From Sisyra terminalis (lineage: Eukaryota; Arthropoda; Insecta; Neuroptera; Sisyridae), in the NCBI GenBank assembly GCA_958496175.1, contig OY292279.1:7874001-7938000 (forward strand): a stretch of DNA of 64,000 nucleotides, read 5' to 3'. Positions 1-64,000 of the stretch are shown here, piece after piece. The notes under the pieces are model-generated. The model ran no database searches. It was given only the letters and a program-made list of their open reading frames with translations, and was not told the DNA's origin. Position 1 is the first letter of the stretch, and every line of letters starts with the position of its first letter. The position numbers and the translations under genes are program-made.

Positions 1-200
1 ATATATTTATTTCTTGAATTTAAATTGAAAATATTTAATTTGTTGTGAATCAAGAAGCCTGATGAAGTTAGAATACGTAACGAAACGTAGCTAGTTTGAA
101 TATTTTATATAACAAAATATTTAATACAAAAAATATTTTATATAAAAAAACCGATCTTAAACAACCTGAATTGTCTTCTTATTTGGAAAAATATATCATC
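1..200 (+). mobile_element. Hammerhead-bearing short element, family A, cut by window start
   Basis: The segment matches the element at 3971-4201: the same AT-rich lead, the same ribozyme core, and the same right end reading GATCTTAAACAACCTGAATT followed by a TCTTCTT-type tail. The left end lies outside the window. No ORF is present, so it would be non-autonomous. By its ribozyme and size it is most like a retrozyme or the terminal part of a Penelope-like element; that assignment is inference. Confidence 0.6.
51..98 (+). ncRNA. Hammerhead ribozyme motif A1
   Basis: The core CTGATGA lies at 59-65. Helix II is GTTA (67-70) with TAAC (78-81) around a 7-nt loop. GAAA (82-85) runs into ACGT (85-88), then A89 as the predicted cleavage-site nucleotide. 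Helix I is AGC/GCT (56-58 with 90-92), an internal loop, then CAA/TTG. Helix III is only the self-complementary ACGT, so on the known behaviour of Penelope-type hammerheads it would cleave best as a dimer. All invariant core positions are kept. Confidence 0.7.
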
Positions 201-1226
201 ATAACTTTTCTAAAACTATTCTTTGTAGGCTTTTAACCTTCGAAGCGTTTAATGCACCATTTAATGGCAGATTTTAGAGGAGAATGTGCTCAAGTGGAAT
301 TTTAATATCTTAATTAAGAAAATTGTTTTGCTGTAAGTTGTTTTTTCTTTTAAATTTTTAATGTTCACGAGTAATTTTTAAGTATCAGTCATGGTAGACG
401 GTTTAAAAGCTCGATGAGATGTATGTGACATTTTGCCGGGTGATGGCTGTCGTTTGAATAATTAAGTAGAGGAGGTAGTTGCAATAAGGGACACTACGCA
501 CACGGAAGTAAGTAGAGCGCGTCGCGACGGCCTCACCGACGCTCACATCCTCTGGGGACCCATTTCACCACCACCGGCGCGTGTGTTCACGTGTTGAGTC
601 CGTAACGGGGCGTAACAACCCCCCCATGTCTCTCAAACTTGACAAGAAATTTTCTTATACTTCACAACATTAACCTCCATTAAAAATAGCCGCAGCAAAA
701 AAAAAAAACATTGAAAATTATCAAACAAAAGTTGGGGATACAACAAAAAAAAAGTGTTTTTTTTTTCGCAATGACATATTTTCTGATAAAATGTAATAAA
801 CAAGACAAGCTTGGCTGGAAATTCTTTCTACTTCACCCTTAAGTAAAGATAAAAAATGTGATAGATGATGGAACATTCGAGTTGTGTTCCATTTTCGCTC
901 CTGCTCGTTTTATGCCAACGAAAAAAAAGTTGTTAACATTAAAAAAAGCTCACACAGATGGGACACAAAAATTCAATATTAAAATTGTAAAAAAAGTCCT
1001 TTATTTACGATCAACAGATTACCCCTGTGTTGGGTTTCCATCGTAAAAAATGGTACTAATGAAGTTACAATTGCATAACTTTGTATACATCTATGCCATT
1101 TTTTTTAAATCCCTACTGTTGTTTTCTTTCCATAACCATTAAATTTAAATCTTAAATAACTTTACCTTAATTATTTTTTCTTCATTTATGTGTTGATTAA
1201 TTAATAAATGTAAAGATCTGATGAAT
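201..1226. other. No gene seen; contains a GC-richer block
   Basis: Mostly AT-rich sequence. The stretch 480-620 is much richer in G and C, with CpG-containing runs, and stands out from its surroundings. A short ORF at 858-1046 has no recognisable domain and looks like chance. Nothing else is supportable. Confidence 0.5.
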
Positions 1227-3443
1227 GGATCTTACCTTGTTTATATTGTTTCTCATCTAAGATAGCCAAACATTTAATCTAACACCCCTAACCCCTATAG
1301 TATCCATATAATGGGGATGACAACTCTTATTGTAAATATTTTTTTCTCAGTATCTATTGAAGATATTTTAATGAAATTCAAACTATACATGACTATCGAT
1401 AAACTAAATATAATATAATTTTTTGTGATTTTGGCAATATTAGACACTAAAAAAAGTAAAGTATATTTTTGGGGGTAGTTTTTTATACCAACCTCCAAAA
1501 TGACACTTAACAAAAAATATATTTTATATGTTAATTAGTAACCTATCATATGTTAAAGATACAAAATATTCAAATTAGTGGAACACAGTTTAAAAAATTT
1601 AAAATCATTAAGGATACATAAATGCATATCAATTTTTACCATATCCTTTATTAACACCTGTGAACTTTCTCTATATCAATCATCATAAATACGTTCTCAA
1701 AACTTTTAAATGACGACAAAATATGTATACGAATAAATAAACTAAAAATATAACTTTAAATAATATAAAATATTTCCGATATTATTATTGCATTTATAAA
1801 AGAGCGTGAAAATCAGCAGAATACAATGTAAGAATTGTTTAATAATGAGAACTTGAATCAGCTTAGAAAACTATTTACGAAATTTTTTTCAACTAGTGTA
1901 ATGAATTTTCCAGAACTAAAGTAAACTGACCTTAAAATATTATTTACTGGCACTTATCAACTATAAAAAGCAGTATATTGTTTTTTCTAAACTATTAAAT
2001 AACAACGAATTAACTCACAAATTTTTAAAATATCACGAAAATATTATAAATATAATGGGAATGCATATTAATGGGAAAACATATAATTTATTTACTAAAT
2101 TCGAACACTTCTGACGAAATTCGAGGATATAAATATGATTGGGTAAATAGGAATAGAACAGTAGACTATTACGGTTATGAAGCAACTTTTATTTACTACT
2201 TATCACATACTTGTTATAAATCAAAAATTATAAAAGCCGCTGAATTATTGACCTACATGTTTGATGTGATTAAGGGTGGATCAGCATCAAAACGTAAAAA
2301 AATGACTTTTTTAAAACTGCTGTCATTTTTTTTTATTTGTCCCGATATGTCCCCCTCCTCCCCCTTTTACAGCGCTTTGAAAAAGGGTCTTCAAAAATGA
2401 GGTGGCAAACGGGAGACAAGTTTTCTCGGAAACCAGAAGTCGAATCATAATTTTCTAAAGAATGTAGGTTTTGGTATTGCGTCTTCTTGGTACTGAACCT
2501 CAAAAATCCGCAAAAATTGAAAATTCACAAATTGACGCGATTTTGAAAAAAAAGTTAAAAATACGACCTTTTTTTGGACCTTTCTCCCTTTCCCACTTTG
2601 AGGGGGGGAGGTTTGGCCAATTTCAGAGATTCAGTACCAAGAAGACGTGTTGAACTATAACACTCTCCAGTTTCAAGTTAATCCGTCGGATAGTTTCTGA
2701 GAAATCTTGTCTCCCAGTTTTAAAAAGTTGATTTCGAGAAAAACGCATTTAAAGCTTTTTTAAGATATTTTTTTATGTTGTTATCAATTTATTCAATTTT
2801 TAACAGTGAAAATACATTAGTCAGCTATTTCAATCCTTTTAACACGTTATTCTTGAATGTTATAAGAAGACATTTATGGAAAAAAAAAAAATCGATTTTT
2901 TTTTCTGACGGTGATCCACCCTTAATATAATTACTAATGCTGAAGAAACCAGTAACGATACGTAAATTTTCATTAAAATTTAGCTATCCGTAATTATTTT
3001 TATATTTTGAATAGGTATTTGAATTAATTATATCACATAATTTTATTTGACCTAATACTTTGATTTTATTTTTTTTAAACTATGCTCCACCAATTTGACC
3101 ATTTAGTAACTTTAAGATATGATAGCTAACTAATTGACATATAAAATATATTTTTAGACGGTGTCATTTTGGAGGTTGATATAAAAAACTACGCCCAAAA
3201 AATATATTTATCGTTTTTAACAGTTTCTTATATAGCGAAAATTCTCAAAAATAAATATTAAAATTAGTTTATCGATAGTCATGTATAGTTTCAATTTCAT
3301 GAAGATACCTTCAATAAATACTGAGAAAAAAATATTTACGTCAAGGGTTGGTACCCCCATTATTTCCATACTATAAGTATTAGGGGTATGAGATTAGTTT
3401 TATGGTTATCTTAGATGAAAAACAATAAAAACAATGTAAGATC
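1227..3443. repeat. Long inverted repeat, arms about 335 bp, 1.5 kb apart
   Basis: The left arm (1227-1560) begins GGATCTTACCTTGTTT and includes the CAGTATCTATTGAAGATA and CATGACTATCGATAAACTAA sections. The right arm (about 3105-3443) is its diverged reverse complement and ends in GTAAGATCC. Between them lie AT-rich sequence (1560-2270), a TTAA foldback element (2274-2921) and unassigned sequence. A third, truncated copy of the left arm occurs at 3951-3970 plus 4212-4365, split by another insertion. It may be a degenerate TIR transposon whose coding interior is gone; the 2071-2400 ORF inside shows no known domain. Confidence 0.65.
2274..2921 (-). mobile_element. TTAA-flanked foldback element, copy 1
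   Basis: The ends are GGGTGGATCA and TGATCCACCC, bordered on both sides by TTAA (2270-2273 and 2922-2925). The same element occurs in the opposite orientation at 18788-19493 and 41364-42036. The interior is largely self-complementary: TTCTTGGTACTGAACCTC pairs with a matching segment near the other side of a C/G-rich centre, and the GGGAGACAAG and CTTGTCTCCC blocks are also inverted. No transposase is encoded. The TTAA target suggests mobilisation by a TTAA-specific transposase, for example piggyBac-like; that is inference. Its left end has mutations (ATCAGCATC for ATCACCGTC). Confidence 0.8.
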
Positions 3444-3960
3444 CCTTGATAAGACGAGAGTGCATTTTTCAAATGCTTAATTAATTAGATCCTTTTATAA
3501 TTTCCAAATATTTCTAAAAAGTTATTATATTTTTTTGTGAAAGATTTCAATGATTACAAAAAAGTTAGAGTAATCTTGAGAAGATATTTGCATATGAAAA
3601 TTCTTTACGAAACTAGCGAAGCTGTAAAAACATTGAAATACTTTTGATTGGTAGAACATCCAATTAAAAAAAAAAAATGTCCACCAATTTACATTTTCAG
3701 AAGTTTAAAGGAGATTCAAGGATTTTCAATATTTTCTCTTAAATTGTACAAATAGCAAAATAAGCCTAGACTGACGTTTTACCATTGAAAGATTTTAAAA
3801 AAGTTAGTAAAGTTTATTCTGTAGTATACAAAAAAATTGTTATATCCCTATTAAAAAACCCCTTCCTAGAGCAGACGAAAAGATTAAATACAAAATACAT
3901 ACAGGATCTAGCCGGTTATGCATTTGAAAACTGCACTCTCGTCTTATGAAGGGATCTTAC
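3436..3960. repeat. Inverted repeat with about 40-bp arms
   Basis: The left arm (3436-3477), reading GTAAGATCCC then AAGACGAGAGTGCA, is inverted at 3920-3960 as TGCACTCTCGTCTTATGAAG then GGGATCTTAC. About 440 bp of AT-rich sequence lies between. The arms overlap the GGATCTTAC edge of the larger inverted repeat, so this may be an insertion at, or an internal part of, the same composite element. No ORF is inside. Confidence 0.6.
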
Positions 3961-3970
3961 CTTGTTTTTA

Positions 3971-4201
3971 ACGATGATAAAATTCAGATCTCAGCTTTTA
4001 TTTTTTTAAATAAGAAGACAATTCATGTTGTTTAAGGTCATTTTATTATATCATTATTTATTTATTGAATTTAAATTGAAAATGTTTTATTTTGTGAATC
4101 AAAAAGCCTGATGAAGTTACAATACGTAACGAAACGTAGCTAATTGAATAATAAAAATATTAAATAAAAAAAACCGATCTTAAACAACCTGAATTATCTT
4201 T
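3971..4201 (+). mobile_element. Hammerhead-bearing short element, family A, with 10-bp target duplication
   Basis: The element is bordered by CTTGTTTTTA at 3961-3970 and again at 4202-4211. The host is a third copy of the 1227-1560 arm. In the intact arm the sequence runs uninterrupted (GATCTTACCTTGTTTATATT), so an empty site is visible within this window. Inside are a 5' piece inverted relative to the 3' end (CATGTTGTTTAAGGTC against GATCTTAAACAACCTG), an AT-rich lead, a hammerhead motif and an A-rich segment. It encodes nothing. The 10-bp duplication with an empty paralogous site is strong evidence of insertion; the retroelement mechanism is inferred. Confidence 0.75.
4099..4147 (+). ncRNA. 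Hammerhead ribozyme motif A2
   Basis: CTGATGA is at 4108-4114. Helix II is GTTA (4116-4119) with TAAC (4127-4130), loop CAATACG. GAAA is at 4131-4134, ACGT at 4134-4137 and A4138 is the predicted cleavage-site nucleotide. Helix I pairs TCAA and AGC (4099-4107) with GCT and TTGA (4139-4147) around a symmetric AA/AA internal loop. The core is intact and helix I pairs better than in motif A1; the substitutions between the copies fall in the helix II loop and in helix I. Confidence 0.75.
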
Positions 4202-4365
4202 CTTGTTTTTATTGTTTTTCATTTGAGATAACCATACACATAAGCTCATACTTCTAACCGTTATATTAATGCAATAATGGGGGTGACAACCCTTAATGTA
4301 AATATTATATTTCTCAGTATCTATTGAAGATATCTTCATGAAATTGAAACTATACACGACTATTA

Positions 4366-5337
4366 ATAATCTTAAATATTACAACAAAAATTAAATAAAA
4401 TCAAATTACTTCAAAATGAGGAAGGAAATCAATTAATTTTACATCATTTATCTTCTGTAAGAAGTTATTAAGTTTGTCGAAACTTTGAAATAGTTTGAAA
4501 GCATTTTTTGAAGCAAAAAAAAATGATTTTTATAGATCAAGTAATTTATATTTTAAATATAGGGAGGACACTTTTTATCCCGATAGTCACATGAATACTG
4601 CGAAATTATCTGAAATTAATAAACTTTAATTAATTTAATGTCGGAACAAGTCTGATAGGACGGGTTTTAAACACGGGTGGATATGTATATTTTGTATTAT
4701 CTAAATATACAATCGACACATATTAATAATATTATTTAATAATACGTAATACGTAATAAGCTCCCTACTATCCCCAATCCCGAAAGCAAACAGTTCGCTC
4801 ACCAGACCACCAACACATTCACCGATTTTATACAGCTTTTTGTTTTCTGTTTTGAATATATTGGCGCGTAATATATGGCGCGATACTAGCGCCCATATTT
4901 TCCATAAACAGAAACCGCCATATTACGTTGATTACGACTAACTAATTAACAAAGTGACATTCAATTAGTAAATGGAGTTCGGCGTAAATGGTTTTACTCA
5001 TAATAATGAACGGAATATAGACGAAGGGATGAATTGGATATAGCTGTTGTTTGCCGGGGATGAAGAGTAGTTAAAGAGAATTTACACATAGGATATCCGT
5101 CGTTTTTCACACAGGAAAAAATATTCGACGTTTCTCGGCCTATTTTTTTCAAAAAAAAAAAAAAAAATCTTTAATAAAAACTACACTATGTTTCATATAT
5201 ACGAGTAGGTAGACGGTTGTGGGTTTTTGTCTTTTCCTCCATTCTCCTGGCCTGCACCATTTCTTTTTTGCTTTTTTTCATATATTTGTGTACAACTAAA
5301 CAAATAGAAACGAACGTGTTGTTTGATTTTGCTAGGA
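4366..5337. other. No gene seen; mostly single-copy-looking sequence
   Basis: AT-rich at 4366-4690, then a less AT-rich stretch at 4740-5120 with mixed composition, followed by a 16-bp A run near 5153. No ORF of substance, splice-bounded exon or repeat relation to the rest of the window was recognised. Confidence 0.4.
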
Positions 5338-5500
5338 TTATTTCATTCCCTTTCCTTTTTTAATGCGAACAGTAAATAGAACGTGATACACTTGGTAATA
5401 TCTGGGGAAATGATATACGAGAGTTTCGGGAAGAGTTGCGGGAATATGGGACTGGTGTATGTGGATTTGTCGGACTTGAGCCAGATTTTTTTCCTCTTGT
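5338..5500 (-). repeat. Duplicated 160-bp block, copy 1
   Basis: The block matches 8345-8510 in direct orientation about 3 kb away; shared segments include AAATAGAACGTGAT, GGGGAAATGATA and GGGACTGGT. On the minus strand both copies stay open in one frame. They share the peptide pieces SPTNP and SRSIY and then a stop codon at the same place, with an in-frame length difference in the middle. The substitutions are not mainly silent, so coding is possible but unproven. The Helitron-like elements at 5.9-7.9 kb lie between the copies. Confidence 0.55.
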
Positions 5501-5869
5501 TGCTTTGTAGATGGTTTTTCCACTTTGTGTGGGCACAAGAAATGATTGCAATGTCGAAAATGTATTTCCCTTTGATTGTTTTGCAGTGACTCTGTGGAAA
5601 AGACTCTATGATACCGATAATATATTTTTTTCATAAAAAATCTTATTTGTATCAATTGATAACAAAGCAAAAAATTTATAAAATTATTATATCTATTTCA
5701 TTTTTCTTCCACATTAAGATGATCTCTTGTTACCATTTATACACTAATCTATCAGAATTTTAAGGAAGTTAATAATTTTCAGTTATATTTTTTTCCAGAA
5801 AAAATACTTAAGATTTTTTCCAAAAAAATACTTAAGATTTTTCCTACTTTGGAAAAAATCCAAATTCAA

Positions 5870-7885
5870 ATTACATTTTGATTTTAAACCCAATTTTAGT
5901 GTAAATATGGGTTGCAAGAGGGCCTTATTCCAAATTTTAAAAATTTTTTCTGTCTGTCTATATTTCTTTATAATTAAAGAACGGAACAATTGAAATTAAA
6001 TAAAATTTGGTATTAAGACACAACAAAATTATCCACTCATAATAGGCTACTTATCATTTCTTAAAAATAATAAGGGAAGAAATCCCCTACGTCAAAATTG
6101 AGGGAAGAAAAAAAATACTTTAGACAGTTGAGTTATTCATCATTGGAAAGGTATTTAAAAGTAGGGAAATAATTTGTATAATTCTTTTTAATTGAGCCCA
6201 GAACTAGCATTTTAAATTCAATTTAAAGTACAAAAAATAATTTCTTTAACATATCAATATTTTTATATACAATCATTAAATTTTTAACGATGTTTATAGC
6301 GCATTGGTTTACATCTATGCAGTTTTAGTGATATAAGTAAGAACCATGGGTTCAGGTTTTACAGTAATATTTTTTGTTATTGGAAAATTGTTATAAATAG
6401 ACCCTGAGGGTTGCTCAATGAGAAAAAATTAACAAACATTTTTTTTTTGGAAAATTCCTACCCTAAAAGAGTGAAAAAAGTGCCTAAGTTTGTATAAGAT
6501 AATGTTGAGTTAATCAATAATCGAAATTGTAAATTTAATAATCAAAGTTGTTTAAAACGTATCATTATTACTGCTTAATATAACACAAAGTTATATTAAA
6601 ATTTAAGTGAATATTTTTTTATCATACTAATAAAAATATTTTAAATAACTTTATATTCTATATTAGTATGAACGTTTTTGTAGTACTTAAACCAAATAAG
6701 CGATGTTTAATTTTTGTTCGTTTTTCAACAATTAAACTTTTTAATATCTAATTTTTTATGAACCAATGATTGTGACCTGGAGAAGTTATAAATTCTGCTG
6801 AAAAGCATTAAGGGAGCAATTTTTTATCATATATTTCTATATCAACTAAAATATAAAATTTTCCATCCTAACTTTTCTTTAGTAGTTAAAACAATTTGAA
6901 AACCAATTATTGTTATTGAAGATATATGAAATATTCAAATTTATTTCCACGTTTTCCACCTAATTCTAACAATTTTGTATGTACGACATCCAAATGTGCG
7001 AAATTGAATAACTTTTTAGTCATGACAATCAAATTAAAGAACATATTTTTTTTTGTTTTGCATTGTATTTTCAAATATAAGTGTACATTTGTGTCGATGA
7101 AATTTGGAAAGTGTTTTCCTTATACGATGCAGATATATACTAAGAAATGGTTTTTAAAAATTCCTCCCCTAAAAAAGTGACAAATGGTGGAAAAGTTTGT
7201 ATGGGATAATGTCTAATAAACAATAGAAATTTTAAATTTCGTAATCAAAGTGCCGTGAAAGACGAAGTTAGTTTATTATAAGAATAAAAAGCTTAGGTTT
7301 TGCTTACAAATTTAAGCTCTGGTTGACATACATATAAATTAAGTTTATAAGAGAGCATTAAGTTATGGGCTTTCACATATTGGATACCTGAAAATCCGAA
7401 ACACGTATTCACAAATAAATACATTAGTAAGAGAGTACCCTCTGAAAATCGGCGAACTAAAAAAAATATATTTTCCGGCATTTTTGTGAACAAAAGTAAG
7501 TGGCTCCTATCGAAAGAGAAAGAATGGCAATTTAAAAGGGGAGGAAGTTTGTTTTGAATGTTAAATAATACGGTTAATCATAATGATAATAGAAGCTTAA
7601 AATGCTCCTAAAGGACAAAAGGTATACGCCAAATCGTAGATGGTGAACTCGAGATTATCCAATATGGTTTAATTGTATAGTTGAAATTCAGATATTTTAA
7701 TAAGAAGTATATAGTTACACAATGGTTATACTTGAATATGGAGGAACTGAGTTTCGTGTAATTCTTCAAATTTCAATTTCGCGGTAGTTTTGTACATTAC
7801 AGGAAAGTAATAGTTTTGGGAAAAAGGTTCATTCGGGAATCGGAACAGTGTGATGGGATTCCTACTAATATTCAAAAATCTAGAC
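5870..7885 (+). mobile_element. Helitron-like element A, split by a second insertion
   Basis: The 5' part (5870-6205) and 3' part (about 7700-7885) together match the uninterrupted 0.5-kb copy at 9937-10455. Shared sections include ACCCAATTTTAG, AAAATTTGGTATTAAGA, TTATGGAGGAACTGAG-like sequence and a tail CTACTAATATTC. The text with a TGTCTGTCT run, then AAAGAACGG and GAAATTTGGTATTAAGA, is characteristic of insect non-autonomous Helitrons. The 5' TC end is lost here. Element B (6220-7700) separates the halves. Confidence 0.55.
6220..7700 (-). mobile_element. Helitron-like element B, nested
   Basis: From about 6380 to 7490 this matches 53500-54530 in the same orientation. Shared sections include TTTTTCAACAAT, GCTGAAAAGCATTAAGG, TTTGTGTCGATGAAAT and TTTTCCTTATACGATGCA. 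The minus-strand reading (a GGGGAGGAATTTTTAAAAA block followed by TTTCTTAG and later CCAAATTTCATCGACAC) is the order seen in insect Helitron interiors. It also carries two internal direct repeats (about 6451-6595 and 7156-7270). Exact ends are not clear in this copy; the 53.5-kb copy preserves a 3' terminus. Confidence 0.5.
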
Positions 7886-8344
7886 CCTTAACTTCTGATA
7901 TTTTGACGCTTGTATTTTGGAAAATTTTTAATTGTTGTAAGTGATAATTACGACCAACTTTATTGAACTTTACAATATTTTTTTATTTATGTATAGATGC
8001 TGATTGATTTATGGATTATTTGGTTCACGATTGGTATACCTTCGTAGGTATATGCAATAGACCATCCTCTTTTTAGATATTACTAAATATTTTTGAAAAT
8101 TAATTGATCATTTCATACAACTATTTTATTCTTTGCAACGATTTATTAAATGTATCTTTTTAAAGTCGACAATAAAATATATTAAGTATACTTATGTTTT
8201 TCGTAAAAGAAATAAGAAAAATAAAAATTTTCATATACCGCTATAAACAGCAAATCTAAAAAGAAAATATAACCATCACCTACCCTTTATGTGATAAAAT
8301 TCTTTGAGTAAAACGGTAAGAACTACAAAAAAGCTGTCTATAGA
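7886..8344. other. No gene seen
   Basis: AT-rich sequence between the Helitron-like complex and the second duplicated block. No ORF, repeat relation or RNA structure was recognised. Confidence 0.4.
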
Positions 8345-8510
8345 ATTATACCATTCCCGTTCCATTTTTAATACGAAGAATAAATAGAACGTGATGCACT
8401 TGGAGGAATCGGGGGAAATGATACACGAAAGCTTCGGAAAAAATCAGGAACCAGGGACTGGTATGAGTGTATATATGGATTAGTCGGACTTAAACAAGCT
8501 TTTTTCTTGT
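8345..8510 (-). repeat. Duplicated 160-bp block, copy 2
   Basis: This is the partner of 5338-5500. The minus-strand ORF (8368-8625) extends about 40 codons further upstream than the shared region. The shared stop codon and the SRSIY piece are kept. There are no frameshifts between copies, but similarity falls off sharply outside the block. Confidence 0.55.
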
Positions 8511-9590
8511 ATTGCACATGAAAACTTAATTTTTCTATTTTCAAGAGCCACAAGACCCAATTACATTGACGAAGAATCCATCCACACCACTGTGGCCGAC
8601 ATACCTTCGGTGCAAACGGAAACAATTACAAAACATGAAAAGCCACGAGCGTTTCCTGTAAAATAATTCCCGGCCAATTAAATGGATTTCACGGGAAGAC
8701 GGCAAAAATCATTTCACATAATTTTAAAATATGAAATGCACGAGCCGAGCGAGCGAAACGGATTGCCAGCAACGTGAGGAAAATGAAAAGAAAATAAAGT
8801 CTACGTCAAGCGGTTTCAAATGAGCATAGCCAGCCTTCTGTCGGTGTACTACATACTATCCAATACTATCCGTATACTGGCAAGTCCGACTTTGGTTTCA
8901 AACTCCAGCAGTTGCGAAAATGCAATTGGCAAATTCCAGAGCGCCAGTCGACCGCAAAATAGCCCTTGGCAACGATTCCGGTCTGCATATGCGATCTCAT
9001 TTTACCCACTTCTCCAACGGGCTTCATCCCCCAAATGCCGCTACCCTTCAATTTATTCGATCGAAAACTAAATGCATTTCGTAAAAAATTGATCAGATAC
9101 TATTTTACTTTCGCCTTGATTCGTCATGCTTCCCTCTCTTTGACCATTTAAATATTGTTTTTGCTCCATTTGATTGGGCAATTTAATTGCCCTTAAAGCT
9201 TTTTTAAATTATTTTTTTTCCGTTGAATCGTAGGGCTTTGGTAAGAATGCCAAATGCAAACTTTATCAAATCATCCTCAGAAAAAATGCAATGAAAGTTA
9301 AGGATGGTATGAAGGTATGTTAAAATGCTACCAGACAACTAAAAATTCATTAAATATTCTTTATTTAATACTTAAGTACTTGTGAATATTTTAAATCAAT
9401 TCACTAAATCGTTAAGAATTTATTGCAATTGGAAAATACTATAATTTTACACGTAAGCTTATAGAGATTTTCTCGATTAATTTTCATTGTTTGTTAAATT
9501 GATTATTATCATAGGGTTTTAGACTAAAAAATGAAATCAAATTTTCTTCTTAATGATTTATATTTGAATTTTGTACTAAGTTTCGTCCCT
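8511..9590. other. No gene recognised; less AT-rich, single-copy-looking block
   Basis: 8560-9160 has mixed composition with CpGs and no relation to the repeats elsewhere. Overlapping ORFs occur on both strands (for example 8820-9071 and 8866-9051), which is expected where stops are rare and is not evidence of coding. It could be conserved non-coding DNA. 9160-9590 is AT-rich. Confidence 0.4.
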
Positions 9591-9936
9591 TTTCGGGACT
9601 TACCAAGTTGTTACAGCCCTTGAATATCGTTTTAACTTCAAATCCCTTAAATAAGTTCTGATCTTTGATATAATAATTTATGGGTTAAGTTTAACAAAAA
9701 CGATAAGATTTCAGCCCTTATTGCAAAGGGGCCGTTCATTAAATACGTCACGCTAAAATGAGCATTTTCTGACCCCCTCCTCTCCAATGTCACGCTGTGT
9801 CACACTTTCTGTGACCCCCCTAGAAATATTTCATCACAAAACTAAGACCTCCCCCTGAATATGATAAATTTCAATTAAAAGTACACAAATTTTGAGAATT
9901 GAAAATATTTAATTAGTTTTTATAATAAAACTAAAA

Positions 9937-10455
9937 TCTATACTTATATATAAAATTCTTACGTTTGTCTGTTCATTTCGATTTTGAACCCAATTTTAGG
10001 GTAAATATTTGTTTCAAGAGGCGCTTATTCCTAATTTAACATTTTTAAAATTTTTGTCTGTCTGTCTGTGTGTGTGTCCCGATTTAACTAAAGAACGGTA
10101 CAACCGAATTTAATGAAATTTGGTATTAAGATACAACACAATTTCCTACAGACTATAGGCTACATATCATTCCCAAAAAATAAAAAAGAAAGGTGTTTCT
10201 TAGGGATGAAAACATAAATTGTTACACTAGAGAGGTGAGTTATTTATCATTGGAAAGGTAATTTAAAGTTAGAAAATAATTTGTAAAAATATTTTTAGTT
10301 GAACTGATAAAATGCACAGTTACTTGATTATGGAGGAACTGAGGAACTGGGTTCCATGCATTTGAACAAATTTCAATTTCGCCGTAGTTTTATACATTTC
10401 AGTAGTGTAAAAGTTGAGACTTGAGACAATGAAATGGGATTTCTACTAATATTCT
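9937..10455 (+). mobile_element. Helitron-like element A, uninterrupted copy
   Basis: It starts TCTATACTTATATATAAAAT after an A, the expected 5' context (insertion between A and T, 5' TC). It continues with the TGTCTGTCTGTCTGTGTGTG tract, AAAGAACGGTACAACCGAAT, and ends near CTACTAATATTC. It carries no Rep/helicase. It defines the pre-insertion form of the split copy at 5870-7885. The 3' hairpin and CTRR end are not clear, so the right end is approximate. Confidence 0.55.
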
Positions 10456-10570
10456 AAATTTTTTAAATAAGAAGAAAATTCAGGTTATTTAAGATCTTTT
10501 TGTTTTTTATTTAATATTTTATCGTAACTTTCTCAGGCTTCTATAACAAATTAAAATAATTACAAAATAT
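10456..10570 (-). mobile_element. Family A hammerhead element, relic
   Basis: The minus strand shows CTGAGAAAGTTACGAT where intact copies have the full core, then the A-rich segment and the GATCTTAAATAACCTGAATT right end. The part holding helix II and GAAACGT has been deleted, so no ribozyme activity is expected. Confidence 0.5.
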
Positions 10571-11059
10571 GTCAATCATACATAAATTTCAAAATTATAA
10601 TAATATACATATAATATAGATCATATAAAATATTTCTAATTAAATAATAATAACTAACTCAAAATTTCAAAATATGGCAAATATTTTAAGAGATATTGTT
10701 ATAACAAACTACTGTGTGAGTGTCATACTGGGACTATTATATAGATCTATAAAATTGAGCCATGAATCGTTTCATGAAAAAAATATGATGAAAGTGATTA
10801 ATTTACTTAAATTAAATAATTACCCAAGATTTTTTATCAATAAATGTCGAAAGAAATATTAATTTAAAATTTTTTGACGAACGGCGAACGTCACGTTACC
10901 GAAGTCCCCCCCCCGTCACATCTTGTCACACTCAGCGAGACCCCTCCCCCCTTGTATGCGAACGTATTTTATGAACGGCCCCAAATGGGTTTTCGTTAAC
11001 TTCAAATCCCTTAAAGAAATTCTAAACTTTGGTATAATAATTGTAAGGGTTTGTTTCAG

Positions 11060-12060
11060 AGAAAAGAATGCTACCAATTGAATAAACTGGGGTGAAAATG
11101 TTGGTCATATCAACAAGGCTTGAATTCGTAAGGGTTCCATAACGTTAAAAATCGGAAAACCGTTGCAGAATATATATCATAGCGGTCCTTCTACCCATGC
11201 AATTTCTGCAATCTGCAATACATTTACATTTCAAGTTGTTTTTAAGCCCTTGAAAAAGTCTTTCTATTTCATGTATTTCGCAATATGTGTATAGTATGTT
11301 TGAGGAAATCGTCACAATGTATCGATAACCGACATATATATAGTACATGTAACACATGCGGCAGTATTGGCCATTCGGGCATGAGAAGATCGAATACAGC
11401 CGTCTGTTACCACCAACAACTGATGATTTATTGTTGGCAGCATAGATATTTGATTAGAAAGATACGAATGGATTCAAGCACATATATATCCATACGAACA
11501 GAAGCCATACATTTAAATTTCTCTATTGAAGAAAAGAAAAAAAAAATATATGGAAAAACAAGCGACGCAACGTCCAACGCTTGAATAAATATTCAATCAA
11601 TTCTAATTATAAACTTGATGCATAACGGAATAATTTTTTGATCAAATGAACGAAACACAAACATATATCTCCATTGAATGCGCTTTTTTCCCCGACACTT
11701 TGATTTACAATTGTCGCAAAGCTTGGGAAATTTTAATTTAATTAATCAATTCTATCATGTCTACATATTATAATATCTATTTACAAATGAAAATTATAAA
11801 TTAAACACGGAAATATTGAAATGTACACACCTTCCCATTTTATTGGAACATTATTCAAAATCGTGGATTTTAACTACCACCTGTCGAATCCGTAAATAAT
11901 TACAATATTCATTATCCCACACAAATAATTATTATTAATGTAGTTATTAATCTGAAGGTAACAATAGTAAAGGGATTTTGATGATCGAAAATTTATCATG
12001 GAGTGATACATCAGCGATATTTTGGATTATTGCTCGATTTTTTTGGAAAGAAATTAAATC
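11060..12060. other. No gene recognised
   Basis: 11140-11560 has mixed composition. A 99-codon plus-strand ORF (11285-11584) has cysteines but no domain I recognise and overlaps an opposite-strand ORF; I do not call it. 11600-12060 is AT-rich. Confidence 0.35.
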
Positions 12061-12061
12061 A

Positions 12062-12660
12062 ATTATCAGGAAAAGCTTTGCTTAGTGTAAAGCTTTTTAT
12101 ATATTTATTATTGATTTCGATCCTGTAGTTTATCTACACTTTATTGTAGTTCCGAAGATTTGAGAATCTTTTTTAATATTTAAATAAATTACACTTGGTT
12201 CTTTGTGCAACGTTTTGCAGTTTATTACTGCTTTTTTTGTTATAATCTATTTGTTAAATCTTATTCTTTATACATTTATACTGCTATTTGCCTATAATCA
12301 CTTGAAAATGCAGTACAGGAAAAGCTTTGCTTAATGTAAAGCTTTTTTATATATTTATTATTGATTCCCATACTGTAGTATATCTACAATTTGTTGTAGT
12401 TCCGAAGATTTGAGGATCTTTTTTCATTTTTAAACAATTTACACTTTCTTTTTAACTTTTGCGCATCGTTTTGCAGTTTATTACTGCTTTTTTTTGTTAC
12501 AAACTATTTGTTAAATTTGTTAAATGCTATTATTTATTCATTTGTACTGCTATTTACCTATAACTGCTTGAAAAAGCAGTAATTAACTGCGAAACAACTG
12601 CAAATTCTCGGAACTACAACCAATGGAAAAAACCAATAAAGCTTTTTAATCAAACTACTG
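12062..12660. repeat. Two tandem copies of about 245 bp plus an inverted partial third
   Basis: CAGGAAAAGCTTTGCTTA begins at 12069 and again at 12313, followed in both by GTAAAGC, TTGTAGTTCCGAAGATTTGA and TTTTGCAGTTTATTACTGC. A reversed, shorter version follows at 12560-12630 (GCAGTAATTAACTGC, then TCGGAACTACAAC). On the minus strand the GCAGT-loop-ACTGC hairpin followed by AAAACG or GAAAC resembles helix II of a decayed hammerhead, but CTGANGA is missing. Confidence 0.6.
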
Positions 12661-12864
12661 ATTCCTATACTTTTCCTTATTAAAAGTAGTTTAGAAATGT
12701 AGTTTAAGTGATCAAAGCTCAGGAAATCAAAGGATAATCAAATCCATTGTTCTTTAAAATATTTATCAAATCGTAAATGCAAAAGTTTGAATGTAGTGCC
12801 GATGGGGAAGTTATAGACACTCATTGCCATCGGAAAATAAGACCCTTATCTAGAGGGTTATACA

Positions 12865-13022
12865 CAAGGTTTATAAAATACACAGGTGGCCTCATGCGCC
12901 ACGTGACGCATGCAGAAGAAATTCGTACGTACATATCTTCAGCCTGATTCAAATTTCAAAATTCTTCGTATGACGTCATATTTTTTTTCTATTGAGGCAA
13001 CCTGTGTAATTTATAAACCTTG
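12865..13022. mobile_element. 158-bp TIR element with 9-bp target duplication, copy 1
   Basis: TIRs are CAAGGTTTATAAAATACACA and the inverse, ending TAAACCTTG. The flanks are GGTTATACA at 12856-12864 and an identical copy at 13023-13031. A second copy lies at 16337-16489. The non-coding body contains GACGTCATATTTTTT. A 9-bp duplication is typical of Mutator-like elements, so this is probably a Mutator-type MITE; the superfamily is inferred only from the duplication length. Confidence 0.85.
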
Positions 13023-13031
13023 GGTTATACA

Positions 13032-14330
13032 GACATATAGTTTCCAACTTTTGGGCACTGCATCAAATTCTAACATTGAACTCTTCATAAACTCCTACTT
13101 AAAACACGTGGACTAATAATTAATTAGCATACTTGTTATACAGATTGGTCCAAAAGTCACTAAAGGGCTTAAACTTCCTAAGACTGGTTTTATAATAGAA
13201 TTTTCATTTTATTTTTATCAGAAGTTCTACTAAGTAAGTGAAATCCACCAAAATTGTTTAATTTTTTGGAAAACCAACATTCAATTGTAAAAATGCAGCA
13301 AGCATACCTTTGGCATTTCAATGTTAGAGATGCACCTTAAGAGCCAATGATTCTAAAGCCATGCTTTTGAGAACCAGGGTTCTATAGGTAACCTTCCACG
13401 TACCGGAAGACTACGAACATGTAGTACAAAAAAAGTATGGATCTTTTAAGGGATAGTATTTAAAAATACCCGGAATATTGGTGGAAAATTTTGCTTTTTA
13501 TTAAAATTGAAAAATGTGAAAAATCGTTTTTGTAAACTGGAGTCAAGAAAAAATTTCATTTTTCTGGAGTTTCCGGTTTAAAATGGGGGAGTTGGTAACC
13601 CCAACAAAATTCGGAGATTATTTTTGTAAACTGGAGTCTGGAGAAAACATTATTTTTCTGGAGTCTCCGGACTAAAACTGGAGAGTTGGTAACCTTAGTA
13701 TTGGACGATTTTTATTTTTGGTAACTTCTAGAATAAGTCCAATTAAACAGTTCTCTAATTTAAATGAAACAACAAACAGTGGATGAAAAAAGAAATTCTG
13801 TACAAGTTAAAATGGAAATGTTGGAAAACGTGGTTTGAAAGAAAATCTAATGTTAAATGTAAAGCAGAGGTGAAGCAATAAAGAAAAAATGCAAAGTTTA
13901 TATAAACGTTCAACTTGGCAGAGAACTAACCTGATTAAATGATTAAATCATTGAAAGTACTTACACGAATATGTACGAGTATGTTAACACATGAACAAAA
14001 AGTTGTTGTACCTGGTACTAATTGGATTGTACCTTGTACACGCATTGGCATATAGTTTTTTTTCCTCGGGATTTTCCACGTTAAAATATTCAAAATTCAA
14101 GACGAAGCCTGTCATCCTTGCATTGGGTTGAATTTATGACGAAAAAAAAAACGTAGGGAATTGACATTTTTGGGGAATTTATTTTTTATGTCGACGAACG
14201 CATGAGTTGCGATGGGGCTATGACACTTTTGATCGGTCTTGATAGGCCTGAACTGAATTGACATCCCTCTATACTGATGGCATGCTTACTTCACTCGTAC
14301 CCTACTTAATATAATATACATAGAGAAATA
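13032..14330. other. No gene seen; contains a 95-bp tandem repeat
   Basis: TGTAAACTGGAGTC, followed by TTTTTCTGGAGT and GAGTTGGTAACC, occurs at 13531-13597 and again at 13626-13695, a diverged two-copy tandem repeat. The rest is AT-rich with no recognised feature. Confidence 0.5.
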
Positions 14331-14720
14331 TCTGTCCTAAAATTCACACGCCACCATGTCTTTCGTTCTTCGGTGGCACCCGAAAAAAGGTAATTTTATT
14401 GTAAATCAATCGAGTAGAAAGGCAAAAGCATCAATCCCCATACTGGCGTTCGACGCCACCACAACCTGCACCACAGAAGCCCACACTCCCCATCTCGTTT
14501 ATTTGATGTGTGCGGTTTTATAGCACGATATATTTCACAACTATCATTCACGATCCTCACGTCATTGATCGAAATTCCGTCCATAAACGACGCCACACAT
14601 CCTTGCGGGCCCCACCTATGATTCCATCGCCGCTCCAAACCACTAGTTTGCAGGTTTCAAGCTATTTCTAATTCGTTTAAGTATCCCATTATCCTGTCAA
14701 GCGAATGAAACGTCGACAAA
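14331..14720. other. GC-richer block of unknown role
   Basis: It stands out in composition. On the plus strand GCCACCATGTCTTTCG is a strong-looking start context followed by 11 codons and AAAAAAGGTAATTT, which could be a donor. On the minus strand an 80-codon ORF spans 14396-14638. Neither has recognised homology. It may be a short 5' exon, a promoter or conserved non-coding sequence; I cannot choose. Confidence 0.3.
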
Positions 14721-15159
14721 CCACACCATACACACAAACTAAGACCAAAAGAAAGAAAGTTCAATTCAAAAACGACCACATCGCAACATGAAAGCAATGA
14801 GAAAGGAATTTTCTAGTTGGAAAATTGTTTATAACTCCCATTCTAATAAAACCTTCAATTTCCAATTTCAATCAGTTCAGAGAAAAGCAAAGAATTTTCT
14901 TTCGCAAAAAAGAATCAATTAGGAAACATTTAGTTCTTAAGAAATGTTACTTCAAACACAACACGTATGTTAAACATGTTTTACTACTTATGTTAAATAA
15001 AAATAAGATTTTTTCGCTGACTTAGAACAGTTATACTGTGTATACAATATATAGAATATATTGCGGTCCAATTTATGTAGTATAATTTAATATAATAACA
15101 TATAAAAATCATAGCATAAACATAAATTTGAACAGAAGTTCAAGCAAAAATATTCGTGA

Positions 15160-15215
15160 CAAATTGCCCGGATACGTATTTCGATTGCCAAGCAATCTTC
15201 CTCAGAGGTCATCAA
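15160..15215 (-). ncRNA. Hammerhead ribozyme motif B1
   Basis: On the minus strand CTGAGGA is at 15205-15199. Helix II is GATTGC with GCAATC (15197-15192 with 15188-15183). GAAA is followed by the palindrome ATACGTAT (15179-15172) and C15171 as the predicted cleavage-site nucleotide. The core is intact, but helix I pairs poorly in this arm (ACCT against CGGG). Confidence 0.6.
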
Positions 15216-15312
15216 GTAGTTTGGATCACTCCGTAACTGCTTGTGATAATTTGTGATGATGCTTTGTGAATTATCACAAAGCAGTTACGAAGTGATTCAA
15301 ACTACTTGATGA

Positions 15313-15353
15313 CCACTGAGGAAGATTGCTTGCCAATCGAAATACGTATCTGG
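15313..15353 (+). ncRNA. Hammerhead ribozyme motif B2
   Basis: CTGAGGA is at 15316-15322. Helix II is GATTG (15324-15328) with CAATC (15334-15338). GAAA is at 15339-15342, then ATACGTAT (15342-15349) and C15350. Helix I pairs CCA (15313-15315) with TGG (15351-15353). Helix III is an 8-nt palindrome, so two strands could pair more stably than in family A. Confidence 0.65.
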
Positions 15354-15499
15354 GCAATACGTCACAAATATTTTGTTTGAACTTCTGTTCAAATTTATGT
15401 TTATGGTATGATTTTTATTCATTATTATATTAAATTATACTACATAAATTGGATCGCAATATATTTTATATATTGTATACACAGTACTTATGTTAAAAT

Positions 15500-16190
15500 T
15501 TGTAATATTCCAATAGTAAAGGGTATAAACCGGTTTATATGGTAAAATTGCACCCGCGGCTTTTGCGATTCAAAGTCAAGGGATCGTTTTGATACTAAAT
15601 AAAAAAAAATAGCGAAATTTTTAACTTTTAATTGCAAGTGGTTTTCGAGTAGGTATTCCGAAAAAAAACTATTTTTCGATTTTAATTTTTAGTAGAGCAA
15701 AAATTTAAAATTAATAACCTACGATTTTTTTTTCTCATTTTTAAGAGTAAAAGGTATGTAAAAATATTTTTTTTTTATTATTTTCAGATGGAATATCGAT
15801 TTTTAAGGACCAAAATAAAATTAAAAGTAATTATTTTAGTGCATTTTTGATAAGTGTCCACAGTCAAATTTTCTCAAAAAACGTCTTTAGTACTACTCTA
15901 TACTCAGTAGTTTTTTCAAATTTTTTTATTTGGTGGAAATTTTTTTCCTATATCTCATGTTAAAGCACACTTATTCATTTTTTTGGTAAATTAATATGAA
16001 GATAATTATTTTTCAACTCAAAAAAAATACTGAGTACTAAAGATAGAGGAGTACTAAACTTAAGTAGTGGCTATCAAACGTTATTGAGTCAATAACAACT
16101 GTTAATACAACATTGTAATTTAATAAAGCATTTTTTGTTTTTTTTTTCTTACCCAAAAGAAAATCGTAATTTGAACAATGGTTAAGTTGC
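15500..16190. other. No gene seen
   Basis: AT-rich with several long T and A runs. Within 15880-16050 a short imperfect inverted arrangement (GTACTACTCTATACTCAGTA against TACTGAGTACTAAAGATAGA) is visible, possibly a small foldback remnant. Confidence 0.4.
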
Positions 16191-16225
16191 AGAAACTTAC
16201 CTGAAACAAAGAAAAATATAAATGA
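16180..16225 (-). promoter_or_regulatory. Candidate recursive splice site 1
   Basis: On the minus strand a T-rich tract runs into TTTCTTTGTTTCAG and directly into GTAAGTTTCTGC, joined between 16201 and 16200. This is a full 3' splice site fused to a full 5' splice site with no exon between, the known layout of ratchet points in long insect introns. A similar motif is at 52134/52133. Confidence 0.4.
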
Positions 16226-16336
16226 GCAATTATGAAATTGGAATTGAAATTTGAATCATTCATATAATTTTGATATAGATATATTATATTATTTCATATA
16301 ATTTAATAGGCCATAGGACGATAAGTTTAGTGAATC

Positions 16337-16489
16337 CAAGGTTTATACAATACACAGGGGGTCTCATGTGCTACGAGACGTATCCAGAAGAAATTCGTGC
16401 ATATCTTCAGACTGATTCAAATTTCAAAATTCTTCGTATGGCGTCATTTTTTTTTCTAATGGGGCAACCTGTGTAATTTATAAACCTTG
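16337..16489. mobile_element. TIR element with 9-bp target duplication, copy 2
   Basis: TIRs are CAAGGTTTATACAATACACA and the inverse, ending TAAACCTTG. The flanks are TAGTGAATC (16328-16336) and CAGTGAATC (16490-16498), 8 of 9 matching. The body matches the 12865 copy, including GAAGAAATTCGT and TTCAAAATTCTTCGTATG. The same duplication length in both copies supports the boundaries. Confidence 0.85.
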
Positions 16490-16631
16490 CAGTGAATCGA
16501 CCCCAGAAGGATATTTGATTCATAATTTCAGGGTATGTCGGTACTATTAAGATACATTAATTCGGCTAGTTTCAGATCCCTATGTATTACCGCTTGTTCA
16601 AAAATCGAGAAAAGCTGGAAATCAAAATTGA

Positions 16632-17541
16632 AACAAAGTTGAACTGGATTACAAAATTTCAATCAAATCAGTAAAGCTGTCTTTAAATTCAAACCATAAG
16701 TGAAATGAGAATAAAATATTGGTGCAACTATCTAGATTAGACTTGTTTGTGACCTTTATACTTATTGTTGGCGGAACACGCCTAAGATGTACCTGAAAAC
16801 AAAATATTATTAAAATCAATAAACCTGTTCATCAATCGTACGAAAGAATGCAGATCGGCAGAAATTTACGTTCGAATTATCAACCTTTGATCCATAATTA
16901 TCAATATTGTGACCGAAACCGGCTGAATTCCATGCTGATGTGAAAATGCAAACGATTCCCTGCTCTCAACGGGTGGTCTCAAATAGCATCGTGAAAGCTT
17001 GAAGGCCAAAATGAGAGAATGGCAGCTTTAAATATATCTTTTAAGGAATTTGGAACCAGTTTGAGGTATTTATTATTTGTTGTAAATTATAATAACATTA
17101 ACACCTGTTTCAAAATCCATTAGTAACACCTCCGAGTCTAATTTTTATACACATTTTGGCCTTCAAACTTTCACTACGTTATTTGATACCACCCGTTGAG
17201 AACAAGTAGAGAATCGTTTGCAATTTCACACCAGCATGGAATTCAGCCGGTTTTGGTCACAATATTGATAATTATGGATCAAAGGTTGATAATTTGAACG
17301 TAAATTTCTGCCTATCTGCATTCTTTCGTACGATTCAAGAACAGGTTTATTGATTTTGATAATTTTTTGTTTTCAGCTACATCTTAGACGTGTTTCGCCA
17401 ACAATAAGTATAAAGGTCACAAACAAGTCTAATCTAAATAGTTGTACCAATATTTTATTCTCATTTCACTTCTGGTTCGAATTTAAAGACAGCTTTACTG
17501 ATTTGATAGAAACTTTGTTATCAAGTTCAACTTAATTTTCT
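16632..17541. repeat. 0.9-kb palindrome with 385-bp arms
   Basis: The left arm (16632-17013) and right arm (17152-17541) are reverse complements at high identity. For example GGCTGAATTCCATGCTG pairs with CAGCATGGAATTCAGCC, and AGTAAAGCTGTCTTTAAATT with its inverse. The spacer is 138 bp. There is no clear target duplication and no ORF beyond 61 codons. It is probably a foldback element or an inverted duplication. Each arm contains a TTTTGTTTTCAG tract on the outward-reading strand. Confidence 0.8.
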
Positions 17542-17713
17542 TCAAAAGAAAAAGTTGCTTATTTAGATTTGATTATTATTAATAAAAGTAGGATTTAGAA
17601 GAAGATCGATTAAAATAAATAAACGGAATTCCATTAATTGGATATAAATTGGATTTTTTAATTAAAAATCTAGGTTCTTTTTTAAGATATCGAAAAATCA
17701 GCACACTTGAATC

Positions 17714-17800
17714 CAGGGGTGGCCAACCCAAATAATATTGCGGGCCACTTCGGAAATGCATCATAACTCCGCGAGCCACTTCTGAAGTTTTATCTCAAAT
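17714..17800 (+). mobile_element. hAT-like terminus, truncated
   Basis: CAGGGGTGGCCAACCC followed by ATATTGCGGGCCACTTC resembles the CAGGGGTGG-type ends and GGGCCAC subterminal motifs of hAT-family non-autonomous elements. No matching inverted end was found downstream, so only one terminus is supported. Confidence 0.4.
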
Positions 17801-18716
17801 TTTCCATACTAAATTTAGATACACTGTAAACATTTTTAATAAATCGATTTTCACCACTTTGGTCATTACAAAATGTATACAATTTATAAAAGTCTGATGC
17901 ATTTTTTGAGTTGGTCACCTATAAAATATTGGGTTATCTTTTCATCCAAAATGTAAAATTTTCAAAAGTGAATTTTATCAAAAATATATATGTTCAAAAC
18001 TAGAAGAAAAACTTTATTAATTTATCTAATATATCACCAGTTGATGAAGATTTAAGTTCCAAAATAATTTTAACATATTGAAATAAGATTACGAATCATC
18101 AAAACTTCATTATTCTAGCAAAATACTAAGCAATATTTTACTAATTATTCCAACATACATTCTTTAAAGAATGCATCGTAAAACAGATTTAAAAATAAAT
18201 CAAATATAAAATACAATTCCAATTAGATATAACTAGATCTCATAAAAATTTCAGTAACGTTCGTCGGTAAAGCGTTTTTCTCCATTAAAACTATTCGTAC
18301 TTTTTTTTTGTACAACAAACCATCGTTTATTAGCATATAAACTGTTTTTAATTAAAAATATTTTAAGTTAATTAAAATGCATTTTCAGCTAATGATTTCA
18401 ATTAGAGTTGCAACAACCCTACGCTAGAAAAATTAGAACCAAAACATTGGAATTTTTATGTTCAAATTTAGATAATTCAATTTAAATAAATTAATAAACA
18501 ACACTTAAAGACTTCAAAATGTTGAAATTAAAGATCCTATTTGAAACGAGTCACGCTAAACAAGGGTATTTTCAACCCCTTTGTCATATTTATGTAAATG
18601 TTGTCGTCACATATTGTCACGCTATTTGATGGAAAACATTGTCCTTAATGTTGTTGGATAAAGTAGTTGTAATACTTCTTTTTAAATCGATTAATAGTTC
18701 AAATTATTTAAAAAAA
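17801..18716. other. No gene seen
   Basis: Strongly AT-rich, with no ORF or recognised repeat apart from low-complexity runs. Confidence 0.4.
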
Positions 18717-20440
18717 AAATTGAATTAAATTTTGTGGAAAACACATTTTTGTTAATTAATTAATATCAAAATGGTTCGAGAGATTATGGGTGGATCACCG
18801 TCAGAAAAAAAAAATCGATTTATTTTTCCATAAATGTCTTCTTATAACATTCAAGAATAACGTGTTAAAAGGATTGGAATAGCTGACTAATGTATTTTCA
18901 CTGATAAAAATTGAATAAATTAATAATAACATAAAAAGATATCTTAAAAAAACTTTAAATGCGTTTTTCTCGAAATCAACTTTTTAAAACTGGGAGACAA
19001 GATTTCTCAGAAACTATCCGACGGATTGACATGAAACTGGAGAGTGTTATAGTTCAACACGTCTTCTTGGTACTGAAAATGGCCAAAACTCCCTCCCCCT
19101 CAAAGTGGGAGAGGGGGAAAGGCCCAAAAAAAGGTCGTTTTTTTTAACTTTTTTTTCAAAGTCGCGCCATTTTGTGAATTTTCAACTTTTTTCGGATTTT
19201 CAAGGTTCAGTACCAAGAAGACGCATTACCAAAACCTACATTCTTTGGTAAATCTTGATTCAACTTCCGGTTTCCGAGAAAACTTGTCTCCCGTTTGCCT
19301 GCTCATTTTTGAGAACCCTTTTTCAAAGCGCTGTAAAAGGGGGAGGAGGGACATATCGGGGCAAATAAAAAAAAATATTAGTTCAAAACTTCAACTTTTA
19401 CATGCCGAAGACCGTTTTTTAATATCTTTAAAAAAAAAATGGCAGCCGTTTTAAGAAACTCATTTTTTTTTACGTTCTGACGGTGATCCACCCTTAAAGG
19501 AAGTATAAATTATTTGAAAGCTTTTAATATTAATAAATTTGTGAAGTTTATCCAATTAAAGATTGACAGTAATGCAGTCAAAAAGCCCTTAAAAATTTTT
19601 CTTTAAATTCATGCAATCGGTTTGAACTTTCTTAAAGTTTATCTTAAAAAAAACTTCACGGGTTTTTCCCAGAAAAAAAAATTAGCAATTCGGAATAAAA
19701 TAAGAACAGCAGAATTTTTTAAGCCTGATTTAAAGATAAAAGTCCTGACCACTATTACCTATGACCTTTGCTGTAAAAGGGCTTAAAATAATAATTTAAT
19801 TGTTTAGCAAATGAATTGTTAAAAACACAAAAATCATTTTTTGAATTAGGTTAATCTTTTCGTCTTATAATTTATAATTTGTGATTTTTTTTTTCCGTTT
19901 TCGTTATATTATTTTCCCATATAAAATTTAAAAAACACATTGAATTAAATTTTGTGGAAAACACATTTTTGTAAATTGATTAATATCAAATTGGTTCGGG
20001 AGATTTAAGAAAGTATGAATCATTTGAAAGCTTTTAATATTAATAAATTTGTGGAGTTTCTCCAATTAAAGGTTGACAGTAGTGCAGACAAAAAGCCCTT
20101 AAAAATTTTCCGTTAAATTTCATTCAATCGGTTTGAACTTTTCCTAACTTTATCTTAAAAAAAAATTCACGAGCTTTCCCCAGAAAAAAAAATTAGCAAT
20201 TCGGAATCAAATAAGAACAGCAGAAGTTTTTAAGCCTGATTTAAAGATAAAAGTCCTGAACATTATTACCTATGACTTTTGCTGTAAAAGCGCTTAAAAT
20301 AATAATTTAATTGTTTAGCAAATGAATTGTTAAGAACACTAAAGTCATTTTGGGTTTTAGGTAAATCTTTTCGCCTTACAATTTATTACTTTTTTTTTTT
20401 TTCGTTTTCTTTATATTATTTCCCCATATAAAGATAATAC
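18717..20440 (+). repeat. Tandem duplication of about 490 bp, first unit interrupted
   Basis: Unit 1 is 18717-18787 plus 19494-19935 and unit 2 is 19936-20440. Shared landmarks, in order, are TTGAATTAAATTTTGTGGAA, ATTTGAAAGCTTTTAATATT, GACAGTA, CAATCGGTTTGAACTTT, TTAGCAATTCGGAAT and GCCTGATTTAAAGATAAAAG. The duplication happened before the TTAA element landed in unit 1, because unit 2 has the uninterrupted site GAGATTTAAGAAAG. No ORF is conserved. Confidence 0.8.
18788..19493 (+). mobile_element. TTAA-flanked foldback element, copy 2
   Basis: The ends are GGGTGGATCACCGTCAGAA and TTCTGACGGTGATCCACCC. The right flank is TTAA (19494-19497); the left flank is TTAT. The empty site in the neighbouring tandem unit contains TTAA, which confirms the target. 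The interior has the same inverted TTCTTGGTACTGAA segments and GGGAGACAAG/CTTGTCTCCC pair as the other copies. Confidence 0.85.
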
Positions 20441-21968
20441 GTTCGTTTCTCCAATTAATTTTCCTCAAGTCAATAAGCCAAAATATATTGCCGCTTCCCC
20501 CACTCTTATATAAATCAATAAGCTATCGAAACCAAATAATATTCGAATATTTCCACGGAAAATACAACGTGCAAACAACTACTAGATTTCCATTGTGTTA
20601 TCGCTTTTTGGAGAAAACCTATTAAGACAACGAATAATATAAGAAACGTTAGGATAGGTATTTAAAAGCGGGGGATAAAAACAACCCCGAATGCAAGCGG
20701 AGAGTGGGCTCAACGACGGTCGATGGCCACTGAGGGTAGTGAAGAGCTTTTAAATAAGATGCTAACGGATATTTTCGCTTTGTATGTATAATATCAATAA
20801 CACTAGCATACAAACAAAACCCGACAGACTTCCTTAGCATTGAATAAAAGGGCGGCTGATAGGATATCATGATAATAATGCTTGGGATTCCCATGGGACG
20901 ATCGATTGTACATGGTTAATGAGATGGGATAAGGCTGCACTGTCTGAAGCAGCAACGGGAATACAAACAGGAACATTACCGTTATAACCGGGGGAGAGAA
21001 CAAGTCCCACGGGATAAAGTGGCCTCCCCACTATTAAACCTCACCTGAAACAAACACGGTTTTAGATACCCGTTAAAAGCAACACGGCGAAGAGGGCAAG
21101 CCAAGAAAATAAGAGTATGAGTTGTAAAAAAGTTTGATATGGTCGGTAACACCGGGACTGGGAACCCGGCCGTTTTCTTATACAAAGAGATAAGAAGTTG
21201 GCAATCGTGCAACCGTTTCTTTACTTCCTATAAATTTCCGATCAGAAACGATTCCGAGCCGATTATAAAAATATTTTCTACATATTTGCTTTTAAATTAT
21301 TTCTACATCATTTCAAAAACTATTATTTTCGTCTTTACTTTCGCCAGAAATGGAAGAGAATGTGGTGGCGCACATAAATAATTCACGATTTTCCATATGG
21401 ATGAAAATTTCGTGCTATTTTCCAATGTAGTGAACTCTCTATTACAGTTTGGAGGCTAGGCGGAGGAGATTTATTCTGAAAATTTTCTTCGAGAGTATCA
21501 AAAAGAACTTTCCGTACACATTGGCCGTAATACTTTGCGAGAATAATAATTTTCTTGCGTTTTTATTTATTGCTTAATCATTGAAATGATTTTACGTTTA
21601 GTCTTTGGAGTTTGCAGCTTTTTATCCAAGGTTGGTGGGTTAACGAAATAATAAAAGCTTATTTCCTAATGTGGAAACTAAAATTTATGTTCAAGGTTAT
21701 TATGACGATTTTGAACATTTCTTAATAACATCCCTTACAAGACGTTACGTAAAAGGTCACTTCTTAAACGTTCAATAACCCTCATATGCATGTAGTACAT
21801 TTGTTGAACTTAAACAAGCTCAGTTTTGAGGGAGCTTTAAAATTTTTCATACCATTCCAATTCTATACCAATAAAATTTATAGGAATTCTGTTCAATTTT
21901 CTTTATCATATCTCTAATATATTTTTTGATAAATGTAATTAAGAGCAATGTTTTAACTATTAAAATTA
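20441..21968. other. No gene recognised; single-copy-looking block
   Basis: 20640-21470 has mixed composition with overlapping short ORFs on both strands, none with a recognisable product. On the minus strand near 21043 GTTTGTTTCAG meets GTGAGG, a weaker version of the recursive splice motif. 21470-21968 is AT-rich. Confidence 0.35.
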
Positions 21969-22923
21969 GACCGAGTCAAAAAATCAACTTTTTTTTAAAG
22001 TATATGGAAAATATGGTTCAAGGTGACAAAAAAAAAAATATCCGAAAGGTTTGAGCCCTTAATATTAATATTAAGAGGTCTATCATCTTTAGTTTCGATT
22101 TTCTATTTATGCTTTCATTTTCGCGTCAATGCTGTCAAACTATCAAGGTAAAAAAAATAATTTATTTGCACATATTTTTATAGAAAATTAAATTCCCTAC
22201 AAAATGTGTCTCATTAAAAATTTTTGCCAGACACAACGTTTCCGAATAATCAAGCTTTAAACATTGATATCATTTTTAGATTTATCTTCTTTATTTTAGA
22301 TTTTTGTAACTAATAAATAAAATGAAATGAACAATATAGATTTTTGAAGGTAATTTAATGCTCTACAAAAATGGCCTCTTAACGTTTTTACACAAAATCA
22401 CTCTTTCAAAAGTTCGTCACAATTAAAGTTGAATGAAAAATTAAATTATTGTTTTTTTCGTTGCTGAACCAATTTTGAAAAATTGATTTAATTTAAATAC
22501 GTTAAGAGATCTTATTTGTATAGCATAAAATTCCCTTTAAGAATCTATATTGTTCATTTTAAAATATTCATTTGTTCGTCAATTACAAAATTTCAAAATA
22601 AAGAAGATAAATCTAGAAATGTTTAAATGTTTAAAGTCTGATAATTCGGAAACGGCGTATCTGGCGAAAATTTTTGAAATGACGTTTTTTTTAGGGAATT
22701 TAATTTTCTATAAATATATATGCAAATGATTTTTTTTATCTGGATAGTTTGACAGCATTGACGCAAAAATGAAAGCACAAATAAAAAATTGAAATTAATG
22801 ATGATAGACCTCTTAATATTAATATTAAGGCCTCAAGTTTTCCCGCAATTTTTTATGCCACCTTGAACAATATTTTCGATACACTTTTCAAAAAAAAAAA
22901 TAGTCGAATTTTTTGGGTTAGTC
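21969..22923. mobile_element. Palindromic TA-flanked element, family P, copy 1
   Basis: The ends are GACCGAGTC (left) and GGGTTAGTC (right), inside TA on both sides. The two halves are reverse complements for most of their length; CTTAATATTAATATTAAG, GATTTATCTTCTTTATTTT and GGGAATTTAATTTTCTAT mark the pairing. No ORF. A half copy (22937-23328) follows directly, a second full copy is at 27539-28786 and a fragment is at 36283. TA flanks suggest Tc1/mariner-type mobilisation (inference). Confidence 0.75.
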
Positions 22924-22936
22924 TAATAAAAATATT

Positions 22937-23328
22937 TCTTTTTCAAGAATCTATATTGTTCATTTTTATATATTTATTTGTTCGTTAGTTACAAAATTCC
23001 AAAATAAAGAAGCTAAATCTAAAAATTATAGCAATGTTTAAAGCTTGATTATTTGGAAACGGCGTCTCAGACAAAAATTTTTCAAAGAGACGTTTTTTGT
23101 AGGGAATTTAATTTTCTATAAATATATATGCAAATAAATTTTGTTACTATGATAGTTTGATAGTACTGACGCAAAAATGAGAGCACAAATAAAAAATCGA
23201 AATTAATGATGCTAGACCTTTTAATAATAGTTTTAAGGGCTAAAACCTTCCCGATTTTTTTTGTCATTGAACAATATTTTCGATATACTTTTCAAAAAAA
23301 AAAAGTAGTCAATTTTTTTGGGCCAGTC
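22937..23328. mobile_element. Family P, right half only
   Basis: A direct repeat of 22537-22923, running from AAGAATCTATATTGTTCATT to the end GGGCCAGTC. The left half is absent. It is either a truncated second insertion or a partial tandem duplication of copy 1. Confidence 0.7.
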
Positions 23329-23329
23329 C

Positions 23330-24582
23330 ATTGTCAATATTTCTTCTATGAACTACATAATTGGTTAGTTTCATTTTTACGATAGAATTTGATTATTTGA
23401 TAGAAATAATAATTCTTAACGAAACTTAAGGATTAATATTGGTAATGCTAATGAGTTACAATGAATACTATCGTTTACCTTCCTCCAGAAAATGGATATG
23501 AAAAGTTTAATAAATTTTATTTTAACTATATAAACTTAAACTACAAAATATTACTTCTAAACTCAAAATTTTTCATTAGACATAATTGTAGTGCAATTTG
23601 CTTCATATGATTAATTTAAGTTTGTGCTCATTTATTATAGGAATAGTTAAAAAAATTCTGAATTTTTGTTCGGTTTCTCCACTTGAGCTATTTTTATTTG
23701 AAAATATCAATATTGTGTTTTGTGAAGTTAGTTTTATTTGACGTCATATTATGATTATTGCCTTTGTGAAAAGAGCGTTTCGTCGTTGGCAAGCGTCGAC
23801 GTCGACATGAAGGCGTCGAAATTTACGATTTGTGAACATATAAATATTATAAAAAAAAATATGAAAACTTCCCTCTTTTTTAAGCATATTTATAATAAAA
23901 AAACCTTTGTTCATTTATGAATTAAAAAGGAAAACGTTGATTAACACCGCATTAACGCGGTGAACAGTTCAACCTTTCTATTAAACTCCAAAAACACGAA
24001 AAAAAGTGCTTTGTCAGAGATTAAATGATTAAAGAAAAGACGAACCAAAAAAAAATTTAATATCCCTAAATGATTTAATATTATATACATCAATCATTTC
24101 CCATGGAAAAAGGTTAAGCCCAACGCAAGAAAATCAACCAAATTTCTCAAAAAAAAAAGGTGTGTTTATTGTTTTGTCAATATATGTCTTAAAGCTGAAA
24201 TCTGTTTCAATTTTTTTTTTATCGTTTATTGTTCGATATATCTCAGCCTATGTGTATCACTAGCGTTGATTTGCGATTAGATAAAATTTGGACCTTCATC
24301 GGTCATTCCGGTAAGCCTTCGTCGAAAGGAAATCGATATCTTCGACGATATAAATTTACGATAAACATTAAACGGATAAATGGATAAACGGCAAATAGAA
24401 TAGATAATAATGGAAAATAATCCAATTAGGTTGTATTATATGAGAGATTTTCTTCTCACACTCGTAGCATTTGCGTTTGCTTTGCTTTCATCTTGAATTT
24501 TCCATATTTCATTCGTATTGTACACAGGGTGAAAAAATTGCCCACTGAAGATATAAGAAAAAAATTAACATATTCCAATCCA
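23330..24582. other. No gene seen
   Basis: AT-rich overall. 23740-23830 includes a short mixed stretch with repeated GTCGACGTCGAC-like sequence. No coding or repeat relation was recognised. Confidence 0.4.
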
Positions 24583-25756
24583 AGTCGTAATAATTTAATG
24601 ATAATTGCTTCATGATTTAAGGTCTTTGACCTTTGATTCTTTGAAATTAAATTCCCTTGATTTTCTTAAAATATTTGGTCAAACAGGATTGAATTATAAT
24701 TGATTGAATTTTTAAGGGTTGAAGTTCCAACAATTCCTAAGATGATTCTACTCTATGTCAAGCCTCCTGAGCTTTACTCCTGGATAAAAGCTTCTTTAAT
24801 TTCTCGTCATTATTCTTGGTCTTTTCCAGTTTGATCCAATTCCTGCTTGCTACCTTCATGGTGTCGTCTATCTATTTCAGTGGTGGCCCTCTTTTTGCCT
24901 ACCAAGAGGTTTCGACTTATTCCAATTCTATAAAGTCGTAATAATTTAATGATAATTGCTGCATGATTTAAGGTCTTTGACCTTTGATTCTTTGAAACTA
25001 ATTTTTCTTGGTTTTCTTAAAATATTTGGTCAATCAGGATTGAATTATAATTTATTGAATTTTTAAGGGTTGAAATTCCAACAACTCCTAAGTTGATTCT
25101 ACTCTATGTCAAGTTTTCTGAGCTTTACTCCTGGATAAAAACTTCTTCCATTTCTCGTCATTCTTCTTGATCTTTTCCAGTTTGATCCAATTCCTGCTTG
25201 CTACCTTCATTGGGTCGTCTATCTATTTCAGTGGTGGCCCTTTTTAAGTCTACCAGGAAGTTTCGACCTTCTTGGCCTAAAAGGTCACTTCCTTAGTCCA
25301 TCAAATGTCCGTTATGTGACCAACATGTCCAGTTCATCGCCAGAAAAAAAAAAACATTTTCCAATGTTACAGAGTCGTAATAATTTAATGATAATTGTTT
25401 CATAATCAAAGGTCGAAGACCTTTGATTCTTTGAAACTAATTTTTCTTGGTTTTCTCAAAATATTTGGTCAACCCGAATTGAGTTATTAAGGATTGAAAT
25501 TCCAACAATTCCTAAGTTGATTCTGCTCTTTGTCAAGCCTCCTGAGCTTCATTCCTGGATAAAAGTTTTTTTCATTTCTTCTCATTATTCTTAGTCTTGT
25601 CCTGCTAGACCCAATTCCTGCTAGTAATCATCATTAGGTCGTCTATCTATTTCAGTGGTGGCCCTCTTTTAGTCCACCAAGAGGTTTCGATCTTCTTGGC
25701 CTAAGAGATCACTTCCTTAGTCCATCAAATGTCCGTTATGTGACCAACATGCTCAA
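24583..25756 (-). repeat. Three head-to-tail copies resembling a LINE 3' coding end
   Basis: Units start with AGTCGTAATAATTTAATGAT at 24583, 24934 and 25373. They share CCTTTGATTCTTTGAAA, CTTTACTCCTGGATAAAA, CAATTCCTGCT and GTCGTCTATCTATTTCAGTG. The later two extend into CACTTCCTTAGTCCATCAAA and GTTATGTGACCAACATG. On the minus strand the second unit reads as GHVGHITD, then a gap with stops, then MKVASRNWIKLEK and FLSRSKAQ, the order seen at the C-terminus of RTE-like endonuclease/reverse transcriptases. Stops and frameshifts are present in all. The LINE identity is tentative; the tandem repeat is certain. Confidence 0.6.
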
Positions 25757-27538
25757 ACTATCCTCATTCTGAGAAGTTACCATCATTAGTTGGTCTTTTA
25801 AATTGGTAATCAAAACTTTTCTAAGTCCATGTGCTACAAATGGTGCAATACTGTAGTCATTCACTTTTTGCCTCAAAATCGGGATCTTTTTATTCTCTAA
25901 AATGAAGCTCAGGTTTCCAAACGTTCTGATATAAACTTAAAAAAACTTTCTTAAACTTTCTGATATCCTTAAAAAGTTCCTCAATTTAGTTCTTCCATAG
26001 TTTCTTTGAGTACATAATCTAGTACTAATTGTGAAACTTGAGTTTTTCCCATTCTTTTTTCAGCTTAACATACAGTATGGCAATTTTGAACTTGATTAGA
26101 ACATCTGAAGTTAATTGTTGAAAAAATTATCTTCGTTTCAACAGAGTTGAAAGCTTTATGGGTATCGATGAAAGTAAGGAGTAGAAAAGAAAATATATTT
26201 CATCAATTCATTGGTAAATTATTTATCAGTTTATTGGGCAATTGCTTGGTAAATTTTTTGTTCTGGAGTTAGTATAACGAAAAAAATGAACTTATCAAAT
26301 AGATTCATCCTGTATAAAATATTATTTTCCTCAGTCATCATTTATCTGCTGTTAGGATATGCTTTAAATTATAACATCGTACAGCAAATCCAAGGATAAT
26401 TAAGTGATCGAATTTCAATTAAATTGTTGAACGAAAGCTCAATTCACAATATCTTTGGCGCTGAAAGCTTTTGTTGCAGTTTTGTTATTAATGTTATATT
26501 AAAGCCACGTGTGACACCGAACGTGATTTTATTATAGAACGTTATTTCTTGTTGTTTTTATCATTCTTTTTGTGCACTTTCTTTTATGATTGCAATAAAA
26601 TCAAGAAAAAAATTACGAGAGAAATGATGGGATAATGTTGATAAGTCGAACGAGGAGAAAAAGCTCGAGATTTATTGGAATGCGTTTGGAAAAGAGCCTT
26701 TCCATGTTTGGACTCGTTAATTTTCTCGTTTCAGGATAAAAGTGTGATGTTTCTCGCCGTGTGTGCGGTTTGTTTAAGGGTGGGGGTCGCGATAAGGGGG
26801 ATGAATGGGATGGGTGTTATGACGAATGTAATTATAAGAATATTACTTTTGAAAAAAAGACTTTTGTAGATTTGATACATATGCGAATGTGGTTGTAATT
26901 TAAAAACAACAACTAGAAGTGGGAGCTTTGAGGAAATGAGAGCTTTTTACCTTCTTGCGTAATTTAAAAACTCATAGAATTTTATTTCTCTGGTTTCGTC
27001 GTCATAATTACACCTTTGTTTTTCTTGTACTCTATTTGGATTTGTTGTGGTCGTGCCACATAATATTAATATAATAGGTCTGGTGGTGTTGCATTTAGCA
27101 GCGAAATAGAGCTGCACAGGGGGAGTGGTAAAAAAGGAAACGGTTTAATTACTTGAGAGTTTTGTTTTTTCACTCATTTCCCGGTGCAAAAAGAAAAATA
27201 CTAGCCTCGTTTTATATTCACACGTTTGTTCGCGTAGAAAATAATGATGAAATTGGAAAAAAGCTCTGAGCTTTTTTCCAAGTTGTGTCAAATGTTTGTG
27301 CATATAGGTTTATGATTGTTTCACACTCTTTTTGCGTGTGCAGTTTTTGAAAAGGAAATACCAGAAAAATGGTAATTAAATAAAAAATGCAAATTTTCTC
27401 GTTTGGTATCCGGGGAAAGTTTTTATTGTTTTGGTCATTAAAATATTGGCGTTAGAAAATGTGACATAAAAATTTACGCAAAAGCAGAAGTAGATGAGGC
27501 TGATATAAAAATAAAGGAAAAAATTTTTTTTTTTATTA
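25757..27538. other. No gene recognised
   Basis: 25760-26440 is AT-rich. 26450-27300 has mixed composition, including a G-rich stretch near 26770-26820, with no convincing ORF. It could be conserved non-coding sequence. Confidence 0.35.
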
Positions 27539-27827
27539 GACTGGCTCAAAAAAATCATTTTTTTTTTCTTTTTTTTTGAAAAGTAAATCGAAAATATTGT
27601 TCAAGGTGACAAAAAAAAAACATGGGGAAGACTTGAGCCCTTAATATAAAGAGGTCTATCATCATTATTTCGATTTTTAATTTGTATTTCAATTATTGCG
27701 TCAATGTTGTCAAACTATCAAGGTAAAAAAAATCAGCACATATCCATGTTGTTTAAGTCTTTGTCTTTTTGAATATAATAATTAAACTGTGGGCAATAAG
27801 GACGAAACTTCTTGTGGAATCTTATTT

Positions 27828-27876
27828 ATTTTAAGGCGAACGTTTCAGCAGTAATTCCTGACTTCTTCAGGACTCA
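27828..27876 (-). ncRNA. Hammerhead ribozyme motif C1, damaged
   Basis: The minus strand has CTGAAGA (27870-27864), GTCAG with a mutated partner around loop GAATTA, then GAAACGT and T27839. The catalytic core is present. Helix II is weakened (CTGCT where CTGAC is expected) and helix I is not well paired. Confidence 0.5.
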
Positions 27877-27926
27877 AAATTTATGACATATTTTATGCCA
27901 TTTGTTGAGTTATTTTTAAATTTTGA

Positions 27927-27964
27927 GCCCTGAAGAAGTAGGGAATAACTGACGAAATGTTGGC
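27927..27964 (+). ncRNA. Hammerhead ribozyme motif C2, damaged
   Basis: CTGAAGA is at 27930-27936, CTGAC at 27949-27953 and GAAA at 27954-27957. Helix I pairs GCC (27927-27929) with GGC (27962-27964). GTAGG replaces the GTCAG expected to pair with CTGAC, and ATGT replaces ACGT after GAA. C1 and C2 carry different lesions, so the common ancestor probably had a full motif. Confidence 0.55.
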
Positions 27965-28789
27965 GATAAAATAAATAAAATACCACAAGAAACTTCGTCC
28001 TTATTACCCACTATTTAATTATATTATCAGCACATATATTTATTGAAAATTAAAGTTCCTAAAAAAAAAACGTTTACATGAAAATTTTTGTCAGACACGC
28101 CGTTTCCGAATAATCAAGCTTTAAACATTGATATAATTTTTTGGATTTATTTTCTTTACTTTGGAATTTTGAAACTAGTGAACAAAAAAATATATAGAAA
28201 TGAACAATATAGATTCTTGAAGGAAATTTAATGTTCTACAAAAAAGATCTCTTAACATTTCTACATAAAATCACTTTTTCAAAAGTTATTCACAATTAAA
28301 GTTGAATGAAATATTAAATTGTTTTTTTCGTTGTTAACCCAATTTTGTAAGATTGATTTTATGTAAAAATGTAAATTAACCTTTTTTGAAGAGCATTATA
28401 TTTTCTTCCAGAATCTATATTGTTTATTTTTATATATTTGTTTGTTCGTTAGTTACAAAATTCCAAAATAAAGAAGATAAATCCAAAAATTATCTCAATG
28501 TTTGAAGCTTGATTATTCGAAAACGGCGTGTCTGGCAAAAATTTTCAAAGAAACGTTTTTTGTAGGGAATTTAATTTTCTATAAATATCTGTGCAAATAT
28601 TTTTTTTACCTTGATAGTTTGACAGCATTGACGCAAAAATTAAAGCACAAAAAAAATCGAAATTAAAGATGATAGACCTCTTAATATTAATATTAAGGGC
28701 TTAAACCTTCCCGATTTTTTTTTGTCACCTTGAACAATATTTTCGATATACTTTTCAAAAAAAAAAATCAATTTTGGAGCCCAGTCTAA

Positions 28790-31596
28790 TTGTCATGATT
28801 TTAAAATTTTGGAATTTTCAGGATCTTATCATTTAAACAATTTGAAATATTCCAATGAAGGTATTTTATTTGTATAGAAGAGTTGTACCAAAAGCAATGC
28901 CTTGAATTGCGAAAAAAACCCTTAATCTCTTATCAAAGTAAATCCTATTTATTGATACATAAACGCATTTGATTGTTAGAAGTTTATATCAGACTTTTCG
29001 GGGCAAAAATAATGACAAATTAGTTAATAATTAGGTTAAAACCAATCAACTGATCTCTTTTGTAGTTAAAGTTTGAAAATAAAGTTACACTTTTATTAAT
29101 TTTTGTGGATCTTAGGCCAGAATTAAGGAGTTAAACTTTTTACATTTTGAGAAGCAATGAAACTCAATTTGTTTATAAGTCTTTCGAAATTGCTTCTATT
29201 TAATATCAATTTATTGTGTTTTTTCAAGCAAAACAGGTCCAACCATCACATATTTCTTAATGGAAACATCATGTTTCGTATATTTTGTTTAGCACATTTT
29301 TCTTCCCGTTGTAATGGAAGTGAGGGCAAAAAAAAACCGCTTGTTCCTGATGAAATCTAAATAGCTTTTAGTTTTCCAGGACTTACGTGTGCAATATGTT
29401 TGTGCATCGTGCTGGAAAAATGATTGAGTGTTATGTAAATAGCTCTTCATCATCACGATGTCAATAATCTATATCGGTCGTAAAGTACCTTTTGCGTAGC
29501 TCTCCCTTCGTCATCAGAGAATTTCAACCCGTCACTAACATCCTTATCGTCTTCTTCGTTATTCACACAACATCGTTCTCAACTCAGGTCGGTCATTTTC
29601 ATTATTACATAATTGCATCTGTCGCTTTCAGAACTTCTTCAATCGTATCAAAATCTTAGACATTTTTTTTTCTTGGCTAAATTTTTCCTTCAAAATAAAT
29701 ATTCTTTCAGACATTGTATAACAATAAAATTTGTTAGAATATTGACAAAAACAATTCATGGTTTTTTTCTTAAGCAGCTTAATAATTTTCTTCTTCTTTG
29801 AAATCGTTTGGTAAACGCATTTGTAAATTGAGCTTTCAAACAAAAATGTATTTAATACGCGCCTGAGAAGTTATACTAATTTGGTTTAAGTTGTAATTGG
29901 TGTTATTTGGTTTCATAAAACTAAAAGTTAAAAAAAATGTTTTAATCTAGTGCCATAACATATTCCGGTAGAGCCTGAAAAGACACATCAGTTATTAGTA
30001 TGTGATAACTAAAATATGACTTAATTATAAACACAAATTTTGCTTTTATTAGCAATATAATAGGCAAAAGTATGTATGTCAACAAAGATAGCAAATAAAG
30101 AATGTAAACATATGCATGTGAGTGTAATTCCAATATAAAAAATATTCTCTCAATTTTGCACTAATTAATTGTTGTCATTGGTTTCAACTGTCATTCCGTT
30201 TTCATTCAATTGCCAATTTTTATCATTTGTTAGTTTTTACAGTGTTGGGAAGTGAATATTTCCGAGAAAATTTCTTGTTTTCAAATAATAGATTAAACAG
30301 GTGGCCCATGTTTCTTTCTGCGACTTCAATATTAGACAACATTACAATTTCTACTTTTTGATTTTTTTTTGTTTTTTCAGTTCAAATGTCGCATGATTTG
30401 CTCTTTTGGTGGAAAATTTTCATAGTGATTTTACTTACTCGTAAATTAAATTAAAAACATATTAGAAAACGCAATGTTGCAAGGTACTGATATAGCTTAA
30501 AGAGACATGAGCTTAATTGGCTATTTATACATACTGTATAGTATTACATAGTATAATACCCAATTGATTATTTATATAAAGTTATATCTAACATATATGA
30601 ATTAACTGTTTATCAATATAGATAGGGTCACTGGTTGGAAAAACATTTATCGAAAACATTTACCATATAGAAATGGATTGAATTCATAAACTTGCATGTA
30701 TATATTTATTAAAATGGTTAAAGTATAGAATGTACAAGTATTAGAAACGGGTTGGTAGGAATCATACATTCAATTTGTCTAAATGGTCAATTCTGTGGAC
30801 CTACAAGATGTATAAATAGCGACATAGTACAAATTAAATTTAAACAATAGTAATTATGTAGTATAATCTATGTATTGAAACTAATTTCTTATTCAAATAT
30901 AGAAAAATACCAATCGACTTTCCTTGCATTATTTTAAAAATAGCATTGAATAATTTTTAAAAAAACCTTTTCTTAACGGATTTAACCCAATGTGGGTTAA
31001 AGTATAGAATAAATAAGTTTTAGAAATGGGTTGGTTAGAATGTATGGGGGAAATTTTGTTCAAGTTGGTATTTTTTTGCGTATTATTTTAATCGTCCGCA
31101 AAATAACATTATTTTCACCACTTTTCGAAATCTGTCGTATTTGCAATTGTAAGAAATAAACATTTACTCAAAATATTCAAAGAAATGGATGTAATTCATG
31201 AATTCATACCTACAAATAAAATAAAAGGCCAAAGTAAACTATTAAACAATATTGTTTATACTGAATACTGAAATAATGAGTTCATGTTAATATATTTTTT
31301 GCAGAAGTTTCCAAAGCAATTCTCTTTTGATAAAACATATTTCTCTTCAATGTACAAAGTAATTTATTCAACTGAAGAATTGTCCCAAAGATATAAGAGT
31401 AGAGATGGAGGCTAGTAAATTTAAAATCACATATAATTAGAAATGAGAAAGATGGTTTTAGTTTAATAAATTAAGTAAAAAAATTGCATTTGTGTTCTAG
31501 GAGGTACATATATTATCTAAAACCAAATTTTGTTATAATAAAATGTTCATGGATAATAATATATATATGTCTTTGAGATTCAATTAAAAAATTACT
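28790..31596. other. No gene seen; diverged duplication inside
   Basis: AT-rich. 29370-29630 has mixed composition. A section containing GGTTAAAGTATAGAAT and GGGTTGGTAGGAAT-like sequence occurs at 30717-30772 and, diverged, at 30994-31050; AAATGGATTGAATTCAT at 30671 and AAATGGATGTAATTCAT at 31181 may belong to the same duplication. Confidence 0.4.
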
Positions 31597-31645
31597 TTAT
31601 TACGACGCGTTTCAACAGTTTTTGACTGTCATCATCAGGTAATAA
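31597..31645 (-). ncRNA. Hammerhead ribozyme motif D, best preserved
   Basis: On the minus strand helix I pairs TTATTAC (31645-31639) with GTAATAA (31603-31597), seven perfect pairs. CTGATGA is at 31638-31632. Helix II is ACAGT with ACTGT around loop CAAAA. GAAA is followed by the palindrome ACGCGT (31610-31605) and C (31604) as cleavage-site nucleotide. Every invariant core position is kept. The 5' helix I strand grows out of an AAT/ATT microsatellite (31640-31665). No mirrored partner or clear element boundary was found here. Confidence 0.8.
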
Positions 31646-32850
31646 TAATAATAATAATTATTATTATTTTGCCATTTTTAAACAAATTTCATATAAGTTA
31701 TTTGTTTTATATCAAAATGTTCATATTTTGGTACAAGTCGTTTCTACACATGTTACTCTCTGGTAACATCTCATTCTCTACTTTATTTCTTGAAACATTT
31801 ACGAAATTTTTCCATTCACGAATTGGTTAATAATTCAATTTTGGCTAATAATTGATCTTTTGGCGCTACATATTAATTATGTCCGATTAATTCGCGAATT
31901 AAACTAAAAGCAGAATAGAAAATGATATGTTGAGTTAGTGGTTTGTATAAAAGCTATTTGTACCCATGGTTTTATAAAATAATGTCTTCTTTTTTCCAAA
32001 TTATTCTTTACATATTTAGACTTAGTACATTTAGTCAATATTCAATTCACTAAGACGTTTACTTTTACCTATTTTGAGCAATTTTTGTAGAAAAAAATAA
32101 TGATTTACCTTCTTTTGCTCTCGTAAAATTGTGTGCAATTTTTTGAATAATTGTACTAATATTTATTAAACTTTATAGTATAGTTTATCAACTGCAACAT
32201 AAAATATTACTAAATACGTATGTATACTTAAGAAACTATAAAATCTAAGACTTCCTTAAAAAAATTATCCTATTTCCAATATTATTTAAATCGCTAGACA
32301 ATTTTTCACTGTTGTCGATTTTGTTTGGTCATAAAAAATCAGCAATAATAAGAAAATTTTATATTTTATCAAACTAGATCTTTTCTGAAAATATCTGTAA
32401 AAGTTTTGAGGTTCCTAGCAATAATAAGGAAATATGAATTATTTGTTTCAAATTCACTTTACCTATATTGTTTATTATTTTACTTTTGGGTATAAGATCA
32501 TGATTTATATCCATCGCTTTAAATATTTCGAGTTAATGTTTGTTAGTTAATGAAACCGACAAGTCGACGTGGTCGACTAAATTACGAAGTTTTCAATACT
32601 ATCAAAATAGCTCCCAAATATTAAAAAAAAATATATAAAAAATTTAGTCTCATCATTTTTTTCTATAACGCCGCTATGGAAGTATAACTTCAAAAAAAAG
32701 TGACAACTTTAAAGTGAAACATTTTTTACAAATGAGATAATTAATTGATCAATGTTTTGTTACACATATAACCGCTAATATTTGACAAGTTATCCCCTTT
32801 TTGGATTGGCTATCATTCTTTGATCTGTCCTGAAAAATTGATAATAAAAA
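31646..32850. other. No gene seen
   Basis: A short AAT repeat at 31640-31665, then AT-rich sequence with no ORF, repeat relation or splice-bounded exon that I could support. Confidence 0.4.
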
Positions 32851-32854
32851 TTTC

Positions 32855-33775
32855 AAAAGTTATGGAAAATTGATAAAAATATTCAGAGGACTAGGAAAAT
32901 ATAATAATCAGTCAAAACTATTTATTACATGCGCGACGTTTCGGCTCGGTTATTGAGCCTTCCTCAGGCGTTCTGAAATATCTTAACCAATTTTTTATTA
33001 ATACGAAGAATACAAACAATTATTACAATGAATTCTTTCATACCGTAAATAATCGCTTTAACCTTGTTAAAAATAATCATTGTCAATTCATTTTTATACG
33101 GTACAATTAATTGTTTGTATTTTTGGAATTAATAAAAAATGGGCTATGATATTTCAGAACGCCTGAGGATGGCTCAATAAGCGCAAGTATGAGACCAAGC
33201 AACTGAATAAATTAAAATAAGCCCTGGTTCCAGGGTTTATTATCTCCAATTCCTCATTTCTCCATAAATTCAAATCCCAAACCATTAATCAGATAACCCA
33301 AATGCTGAACAAAAAATTCGTTACTCAACTCACAGATTCAGGAAATAATAAACAATGAAACTCACCAATTTCCCACGTGCAATATGGACTGCTAGTATTC
33401 AACTAAATATGAGTTTTGAGTTTTCCAATTAAATAAGCCAGAAAAGATATATTTTAAAATAATAATTTAATACAAGCAGAAAACAGTTTTATGGATGAAA
33501 TTCTTCAGTACCAAAATCATTCTACTATCTGCTATGGTACGTAATAGGTTTACAAACATTATTAGAGCAACTCGATCTTCAGAAAGATATCATATATTAA
33601 AAAACATTTTTATGGGGAACTTTGGTTAAAACAAATTATGTTTTTCGAACTAAGCTAAGTCTTTTATAGTTTAGAGATTTTTAAGTGCTATGTAAGCTAT
33701 GTAAATAGTTTTGACTGATTATTATTTGATCCTAGTCCTCTGAATATTTTTACCAATTTATCATCATCGAGAATC
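32855..33775. repeat. Inverted repeat carrying hammerhead family E and duplicated exon-like sequence
   Basis: The outer arms are 32860-32925 and 33703-33775: AAAAATATTCAGAGGACTAG, TAATAATCAGTCAAAACTAT and their inverses. Inside, a second inverted pair (about 32976-33062 with 33090-33162) contains ACAAACAATTATTACAATGA and TTGTTTGTATTTTTGGAATT, with a hammerhead motif at its outer left edge and a decayed one at its right edge (33163-33200). The right outer arm is part of the exon candidate at 33697-33878. Confidence 0.65.
32925..32975 (-). ncRNA. Hammerhead ribozyme motif E1
   Basis: On the minus strand CTGAGGA is at 32967-32961. Helix II is GGCTC with GAGCC, five G/C-rich pairs around loop AATAACC. 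GAAA precedes ACGT (32939-32936) and C32935. Helix I starts with CGC/GCG. The mirrored unit on the plus strand keeps CTGAGGA (33163-33169) and GGCTC but has lost the GAGCCGAAACGT part. Confidence 0.7.
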
Positions 33776-33878
33776 TGAAACTTTACAATAATGTTATGGA
33801 AAATTTTAGCCAATACTTGAACCAAACACCAAGGTTCTTCTTCTGTATAATGTTCACATACATTGACGACTATCGAGG
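33697..33878 (-). CDS. Candidate terminal coding exon of an unrecognised gene
   Basis: The minus strand shows a good acceptor: TATTTTTTCCCATTTTCAG ends at 33879 and is followed by an open frame of about 60 codons to a TAG stop at 33699-33697. The peptide begins SIVVNVCEHYTEEEPWC and includes QVLAKIFHNI, LDDDKLVKIF and the terminus NNNQSKLFT. It has a balanced, charged composition unlike the low-complexity chance ORFs around it. I do not recognise the family. The last third is duplicated in inverted orientation at 32840-32925, keeping the same frame (KLIKIFRGLG, then NNQSKLF), which then reads into the ribozyme element. No upstream exon was identified. It could instead be part of a transposon protein. 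Confidence 0.35.
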
Positions 33879-33979
33879 CTGAAAATGGGAAAAAATAAAA
33901 ATAGATGTTTTTCTTTGCATAATTTATTGTTTTTATCAAATTTCCGATATAAATGAAATATTGAAAGACCACAAGTAAA

Positions 33980-35612
33980 TTTGTATCTCTCGAAAAAATT
34001 TCCGATTTTTTTTTTGTGATTTATCGAAATAATTATTTAGCAAGACATGTAATTATAGTCGAAAATTATCTCATTACATTGATAAATAGAAGATGTTCGT
34101 GACAAATGGATGTTGAGTGAGAAGGGACCAAAGATGGGTGGCCATTAAGTTTAACAAACTATTAAAATAGCCACATTCCTCCATCACCATCATCATCATC
34201 TCGAATGCTTTTAAGATGACGATCCTTACCTCCTTGGTAATCCAAGCCCCGGTATCTAGAACCGTCTATAAACCATTCTCATTCCCATCTTTCAGTTATA
34301 ATGAAAATTAAAGTTCGTTTAACGCCACAGTAAATCTGTCAAATATGTTTTAGGCAGCATAAATTTCCTCAACTGTAGTTACTGGGTATAGAATGAAACG
34401 GTTTGAGGACCATCACGTATATTATAACAGTTTCATGTGCTCGAATGTATGTGTATATGCATGTGCTATATGTGGCGTATATATATCGAAAAGGGGGCAA
34501 GTACGGGGGTGGGTCGGTCGGTATAAGTGTAGCTCCTTGCGTCTTCACATTATTCCTAGACCATTAACTCTGCGGCTTTGTAAAACTTTCCGCCTGAATC
34601 TTGTTCTGCGAGTTATATGATGAAGATAAAAAGACAAGAGCCAAGGAATAAAAAAATTATAAATGAACGTTTCATATGAAACGTCGACACGAAAACTATA
34701 TGGTGCAGTAGAAGATTTTCGTGCTGTGCAACCGGTGAGGACCCAAAGTTCGCCCGAAATTGTTATACATAATATATATTCATAAACGAAAAGCGAAGAT
34801 TTCACTGCACATTTATCAGAATTCTTCAACTTCGCGTCTGTCATATATATAAGGGGCCTTCAATATATGAACAAAACTTGACGACAAGAAGAACAAAGCG
34901 CATAAACTTGATTTCAAGTAGTTGGGTGCCCCATTGCAGCGACCAACCAAGCGCACGGGTTCCGCTACAAAACTTTCAACGTTCCCATATATTTCTATAT
35001 CGCACCAAAAATATAAGTACTACATAAAACACGAAAACATCTTGTGCATTTGTGCATTTATGCAATCGTGAACCGATCTGCATAAATAGCGCGTGTATCA
35101 TTTCCCATTTCCGGCGGCTATTCTCACTTTTCACTTAATTCAACGTAAACAAAGTGGAATAATGCAGTTGTCGGGGCACATCGAGAATAAATCATCGACG
35201 TATATTTCCATTTGCATCTTCCCATATCTTCAACTCACCCTTCCCCTCCTACTTCATCATCCGAACGACGTCAAATTTTCATGTTAAACTGCATAATGCA
35301 CCTCACTTTTCCTGTTTAATCGCATAAATGGCATCCGTGACTAAGTCGAATAGACATTTTTCTGTTTACATTTCGTCATGTTCAATGTTTAAAGAATATA
35401 TTTAAAGAAGATATTGATATGAAGTAACAGTGCATAAGCTTAACAAGAAAACACTTTCCAATGCTATCGAAAATTATGGTTAAAGCAGAAAAATTTAATC
35501 CAATTTTTGGGGTGAAAATTTTTGCTCCCACAATGTCTTTAGTTTCAAAAGTTTTGGCTTATTTTTTTGGTGAATGAATTAGGTTACATGACGTGGAAAT
35601 TTTTGGGATATA
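33980..35612. other. No gene recognised; mixed-composition block
   Basis: 34150-35350 has balanced composition: a short CAT microsatellite near 34183, C/T-rich and CpG-containing stretches, and overlapping ORFs on both strands without recognisable products. It is a candidate for conserved non-coding or promoter DNA. 35350-35612 is AT-rich. Confidence 0.4.
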
Positions 35613-35616
35613 TGTA

Positions 35617-36219
35617 CAGAGGTGTGAAAATTATTTGACTCAAGACAACTCAAGAGAAAAAAATCACATTTTTGTTTTTAAGTGTTATAAATTTAAAAAT
35701 TACAATCATTTCACTCATCTAATATTTTGTGATTTTGTGTGGTACCCTTTATTGTTTATAATTTATTTTTCTCATCCTGGCATGCTCTATACTATTTTTT
35801 TCATTTATATTTTATTATGATGCCAAATCTTATTGAGTTCGGTAAACAAATCCATTGTGTTGTAATAGTTTAATTTTTTAAGTTTTTTCTTCACAATGAC
35901 CCAAAAATTTTCTATAGAATTAGCATCAGGATTATTTCCTGACCAAGAAGGCACATCAATGTTAGAATTTTTGAGGAAATCCATAACTTTTTTGACTTTA
36001 TGGCAAGAAGCTCCATCCTGCATAAAGATACAATTTTCTTCCGAAAACCACTCTTTAGTTTGAGGAAATAACCTCATTTCCAAGACTTGTATATATTGGT
36101 CTTGCTTTATAGTACCTTCCACAATGTTCCACGATGTTGGATGTTTTATAGTCTGGGCGATACATTGCTGGAAGAAACTAAAAATCTTCTTTTGAGTCTA
36201 ATAATTTTTCACACCTCTG
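35617..36219 (-). mobile_element. Internally deleted Tc1-like element
   Basis: TIRs start CAGAGGTGTGAAAATTATTT (35617) and are inverted at the other end, finishing AATTTTTCACACCTCTG (36219). TA flanks both sides (35615-35616 and 36220-36221). At 603 bp it is far below the 1.3-1.7 kb usual for Tc1 elements. Only the C-terminal half of the transposase remains, so it would depend on another copy to move. Confidence 0.9.
35805..36185 (-). pseudogene. Tc1 transposase, C-terminal catalytic remnant (DD34E)
   Basis: This encodes the distal part of a DDE_3-type transposase that cuts and joins element ends at TA targets. FMQDGASCH holds the second catalytic Asp (residue 36 counted from MEGTIK). NPDANSIENFW holds the catalytic Glu (residue 71), leaving 34 residues between, the Tc1 spacing. 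The first Asp and the N-terminal helix-turn-helix domains are missing. Just upstream, the open frame reads IKHPTSW joined to NIVEGTIK; full-length Tc1 proteins have a longer stretch here, so this marks the internal deletion. The frame is otherwise open to a natural-looking end (NKIWHHNK), suggesting a fairly recent element. Confidence 0.9.
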
Positions 36220-36282
36220 TATCTATATAATTCAGTTTTAAATCAATAACAGAATAATCCATAGGAAAATCAAATTCCGTAA

Positions 36283-36575
36283 TGCTGTCAAACTATCTAA
36301 ATAAAGAAATTATGGTATTTATCTGCACATATATTTATAGACAATTAAATTTCCTACAAAAAACGTCTCCTTAAAAATTTTTGTCAGACACGCCGTTTCC
36401 GAATAATCAAGCTTTAAACAATGATATAATTTTTAGATTTATCTTCTTTATTTTGAAATTTTGTAACTAACGAGCAAATAAATATAATGAAATGAGTAAT
36501 ATAGATTCTCGAAGTTAATTTAATGCTCTACAAATAAGGTTTCTTATTGTTTTTATATAAAATCACTTTTTTTTT
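36283..36575 (+). mobile_element. Family P fragment
   Basis: It matches the left arm of the palindromic TA element (TGCTGTCAAACTATCTAAAT, CAGACACGCCGTTTCCGAAT, AATCAAGCTTTAAACA, TTAATGCTCTACAAATAAGG) but lacks both termini and the right arm. Confidence 0.7.
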
Positions 36576-36663
36576 TGTTATACTGGAACTCATATGCTCT
36601 TTTATCTTTCACCATCTCTCAGGAAGCCTCATTATGCTTTCTTCCAAAATCGTTATGTTTTAA

Positions 36664-37386
36664 GAGGTTATATACAATAAGAAGGCCGAAAAAAGCGACT
36701 TTTCCAGAATTTTTTTAGAAAAAACTTTTAAATTTGTTGATCTAAAAATTTATACTCTTATTATGGTATCTTTTAACTGTATTTTAAGACTGAGCATTAG
36801 TAAAAATATTTATTTGGAAAGGAGCTACAGCTGATTTCCGGGAGCTCCTCTCAAAAAAGACGTTTTGCGATGACCACTATATCTCTGAACTGGATCCGTT
36901 GAAATTAAAAATCCAAACAGATTTCGTTAAATTAATATTAAATCTAGTAATTAATCGAAGAAGTAAGCAAAATAAAATTTTTTGACAAAATGACGGTTTC
37001 TCAAAAAAAAAAAACAAAAAAAAACGGGTTTTGACCAAAATTTCGGCCTTAAATTGTTTATAAAAAATATTTATCGATAGTAAAAAATCTTCGACAAATT
37101 ACTAAAAAATATATTTAAGAAGCTCGTGTTAAAATTTGAGACCAATCGGATTAGCCGTTTTTGCGTAATGTTGGTCACCGACTTTGAAAATACCATTTTG
37201 AGAAAAAACGCGTTTAAAGTTTGAAAAGCACTTTACATAGAAAAAAAAACGCCATTACAAATTTGCGTGTAACTTCAAAAATATTCACCAGAATGATATG
37301 AAATTTTCTTTGTGTATTTTTAAATATATGTTAATTGAGAAAATTAAAAAAACGATTTTTCGAAAATTCTAACAGTATATAACCCC
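36664..37386. mobile_element. Second TTAA-flanked family, one copy
   Basis: The ends are GAGGTTATATAC and GTATATAACCCC, with TTAA at 36660-36663 and 37387-37390. The 723-bp interior is A/T-run rich and includes GGAGCTCCTCTCAAAAAAGA and GAGAAAAAACGCGTTTAAAG; the latter recalls GAGAAAAACGCATTTAAAGC in the GGGTGGATC family, hinting at a related internal origin. No ORF or transposase. Confidence 0.7.
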
Positions 37387-37390
37387 TTAA

Positions 37391-40300
37391 ATCACAATCA
37401 TGAAGGTACGATTTATTGTGCCGATATATTTAAAGTGTTAGTTCCAAAGAGAATTTTTTTATAGAAAAGAGAATTAATTGGGTAAAGTTAACAAAGAAGA
37501 GCATATCAAAAGAAAATTGATAGCAAAAAAAATATATTTTAGACTTATGAAAATAAGAAGGTATGAAATCTATTTCCGAGTAATAAAGTTGATTATAGAA
37601 TTTGTATATATGAAATTTGTATATATGAATTGCATATATGAAATAATATCTTTGAAAATTATCAAATTATCACAACTTCAAATAAATTAATATAAATTTT
37701 TGAGGTTTGAAGTTATTATAGAAGGTACCAATTTAAGTAATGGATATTTGGCAAAATTATTCTTTCACCTTTTAAATCAAGGGTATCAAAGTTCATTCAA
37801 CCACTATATGAAATAAAAACTTTAGTTTGATTATCTAGTAGTCTACATGTTATATTAGATTAATGAACATAATTTTTGAGCTGTACAGCTGGCATAAATT
37901 ATGATGGCTTTGCCACTCCAGCTTTAGTAGAATTTTCAAAATTATCTCCAAAAAAATCTTTTCTCTGCATATTTTACTTTGATTTAGCAAAAGAACAACT
38001 TTGACTTTTGTAAGTAACAATGTTTAAACCTGACCGAAAGGGTGAGTTGAATAAAACCATGCAAAAATCGTAGCACATTTTTTGCTAATTCCCCGTTCCT
38101 TCTTGAGGAAAAATTTTCCCGTTGGCTTGACACCAATGTAAACACGGCGCAAATGTGTTACGTGCACAAGGTGTTTGTATTACGCTACAGATAAGTAAAA
38201 TGGGTTTGCAAGCAAAAAAACCTAACGAGACATGGAGGAAAAATTGATAAAAAAAAAGAAGAAAATATATATATAGCGAAAATATACAGAGCTTTAAAGT
38301 TTCACAAATTTTCTGCAATCAATACTCCCTCTGGTGAAAAACGAGGCAAACGAATGAAAACACGTTCATAAATCCATAAGTCTGATAATAATGATGATTA
38401 TAATAATGATAAAAATAATAAATAAGAGAAAGATGAAGAAATAAGTAAATATGGCCCGGACAAGTTTACCCGAGATACGTGCACCGAATGGCCAAGCATT
38501 TTGATTATTTGGAATCAAACAGATTGAATTACGTGCAAGGAATTGCATAATACCTAATAGGACATATGTACGAAAACGACCAAAAAATCACGACAACAGC
38601 AAAAAAGATGCATACAAGGAAAAATTAACTCAAACAACAAATATTGAGCTCCATTCAAATGCTGGGTGGGGAAGTTTTAATTGATGGTAATTTCAAGTAA
38701 ACGTAAGAGAAACCTCTCGACTTACATTCGCCAAACAAATTTTTCCCGTACAACAAAAACTATATCTATTTATTTATGAAAATAAACATTAAATAATGGA
38801 TCAAACAGGTATGATATTAATGAGGCACCAAGGAATCGTGCGCTACTACACAAACTTATACACTGTCGGAAAATATCAGAGAATAAAGAGATCTGTTTTC
38901 AGGGGAATGGAAGTTGTATATGAAAGGGGGATTGGAAGAGAAAACGAACACGAATCCAAGGGGTTTCGAGTGAAGTCAAGAAAACAGCCATGGGTTTGTA
39001 TTAAAAGCACAGAAAACAGAAAACCAAATGGGATGAGGGGGCACAGAAACTTGGAGTTCTTATAATGAGGGGGGGAGTTGTGAGAACGGCGGTGAGGGTG
39101 GTAGTACCACTTTGTTGTACAAGTGTAAATTGCTTTACTAATTGTATACCTCATGCCCGTTGTCGTTGTGTGTTATATAACACGAATGCACTATGCAAAA
39201 TAACAAAACACTATTAGTCGAATAGAGTTGCATTTATGCATATATCTGGCACACAACAAACGTATTTATAAATGCATTCCTGTATGCATTTATAATGGGA
39301 AGGAACACTGTGTGTTTTATATAGAGAAAATGCATTGAACCAAAAATCAAATTAACGCACGCATGCACATTCAAAGTGTGCTTTTTCACAAATGATTTCA
39401 ACCAGGAAAAATAACGAGCTTTTCACTTGATTTTCCTTTGCTTTTTGCTAATCTTTTAAAATTTAAATTTAAAAATACTAACTTCACACTAATTTTCCAT
39501 TGTTCACAAGGATATTTATAAAAAAAATTACTTGGTAAACATGCGGTTTTGGCCGTAGAGGATGAATAACAAGAAAGGAAAAATGAATTGCTTGGAAACT
39601 TTTAAGTACAAAGTTAATAAATGGTACCTTCAGGATTATTGTTTAAAACACAACAACTTTGGAAGATAATGGCCAAATTCAATCATCACTTTACCTTATT
39701 GTCCTACGTCTTTTTGGCAGAAAATATTTAAAGTCCTTCTTATCCTTTACACAAATTACCCAATTGTACTATTAATAAAAAAAACTTACACTTTGTTAAC
39801 TCATTTCACTTTTCGTGATTCCTAAATTTCTGCACTGTTTTTAGGAATTTACAATTTTTTTAATTCGGTAAGCAAACCATTGCTTTTATCTTAAAAAATC
39901 GGGTAATTTTAAAATTTATTTACAAAATGCTAAGTAACATATTTTTTAATTTGTATATTTTTTTGAAATAAAGCTTTTCGCATGTTTTTTTAAGAGTTTT
40001 GTGAGAAGAAAAGTCGGGAAAACAAGTACAGTGAAGCTAAATGTGTAATAAGAATTACACAAAATATATTTGTTTCATAAAATTTGCAGCTTAAAATTTT
40101 CCTTAAGAATTACCGGACGAAACAAAAAAAAGCTCTCTTTTTTAAATAAATCCACTTATAATGATTTACATGTAAATAACATAGAACATATTGATTTATT
40201 CGTGTTGTTATTGTTGTTATTATCATTAAACGATATCGTCATCCACAAACAAAAGTTATCGTTATCCGTGAAAGCCTCGGAGCTTTTGCTTGTGCTTTTC

Positions 40301-41360
40301 CCTTAAGAGTTGGTTTTAAGCGGATGTAACGAGCAAAGCGTTAGGTTTATCATAGTTGGTTGCGCTCGCTCGCGTCTTTTGTCTTCAAACTCGAGACCGT
40401 CCATCCCCCAACCATATAAATATATCCCCAAATTTTTTTTCCACCATAGAAAATGGAAAATTTTCTCCATTATTCGATAAATTTTGATGTACGTAAATAA
40501 AATTAAAAAAAAAAAAAACGGTCGAGACAGCAACGTATGGTTCATGTCGGAACTAAATAACAAAATGCTAATAACGTGTTCAAATTAACGTCAGAGATAG
40601 AGTCTGTCGACATTTGGATATTTTCATATATGTATAAATGATGTTTAACATTGCAAAGAAAGAGGTTAGAGCTTTGGAAATGGGGGTGGAAATGAGATGA
40701 GAGCTTTTCAGTTGCTTCGAGGTTTGGCGAAACTAAGCTTTGCAAGACAGGCCATGCAACCTCATCAGCATAAGACAATCATTAATCTTGTGTTTGTGTC
40801 ACAACTTATGTTCTATACAGAGTGTTTCGTAACTGCTTGAAACAAATATGAAGGATTATTTTTCTTTAAAAAAAACAAAGAGAAGATTTAAACAAAAGTT
40901 TCTTGGTATCATTTATTGCATTAAATTCTACTGTTAACTGCTAAGAACAAACTGCATAAGGGTTTAACTAAAACGAAAAAAAATTGTCTACCAAGAACTA
41001 CCTTTTTTTTAAATATATAATAATCCCTATTTAATTATCAGCTACAGCCAAAATGTCTTATTATTGCGGGCTTTTGTACACCAAATCGATAATTCTGACC
41101 TCCAGTAATTATAAAAGATTTTCTCTTACAAAATGAAATTTCACAAAAGATTTTCCAGAATTGCAAAAAAAAATTTGTATTAAAACATGTTGGTATTTAA
41201 AGGACCTTAAAGACACAAAAAAGCATGCTTGTTTACTACTCTAGTAAGCTTATTGTTATAGAGAAAAAAAGCTTAATTTTTTGATAAATATTCATCGAAT
41301 TTTGCTTGAAAGCATTTAACGATATTGATATGAACCAAAAAGGTAATCGTAGTCGTTTCT
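37391..41360. other. No gene recognised
   Basis: 37391-38060 is AT-rich. 38070-39400 has mixed composition with a TAA/GAT-rich microsatellite at 38385-38425 and opposed short ORFs (38796-39065 plus, 38876-39154 minus) lacking recognisable domains. 39400-40250 is AT-rich. 40250-40780 is again mixed, including a GCGCTCGCTCGCG run. 40800-41360 is AT-rich. Nothing is firm enough to name. Confidence 0.35.
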
Positions 41361-41363
41361 TAA

Positions 41364-42036
41364 GGGTGGATCACCGTCAGAAAAAAAAATCGATTTTTTT
41401 TCTCCATAAATGTCTTCTTATAACATTCAAGAATAACGTGTTAAAAGGGTTGGAATAGCTGACTAATTTTCACTGATTTTTTTTCACTGATAAAAATTGA
41501 ATAAATTGATAATAACATAAAAAGATATCTAAAAAAACTTTTAAAAACTGGGAGACAAGATTTCTCAGAAACTATCCGACGAATTGACTTAAAACTGGAG
41601 AGTGTTATAGTTCAACACGTCTTCTTGGTACTGAACCTCTGAAATTGGCCAAACCTCCCCCCCTCAAAGTGGGAGAGGGGGAAAGGTCCAAAAAAAGGTC
41701 GTTTTTTTAACTTTTTCAAAGTCGCGCCATTTTGTTAATTTTCAACTTTTTTCGGATTTTCGAGGTTCAGTACCAAGAAGATGCATTACCAAAACCTACA
41801 TTTTTGAGAAAATCATGATCCAACTTCCGGTTTCCGAGAAAACTTGTCTCCCGTTTGCCTCCTCATTTTTGAGGACCCATTTCTAAAGCGCTGTAAAAAA
41901 AAAAAAAAAAAAAACAAAAAAAAAATATTTCAAAACTTCAACTTTTACATGCCGAAGACCGTTTTTTAATATCTCTAAAAAAAATGGCAGCAATTTTAAA
42001 AAAGTCATTTTTTTACGTTCTGACGGTGATCCATCC
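41364..42036 (+). mobile_element. TTAA-flanked foldback element, copy 3
   Basis: The ends are GGGTGGATCACCGTCAGAA and TTCTGACGGTGATCCATCC, with TTAA at 41360-41363 and 42037-42040. It has the same orientation as copy 2. The interior hairpin pairs CTTCTTGGTACTGAACCTC with GAGGTTCAGTACCAAGAAG almost perfectly. It has a 20-bp A run near 41897 and a shortened left part compared with copy 2. Confidence 0.85.
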
Positions 42037-42040
42037 TTAA

Positions 42041-42924
42041 TTACAAGAAAAGAAGAAAATTTCAAAATATAATAAATGTTTTGGTTTTATTAAAGTTTGA
42101 AATATCATGATAATTTTATACCAAGTTTTACCATATATTTGGTTTGTTTCTTCCAAGTGCTTATGAAACTATGCAGAAGTACAACTATTAATAAAATTTG
42201 GTTCAAATTTGATGACTTTGCTTTCAAATAAGTTGGCATCCAAAAAAAAAGTATTATTTTTCTTGCTCATATGAAATTTTAAGTTCAAATCATGAAACCA
42301 AAGAAATTGAGTTTAATCAATTATAACTTCCTACAGCACCTACAAGATTCTACAAGATACTTTGGCAAAAAACAAAATAAGTTCATTTTTTCAATATTTA
42401 TATTTAAAATTTTATCAAAAACCTATTTCTATAAAAATGCATTTATAAACCATGATCTATCTTCTACTAAATCTTTCGTAATCTCTTATAGAAGTATTGA
42501 AGAATATACATCAGGAAAAATATATTAAAAGCTTTTTGCAATGATCTCTTGATTTCAAACTCAACTATAAAAAAAAATCTTACATCTCGGAAGACTAAAA
42601 TCATTTTAATCAAATTTTGAGCCTTAAATTTTAAGTTTAAGAGCTCGAAATCATAGAAAACAAACAATTTTTTTAGAATTCAAGATATCCAGCTGTGAAC
42701 ATAATAAAACAAAGGTTTGTATAGACTTTAAAGGGCAATTTTTTCCGATTTGTTAATCCATCATAAAATGGTTTTGAATATTTACACAAAGTTTTGAAAT
42801 CAAGATTTCAGATCAAGTTTCAACGACATATTAGTAATCATAATCTATAATTTCAACCAAAAACAGCATGCCAAAAGCTCTTAAAATTTGGGTGAAAAAT
42901 CAAATTTCACTGAAAAATAAAACT
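42041..42924. other. No intact gene; possible decayed Penelope body
   Basis: AT-rich, with ORFs that lack recognisable reverse transcriptase motifs. It lies directly upstream of the GIY-YIG remnant, so it may be heavily mutated Penelope sequence, but nothing here proves it. Confidence 0.3.
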
Positions 42925-43235
42925 TAAATTTATTAAATGAAATGTGGATCATGAAAAAAAAAATTATATTGGCCAAACTGATAGATCTTTTGAGGCATAC
43001 ATTTTGAAAATCAGGATCAATCATCAAATTTTGTTAACAGCTATACAAAGAATAAATGCATATATTTCGGAGCAAACTTTCAATCTCTTCAATCTACATA
43101 TTTGCAACAATGGGTCTCAGATGAATACCCGAAGAGTATGAAGCCCTCAAATTTGATCCTACCATTATCCTTAACGACAAATTATTAAAATCAAACTTCT
43201 TGAAACTGTTAAAATAAATAGAACCTTACTGCACA
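42925..43235 (+). pseudogene. Penelope-like element GIY-YIG endonuclease remnant
   Basis: The frame from about 42962 gives NYIGQTDRSFEA, then ILKIRI and LLTAIQRINAYISE, then NNGSQMNTRRV. YIGQT(G/D)R-F followed by a short helix and an AI-containing segment is the signature of the Penelope-type GIY-YIG domain that nicks target DNA. The preceding Cys-x-x-Cys knuckle is recognisable only in another frame: an extra A in the run at 42953-42963 shifts the frame and the second Cys codon reads as TGA. Downstream, VKINRTLLH (around 43200) fits the tail region. It is non-functional. Its presence beside hammerhead motifs is relevant because Penelope elements are known to carry them. Confidence 0.6.
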
Positions 43236-43800
43236 AATAATTAAAAAAATCAAAACCAAAAAAAATCTTCAAAAATTTTCAAATTTTTTCATTGTTGAAA
43301 CAAGTTTACAAGCAGATAGATAAGACAGAGATGACAATGAGGGTGGTTTCTTTCAAGCTCTTTTCGTTTCAGTGTTGTCAAGATAGAAAAATAAAAATCC
43401 ATTGTGTCATGTAGACAATTGGAAAAAACAAAGACCAGGTGAAAAATGATCTATTTCGAAATGGTTCTGGTTTGACAGAATGATGAATGAGTGATTTTAA
43501 TGCTTTTTATTAGCGACTAAACAAGTGCATACAATTCGTATTTGGAGCGTTTTTTTTTTGCTGTTGTTGTTATTTTGCTTGCAATTTTTAAATAGCTCTT
43601 AGTACACTTTGACAGGTGGCTAATATATTACGTAATTTTCAACGAGCTTTATTTCGTTATTTATTGTACAAAAGCTTTATAAATGAATCCAGGAATAACA
43701 AAAAATTGAAAAATATTTAGTGTTTTTTAAAATTATTTTCGACTTGGTCAGATATCTTAAAACTGATGAACCTACAACTTCTGCTAATTTGACTGTATTA
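43236..43800. other. No gene seen
   Basis: AT-rich sequence between the Penelope remnant and the next TIR element; no ORF or repeat relation was recognised. Confidence 0.4.
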
Positions 43801-43802
43801 TA

Positions 43803-44868
43803 GGGTGTCCGTTATTTCCCAAATTGATTTTTTTACAGCAATCGCCCCCTGAATTTCTAGTTTAAGATATAAACAAAATTATTCAATACAATTAAGCTCT
43901 TAACTTTTTGATTAAACCGTGCCGGAATCATGTTACTTTTACCATTTAAATAACATGGGATCATTTGACTTTTTACTTTTAATTTTTTTCTCAAAAACAA
44001 ATGAATACAAAGATTTAAAGTCACATTATTCTGACGTAAAATTTAACGCTCTACAAAAAAGGTTTCTTATAAATTTTCGATTAAATCCCTCCATCAAAAG
44101 TTATTCAACATTTAACTTGTGCTTAATATAGTTTTCAAATTTTTGCTCATTTTTACTTTTTTTAACTATAAAATCATTGGAAGAGAAAATAAAAATTATT
44201 ATCATTAGAGCGCCAGTGATTATTTGTGTTAATTTTATGGCTTGAACTGAAAATTAAACAAAAAAAAAATCATTTTTTGACAATTAAAATCGGTGACATA
44301 AGATCCGAATTCGCTATAGTCGTGAAATTCAATTTATCCAGGATAAATTTTCGTACTTTAATCAATATTGTGTCCCTACGAAGTGAATATCATACTAATT
44401 AATGAGTATATCGACAAAAGTTCAATTATGTTTCAAATTTTTACCATTTCACCTGACGCCATCTATGAGAAATTTTGTAGAACTTATAGTCTTATAGTGA
44501 GAAATTAAATGTTGAATAAATTACAGATTACAAATTAAACAAATTAATTCAAGTTAAATGATAAATAACTTTTAATGGAGTGATTTAATGGAAAATTCAT
44601 AAGAAACCTTTTTTGTAGAGCATTAAATTTTACGTCAGAATAATTTAAACTTAACTCTTTTCATTCATTTGTTTCTGAGAAAAAAAATTAAAAGTAAAAA
44701 GTCAAATAATTCCATGTTATTTAAATGGTAAAAGTAACATGATTCCGGCACGGTTTAATCAAGAAATTAAGAGCTTAATTGTATTGGATATTTTTTTTTA
44801 TATCTTAAACTAAAAATTCAGGGGGCGATCGCTGTAAAAAAAATCAATTTGGGAATTAACGGACACCC
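43803..44868. mobile_element. Palindromic TA-flanked element ending GGGTGTCCGTTA
   Basis: The arms (43803-44160 and about 44510-44868) are inverted copies: GGGTGTCCGTTATTTCCC with GGGAATTAACGGACACCC, and CAGCAATCGCCCCCTGAATT with AATTCAGGGGGCGATCGCTG. TA flanks both ends. The centre (44160-44510) is not palindromic. The phrase GCTCTACAAAAAAGGTTTCTTAT inside the arm echoes family P (GCTCTACAAAAATGGCCTCTTA), as does the following CAAAAGTTATTCAACATTTA, so the families share an internal module. No ORF of note. Confidence 0.8.
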
Positions 44869-46873
44869 TAGTGTATAAGTATAGAAGAATAATAATTTGT
44901 TATGATTTTAAAAACTATTTTTTTCCTGTGTTTTATAAAATAATTTTCGACTCGTAAGATATCTTAATTCTGATGAAACTCCTACTAGTTTGACTGTATA
45001 AGTACAGAAGAATAATAATTTGATATGATTTTTAAACACAATTTTTTTCCATTAATTTAAAGGACATCATATCGATGAATAAAACTCGAAAATTTCAGGA
45101 AATTTATTTTCTGACTTTCAATGAACCGAAATTAATATATTCGATCGCTAAAATTTGATGGTCAAAATTAAATTTCAATCAGCCCCAATTTTATTTTATT
45201 AGGCAATATTCCGTTGTAGTACAATACACAAATAGAAATCCCAAAAATAAATGACAGTGAAATTAGCATTTTATTGCCTCGAAAAAGTCAAGTTTACATC
45301 AAAAATATTACTTGTTTCGCTTCCGTTTCCCTATTCCCTGTTCATCCCTCCGCCCCATTTTAGTGTTTACAATTCTCTCTTTGGCCTATACAAATATTTA
45401 TACTACGTTTATATCAAATAAATTACGATAATAATTATAACAAGAAGGATGTGTAAGGATGGAACGATACAGCCTTAAAAAAACATGCTCCCTAAAATCC
45501 ACCATAACAAGTGGCCGAGTGTTTCTTGCAATTTCGGGGTAATTTCGATTTTCATTAATATCACGCACGTTCCCTGTTCCCTCAGCCATTTTTAACAAGA
45601 ATAATAAATTAAAACTGAAATATTTAATAACATCATTTTCGGGGTATCGTAAAATGTTAGAATGTTGGGCGTTTGAACGAAGACAAATGTGAGGGATGGG
45701 GATGAGAGGGTTTGCTTTATGTGTGTATAGGGATTGAATGTTAAAATTCGAACAGACAACGAAAATTAAATTTAACGTTTTAATTTCCGAGAGACATAAC
45801 ACAGGGATAAATAAATAAATAATAAAAGTAAATAAAGGATGATATTACTTTAAAAGATGTATGAACAACGTGTTCGGTGGGTGCGTAATTTTTTTTTCGC
45901 TTGTTTCTAACAAGAAAATTGCCTTTTAAATTTATTTCGGGGTTTCACCTTTTATGAATTATTGCTATAACACTTTCGTGATGGAAGAAATGATTAAAAT
46001 AAAACCATTTTTTGTTGTTGTTTTTGTAATAAATCGAGGCCTGTTTTTGGTTCAAGAAAAAAATGTGTTGATTTAAAACTTGCTAATTGAAATGTTTAAG
46101 ATTTGAATCTAAGGATTTAATACTCAATCTTTACGTGGCACTTGAAAAATAGGTTTTTTCAACCCCCCTAAAGAATTTAAATTTAAATATGGAAATTTTG
46201 ATTTTAACGTAGGTGTTATTTATTTTAAAATTTGAATGGAAACTGAAACTTTTTAATGGATCTCTTGGAAATAATCTTTCTGAATTGACTATTTATTTGG
46301 GACTGGGAATTGGGAGCTTTCGCTAGACTAGGGAAGCTTGTATCTATAAGCAATTAATTATTGAAACTTCTGAAGAAATTAATGATAAAGATTAACTATA
46401 TTCTAAGAAATAATTAAAATTAAACCAAATATATCTTAAAAAATAGGGCATTTTTGACAACATATGTGGCTATTGTTACACTGTAAAAAAAATTTTTTTG
46501 ACAAGATAAAACATTGATGATTAATAGGAAAAAACATAATTGAAACCAAAGTATGACAAAGTAGGTATGTGTTATTCGGATTCTGCACTAAAAAAATCAA
46601 CAATAGAAAATATGCCAATTTTTTTAATCGACAAAAATTAGAAGCTTGAGAAGAGAAGTTGTAGGAGTTATCTCTCATTCTAAATATATCGAAATAACCA
46701 AGAGCTATTATTTTACTCAATAATATGCTTAAGCTGTTTTTGAAGTAGGTGCTAACAATAGACCAAAAACAACAACTTGATGATATCAAGCGATGTTAGG
46801 CGATGTTTCAGCAAAATAAAGAAGACTTTTTGCATTAATTCGTAATTATGAACAAAAATTAAATCTATCTTTA
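44869..46873. other. No gene recognised
   Basis: It includes a 134-codon minus-strand ORF (45398-45802) and a 117-codon one (46436-46789), the longest uninterrupted ORFs around. Neither has a recognisable domain or splice context, so I treat both as unsupported. 45300-45800 has slightly more mixed composition. Confidence 0.3.
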
Positions 46874-47435
46874 GGGGAAGGTAGTACGAGATGATCCTCT
46901 TATGCGGGAATCGCTGTAAAATATATATTCTTCAAAAATAACGGCAATTCTTACTTGTATATTTATTTATTCAACTTTCATAACACTAAAAACCAGAAAA
47001 TAACGGAGGTTTCATTGACATATTTTCATTTTTTTAAAACCTTACATAGTGACCATCTTGTACACCCCCATGGGAAAGATGATGGGGTAGAGTTTGCTAC
47101 TATAGCCTACAAGCACGTGGCTATATTCACGTGGCCTTAATACTAAAATCAAGTATAATAAAAAATCCCAAACGCAGCAGTGATTACACCACCATTGTTT
47201 GAATAAAAGTAACATAAGATCCTAGTCATGTCTAGATCAATCGTACATAATTTTTATTTTTTCTCGTCAAAATCGATGTAATATTCACTCCTTAACTACA
47301 GTTTGACTGAGGTGGAGGGGGGGGGGAAATCCAAAGCTATGTTTTACCAGCAAAATAAACTAAATAGCGTAGTGGTTTCAGCACAATCGCAAAGGATCAC
47401 CTTACCCCAAAGGATCAACTCGTACTACTTTCCCC
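46874..47435. mobile_element. 562-bp TIR element, TA-flanked
   Basis: The left end is GGGGAAGGTAGTACGAGATG and the right end inverts it (CAACTCGTACTACTTTCCCC), with TA at 46872-46873 and 47436-47437. Subterminal GATCC and AATCGC motifs are also mirrored. A G-run lies at 47318-47326. No coding capacity. Only one copy was seen here. Confidence 0.7.
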
Positions 47436-47437
47436 TA

Positions 47438-50400
47438 TACGTAAGAGTTAAATTGGTAGGCAGGTAAGTGGACCGTAGCCGGTGAATTTAGCTCAAATAA
47501 CAATAGCGGGTTAGCAAGATTATAACGTTGGTTTTTTGGAAAAAAAATGTATTTATTTGGTCAATTACCTTGAAAAAAGCACAGGACTGCCATTAGCAAT
47601 CATTAAATGGCCCTACTGGATTGTTTGGTTGAGGAAATATCTAAGGAATGGCTTTTTATTTAAAGAAAGAAAGAAAGTGATTTTTTATCAAAACATTACA
47701 TTGTATCACAAGCTTTTGGTTACGATGTCAAAATTGCATGATTTACGCTTTTCTCTGGTCTTCAAGTTTGGTCAAAAATATGCCCAAAGTAGCCAGAGTA
47801 ACTTAGGACAAAAGTTATCGAAAGTTATCAGGAAGTTATGGAAATGTTAGGGAACCTCTGGAATGATTGCATCATTCTTGAAAGAGACTATGTGAATGAA
47901 TAAAAATGGATTAATCTAGAAAAATTGCTTTTTCCTCATGGAATAAGGAACCGGTTGAAACTAAGCAGATAATTTTTTGTCAGTAAGTTCTTCAAAATTT
48001 TATAAAATTCATCCAAATACCAAAATTAGTCATTGATAGGTAAGTCTTTTAAAACCAAATAATCCTATACCAATTTCTAGAAAAATTTAAAATATGAGCG
48101 TTTTGGAAAATTTAGAACAACCGCAGTGTAATTTAATTGATCAACTTTAATAGGCAAGAAATTTAATTATTTATTTGTTTTTCTATGTTTCCTAGCCTTT
48201 ATAGTAATTTCGGTAAGCTATTTTTTTTTCAAACTCATCAGGCATATAAATATTCAATTGAATCCTATTAAATTTTTAAATGAAAATATTTATTTCAAGA
48301 AAACCACTTTCGTGCATCCCACTTTAATTTCTTTAAGAGACACTTTCCCAAAGAAAAAAAAAAACCCTCCATGAAAATTTATCAGTAATACATGTGGCCT
48401 CATTTAAGCACTTCAAGGGTAATTTATACGTCTTAATAGCCTATAAAAATGGCGCGTGGTAATGGGACATGGATTTTAAAAGGTACCCACCCGACCGAGT
48501 GCGGTGGGTTTTCCCACAAAGTCAAAAATGCCTCTCCATTAGACAAAATTCCCCAGAATATCACTCACCGTTTAATTATTCCAAAATAGAGACCTCACTT
48601 TCGATTCATTTTATAAATCTATATGCAAAATAGCGAAAATAAATTCTCCTGAAACGCACTGAATGATTGAACGACCCCTAGTTAGGGGTTTTCTTTGGGT
48701 AGATTGAAAGTGGTGCGTGACTCACGTAACTTGTGCGTGATTACAAATGTTCATTGAAAAGTTCTTGGGTGAAAGACAAAGTTATTGCTGGCGGCAATTT
48801 TCATATATTGTTATTGTCCACCGAGAGACTCGTAAGGCTGTCTTTCAACGAAATGTCGCGATTCACACGTCGGAAAATACTCAACTAATGGAATGAAAAT
48901 ACGCACGAAAAGAGAAAGAACTCATTAATCAGACCACCAGCTCTTATCTATCAACCTATTTTCATTCTCTTATTAATTGCCCTGGTGTAGGCTTTAGCAT
49001 TTTAATCACAGATCATAGACTTAAGTTGGAAAACTAGGCATAGGCGAATCGAAAAATAATACCACTTAAGGAAGTTATAATAAATTAGTTGCTTGAAAAT
49101 AAATTAGCTTTCATGTACATTTATTTAAGAAAGAAATTGAGTCAGAAATAATAAATAAATAATTTAATAATGTTAAATTTAACTTAAAATGTGAAATTTT
49201 TAGATCCTATTCTTCTTTATTGTATTAAATATATAACTCTTTTTATTGACAAGTACCTTTGTCCAAAAGCCTTCTATATTTTCTTATAACTTTATACAAA
49301 TTGTAATAATAAAAATGATTTCACAAATTTGAAGAATCTCTTTCTAGAAATATGCAGAATAATCATAACAACATAATTATTGAAGAATAAATAAGTTTGG
49401 TTCTTTAGAAAAAAAAAAACTGTATTTATTGTCAATTTTAGAAATTATACCTTATTTTGGAAATTTCATGGACATAAAAATCCTTGTTTATCTCAAGTTT
49501 TGTATTAACTAAGCAGCTTTTTCGGAATCTTAAAAGTGCAACTGAAATGCATCGAATCCTTGTAAAAATGTAAGTTAGCAATCTAACAAATCATTAAGAT
49601 AAAAGTTTTGTCGTTATAAAATTATTACATTTATAGGTTTAAAACAAGCTACGTTTAAGGATAGCCAAAAAAGCTCACAGGTAATAAAATGGTGACATAA
49701 CTTAATAAAGATCCATGTTCAATACTAAGATAGTACTTGCCAACATGTTGAAAGTGATTTAGCAATTATTTTTTTTGAAAAGTTTAAATTAATAGAAATG
49801 ATTTAATCGGGTTTTAAATTAATTGAAAATTTTAGGACATTAAAAGGAGATTTTCTACCTTCAAGAAGTTGAATTAAAGACAAAAAAAAATGAGTTTTTA
49901 AATTGTATTATTATTAAGGGTCAAATATGGACATTTTACAAGAACTTAAGGGGAAAAAATTATGTTAGGCTTGGTTAATTATTATCATGGACTTCAACAT
50001 GATCACTAAAACAAAATTTCATGATTTAATGATTTAAAGATTATGCTTTATATCTGCAGAGATCAAAAGAGTGCTATCTACAACAAACTATTACAACTTG
50101 AGAAGTCCATCACGGCTGATTAGAATTAAGGATGCCACATTGCGCATAAAAACATCGAAATTTTTAAAAGCTATACATTGATATAATAACATCAAAACTT
50201 ATGAAAAATATTTCGATTTCTTTTCGATCGTTTTTACTATCATTCTTATATGTTTATATAAAATATTTCTGAAATAATAAGAGAACCAATACTATAAAAA
50301 TTTAAAGCTCATCAGTTTATAATCTCAACCGTAGATTTGTAAAAAAACGAGGTTTACAAATCTACTCTCCTTTCAGAGAAATTTATTTGTGTTGGTGTAG

Positions 50401-50530
50401 ATCATGAACGGGACTGTGGGATGGTACTATAATAATAATCGTTCGTTAAAGTACGTTAATGAAGAAAGATGCATCATGGATGTTTTGGTTTGCAACATTG
50501 TTGCAATATCGAATTATATAATGCAATTTG
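47438..50530. other. No gene recognised
   Basis: 47536-47850 is open for 104 codons on the plus strand, beginning at a TTG rather than ATG, with no recognisable domain. 48380-48960 has mixed composition. The remainder is AT-rich. No repeat relation was found. Confidence 0.35.
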
Positions 50531-50950
50531 TTCTTAAATATCGATGTTTTAACATCGATGTTGCAACTGAAAACATCGATAATACATTGTTATTTGGACG
50601 TCAATTCTTCTTATTTTTAGCTATTCCGATAAATACAGTGGGTGCAATAAAATATTAGTAATATATCCCACTAAGGTCAAACGTTATCATGCAGAAGAGT
50701 CTTAAGAGTCTTGTGCTATTTTTGTTCATATTCTGGACATTTTTCGTGAAATGCACGGTACAAATAGTTCAATTATAATCTATACTGATTTCGAATGTCA
50801 ATGATATATAAATTTCTTCAAACATCAATATATCACTCATAAATATCACAATTTTATCATCGATGTTGAAACCAAAAACATCGATGATAAATCGTTCTTC
50901 GGACATCACTCCTTATTTTAAGCTATCCCGATGGATATAGCACAATTTTG
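50531..50950 (+). repeat. Diverged direct repeat with CATCGATG motifs
   Basis: Unit 1 (about 50535-50640) and unit 2 (about 50845-50945) share the order ATCGATGTTG, GAAAACATCGAT or AAAACATCGATG, ACATTGTT or AATCGTTC, GGACGTCA or GGACATCA, and TAGCTATTCCGAT or AAGCTATCCCGAT. The period is about 305 bp. The CATCGATG palindromes recur several times. Confidence 0.5.
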
Positions 50951-51139
50951 TAAATAATTTGTATACTTCTTTCACATAAATGAATAATTTACTCAAAACT
51001 TGGATGATCTCAAAAGAGGAAGAATTTTTTCAGCAAAATTAAGTGCCAGATTAAGTACCAGAACATCAGAAAATTTTATCATAGTATTTAGACGGTTGAT
51101 TTTTTCTGGCCGAAATAGGGAATTAGATAACTGCACTGA

Positions 51140-51900
51140 AACCAGCCAAAGCTGGAGTTCCTCAATATAGTGTACTCGGTTTATTGTTATACTTGCAGTG
51201 CACAATTGATTTGCCAGAGATGAATAATATTTTAACAGCTACATTTACAGATGATATAGCGATTATAACAATGAAAGAAACCCCAAAAAATGCGTCAGTG
51301 AAACTCTAGAATTCCCTAAACAAAATTAAGGAATGGGCTAGAAAGTAGAGAATAAAAAATAGCTCCAAAAATCAGGGTACGTTATCTTTAACATGCGAAA
51401 AAGAATATATTCCTCTGTAACTATCGACGACTTGACGTTTCATCAAAAAACATAATCAAATGGCTGGGTATGCACCTCGATAGAGGTCTTACTAGGGCAC
51501 ACCCCATAAAATACTTCTCTATAAATACTACTCTTAATTGTAAAATTTAGAAGAACTTCTGATTTACAAAACTGATTTACATAATTTTGCTATGGCCAGT
51601 GTGGAAATATGAAATCCAGCTGTGATTATCTACTACCAATTTCAACATAGAAATACTCCAGAGATTTCAGTCAAAAATGCTGCAATAAATCAGCAATATT
51701 CCCTGCTTACCAATACTAAAATATATGAGAATATAAAAACGCTAGTAGTTAAACAGGAGATTTAAAGGTTCATCGAAAGATACTTGGAAAAACTGGATTT
51801 AGATCCAAAAACTATACCTGAAACTTACTGGATAACAATGAGACCAAAAGAAAACTTCAATGTTGTAAATAAGTTTAGTGAGACTAATACATTAATAAGA
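51140..51900 (+). pseudogene. Jockey-clade non-LTR reverse transcriptase relic 1
   Basis: Translated pieces in order are KAGVPQYSVLGLLLY (RT motif before the active site), a DLPEM segment, TATFTDDIAIIT (the catalytic box, FTDD where FADD is usual), IKWLGMHLDR (after a frameshift), then PVWKYEIQLW and FNIEILQRFQSKML near the C-terminus. This order matches the Jockey-type ORF2 fingers-palm and thumb regions. Several stops (near 51309 and 51690, for example) and frameshifts show it is dead. The endonuclease part is missing. Confidence 0.8.
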
Positions 51901-52114
51901 TTTGCTAGTTAAAATGCACTAAATTTGGTAACCAGCGATGGATAATACTTTGAATAATCTATTTATTAATTCGGCTTATAAAAACTACCTATTTTAATTT
52001 TTACTCCCAATGTAGGTATAATATTTTTGCTTGAATTTGGTCACAAAAGCGAAAAAATTAATGCATCATTGATTTAATACTTTACACAGTTTCGGGGAAA
52101 ACCTTGACTTCACC

Positions 52115-52155
52115 AACAGTTGCGAAAACTTACCTGAAACAAAGAAAATAATAAA
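52115..52155 (-). promoter_or_regulatory. Candidate recursive splice site 2
   Basis: On the minus strand TTATTTTCTTTGTTTCAG is followed immediately by GTAAGTTTTCGC, joined between 52134 and 52133. It is nearly the same as the site at 16200, including a few bases past the consensus. That means either strong constraint or that both derive from one duplicated sequence. Confidence 0.4.
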
Positions 52156-52159
52156 TTTT

Positions 52160-53300
52160 AATAAAAACCTTGAAAAACTTTGCATTTGTAAATAAAAATC
52201 CAATTCATCATTCCCAATTCTCTTTTTCATTCTAGCTCTACTAATAGAAATCCGGAAAATGAAGAAAACGAGAATGATTTATTTTAAAGAAATTCAAAGA
52301 AAGAAGAGCTTGAAAGAATTATATAATATTCTCTCGGATTTTTACGTTTAAATATCTAATGAAAGACCAGGGCAATGAGTGGATAAATATTTTGCGTATG
52401 TACTTGATTCACTTAAAATTCCCTTCCCGTATTTTTTTCTTTTTTTTTGTGTTGGGATGTTTATTTTATCCGGGTCTACTTATATATATTTTTTGTGTTC
52501 AGATAAAACGCTGGGTGTACTTAAGACGTTCTTCCATTCAATGTAATTTGCCAGCTCATTATTTCGTCTCCGAAAGAGTATTAGGAAGCTTTCTGCATTG
52601 TAATATTGCAAAAATGCTTTAACAACTTTTAATTAACGCCAAACATAAACAGAAAATTTTCATTATTTGCAATTTTTTGTTTACATGCAAGAGTGAATTT
52701 CCTCTCATTTTTCTCCGGCTCACTTCACTGTGTTCGTCTTTTTGTCGGAGTAAAAACTCGATTTGTATTAAAACTTTCGTCTTTGTTCTCAAAACAGATA
52801 TATACATTCGTAAAAGGAAAAGAAGATTATGCCTTTGTGCAGGATTTTTTTTCGGGAAAGTCGATTTGAAATAGATGCAGTGATTTTTTTTTTGAGTCGA
52901 ATGATTTATGATGAAAATCAAATGGCGTCACGAGATAAAAGCTACATTGATCTGGATGAGTGAAACGCAGCATCCTTTTCCTCCCTCCACGGCTCAACGA
53001 TTCAGCCTTTTGCTGTCCTGTCCCATCAGTTGTGAAAATTTATATTTTTCCAAATTTATAGCGTAATATAAGCGACGCGTCCATCACAGACGCCATCCAT
53101 CAAGCCAAAACGCGCGCCTGTGGCGACGCTTGGCGTCCATCGAATTTCGGCCCTTTTTACCATTTATTACAAACTCTTGAATTCGAATAATTCGTTGGAT
53201 TATCCAAAAAAAACAATCTTGAATGTTAAAATCAATAATTTTATGGATGAAAAGGGTAAAAAATCTAAGTTTTTTCATCAGCAAAATCTTTCGAGTCGTT
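52160..53300. other. No gene recognised; mixed-composition block
   Basis: 52620-53160 has balanced composition, with CpG-rich sequence at 53065-53140 where GCGACGCGTCCATC and GCGACGCTTGGCGTCCATC form a short imperfect repeat. A plus-strand acceptor-like tract (TTCTCTTTTTCATTCTAG) ends at 52236 but no convincing exon follows. Confidence 0.35.
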
Positions 53301-53307
53301 TCATAAG

Positions 53308-54790
53308 ATTAAGAGCTTTTACATAGCAAAAATGTTCCAAAAATCCATCCACATATGTTGAATTTGTTTTCAACTCTTAGAAAAATTTTATTGTTAAGAG
53401 TAAGTTTAAAAATCTTTTATTGTTCTACAAAAATTATGTATTGCAAAATCAATCATTGTTTGGTCATTTTTTATGTAACTTTATGTATAAACTAGTAGTT
53501 GCCCGTTGGTTTCGCAACTAAAGGTTTTATCACAATAAAATGTTTAATATGAGATAATGTAGAGTTAATCTACAATCGAAATTTTACATATAATAATCAA
53601 AGTGTTGTTAATATAAAAACAAGTATATCTAAAATTATATTCAGAAATAAAATATAAGTGTTTTTTTTTTATATAATTTAAATAACATTTTAAATAACGT
53701 CATTTCACTAAATTAGTATGAAAGTTTAATACTTATGTAGTACTTATACCAAATTGGCGATTTTAAATTTTGGTTCGTTTTTCAACAATCAAACTTTTTT
53801 TAAATATATTTTATTTTATGAAACGATGGTTGTGATCTGGAGTAATAATATATTCGGCTGAAAAGCATTAAGGTAGCAATTTTTTGCCATATATTTTCAC
53901 TGTCAATTCAAATATAAAATCTTCGATACTTAATTTTTTTCGGTATTAAGAACAATTTGAAAAACAATTATTGTTTTTGAAAATAAATAAAATATTCGAT
54001 TTTACTTTCACGCTTTCCACCTATTTCCAATAATTTTGTATGTACTACGTCCAAATGTGCGAAATCGAATAGCTTTTTAGTCATGTTAACTAACATAAAG
54101 AAGGTCATTATTTTTTTTCGTTTTACATTGTATTTTCAAATATAAGTACACATTTGTGTCGATGAAATGTGGAAAATGTTTTCCTTATACGATGCATATA
54201 TATAATAATATAGAGTTTTTGAAAATTTCCCCCCTAAAAAAGTAAAAAACGGTAGCAAAGTTTGTAAGGGATAACGTTTAATAAATAATCAAAATTTCAA
54301 ATTTAATAATCAATCAAAGTCCGTTAAAAGCGAAACGTTATAACTGCTTAATATAAAACAAAGTTGATTTATTATTAAAAACAAAAACTTAGTTTCTGCT
54401 TAAAAATTTAAACTCTGATAGATATATCTGAAAATGGTTAAGTTAAGTTTATAAGTGAGAATTATGTTTTTGGCTTTCACATATTGCAAACCTAAAAATT
54501 CGAAATACGTATTCACGTATAAACTTATAAATACAATATAATGTATTTATAATAAGAGCTTTTACTTAGCTTAAATGTTCTTAAAAATCCATCCACATAT
54601 GTTGAATATGCTTTCAACTCTTAGAAAAGTTGTATTGTTAAAAGTAAGTTCAAAAATCTTTTTTTTGATCCACAAAAATTATGTATTACAAAATCAATCA
54701 TTGAAGTCCTTAAATAATATGATTGCATAAAAGTGATATTCCTCAGAATTTTGGTCATTTTTTATTTAACTTTATTGATAAATTGTTCCT
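53308..54790 (+). repeat. 180-bp direct repeats flanking a Helitron
   Basis: The left copy (53308-53490) and right copy (about 54553-54785) share AAAATCCATCCACATATGTT, TTTCAACTCTTAGAAAA, ACAAAAATTATGTATT, CAAAATCAATCATT and TTGGTCATTTTTTAT. The left copy stops exactly at the Helitron 3' end. The right copy continues beyond that point, with a small extra piece near 54700. Confidence 0.7.
53492..54530 (-). mobile_element. Helitron with preserved 3' terminus (element B family)
   Basis: On the minus strand the 3' end is a hairpin AGTTGC-loop-GCAACT (53519-53514 with 53502-53497) followed by A and CTAG, with host T after it. That is the canonical Helitron ending (hairpin, CTRR, insertion before T). 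The interior matches 6380-7490. No Rep/helicase is present. The other end is set approximately, where similarity to the right-hand repeat begins. Confidence 0.6.
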
Positions 54791-54982
54791 ATTGGTATTA
54801 GAAAATCTTTAACTTCAATTACCAACGTAAAACCTTAGCAGTTACAATATTAACGAAAGAAGCCCATAAATATCGATCGAATAGAAAAAATTTTACTTTT
54901 AGCCAAATCTTTAAATTTAGAACCATGATTTTTGCAAACTAAATAATTATGAATAAAATTTCCTGCTCTAATAGATGGAACA

Positions 54983-55270
54983 AGTAGTTGAAAATATTTT
55001 ACAATTCCTCCCATATTAACTAACAACCTACCGAAGTTATAAATCCATGTTTCTTCAAATTTTCCATCAAGCAAAACAAAGCTCAACTCTCTTATGGAAA
55101 ATTGCAACCATTTAAAGCCAAAATAGTAGTTGAAAATATTTTACAATTCCTCCCATTTTAACATACAACCTACCGAAGTTATAAATCCATGTTTCTTCAA
55201 ATTTTCCATCAAGCACAACAAAGCTCAACTCTCTTATGTAAAATTGCAGCCATTAAAAGCCAAAATATTA
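54983..55270 (-). repeat. Tandem duplication, 142-bp period
   Basis: GTTGAAAATATTTTACAATT, ACCTACCGAAGTTATAAATC, ATGTTTCTTCAAATTTTCC and AAAGCTCAACTCTCTTATG occur in both units at about 90 percent identity. On the minus strand both units are open in the same frame (IRELSFV, DGKFEETWIYNFGRL, MGGIVKYFQLL). The lower unit continues as an 85-codon ORF to 54850. Since 142 is not a multiple of three, the two units cannot be read through together. No family was recognised; coding origin is uncertain. Confidence 0.6.
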
Positions 55271-55279
55271 GTTTTGTAA

Positions 55280-57600
55280 AATCAGTATGGGGTACAAAGA
55301 ATGCCACCCTCGCCCACATGTGTCGGCACCCTTGGCTCTAATTATCCTGCAAAAAAGTTAACTTTGACGTCAAACTCCAATACAAATAAAAAAAAAGTCC
55401 TTCGCGTGTACAACATAACTTCTTTATCATTTTATATTACCGAACAAAGAGAAAACCACCCTCCAAGTCACCCTCATTCCACCCCCACCCCCCCAACTAG
55501 CTGCAGCCATAAAAGTAAAATTATTCTATGATAAATTATCGTACTTTTCGCTTCGCCCAGCCTTAACGTACAAAACATAGCTTTTAAATATTTTTTTTTT
55601 GGCCTTTTAAACTCATAAAGGCAATCTTGAAAATCAAAACTCAAAGTTTCGTTTTGTTTGATAAAAAACCAGCAAATTTGGAAGTTTTTTTTTCACTCTT
55701 TTTTTTGTGGAATGTTTCTCGGTTTTTTTTTTTTTGTTTAAAGTTTTAAACGTTAGTTTATTTTACTTTGAGACGTTTGATGTTGTATACCAGTGCCTAG
55801 GAAAAGTCAAACGACAGGGGGAAGGGTATCGTAGCAAACGAGCGAATATGCACTGTGTATAATTCTCAATGGCATAAACAATAGGGATTTAAAATGTTAC
55901 GTCTGTTGAGCGGCGAAATATGCAGAAAGGTAATAGAAAGACGAAAGAGGAAAGAGGAAAACGACAATTTAACTATTACGTGGGAAAGAGACAAGAGACA
56001 AACTTGTATAATGTGCAAGATGGATTGTTATTATTATTGTTGATATTATGCACTGTGCTGGAGGATTGAATGAATAAGATGCAACCAAAACCGTCGTTAA
56101 GCTCATGGGAGACATCAACGCTATCATATATTCTCAAATAACAAATTAACTAATTGCAATCTCCTACTAAGAATTTCCATAATAAAACCTTCAAATCGCT
56201 AACACCTAAAGAGAATACGGAATTATGAAGACGATTATTTAATCATGTGAATTAATTATGCTCGTTGAAGACGACAAAAGATCTTGGAAAGTTTTGACGG
56301 TTTTGAATCCTTTTTTTTCGGCAAATTAAAAGCATTGAAGACCATAATGAAGAAAAGGCGTTGTTACTAGAAATTTTCAAAGATATTATGGTTTTTAGCA
56401 TAATAGTTATGGTAATATACTTTGCATATAACTAAATTTATAATATTTGTAATCATTCATCAAAATTTCATATGGATTTATGAATCTGAAAAATTTATCA
56501 CTTGATTTAAAAAAGGGTCCGTCCAAAGAAAGTGATCCAAAAATATGTGAAATGGTTGCTGGACCATTTTAAAAAAAAAAAAAAATTGTGTACTCTCACC
56601 CCAACATGTTGGTAGTTCAAATTCATCATTATTTTAATGTTATTGTTTTTAGTTTTTCAGTGGAGGCCATATTAGTTTTACTAGGCGCAGACATTTTTGC
56701 ACTTTTTAGGGTTTGCGGAAACTTGATTATCTCAGACCCTATTTATCCTATCAAAATGAAATTAAAAGCAGTGGATTTATGAAAATATAAGCTATAAGGT
56801 TATAATAAGACGTTTTCACCTAAATTTAATTCTAAGGGGTGAAATTTCAGCCTAAATTTTTAACTCTCATTTGTAAAAACTCCAAATTTCACGGAAAGAT
56901 TGTGAAGGAAGGAAAAGAGTCTAAATGTTAAAACTCTTTCCACAAACAACTAGGTACTAGTTGTATTCAAACACGAAATTTGAAGTCTGGGATTTTAAGC
57001 CTTTTTAAAATAAAAAATAACAAAATTTGGAAATTTTCAATATTTCAATTTTCTGAGCTGAATATCTCTGGTGGGGGACCAGATAAAAATCTGAAATAAC
57101 ACCCCATTATAGTACGGTATGATAGTATTATGCACCGAAAATTTGGAGTTTGAGACTTGACTAGAAGCAGAGGTATTGCAAGCACAAAATGTCAAAATAA
57201 TGCATACTTTAGTAGGTGAATATAATGTATTTAACCATTTAATATGTGACATATACTTGGTAAAAAGGGCATTTTACACAAAACAGCATATATTCCGGGC
57301 TAACTGTTATTCATATCTTAAATTTAAAACATATACTTCTTCCTGAAAGCTTATAATATATGTACTAGCATACAGTACTATTAAACTTAAATAATAAAAC
57401 TTTAGTTAAAATATTTCAAAGCCATTAAACCTTTACAATTGTCTCCAAATTTTGAAAAATATTAAAGCAACGAACCGCAAATTTTGAGGTTTAAAATCAA
57501 CAATTATTGACTAACTTTAGATTAAGATTACCTCAAACATTGATTTCTTAAACTTAAAGTTAGCATCCACCAACTGTTGGATTGAAATTTTGGCTATAAA
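55280..57600. other. No gene recognised
   Basis: 55290-55560 is C-rich on the plus strand (CACCCCCACCCCCC). 55750-56200 has mixed composition. The remainder is AT-rich with short ORFs of no recognisable product. Confidence 0.35.
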
Positions 57601-57614
57601 GCTAGAAATTTAAG

Positions 57615-58080
57615 CAAAATATTTTTTTTCCGCTGACTTTGAACAGTTATTCTGTGTGTACAATATATAGAATATATTGCGGTCCAATTTATGTAGTATA
57701 ATTTATTATAATTATATATAAAAATCATACCATGAACATAAATTTGAACAGAAGTTCAAACAAAAATATTCTTGACGTATTGCCCAGATACGTATTTCGA
57801 TTGCCAAGCAATCTTCTTCAGTGATCATCAAGTAGTTTGGATCACTCCGTAACTGCATTGTGATGATTCATAAGTATGATGATTCACTTTTGTGAATCAT
57901 CACAAAGCAGTTACGGAGTGATCCAAACTACTTGATGACCACTGAGGGAGAATGCTTGGCAATCGAAGTACGTATCTGGATAATACGTCAAGAATATTTT
58001 TGTTTGAACTGCTGTTCAAATTTATGTTTCTGGTATGATTTTTATAAAAGAATATATATACATTTATATATATTTATACA
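57615..58080. mobile_element. Inverted dimer of hammerhead-bearing units, family B, second copy
   Basis: It matches 14998-15484: the same left extension (CCGCTGACTTTGAACAG), the same arms (GATCCAAACTACTTGATGA with its inverse) and the same centre type. Flanking TAGAAATTTAAG (57603-57614) and TAGAAATTCAAG (58081-58092) give an 11 of 12 target duplication. The right arm departs from the 15-kb copy after GATTTTTAT and ends in an AT repeat. It integrated separately from the other copy. Confidence 0.75.
57780..57830 (-). ncRNA. Hammerhead ribozyme motif B3
   Basis: On the minus strand CTGAAGA is at 57821-57815. Helix II is GATTGC with GCAATC. GAAA is followed by ATACGTAT (57795-57788) and C57787. 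Helix I starts TCA/TGG with one wobble. The core is intact. The mirrored plus-strand unit has CTGAGGG and GAAG instead of CTGAGGA and GAAA (57942-57980), so it should be inactive. Confidence 0.65.
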
Positions 58081-58089
58081 TAGAAATTC

Positions 58090-59940
58090 AAGGATTAGTT
58101 ACAAAATTTAGAATAATTGCAGCTTAAATTTGAGAATTTTATTCTTTTGAAAATTTGTTTTTTTTATACTTTATGACTTTAGTGATCATATTTCGTTACA
58201 TTTTTCTATTTTTCTCCAAGCAAAATTCATTTTTTGATAAATCAAATCATCGCATTTATAAATTTGTTTAATTGAAAAAAAAATCTCACGAGCTTTTTTG
58301 ACAAATGTAAATCGTTCAGGCAACTGGACTGACAGATATACAAGCAACCTATTAAACTATTAAATTTAAATTTTCCATCATAATAACATTACCGGAAAAT
58401 CAAATGTTCAACCCTAACATATGAGGCTCCGTACAAATAATAGCTCATCAATATACAGTGCGAGATGGAGCCAAGGGGTGCAGGGAGGCTTGACATATAC
58501 TGATGCAAATATTCAAATGCATTAGATTTTCGTACATAAAGCGTATTCGTACATTTGAATGGATTTGTATTTGAACTTTAATTGAATAATTTTAAAGCAT
58601 TACAAAAGTTAATTGAATTTATTGTATTCATACGGTCTCTCGAATTCAGTGTCGATCTGTCGATTAAAAATAAAATGAAAATGCTCCGAAAAAAAGCGAG
58701 TAAATTGCTGCACACATTTTATGTATCGGAGGGAAATTTTAAATAAAAAAATTTACATCAGTTAATTATTATCGATGAAATTACAGCTTTAGAGCCATCA
58801 ATTATTTTCTAATGAATGAACTTGAAAAATCGACTCTGACAATAAAACGTACAGCAATCGAATTCTATTTGGTTTCGTTTCGGACCGGTCATGATCGAAA
58901 TTGAAATAAAAAACGAGGAGGAATTGTAAAGCTTGGCGATCAAGTGCATAAAAAAAACGAGCCGAGCCACTGGTTTTGTTTAATAATAAATATCGAATTT
59001 TCGGGATTGGAAAGTGGAAAAATCGAGTGTGGGACACAAAGTGCAAACGCGTGGTTTGAGATTGAAGGCTCAAGAGTTGATTTAAAAGTAGATAGAACCG
59101 AAAAGCTCGTTCCCCCACATCACACTTTTGCCACCGATTTGCCTATCGATTTTGTCACTTTTTGCATACCTAACACAAATCTATATCGGAATGATTAAAA
59201 ACTTTGCAAGATAGCCAATATGCATGGTTGATTCATCGAAGAAATACTCCAACCGGAATTGAGACCTTTTAGCCATGCCCTTTACCCATCCGGAGAGTTC
59301 ATGCACTGCCAACAAATACACGTGTCTATTCGCAGAAAATCATGAATGATGCATGAAGTTACAAATTCAAATTGCATATTGAGGAAACTTAAAACTCGAC
59401 ATGTCCGCTGCATATCATTGGAGCCATGGAGAATAAGAACGTTCCGTTCGAAAACGGAGCAAAAAACCACTCATGCCGTTTCGTTATGGAAGCCTCTTTT
59501 TCTTCGCTATTTTTCAAACACAAGAAATTCATTTTAAAATTCACTCTACGGAAAATTTCCTCGTTTTTGTCCATTCGTTATCCGCTTCATGCAGCGAGAA
59601 GGCAAATAAAGTTCTTTCTGAATTAACATATTAAAGAAACACTTTAATAATGTATCCAATTTATATACTTATATCAGATTCTTGCAACTTCACTGGCGTG
59701 AAAAAATATTAACATAAATCAGTATTTTTTCTATATTTTAGTCTTTGTCATACCCTAATTCAAACGGTGGTTCATCTCCAACTTTCCAATTGTCTTTAAG
59801 TAAAAGAGAAGGGCCACTTTAATGAAGAAGTTCTCAAAAGTCGTTTAAAGATTTCCTATGGAAAGTTAAGTATCTCTAGATTAAGTTTAAAATGAACTTT
59901 TTTTAAGTATTTTGGTCCCAAAACTGTTTTCTATTCGTCT
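58090..59940. other. No gene recognised; mixed-composition block
   Basis: 58600-59620 has balanced composition with overlapping ORFs on both strands (for example 58944-59198 plus and 58798-59118 minus). None has a recognisable domain. The pattern suggests conserved non-coding DNA rather than exons. The flanks are AT-rich. Confidence 0.35.
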
Positions 59941-59944
59941 GAAT

Positions 59945-60775
59945 TGTTCAATTATATACCTCGGAACTGCCTACCACAGATAACACCTTGACATTCGCGG
60001 ACGATACGGTGATTTTGGCTACTCACGAGGATGCCAAGATTGCCTCTCAGTACCTCCAGCACCATTTAAACCTACTTGGGCTGAAAAATGGAAAATCACT
60101 ATCAATAAGTCCAAATCAGTCCAAGTGACTTTCACTCTCAGGAAAGGAACGGGCCACCCCGGTCAATCTGGACTCAACTGAGATCCCATCGTCCGACACC
60201 GTCAAATACTTTGGTGTTCATCTGGACAGGAGGCTAACCTGGAAATCTCGCACCATCCAAAATCAAAAATACATCAACAAGAGGTTCAAACAGTTATACT
60301 GGTTGTTGGGTAGGACCTCTAAACTTCCCCATGAGGATAAACTACTTATATACAAAGCAGTAATAGTGCCAATCTGGTCGTACGGTATTGAGCTGTGGGG
60401 CTCTGCCAGGAAGTCAAGCATTAAATTAATCGAGGCCACCCAGTCAAAAATCCTGAGACAGTTGGCAGATGCTCCATGGTATGTCACAAATGAGACTCTC
60501 CGAAGAGATTTACACATCTCATCAGTCACCAACTCCATTACCGTACGTACCACCAATCATTTTGGAAAGTTGAGTCAACACTCAAATCCCCTGATTCCGC
60601 CACTTTTGGAGCACCAAAATAAAAGACGGCTAAAAAGAAAAGTGCCCTAGTGATCAAGTAGAGGCTTAGGGAGATTCCTCCACTGGGAGTGATCTCTATC
60701 ACGACAGCTCCGGCCACCAAATCGGATAATAGGACCTAGATCCTGATGGCCGATTTATATATTTCTAAATAAAAA
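59945..60775 (+). pseudogene. Jockey-clade non-LTR reverse transcriptase relic 2
   Basis: 5'-truncated within the RT domain. The order is TSELPTT, LTFADDTVILAT (catalytic FADD box), KYFGVHLDRRLTWKS, then an open stretch 60303-60650 with KAVIVPIWSYGIELWG, SKILRQLADAPWYVTN and HISSVTNSI, the usual Jockey C-terminal order. Frameshifts near 60085 and 60160 break the RT, so it is inactive. A 3' UTR of about 120 bp follows and ends in an A-rich tail near 60765. Much less decayed than the relic at 51.1 kb, with balanced base composition unlike the host. Confidence 0.9.
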
Positions 60776-60779
60776 AATT

Positions 60780-62100
60780 ATTCTATTGTGCGATTTAGGA
60801 TACACAAGACTCATATTTCTAACTTCTTTCGTCTCTTAATGAGTTCAGGATTTCAATTTGGCTTCCTTTTTTTTAAAGCCCTCAGTTTCCATTTTATATC
60901 AAGTATGAGTTCCTTTAATTTTGAATGATAACTCTTCAGTAAATTTTTCTTTTTTTCACCACTTAATGATAGTTTTGATGATTTTTTTCTCCTGTACGAT
61001 TACCAGGATGACATTCAATACTGCTGCCTTATGCTCATGATGTTCCTTGGAATTTTACTTCATCTATTGTAAGCCAAGAAGCAGAGGAAATATTTTGCTG
61101 AGAAATCACCAAATCTAAATAATTTTGGATTGATATTTGGCTATTTTTTTATAAAAATCGTTCTTCACGACTTAACTAACAACGAATTTTTAACGACCCA
61201 GGTTATAAAATGAACCTTTATAGTAAGAAATTGTTATAATATATCCAATTTTTTTCAAAGTTGTTGAAAGTTATTCCTTTTTTGAAAGAATTCTTTTTTC
61301 ATTGGGATTCTTTGTAAATATTGATCCTTCACAATTGAGGTGAGGAAATTAAGAATTTTTTTAATCTTCGATATCAAAAATATACCAATAAAACAATATT
61401 AGACCCTAAATTCATTTTACTATTATTTTGAAGAGTAACAATCTTAATATTTAAAATTTATGTGTTAATGGATTAGGCCAGTCTTCTTCTAATCATTTCA
61501 GTTTATAACAGTAAATACTGTTAATTCTCTTATACCATTATACTCAATAGCTCTGTTGGAAAAATTATTAATAAAAAGAAAAATTCAAAAGAAAATTTTC
61601 ATTTTATTCAAATTCGGTCTTTACCGATTTTATTCAATCGAATATGGTACAAAGGGTTGTCTGTAATTGATTTCCATCCCTTTACTTTTCAAGTATATTT
61701 CCACGGCCATAAAATATTTTTTAGTTTTTTTTTTTAAGAAAAGCTATCATGAGTTGGTTGCGGTCAGACCTTAACACTATAGTTAAGCAGTTTTAAACTA
61801 AGCAAGTTTACGATTTTTTTTCCATTAATATGTTTCCTATCAACTTGAAATTTAACTATAACATAACTGAAGTAATTATCTATTCACAGAAAAAAAAATC
61901 ATTGATTTCTCATCACCAGAAATTATCTTTTGAATAAGCTTAAGAAAAAGGAGGAAAAATATTTTCTGGAACTCTTCAATCCTATAAAATATATAAATAA
62001 TGAAAAAAAAAATTCAAGTAATTTAAATTTGCATTTGGTAAAGTAAAAATAATTGGGGTTGATACCTGCTCAAATTTTGGAGTTATAATAATTTTCAAAG
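60780..62100. other. No gene seen
   Basis: AT-rich, low-complexity sequence with no ORF or repeat relation recognised. Confidence 0.4.
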
Positions 62101-62102
62101 TA

Positions 62103-62272
62103 TTCCCAGAATTCGATGGTTACTCGAAAGAGTAATCATCAAAGAGATATCCTTTAATGGGAACAAAAATAAAATTTGATATTCTTTGAACAGAAATTCA
62201 TGAGCTAGTAATCGAATTTCGATTTCCCGGAATTCGATGGTTACTCGAAAGAGTAATCATCGATGATTACTC
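62103..62272. repeat. 30-bp direct repeat with hairpins, 121 bp apart
   Basis: ATTCGATGGTTACTCGAAAG plus GAGTAATCATC occurs identically at 62111-62140 and 62232-62261. Each contains GGTTACTC-GAAA-GAGTAATC as a hairpin. The second copy also forms a perfect 22-bp palindrome (62251-62272) made of GAGTAATCATC and its complement. Confidence 0.75.
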
Positions 62273-62279
62273 GTTTGAG

Positions 62280-64000
62280 ACCCAAAAAAAAAAATACTTA
62301 AATTTGAAAACATTTTGGGAGTTCTTCCAGTGCTAAATATTAGAGTTCCCTAAAACCCTATTCTCCCTAATTCCAAAATATAAGAACTCCCTAAGACATC
62401 CCTAAAATTAGTATTACACTTTCATAGGGTTAAAAAACGTATGTAATTTTTTCTTGTAATAGTTGAACTCTACTTTTAGTACAATTTCTTGTTTTTGTAG
62501 TTTACGAATAAAGACGATGGTAGTTGGAAAAAGGCTTGGGAAAGAACCATAAAAAAGAAGTATTCTAGTATGTTATTAAAAATTTTTCTTTACTCTAATC
62601 TCGCAAAACCAAAATATAATATCCTAAAATAATAAGTTCTAGAATGATTTTTTTACATCAATAATTTTTTTTTGAATAATTTGAGCTTTGAATATAAAGC
62701 TCAAAAAGTGGTTTGAAATAGTTATTCCACTTGTCAACAATTGCTAATTTTTTAATATGAAATTTAATATTCATAATTTAATGTTTAAGCTTTTATGTCA
62801 TCAAATTGCCATCCGCTCGAACCGTATGAATTTTCCATGTCGACTTTTTGTACTTTAACATTCTCTCGCTTCGTCTAGGATTGATTGAAATTAATTTTTC
62901 GTCCAACAGGTGTTAGCTTTCTTCCTTTTGCTCTTTCTCTGTTACGATCATTCGCCGATGAACTGAATTTCATACGATTTTTATTTATGCCAACGAGAAA
63001 AATATTTCAATTTATAAATTTCATTCATTTATCATTCGAAAAATTTATATTTATCAGAGATTTTCCTCAGTGGCACCTCACTGGTGTGGGTAAAGTGAAA
63101 AATAATTTTTCATAAACATTGCACGTTCGCCATGTATTGAAGGATGAATTATTGAAAATTGATATGAACCAAATCCTAGACAGGGGTGTGTGAGTGTATT
63201 TGGATAGGTGGTGGTTTCCAGACAGGAGTTTGGGAAGTGTCTGAAATATATATTGTATATATAGGTATGTATAAACTATAATTAATGACGCGTTTACTTG
63301 CAACAAGATGTGCAATGTATTGGACTGAAATTAATGTCTAAAATACGCTTCAGTGGCCGCCATCTATCCGCTCCTACGAACATTAATCTTCCTGACGCAG
63401 CTATACAATTGTCAGGCGACTACTTGCATTTCTCTCTATCTTTCTCAATAGTCTGAATTCACTTCTCAATCTAACTATTTAGTGTTCAAAGCGCCTACAA
63501 TTCCAACGACACCCTTACTCGCCATTCGATTATCACTACACATCAACAACAGAAACCTTTCCCTGTGATTCCCAACACTTTTCGTACTTCCCGTATTTTT
63601 CTCGGGTTCTAGCGTACAATTTGTCGATTAGGTACATCGAGCTTTAGGTGGATGAGTTTTTCCACGTTCATATACCATCCCTTGACGAGGGAAACATCCG
63701 ATTCGAGGCTATCCCGGTGACATGTTGGAAAGGTGAAGAGAATGTCGCGTTGGTGATAAACAGTTATCAGAGAAAAGCTTCACCCCCCAAATGGGATGAG
63801 TAAAAGGGACACTTCCCACAGCCCACATCCCACAATCCACCGTATGCTCTATCATCAACCCTTAGCCAAAGAAAAAACATGATAGTGGAGGAAAATTTAA
63901 ACGGAACACGTGCACGTCTAGAAAAAAAATATATAAGAAAAGTGGAAAAAACCTTCTTCATTTTGTGTGAAACTCGTCCACACTATTTACGTTCAAATTG
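62280..64000. other. No gene recognised
   Basis: 62280-62860 is AT-rich. 63110-64000 has mixed composition, with C-rich stretches on the plus strand and short opposed ORFs without recognisable products. It is a possible conserved non-coding or promoter region. Confidence 0.35.

Follow-up and report, generated by a model that had tools for sequence, protein, structure and literature searches.

Five families of hammerhead-like motifs in a Sisyra terminalis contig and their probable residence in short, ORF-less elements of Penelope type

Short sequences resembling hammerhead ribozymes recur in the 64,000-nt stretch of Sisyra terminalis DNA analysed here (the window), and the question they raise is whether they are ribozymes and, if so, what kind of element carries them. 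An earlier note had placed five families (A to E) at seven sets of coordinates; a motif of the kind described is present at all seven, and both the motif set and its five families are confirmed. Counting further copies not listed in that note, namely B2R (57935-57985), A3 (10455-10549, minus strand) and E-left (33155-33189), the last two lacking the 3′ half of the motif, the window holds 12 motif copies at eight loci:

51-98, plus strand: A1 motif; cleavage predicted after A17 of GAAACGTA
4100-4147, plus strand: A2 motif; helix II of 5 bp, helix I AGC/GCT with outer TCAA/TTGA
10455-10549, minus strand: A3, third A copy; 3′ half of the motif lost
15163-15213, minus strand: B1 left-arm motif; helix III ATACGTAT, mismatch at the first helix-I pair
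15308-15358, plus strand: B1 right-arm motif (B1R); helix III ATACGTAT, cleavage predicted after C17
27830-27878, minus strand: C left-arm motif; helix II partly decayed
27922-27970, plus strand: C right-arm motif; helix II partly decayed, helix III ATGT
31595-31646, minus strand: D solitary motif; helix III ACGCGT, helix I of 7 bp, inserted base T
32927-32975, minus strand: E intact-arm motif; helix II GGCTC/GAGCC, helix III ACGT, cleavage predicted after C17
33155-33189, plus strand: E other-arm motif (E-left); deleted from the 3′ strand of helix II to the cleavage site
57779-57829, minus strand: B2 left-arm motif; intact, helix II of 6 bp
57935-57985, plus strand: B2 right-arm motif (B2R); decayed (CTGAGGG; GAAG)

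A core this short might occur by chance in AT-rich DNA. The bare pattern CTGANGAN{6,24}GAAA matched ten times in the window against 2.84 ± 2.08 in shuffles, just 3.5-fold over expectation, which favours chance; at least ten matches were reached in 1 of 100 shuffles. Nine of the ten matches to CUGANGA plus GAAA are motifs of families A to E, and the tenth (48208-48241, minus strand) was read as a chance match because it has no helix II. Also in favour of chance, scans of viral contigs with core patterns containing a fixed GAAACGT returned 30 and 85 chance-like stretches, none of the 115 records passing the stem tests. A strict descriptor, drafted after the motifs had been seen, requires the core, at least 4 bp in helix II and a palindrome in helix III whose final U is followed by H. 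Both C copies fail it, and it gave seven matches in the window against six in total across 300 Markov-randomised windows. Complete motifs, defined by the same descriptor with a helix I of at least 3 bp, numbered six in the window and none in the 300 randomised ones. A looser scored scan of the window did not recover A1 or C, and its best randomised score (26, from 60 windows) topped four of the six motif matches; single copies are therefore less certain than the set as a whole. The count of complete motifs, together with the covariation result and its slid controls (below), argues against chance, which we reject as having next to no probability.

In all seven descriptor matches exactly one extra base separates A9 from the first stem-II pair, and the textbook form with no insert was not seen among them; by inspection, the decayed copies have the same base. 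In D and the deleted copy of E this base is a T; everywhere else it is an A. This nucleotide between the core and stem II had been overlooked in the earlier note. According to a passage in PMC10085705, a type I hammerhead allows at most one or two bases at this position, a limit within which all seven matches fall. Helix II is of unrelated sequence in each family, as had been proposed, save that the GTCAG/CTGAC pairing given for C is a composite of two arms: GTCAG is kept in the left arm and CTGAC in the right, and neither copy is intact.

Stems I and II vary across families on this constant core and yet pair, as the earlier note had anticipated. In an alignment of five of ten rows (families A, C and E), the covariation score of the two stems was 0.838 against 0.325 in shuffled alignments, with none of 500 shuffles reaching the observed value and slid controls giving at most 0.113. 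The first MAFFT alignment of the ten copies had misplaced B, and this set therefore excludes D and the four B rows. Two weaker measures gave six pairs changed on both sides against 3.6 shuffled (16/500) and ten pair types against 7.2 (25/500). The same note had named background-level covariance scores as one half of what would refute its reading, the other half being absence of cleavage, and the first is literally what Rfam returned: release 15 yielded no hammerhead match at the gathering threshold, at E-values up to 5, or, around A2, at E-values up to 10, and the motifs belong to none of its hammerhead models. The absence of matches may reflect how short helix III is, together with the inserted base. 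With R1, a model trained on A, C and E, families B and D scored at background (9.2-10.9 bits, E-values 1.4-4.4) and were outscored by unrelated places, so that B and D rest on the strict descriptor. The best of these places, at 12202 (17.1 bits), and another at 12560 (14.3 bits) were considered as a sixth family and rejected, since they have lost the core and are located within and next to a tandem repeat of 250 bp. Other weak R1 matches fall at 14128, 46362 and 54694, with further ones lower; self-BLAST of 14000-14300, around the first of these, found no repeat.

Predicted monomer folds of A2 (at minimum energy) and of the right-arm C copy adopt a hammerhead with an open helix III; in those of D and E both stems are present and the core holds additional pairs. 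Left unconstrained, only four of eight monomers formed both stems, and only one of eight dimers (B1R) formed the full helix III duplex. In folds of full-length transcripts the motif pairs with the antisense arm (56 of 63 bases in B1, 48 of 51 in B2 and 52 of 61 in C); cleavage would therefore be blocked unless transcription starts inside the element. The sequence supports a reading of the motifs as minimal type I hammerheads, with cleavage predicted at U16.1-H17.

As to what carries them, the B, C and E motifs sit in palindromic elements with one outward-facing motif per arm (deleted in one E arm), and A2 lies between inverted arms (TSD, target-site duplication):

3999-4208, plus strand: A2 element; a single motif between inverted arms of about 65-70 bp that are 76% identical
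14998-15484, unstranded: B1 palindromic element; 487 bp, one-sided tail at the left end
14985-14997, plus strand: left TSD of B1, TACTTATGTTAAA; exact, 13 nt
15485-15497, plus strand: right TSD of B1, TACTTATGTTAAA; exact, 13 nt
27744-28025, unstranded: C palindromic element; 282 bp, TSD ATCAGCACATAT at 27732-27743 and 28026-28037
32872-33792, unstranded: E palindromic element; 921 bp, right tail of about 38 nt
32859-32871 and 33793-33805: TSD of E, GTTATGGAAAATT; exact, 13 nt
57615-58080, unstranded: B2 palindromic element; 466 bp, left tail, right arm shorter
57603-57614 and 58081-58092: TSD of B2, TAGAAATT(T/C)AAG; 11/12 match, 8 exact

The head-to-head order of inverted pseudo-LTRs (pLTRs) is found in B1, B2, C and E, partly in A2, and not in A1, A3 or D. 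At the D locus neither arms nor a TSD were found, and the homology of A1 with the other A copies stops at 184. Both arms of the A2 element terminate in CTTAAACAAC(C/A)TG; its candidate TSD (10 nt, AT-rich) is ambiguous in assignment. The C element carries CTTAAACAACATG within its left tail, the arms of B2 differ in length by 68 nt, and E, whose no-tail end is ambiguous by about 5 nt, appears to hold an insertion of about 515 bp at about 33184-33701. This element plan was not seen in the earlier note. TSDs are exact in B1, C (12 nt) and E and match at 11 of 12 positions in B2; with TSD zones chosen after inspection, the chance of at least 12 exact nucleotides comes to 0.0063 per element, as estimated from 20,000 random pairs of zones. 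A tail is present on one side only, of about 37-39 nt in B1, 28-31 nt in C and 38 nt in E. Seven close inverted repeats, picked by limits likewise set after inspection (BLAST E of at most 1e-10, gap of no more than 300, span of no more than 1500), make up 5.8% of the window and contain four of the eight motif loci (binomial P 0.0007, a value to be read with B1 and B2 being one family). The longest stop-to-stop stretch in the five elements is 33-71 aa, with no ORF for a Penelope RT or GIY-YIG endonuclease, and these proteins were likewise absent from the five window ORFs scanned. The elements are filed only as ORF-less Penelope-type derivatives, not as autonomous Penelope-like elements.

This plan has counterparts in two Penelope systems. 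Passages of PMC3846280 describe head-to-head pLTRs, junction palindromes and an optional 31-bp tail at one 3′ end in Penelope of Adineta vaga; inverted pLTRs, the junction palindrome, a one-sided tail of about 31 bp and a TSD are common to both, whereas TSDs measure 12-13 nt here and 8-10 bp in the rotifer, the ORF is absent here, and those passages do not mention hammerheads. The second system is PAc, a Poseidon element from Anolis carolinensis and reportedly the first of the Penelope-like elements to show activity in vitro. Parts of PMC11167929 place the start of its reverse transcription within an ORF that opens at stem II, 111-118 bp from the beginning of that ORF; there are two start sites with the tail between them, and both DNA strands are cut and extended. 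The distance from the start of stem II to the 3′ end is 118 in A1 and 119 in C with its tail, matching PAc; without the tail it is 88 in both C and E, and it is 93 in A2. Also held in common are the two tail-separated ends and, for A and C, an AC-rich word close to the end, whereas PAc is autonomous and tandem, and the spacing in B is longer (131-161 on the right arms, 199-200 with the tail). TSD, one-sided tail, head-to-head palindrome and the matching distance in A and C thus support a pLTR plan for these elements.

Elements that are palindromic, short, ORF-less and repeated could also be MITEs, non-autonomous DNA transposons bounded by long terminal inverted repeats, that carry a hammerhead-like sequence by chance and were moved as DNA by a transposase, and a DDE_3 transposase fragment does lie at 35805-36197. 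MITEs, however, would have symmetric terminal inverted repeats, and the ends here are asymmetric, with a tail of about 28-39 nt on one arm only in B1, C and E; the TSDs, at 12-13 nt, exceed the length that most DNA transposons usually produce. The identical RNA fold would have to be present in several families of unrelated sequence, and A1 and C agree with a Penelope element in stem-II-to-end distance. We disfavour this origin as quite unlikely. Retrozymes are non-autonomous retroelements that occur in tandem and yield small circular RNAs once the hammerhead has cut the copies apart. In metazoans they are likewise short, ORF-less, low in GC and equipped with a type I hammerhead, as parts of PMC7229834 describe, but those are direct tandem repeats with canonical hammerheads, whereas the elements here are dispersed palindromes. 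No head-to-tail tandem copies were found in the window, copies of a family being 4-43 kb apart or inverted, and element ends are located away from the cleavage site; a retrozyme origin is disfavoured as very improbable.

The motifs share with the minimal hammerheads reported from Penelope-like elements (Cervera & de la Pena 2014; Lunse et al. 2017) the type I layout, the CUGANGA/GAAA core, the near-absent helix III, the expected action as dimers and the pLTR location; the carriers here differ in being ORF-less and palindromic. The extra A9/stem-II nucleotide of all descriptor matches is a feature of the present set, outside that comparison. From the title of the work of Lunse and colleagues, Penelope-associated hammerheads reportedly cleave as dimers. 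Covarying stems, the fixed core, the cleavage-site context and host elements on the pLTR plan support the Penelope kind of type I hammerhead, and the explanation that we consider probable is one of minimal type I hammerheads within the pLTRs of short, ORF-less Penelope-type elements of an arthropod genome. The window's own sequence points to an arthropod through one LINE fragment, among whose listed relatives insect names appear.

On this preferred reading, a lone motif would form stems I and II and leave helix III open, and two copies would pair through ACGT, ACGCGT or ATACGTAT into a helix III of 4, 6 or 8 bp and cleave after A17, C17 or, in the C family, U17, possibly assisted by a Penelope protein. 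A Penelope-like enzyme supplied in trans may cut DNA with a 12-13-nt stagger, and reverse transcription may begin at either of two internal RNA positions, separated by about 30-40 nt, which would give the optional tail; copies joined at RNA 5′ ends would yield a palindrome with an outward-facing motif in each arm. The sequence runs uninterrupted through the predicted cleavage site in 10 of the 12 copies, so that the inserted RNA was uncut there, or religated. A cleavage footprint was also sought in the A3 and E-left deletions: the E boundary fits the site by eye, with MAFFT placing it differently, and A3 does not fit; no footprint is therefore claimed.

Retention of both sides of the cleavage site in those ten copies would also suit a fold that is a relic or structural, passively copied with the pLTR or binding a Penelope protein without cleavage in the cell. 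Portions of PMC11167929 report that PAc hammerhead mutants insert normally, that no RNA-seq reads end at the cleavage site and that the hammerhead without protein is inactive, and the nucleotide inserted next to the core may reduce activity. Against a mere relic, the constant core and covarying stems point to selection on the fold, which does not separate cleavage from protein binding. We give this alternative a substantial minority chance. Less probable still, and in our view unlikely, the palindromes would be fossils of two-sided target-primed reverse transcription, with helix III pairing two template RNAs. One Penelope complex would cut both strands with the 12-13-nt stagger and prime a copy of a separate hammerhead pLTR RNA at each end; the two copies would meet and join at the RNA 5′ ends, and the hammerhead dimer interface would bring two pLTR RNAs into one complex. 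Comparison of B arms and copies, which bears on self-priming versus two-template insertion, gave 36 singleton and 2/1/0 informative sites, a star-like pattern that favours neither. If the two-sided version were true, the role of the minimal hammerhead would be to pair templates for insertion, not to cut them.

The density and diversity that the earlier note had called notable are real as to the five families, and less unusual than suggested: passages of a 2020 review (PMC7761336) describe thousands of minimal hammerheads, mostly dispersed, in many metazoan genomes, and call their role a mystery. Among titles and abstract openings on hammerheads with terminal inverted repeats or MITEs, or on Penelope pLTRs, no report of hammerhead palindromes was found. 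The best reading is that such motifs are already known in Penelope-like elements and that the window adds further examples in ORF-less palindromic elements. With five stem sequences on one fixed core, these 64 kb offer a compact natural set on which minimal Penelope-type hammerheads can be tested, and the palindromic copies, with their TSDs and alternative 3′ ends, record a mode of insertion that can be compared with that of PAc as described in parts of PMC11167929.

The motif observation of the earlier note was confirmed, the stated hammerhead-like motif being present at seven of the seven places listed for it. The bare pattern CTGANGAN{6,24}GAAA matched 10 times in the window against 2.84 +/- 2.08 expected; one match, at 48208 (minus strand), has no helix II and was dropped as a motif. 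A strict descriptor, demanding a helix II of at least 4 bp and a palindromic helix III ending in U and followed by H, returned seven sites in the window, six with a helix I of at least 3 bp, versus a total of six sites, none with such a helix I, in 300 Markov-randomised windows. Both motif copies of the palindromic element C were missed because they are decayed. A looser, scored scan gave six window matches at a score of at least 16 compared to 0.117 per randomised window; the top random score among 60 randomised windows was 26, exceeding four of the six window matches, and neither C nor A1 (a copy of family A) was picked up in the window. As a set, the motifs are far beyond chance; individual copies are less so.

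The covariation alignment comprised five rows (A1, A2, the right- and left-arm copies of C, and E), leaving out family B and the solitary motif D; some of its rows are related, A1 to A2 and the two C copies to each other. Stem I and stem II cells were paired in 90% of cases in these rows versus 65.5% after shuffling (0/500). The covariation of stems across families claimed earlier held for these rows from A, C and E, which scored 0.838 versus 0.325 when shuffled (0/500) and at most 0.113 after sliding partners. Less extreme were the measures of pairs altered on both sides (6 versus 3.6; 16/500) and of pair types (10 versus 7.2; 25/500). When eight motifs were folded singly, both stems were formed by A2, C right, D and E, the predicted fold being an open-III hammerhead in A2 and C right, with core pairs gained in D and E; A1, B1R, B2L (arm copies of elements B1 and B2) and C left did not form both stems. 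Among eight unconstrained dimer folds, only B1R gave the full helix III duplex, C left reaching three of four pairs. As no more than half the monomers, and a single dimer among the eight, folded as the model expects, our confidence was slightly lowered.

Helix III reads ACGT in A, E and C left, ATACGTAT in B and ACGCGT in D, each self-complementary, and ATGT in C right; H17, the base 5′ of the predicted cleavage, is A, C or U. A9 and the first stem II pair are separated by one additional base (A, except for a T in D and the deleted E copy), a position where published alignments, in the available text of PMC10085705, tolerate one or two bases at most. Part of loop II is AATA in families A and E and in C right, and AATT in C left; AATA is absent from loop II of B and D. 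In D (31610-31638, minus strand), the inserted T makes A9-T-G read ATG, in a frame that stops after six codons.

The expectation that hammerhead covariance models would recognise the motifs failed for Rfam, whose models gave no hammerhead match in the window at gathering score or at E up to 5, and no hammerhead in 141 bases around A2 at E up to 10. Our own model, built from the five rows and devoid of the longer helix III and different loop of B and D, recovered its members at 51.6-63.6 bits, but three B copies and D at only 9.2-10.9 bits (E-values 1.4-4.4), unrelated places in the window reaching 17.1 bits. A tandem 250-bp repeat at 12067-12581 holds motif-like sequences at 12202-12244 (minus strand) and 12560-12608 (plus strand), with a stem-loop GCAGT/ACTGC followed by AAAACG or GAAACA and the core lost; it is possibly a heavily decayed sixth family.

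Four palindromes, B1, B2, C and E, emerged when the window was compared with itself. Under limits set afterwards (BLAST E of 1e-10 or better, gap of at most 300, span of at most 1500), seven close inverted repeats made up 5.8% of the window and contained four of the eight motif loci (P 0.0007, B1 and B2 being one family). Those without a recognised hammerhead were:

16636-17533, close inverted repeat
21965-22927, close inverted repeat in the repeat family hosting element C
28030-28594, close inverted repeat in the repeat family hosting element C

Among five elements tested for target-site duplications (TSDs), exact direct repeats flank B1 (13 nt), C (12 nt) and E (13 nt); B2 has an 11/12 match (8 exact), and for A2 the repeat is 10 long and AT-rich. 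All four named TSD words appear exactly twice in the window, and random 60 x 60 zones gave at least 12 in 0.63% of 20,000 trials. Element C sits inside a repeat, and four other stretches of that repeat in the window cross the insertion point without C. An additional tail is carried by one arm only, left in B1 and C, right in E. Fifty-eight arm bases of E recur at 33702-33759 with 93% identity, suggesting that one E arm was split by an insertion of ~515 bp (33184-33701); this stretch has a hairpin-like start (AAGCCCTGGTTCCAGGGTTT), and its two junctions carry similar sequences of 8-9 nt. The word CTTAAACAAC(C/A)TG is 3′-terminal in both A and C, and the longest stop-to-stop stretches across the five elements are 33-71 aa. 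Elsewhere in the window lie a DDE_3 transposase fragment (35805-36197, minus strand; Pfam E 1.6e-8), presumably Tc1/mariner-like, and a reverse transcriptase C-terminal fragment (60129-60650), which we take to be of non-LTR (LINE) type; among the 120 matches listed for the latter, the named relatives are insects and include Cryptotermes, Acanthoscelides and Sergentomyia.

The plan of the present elements is that described for Penelope-like elements: in Adineta vaga, as far as excerpts of PMC3846280 go, pseudo-LTRs (pLTRs) lie head to head, with junction palindromes and TSDs of 8-10 bp, and one inverted pLTR may bear a 31-bp tail at its 3′ end. The centre of B2 (57877-57902) is a perfect 11-bp palindrome, TGATGATTCAC-TTTT-GTGAATCATCA, like those reported at Penelope inverted junctions. 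In PAc, the lizard Poseidon/Penelope element, the available text of PMC11167929 has the ORF beginning at stem II of the hammerhead, reverse transcription starting 111-118 bp into the ORF, within an AC-rich stem loop, the tail as the stretch separating two start sites, and both target strands cut and extended; insertion in vitro does not depend on the hammerhead, which requires protein to cleave. In the present elements, the distance between the start of stem II and the 3′ end is 118 nt in A1 (to the end of homology, without TSD), 119 nt in C with its tail, 88 at the tail-less ends of C and E, and 93 in A2, which lacks a stretch that A1 has; it is longer in B (right arms 131 and 161, 199-200 with tail). 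Penelope pLTRs are stated to harbour minimal type I hammerheads, which may work in dimeric form and of which many metazoan genomes hold thousands of dispersed copies (excerpts of PMC7761336), and extremely short stems III are also described for schistosome W-element hammerheads (PMC8490949, in part). The architecture argues for a Penelope assignment of the ORF-less elements, and the hammerhead interpretation is supported as to fold and setting, catalysis being predicted. We consider it quite probable that the motifs are minimal type I hammerheads in ORF-less Penelope-type elements, a kind already known.

Helix III of such a hammerhead would form between two RNAs, and insertion of the ORF-less elements would depend on Penelope enzymes supplied from elsewhere. 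Since both arms read outward, RNA 3′ ends would lie at the target, with the 5′ ends meeting in the centre. The palindromes could stem from self-priming at insertion, as proposed in PMC3846280, from two-sided priming on two RNAs, or from movement of a ready-made palindrome; comparison of the B arms favoured none of the three. In a full-length palindromic transcript, most motif bases would pair with the antisense arm (B1 56/63, B2 48/51, C 52/61), so predicted cleavage would require transcripts starting inside an arm. The sequence runs continuously through the predicted cleavage site in 10 of 12 copies; the inserted RNA would thus have been uncut there or religated. A specialist would look first at the additional base next to the core and at the two-end geometry.
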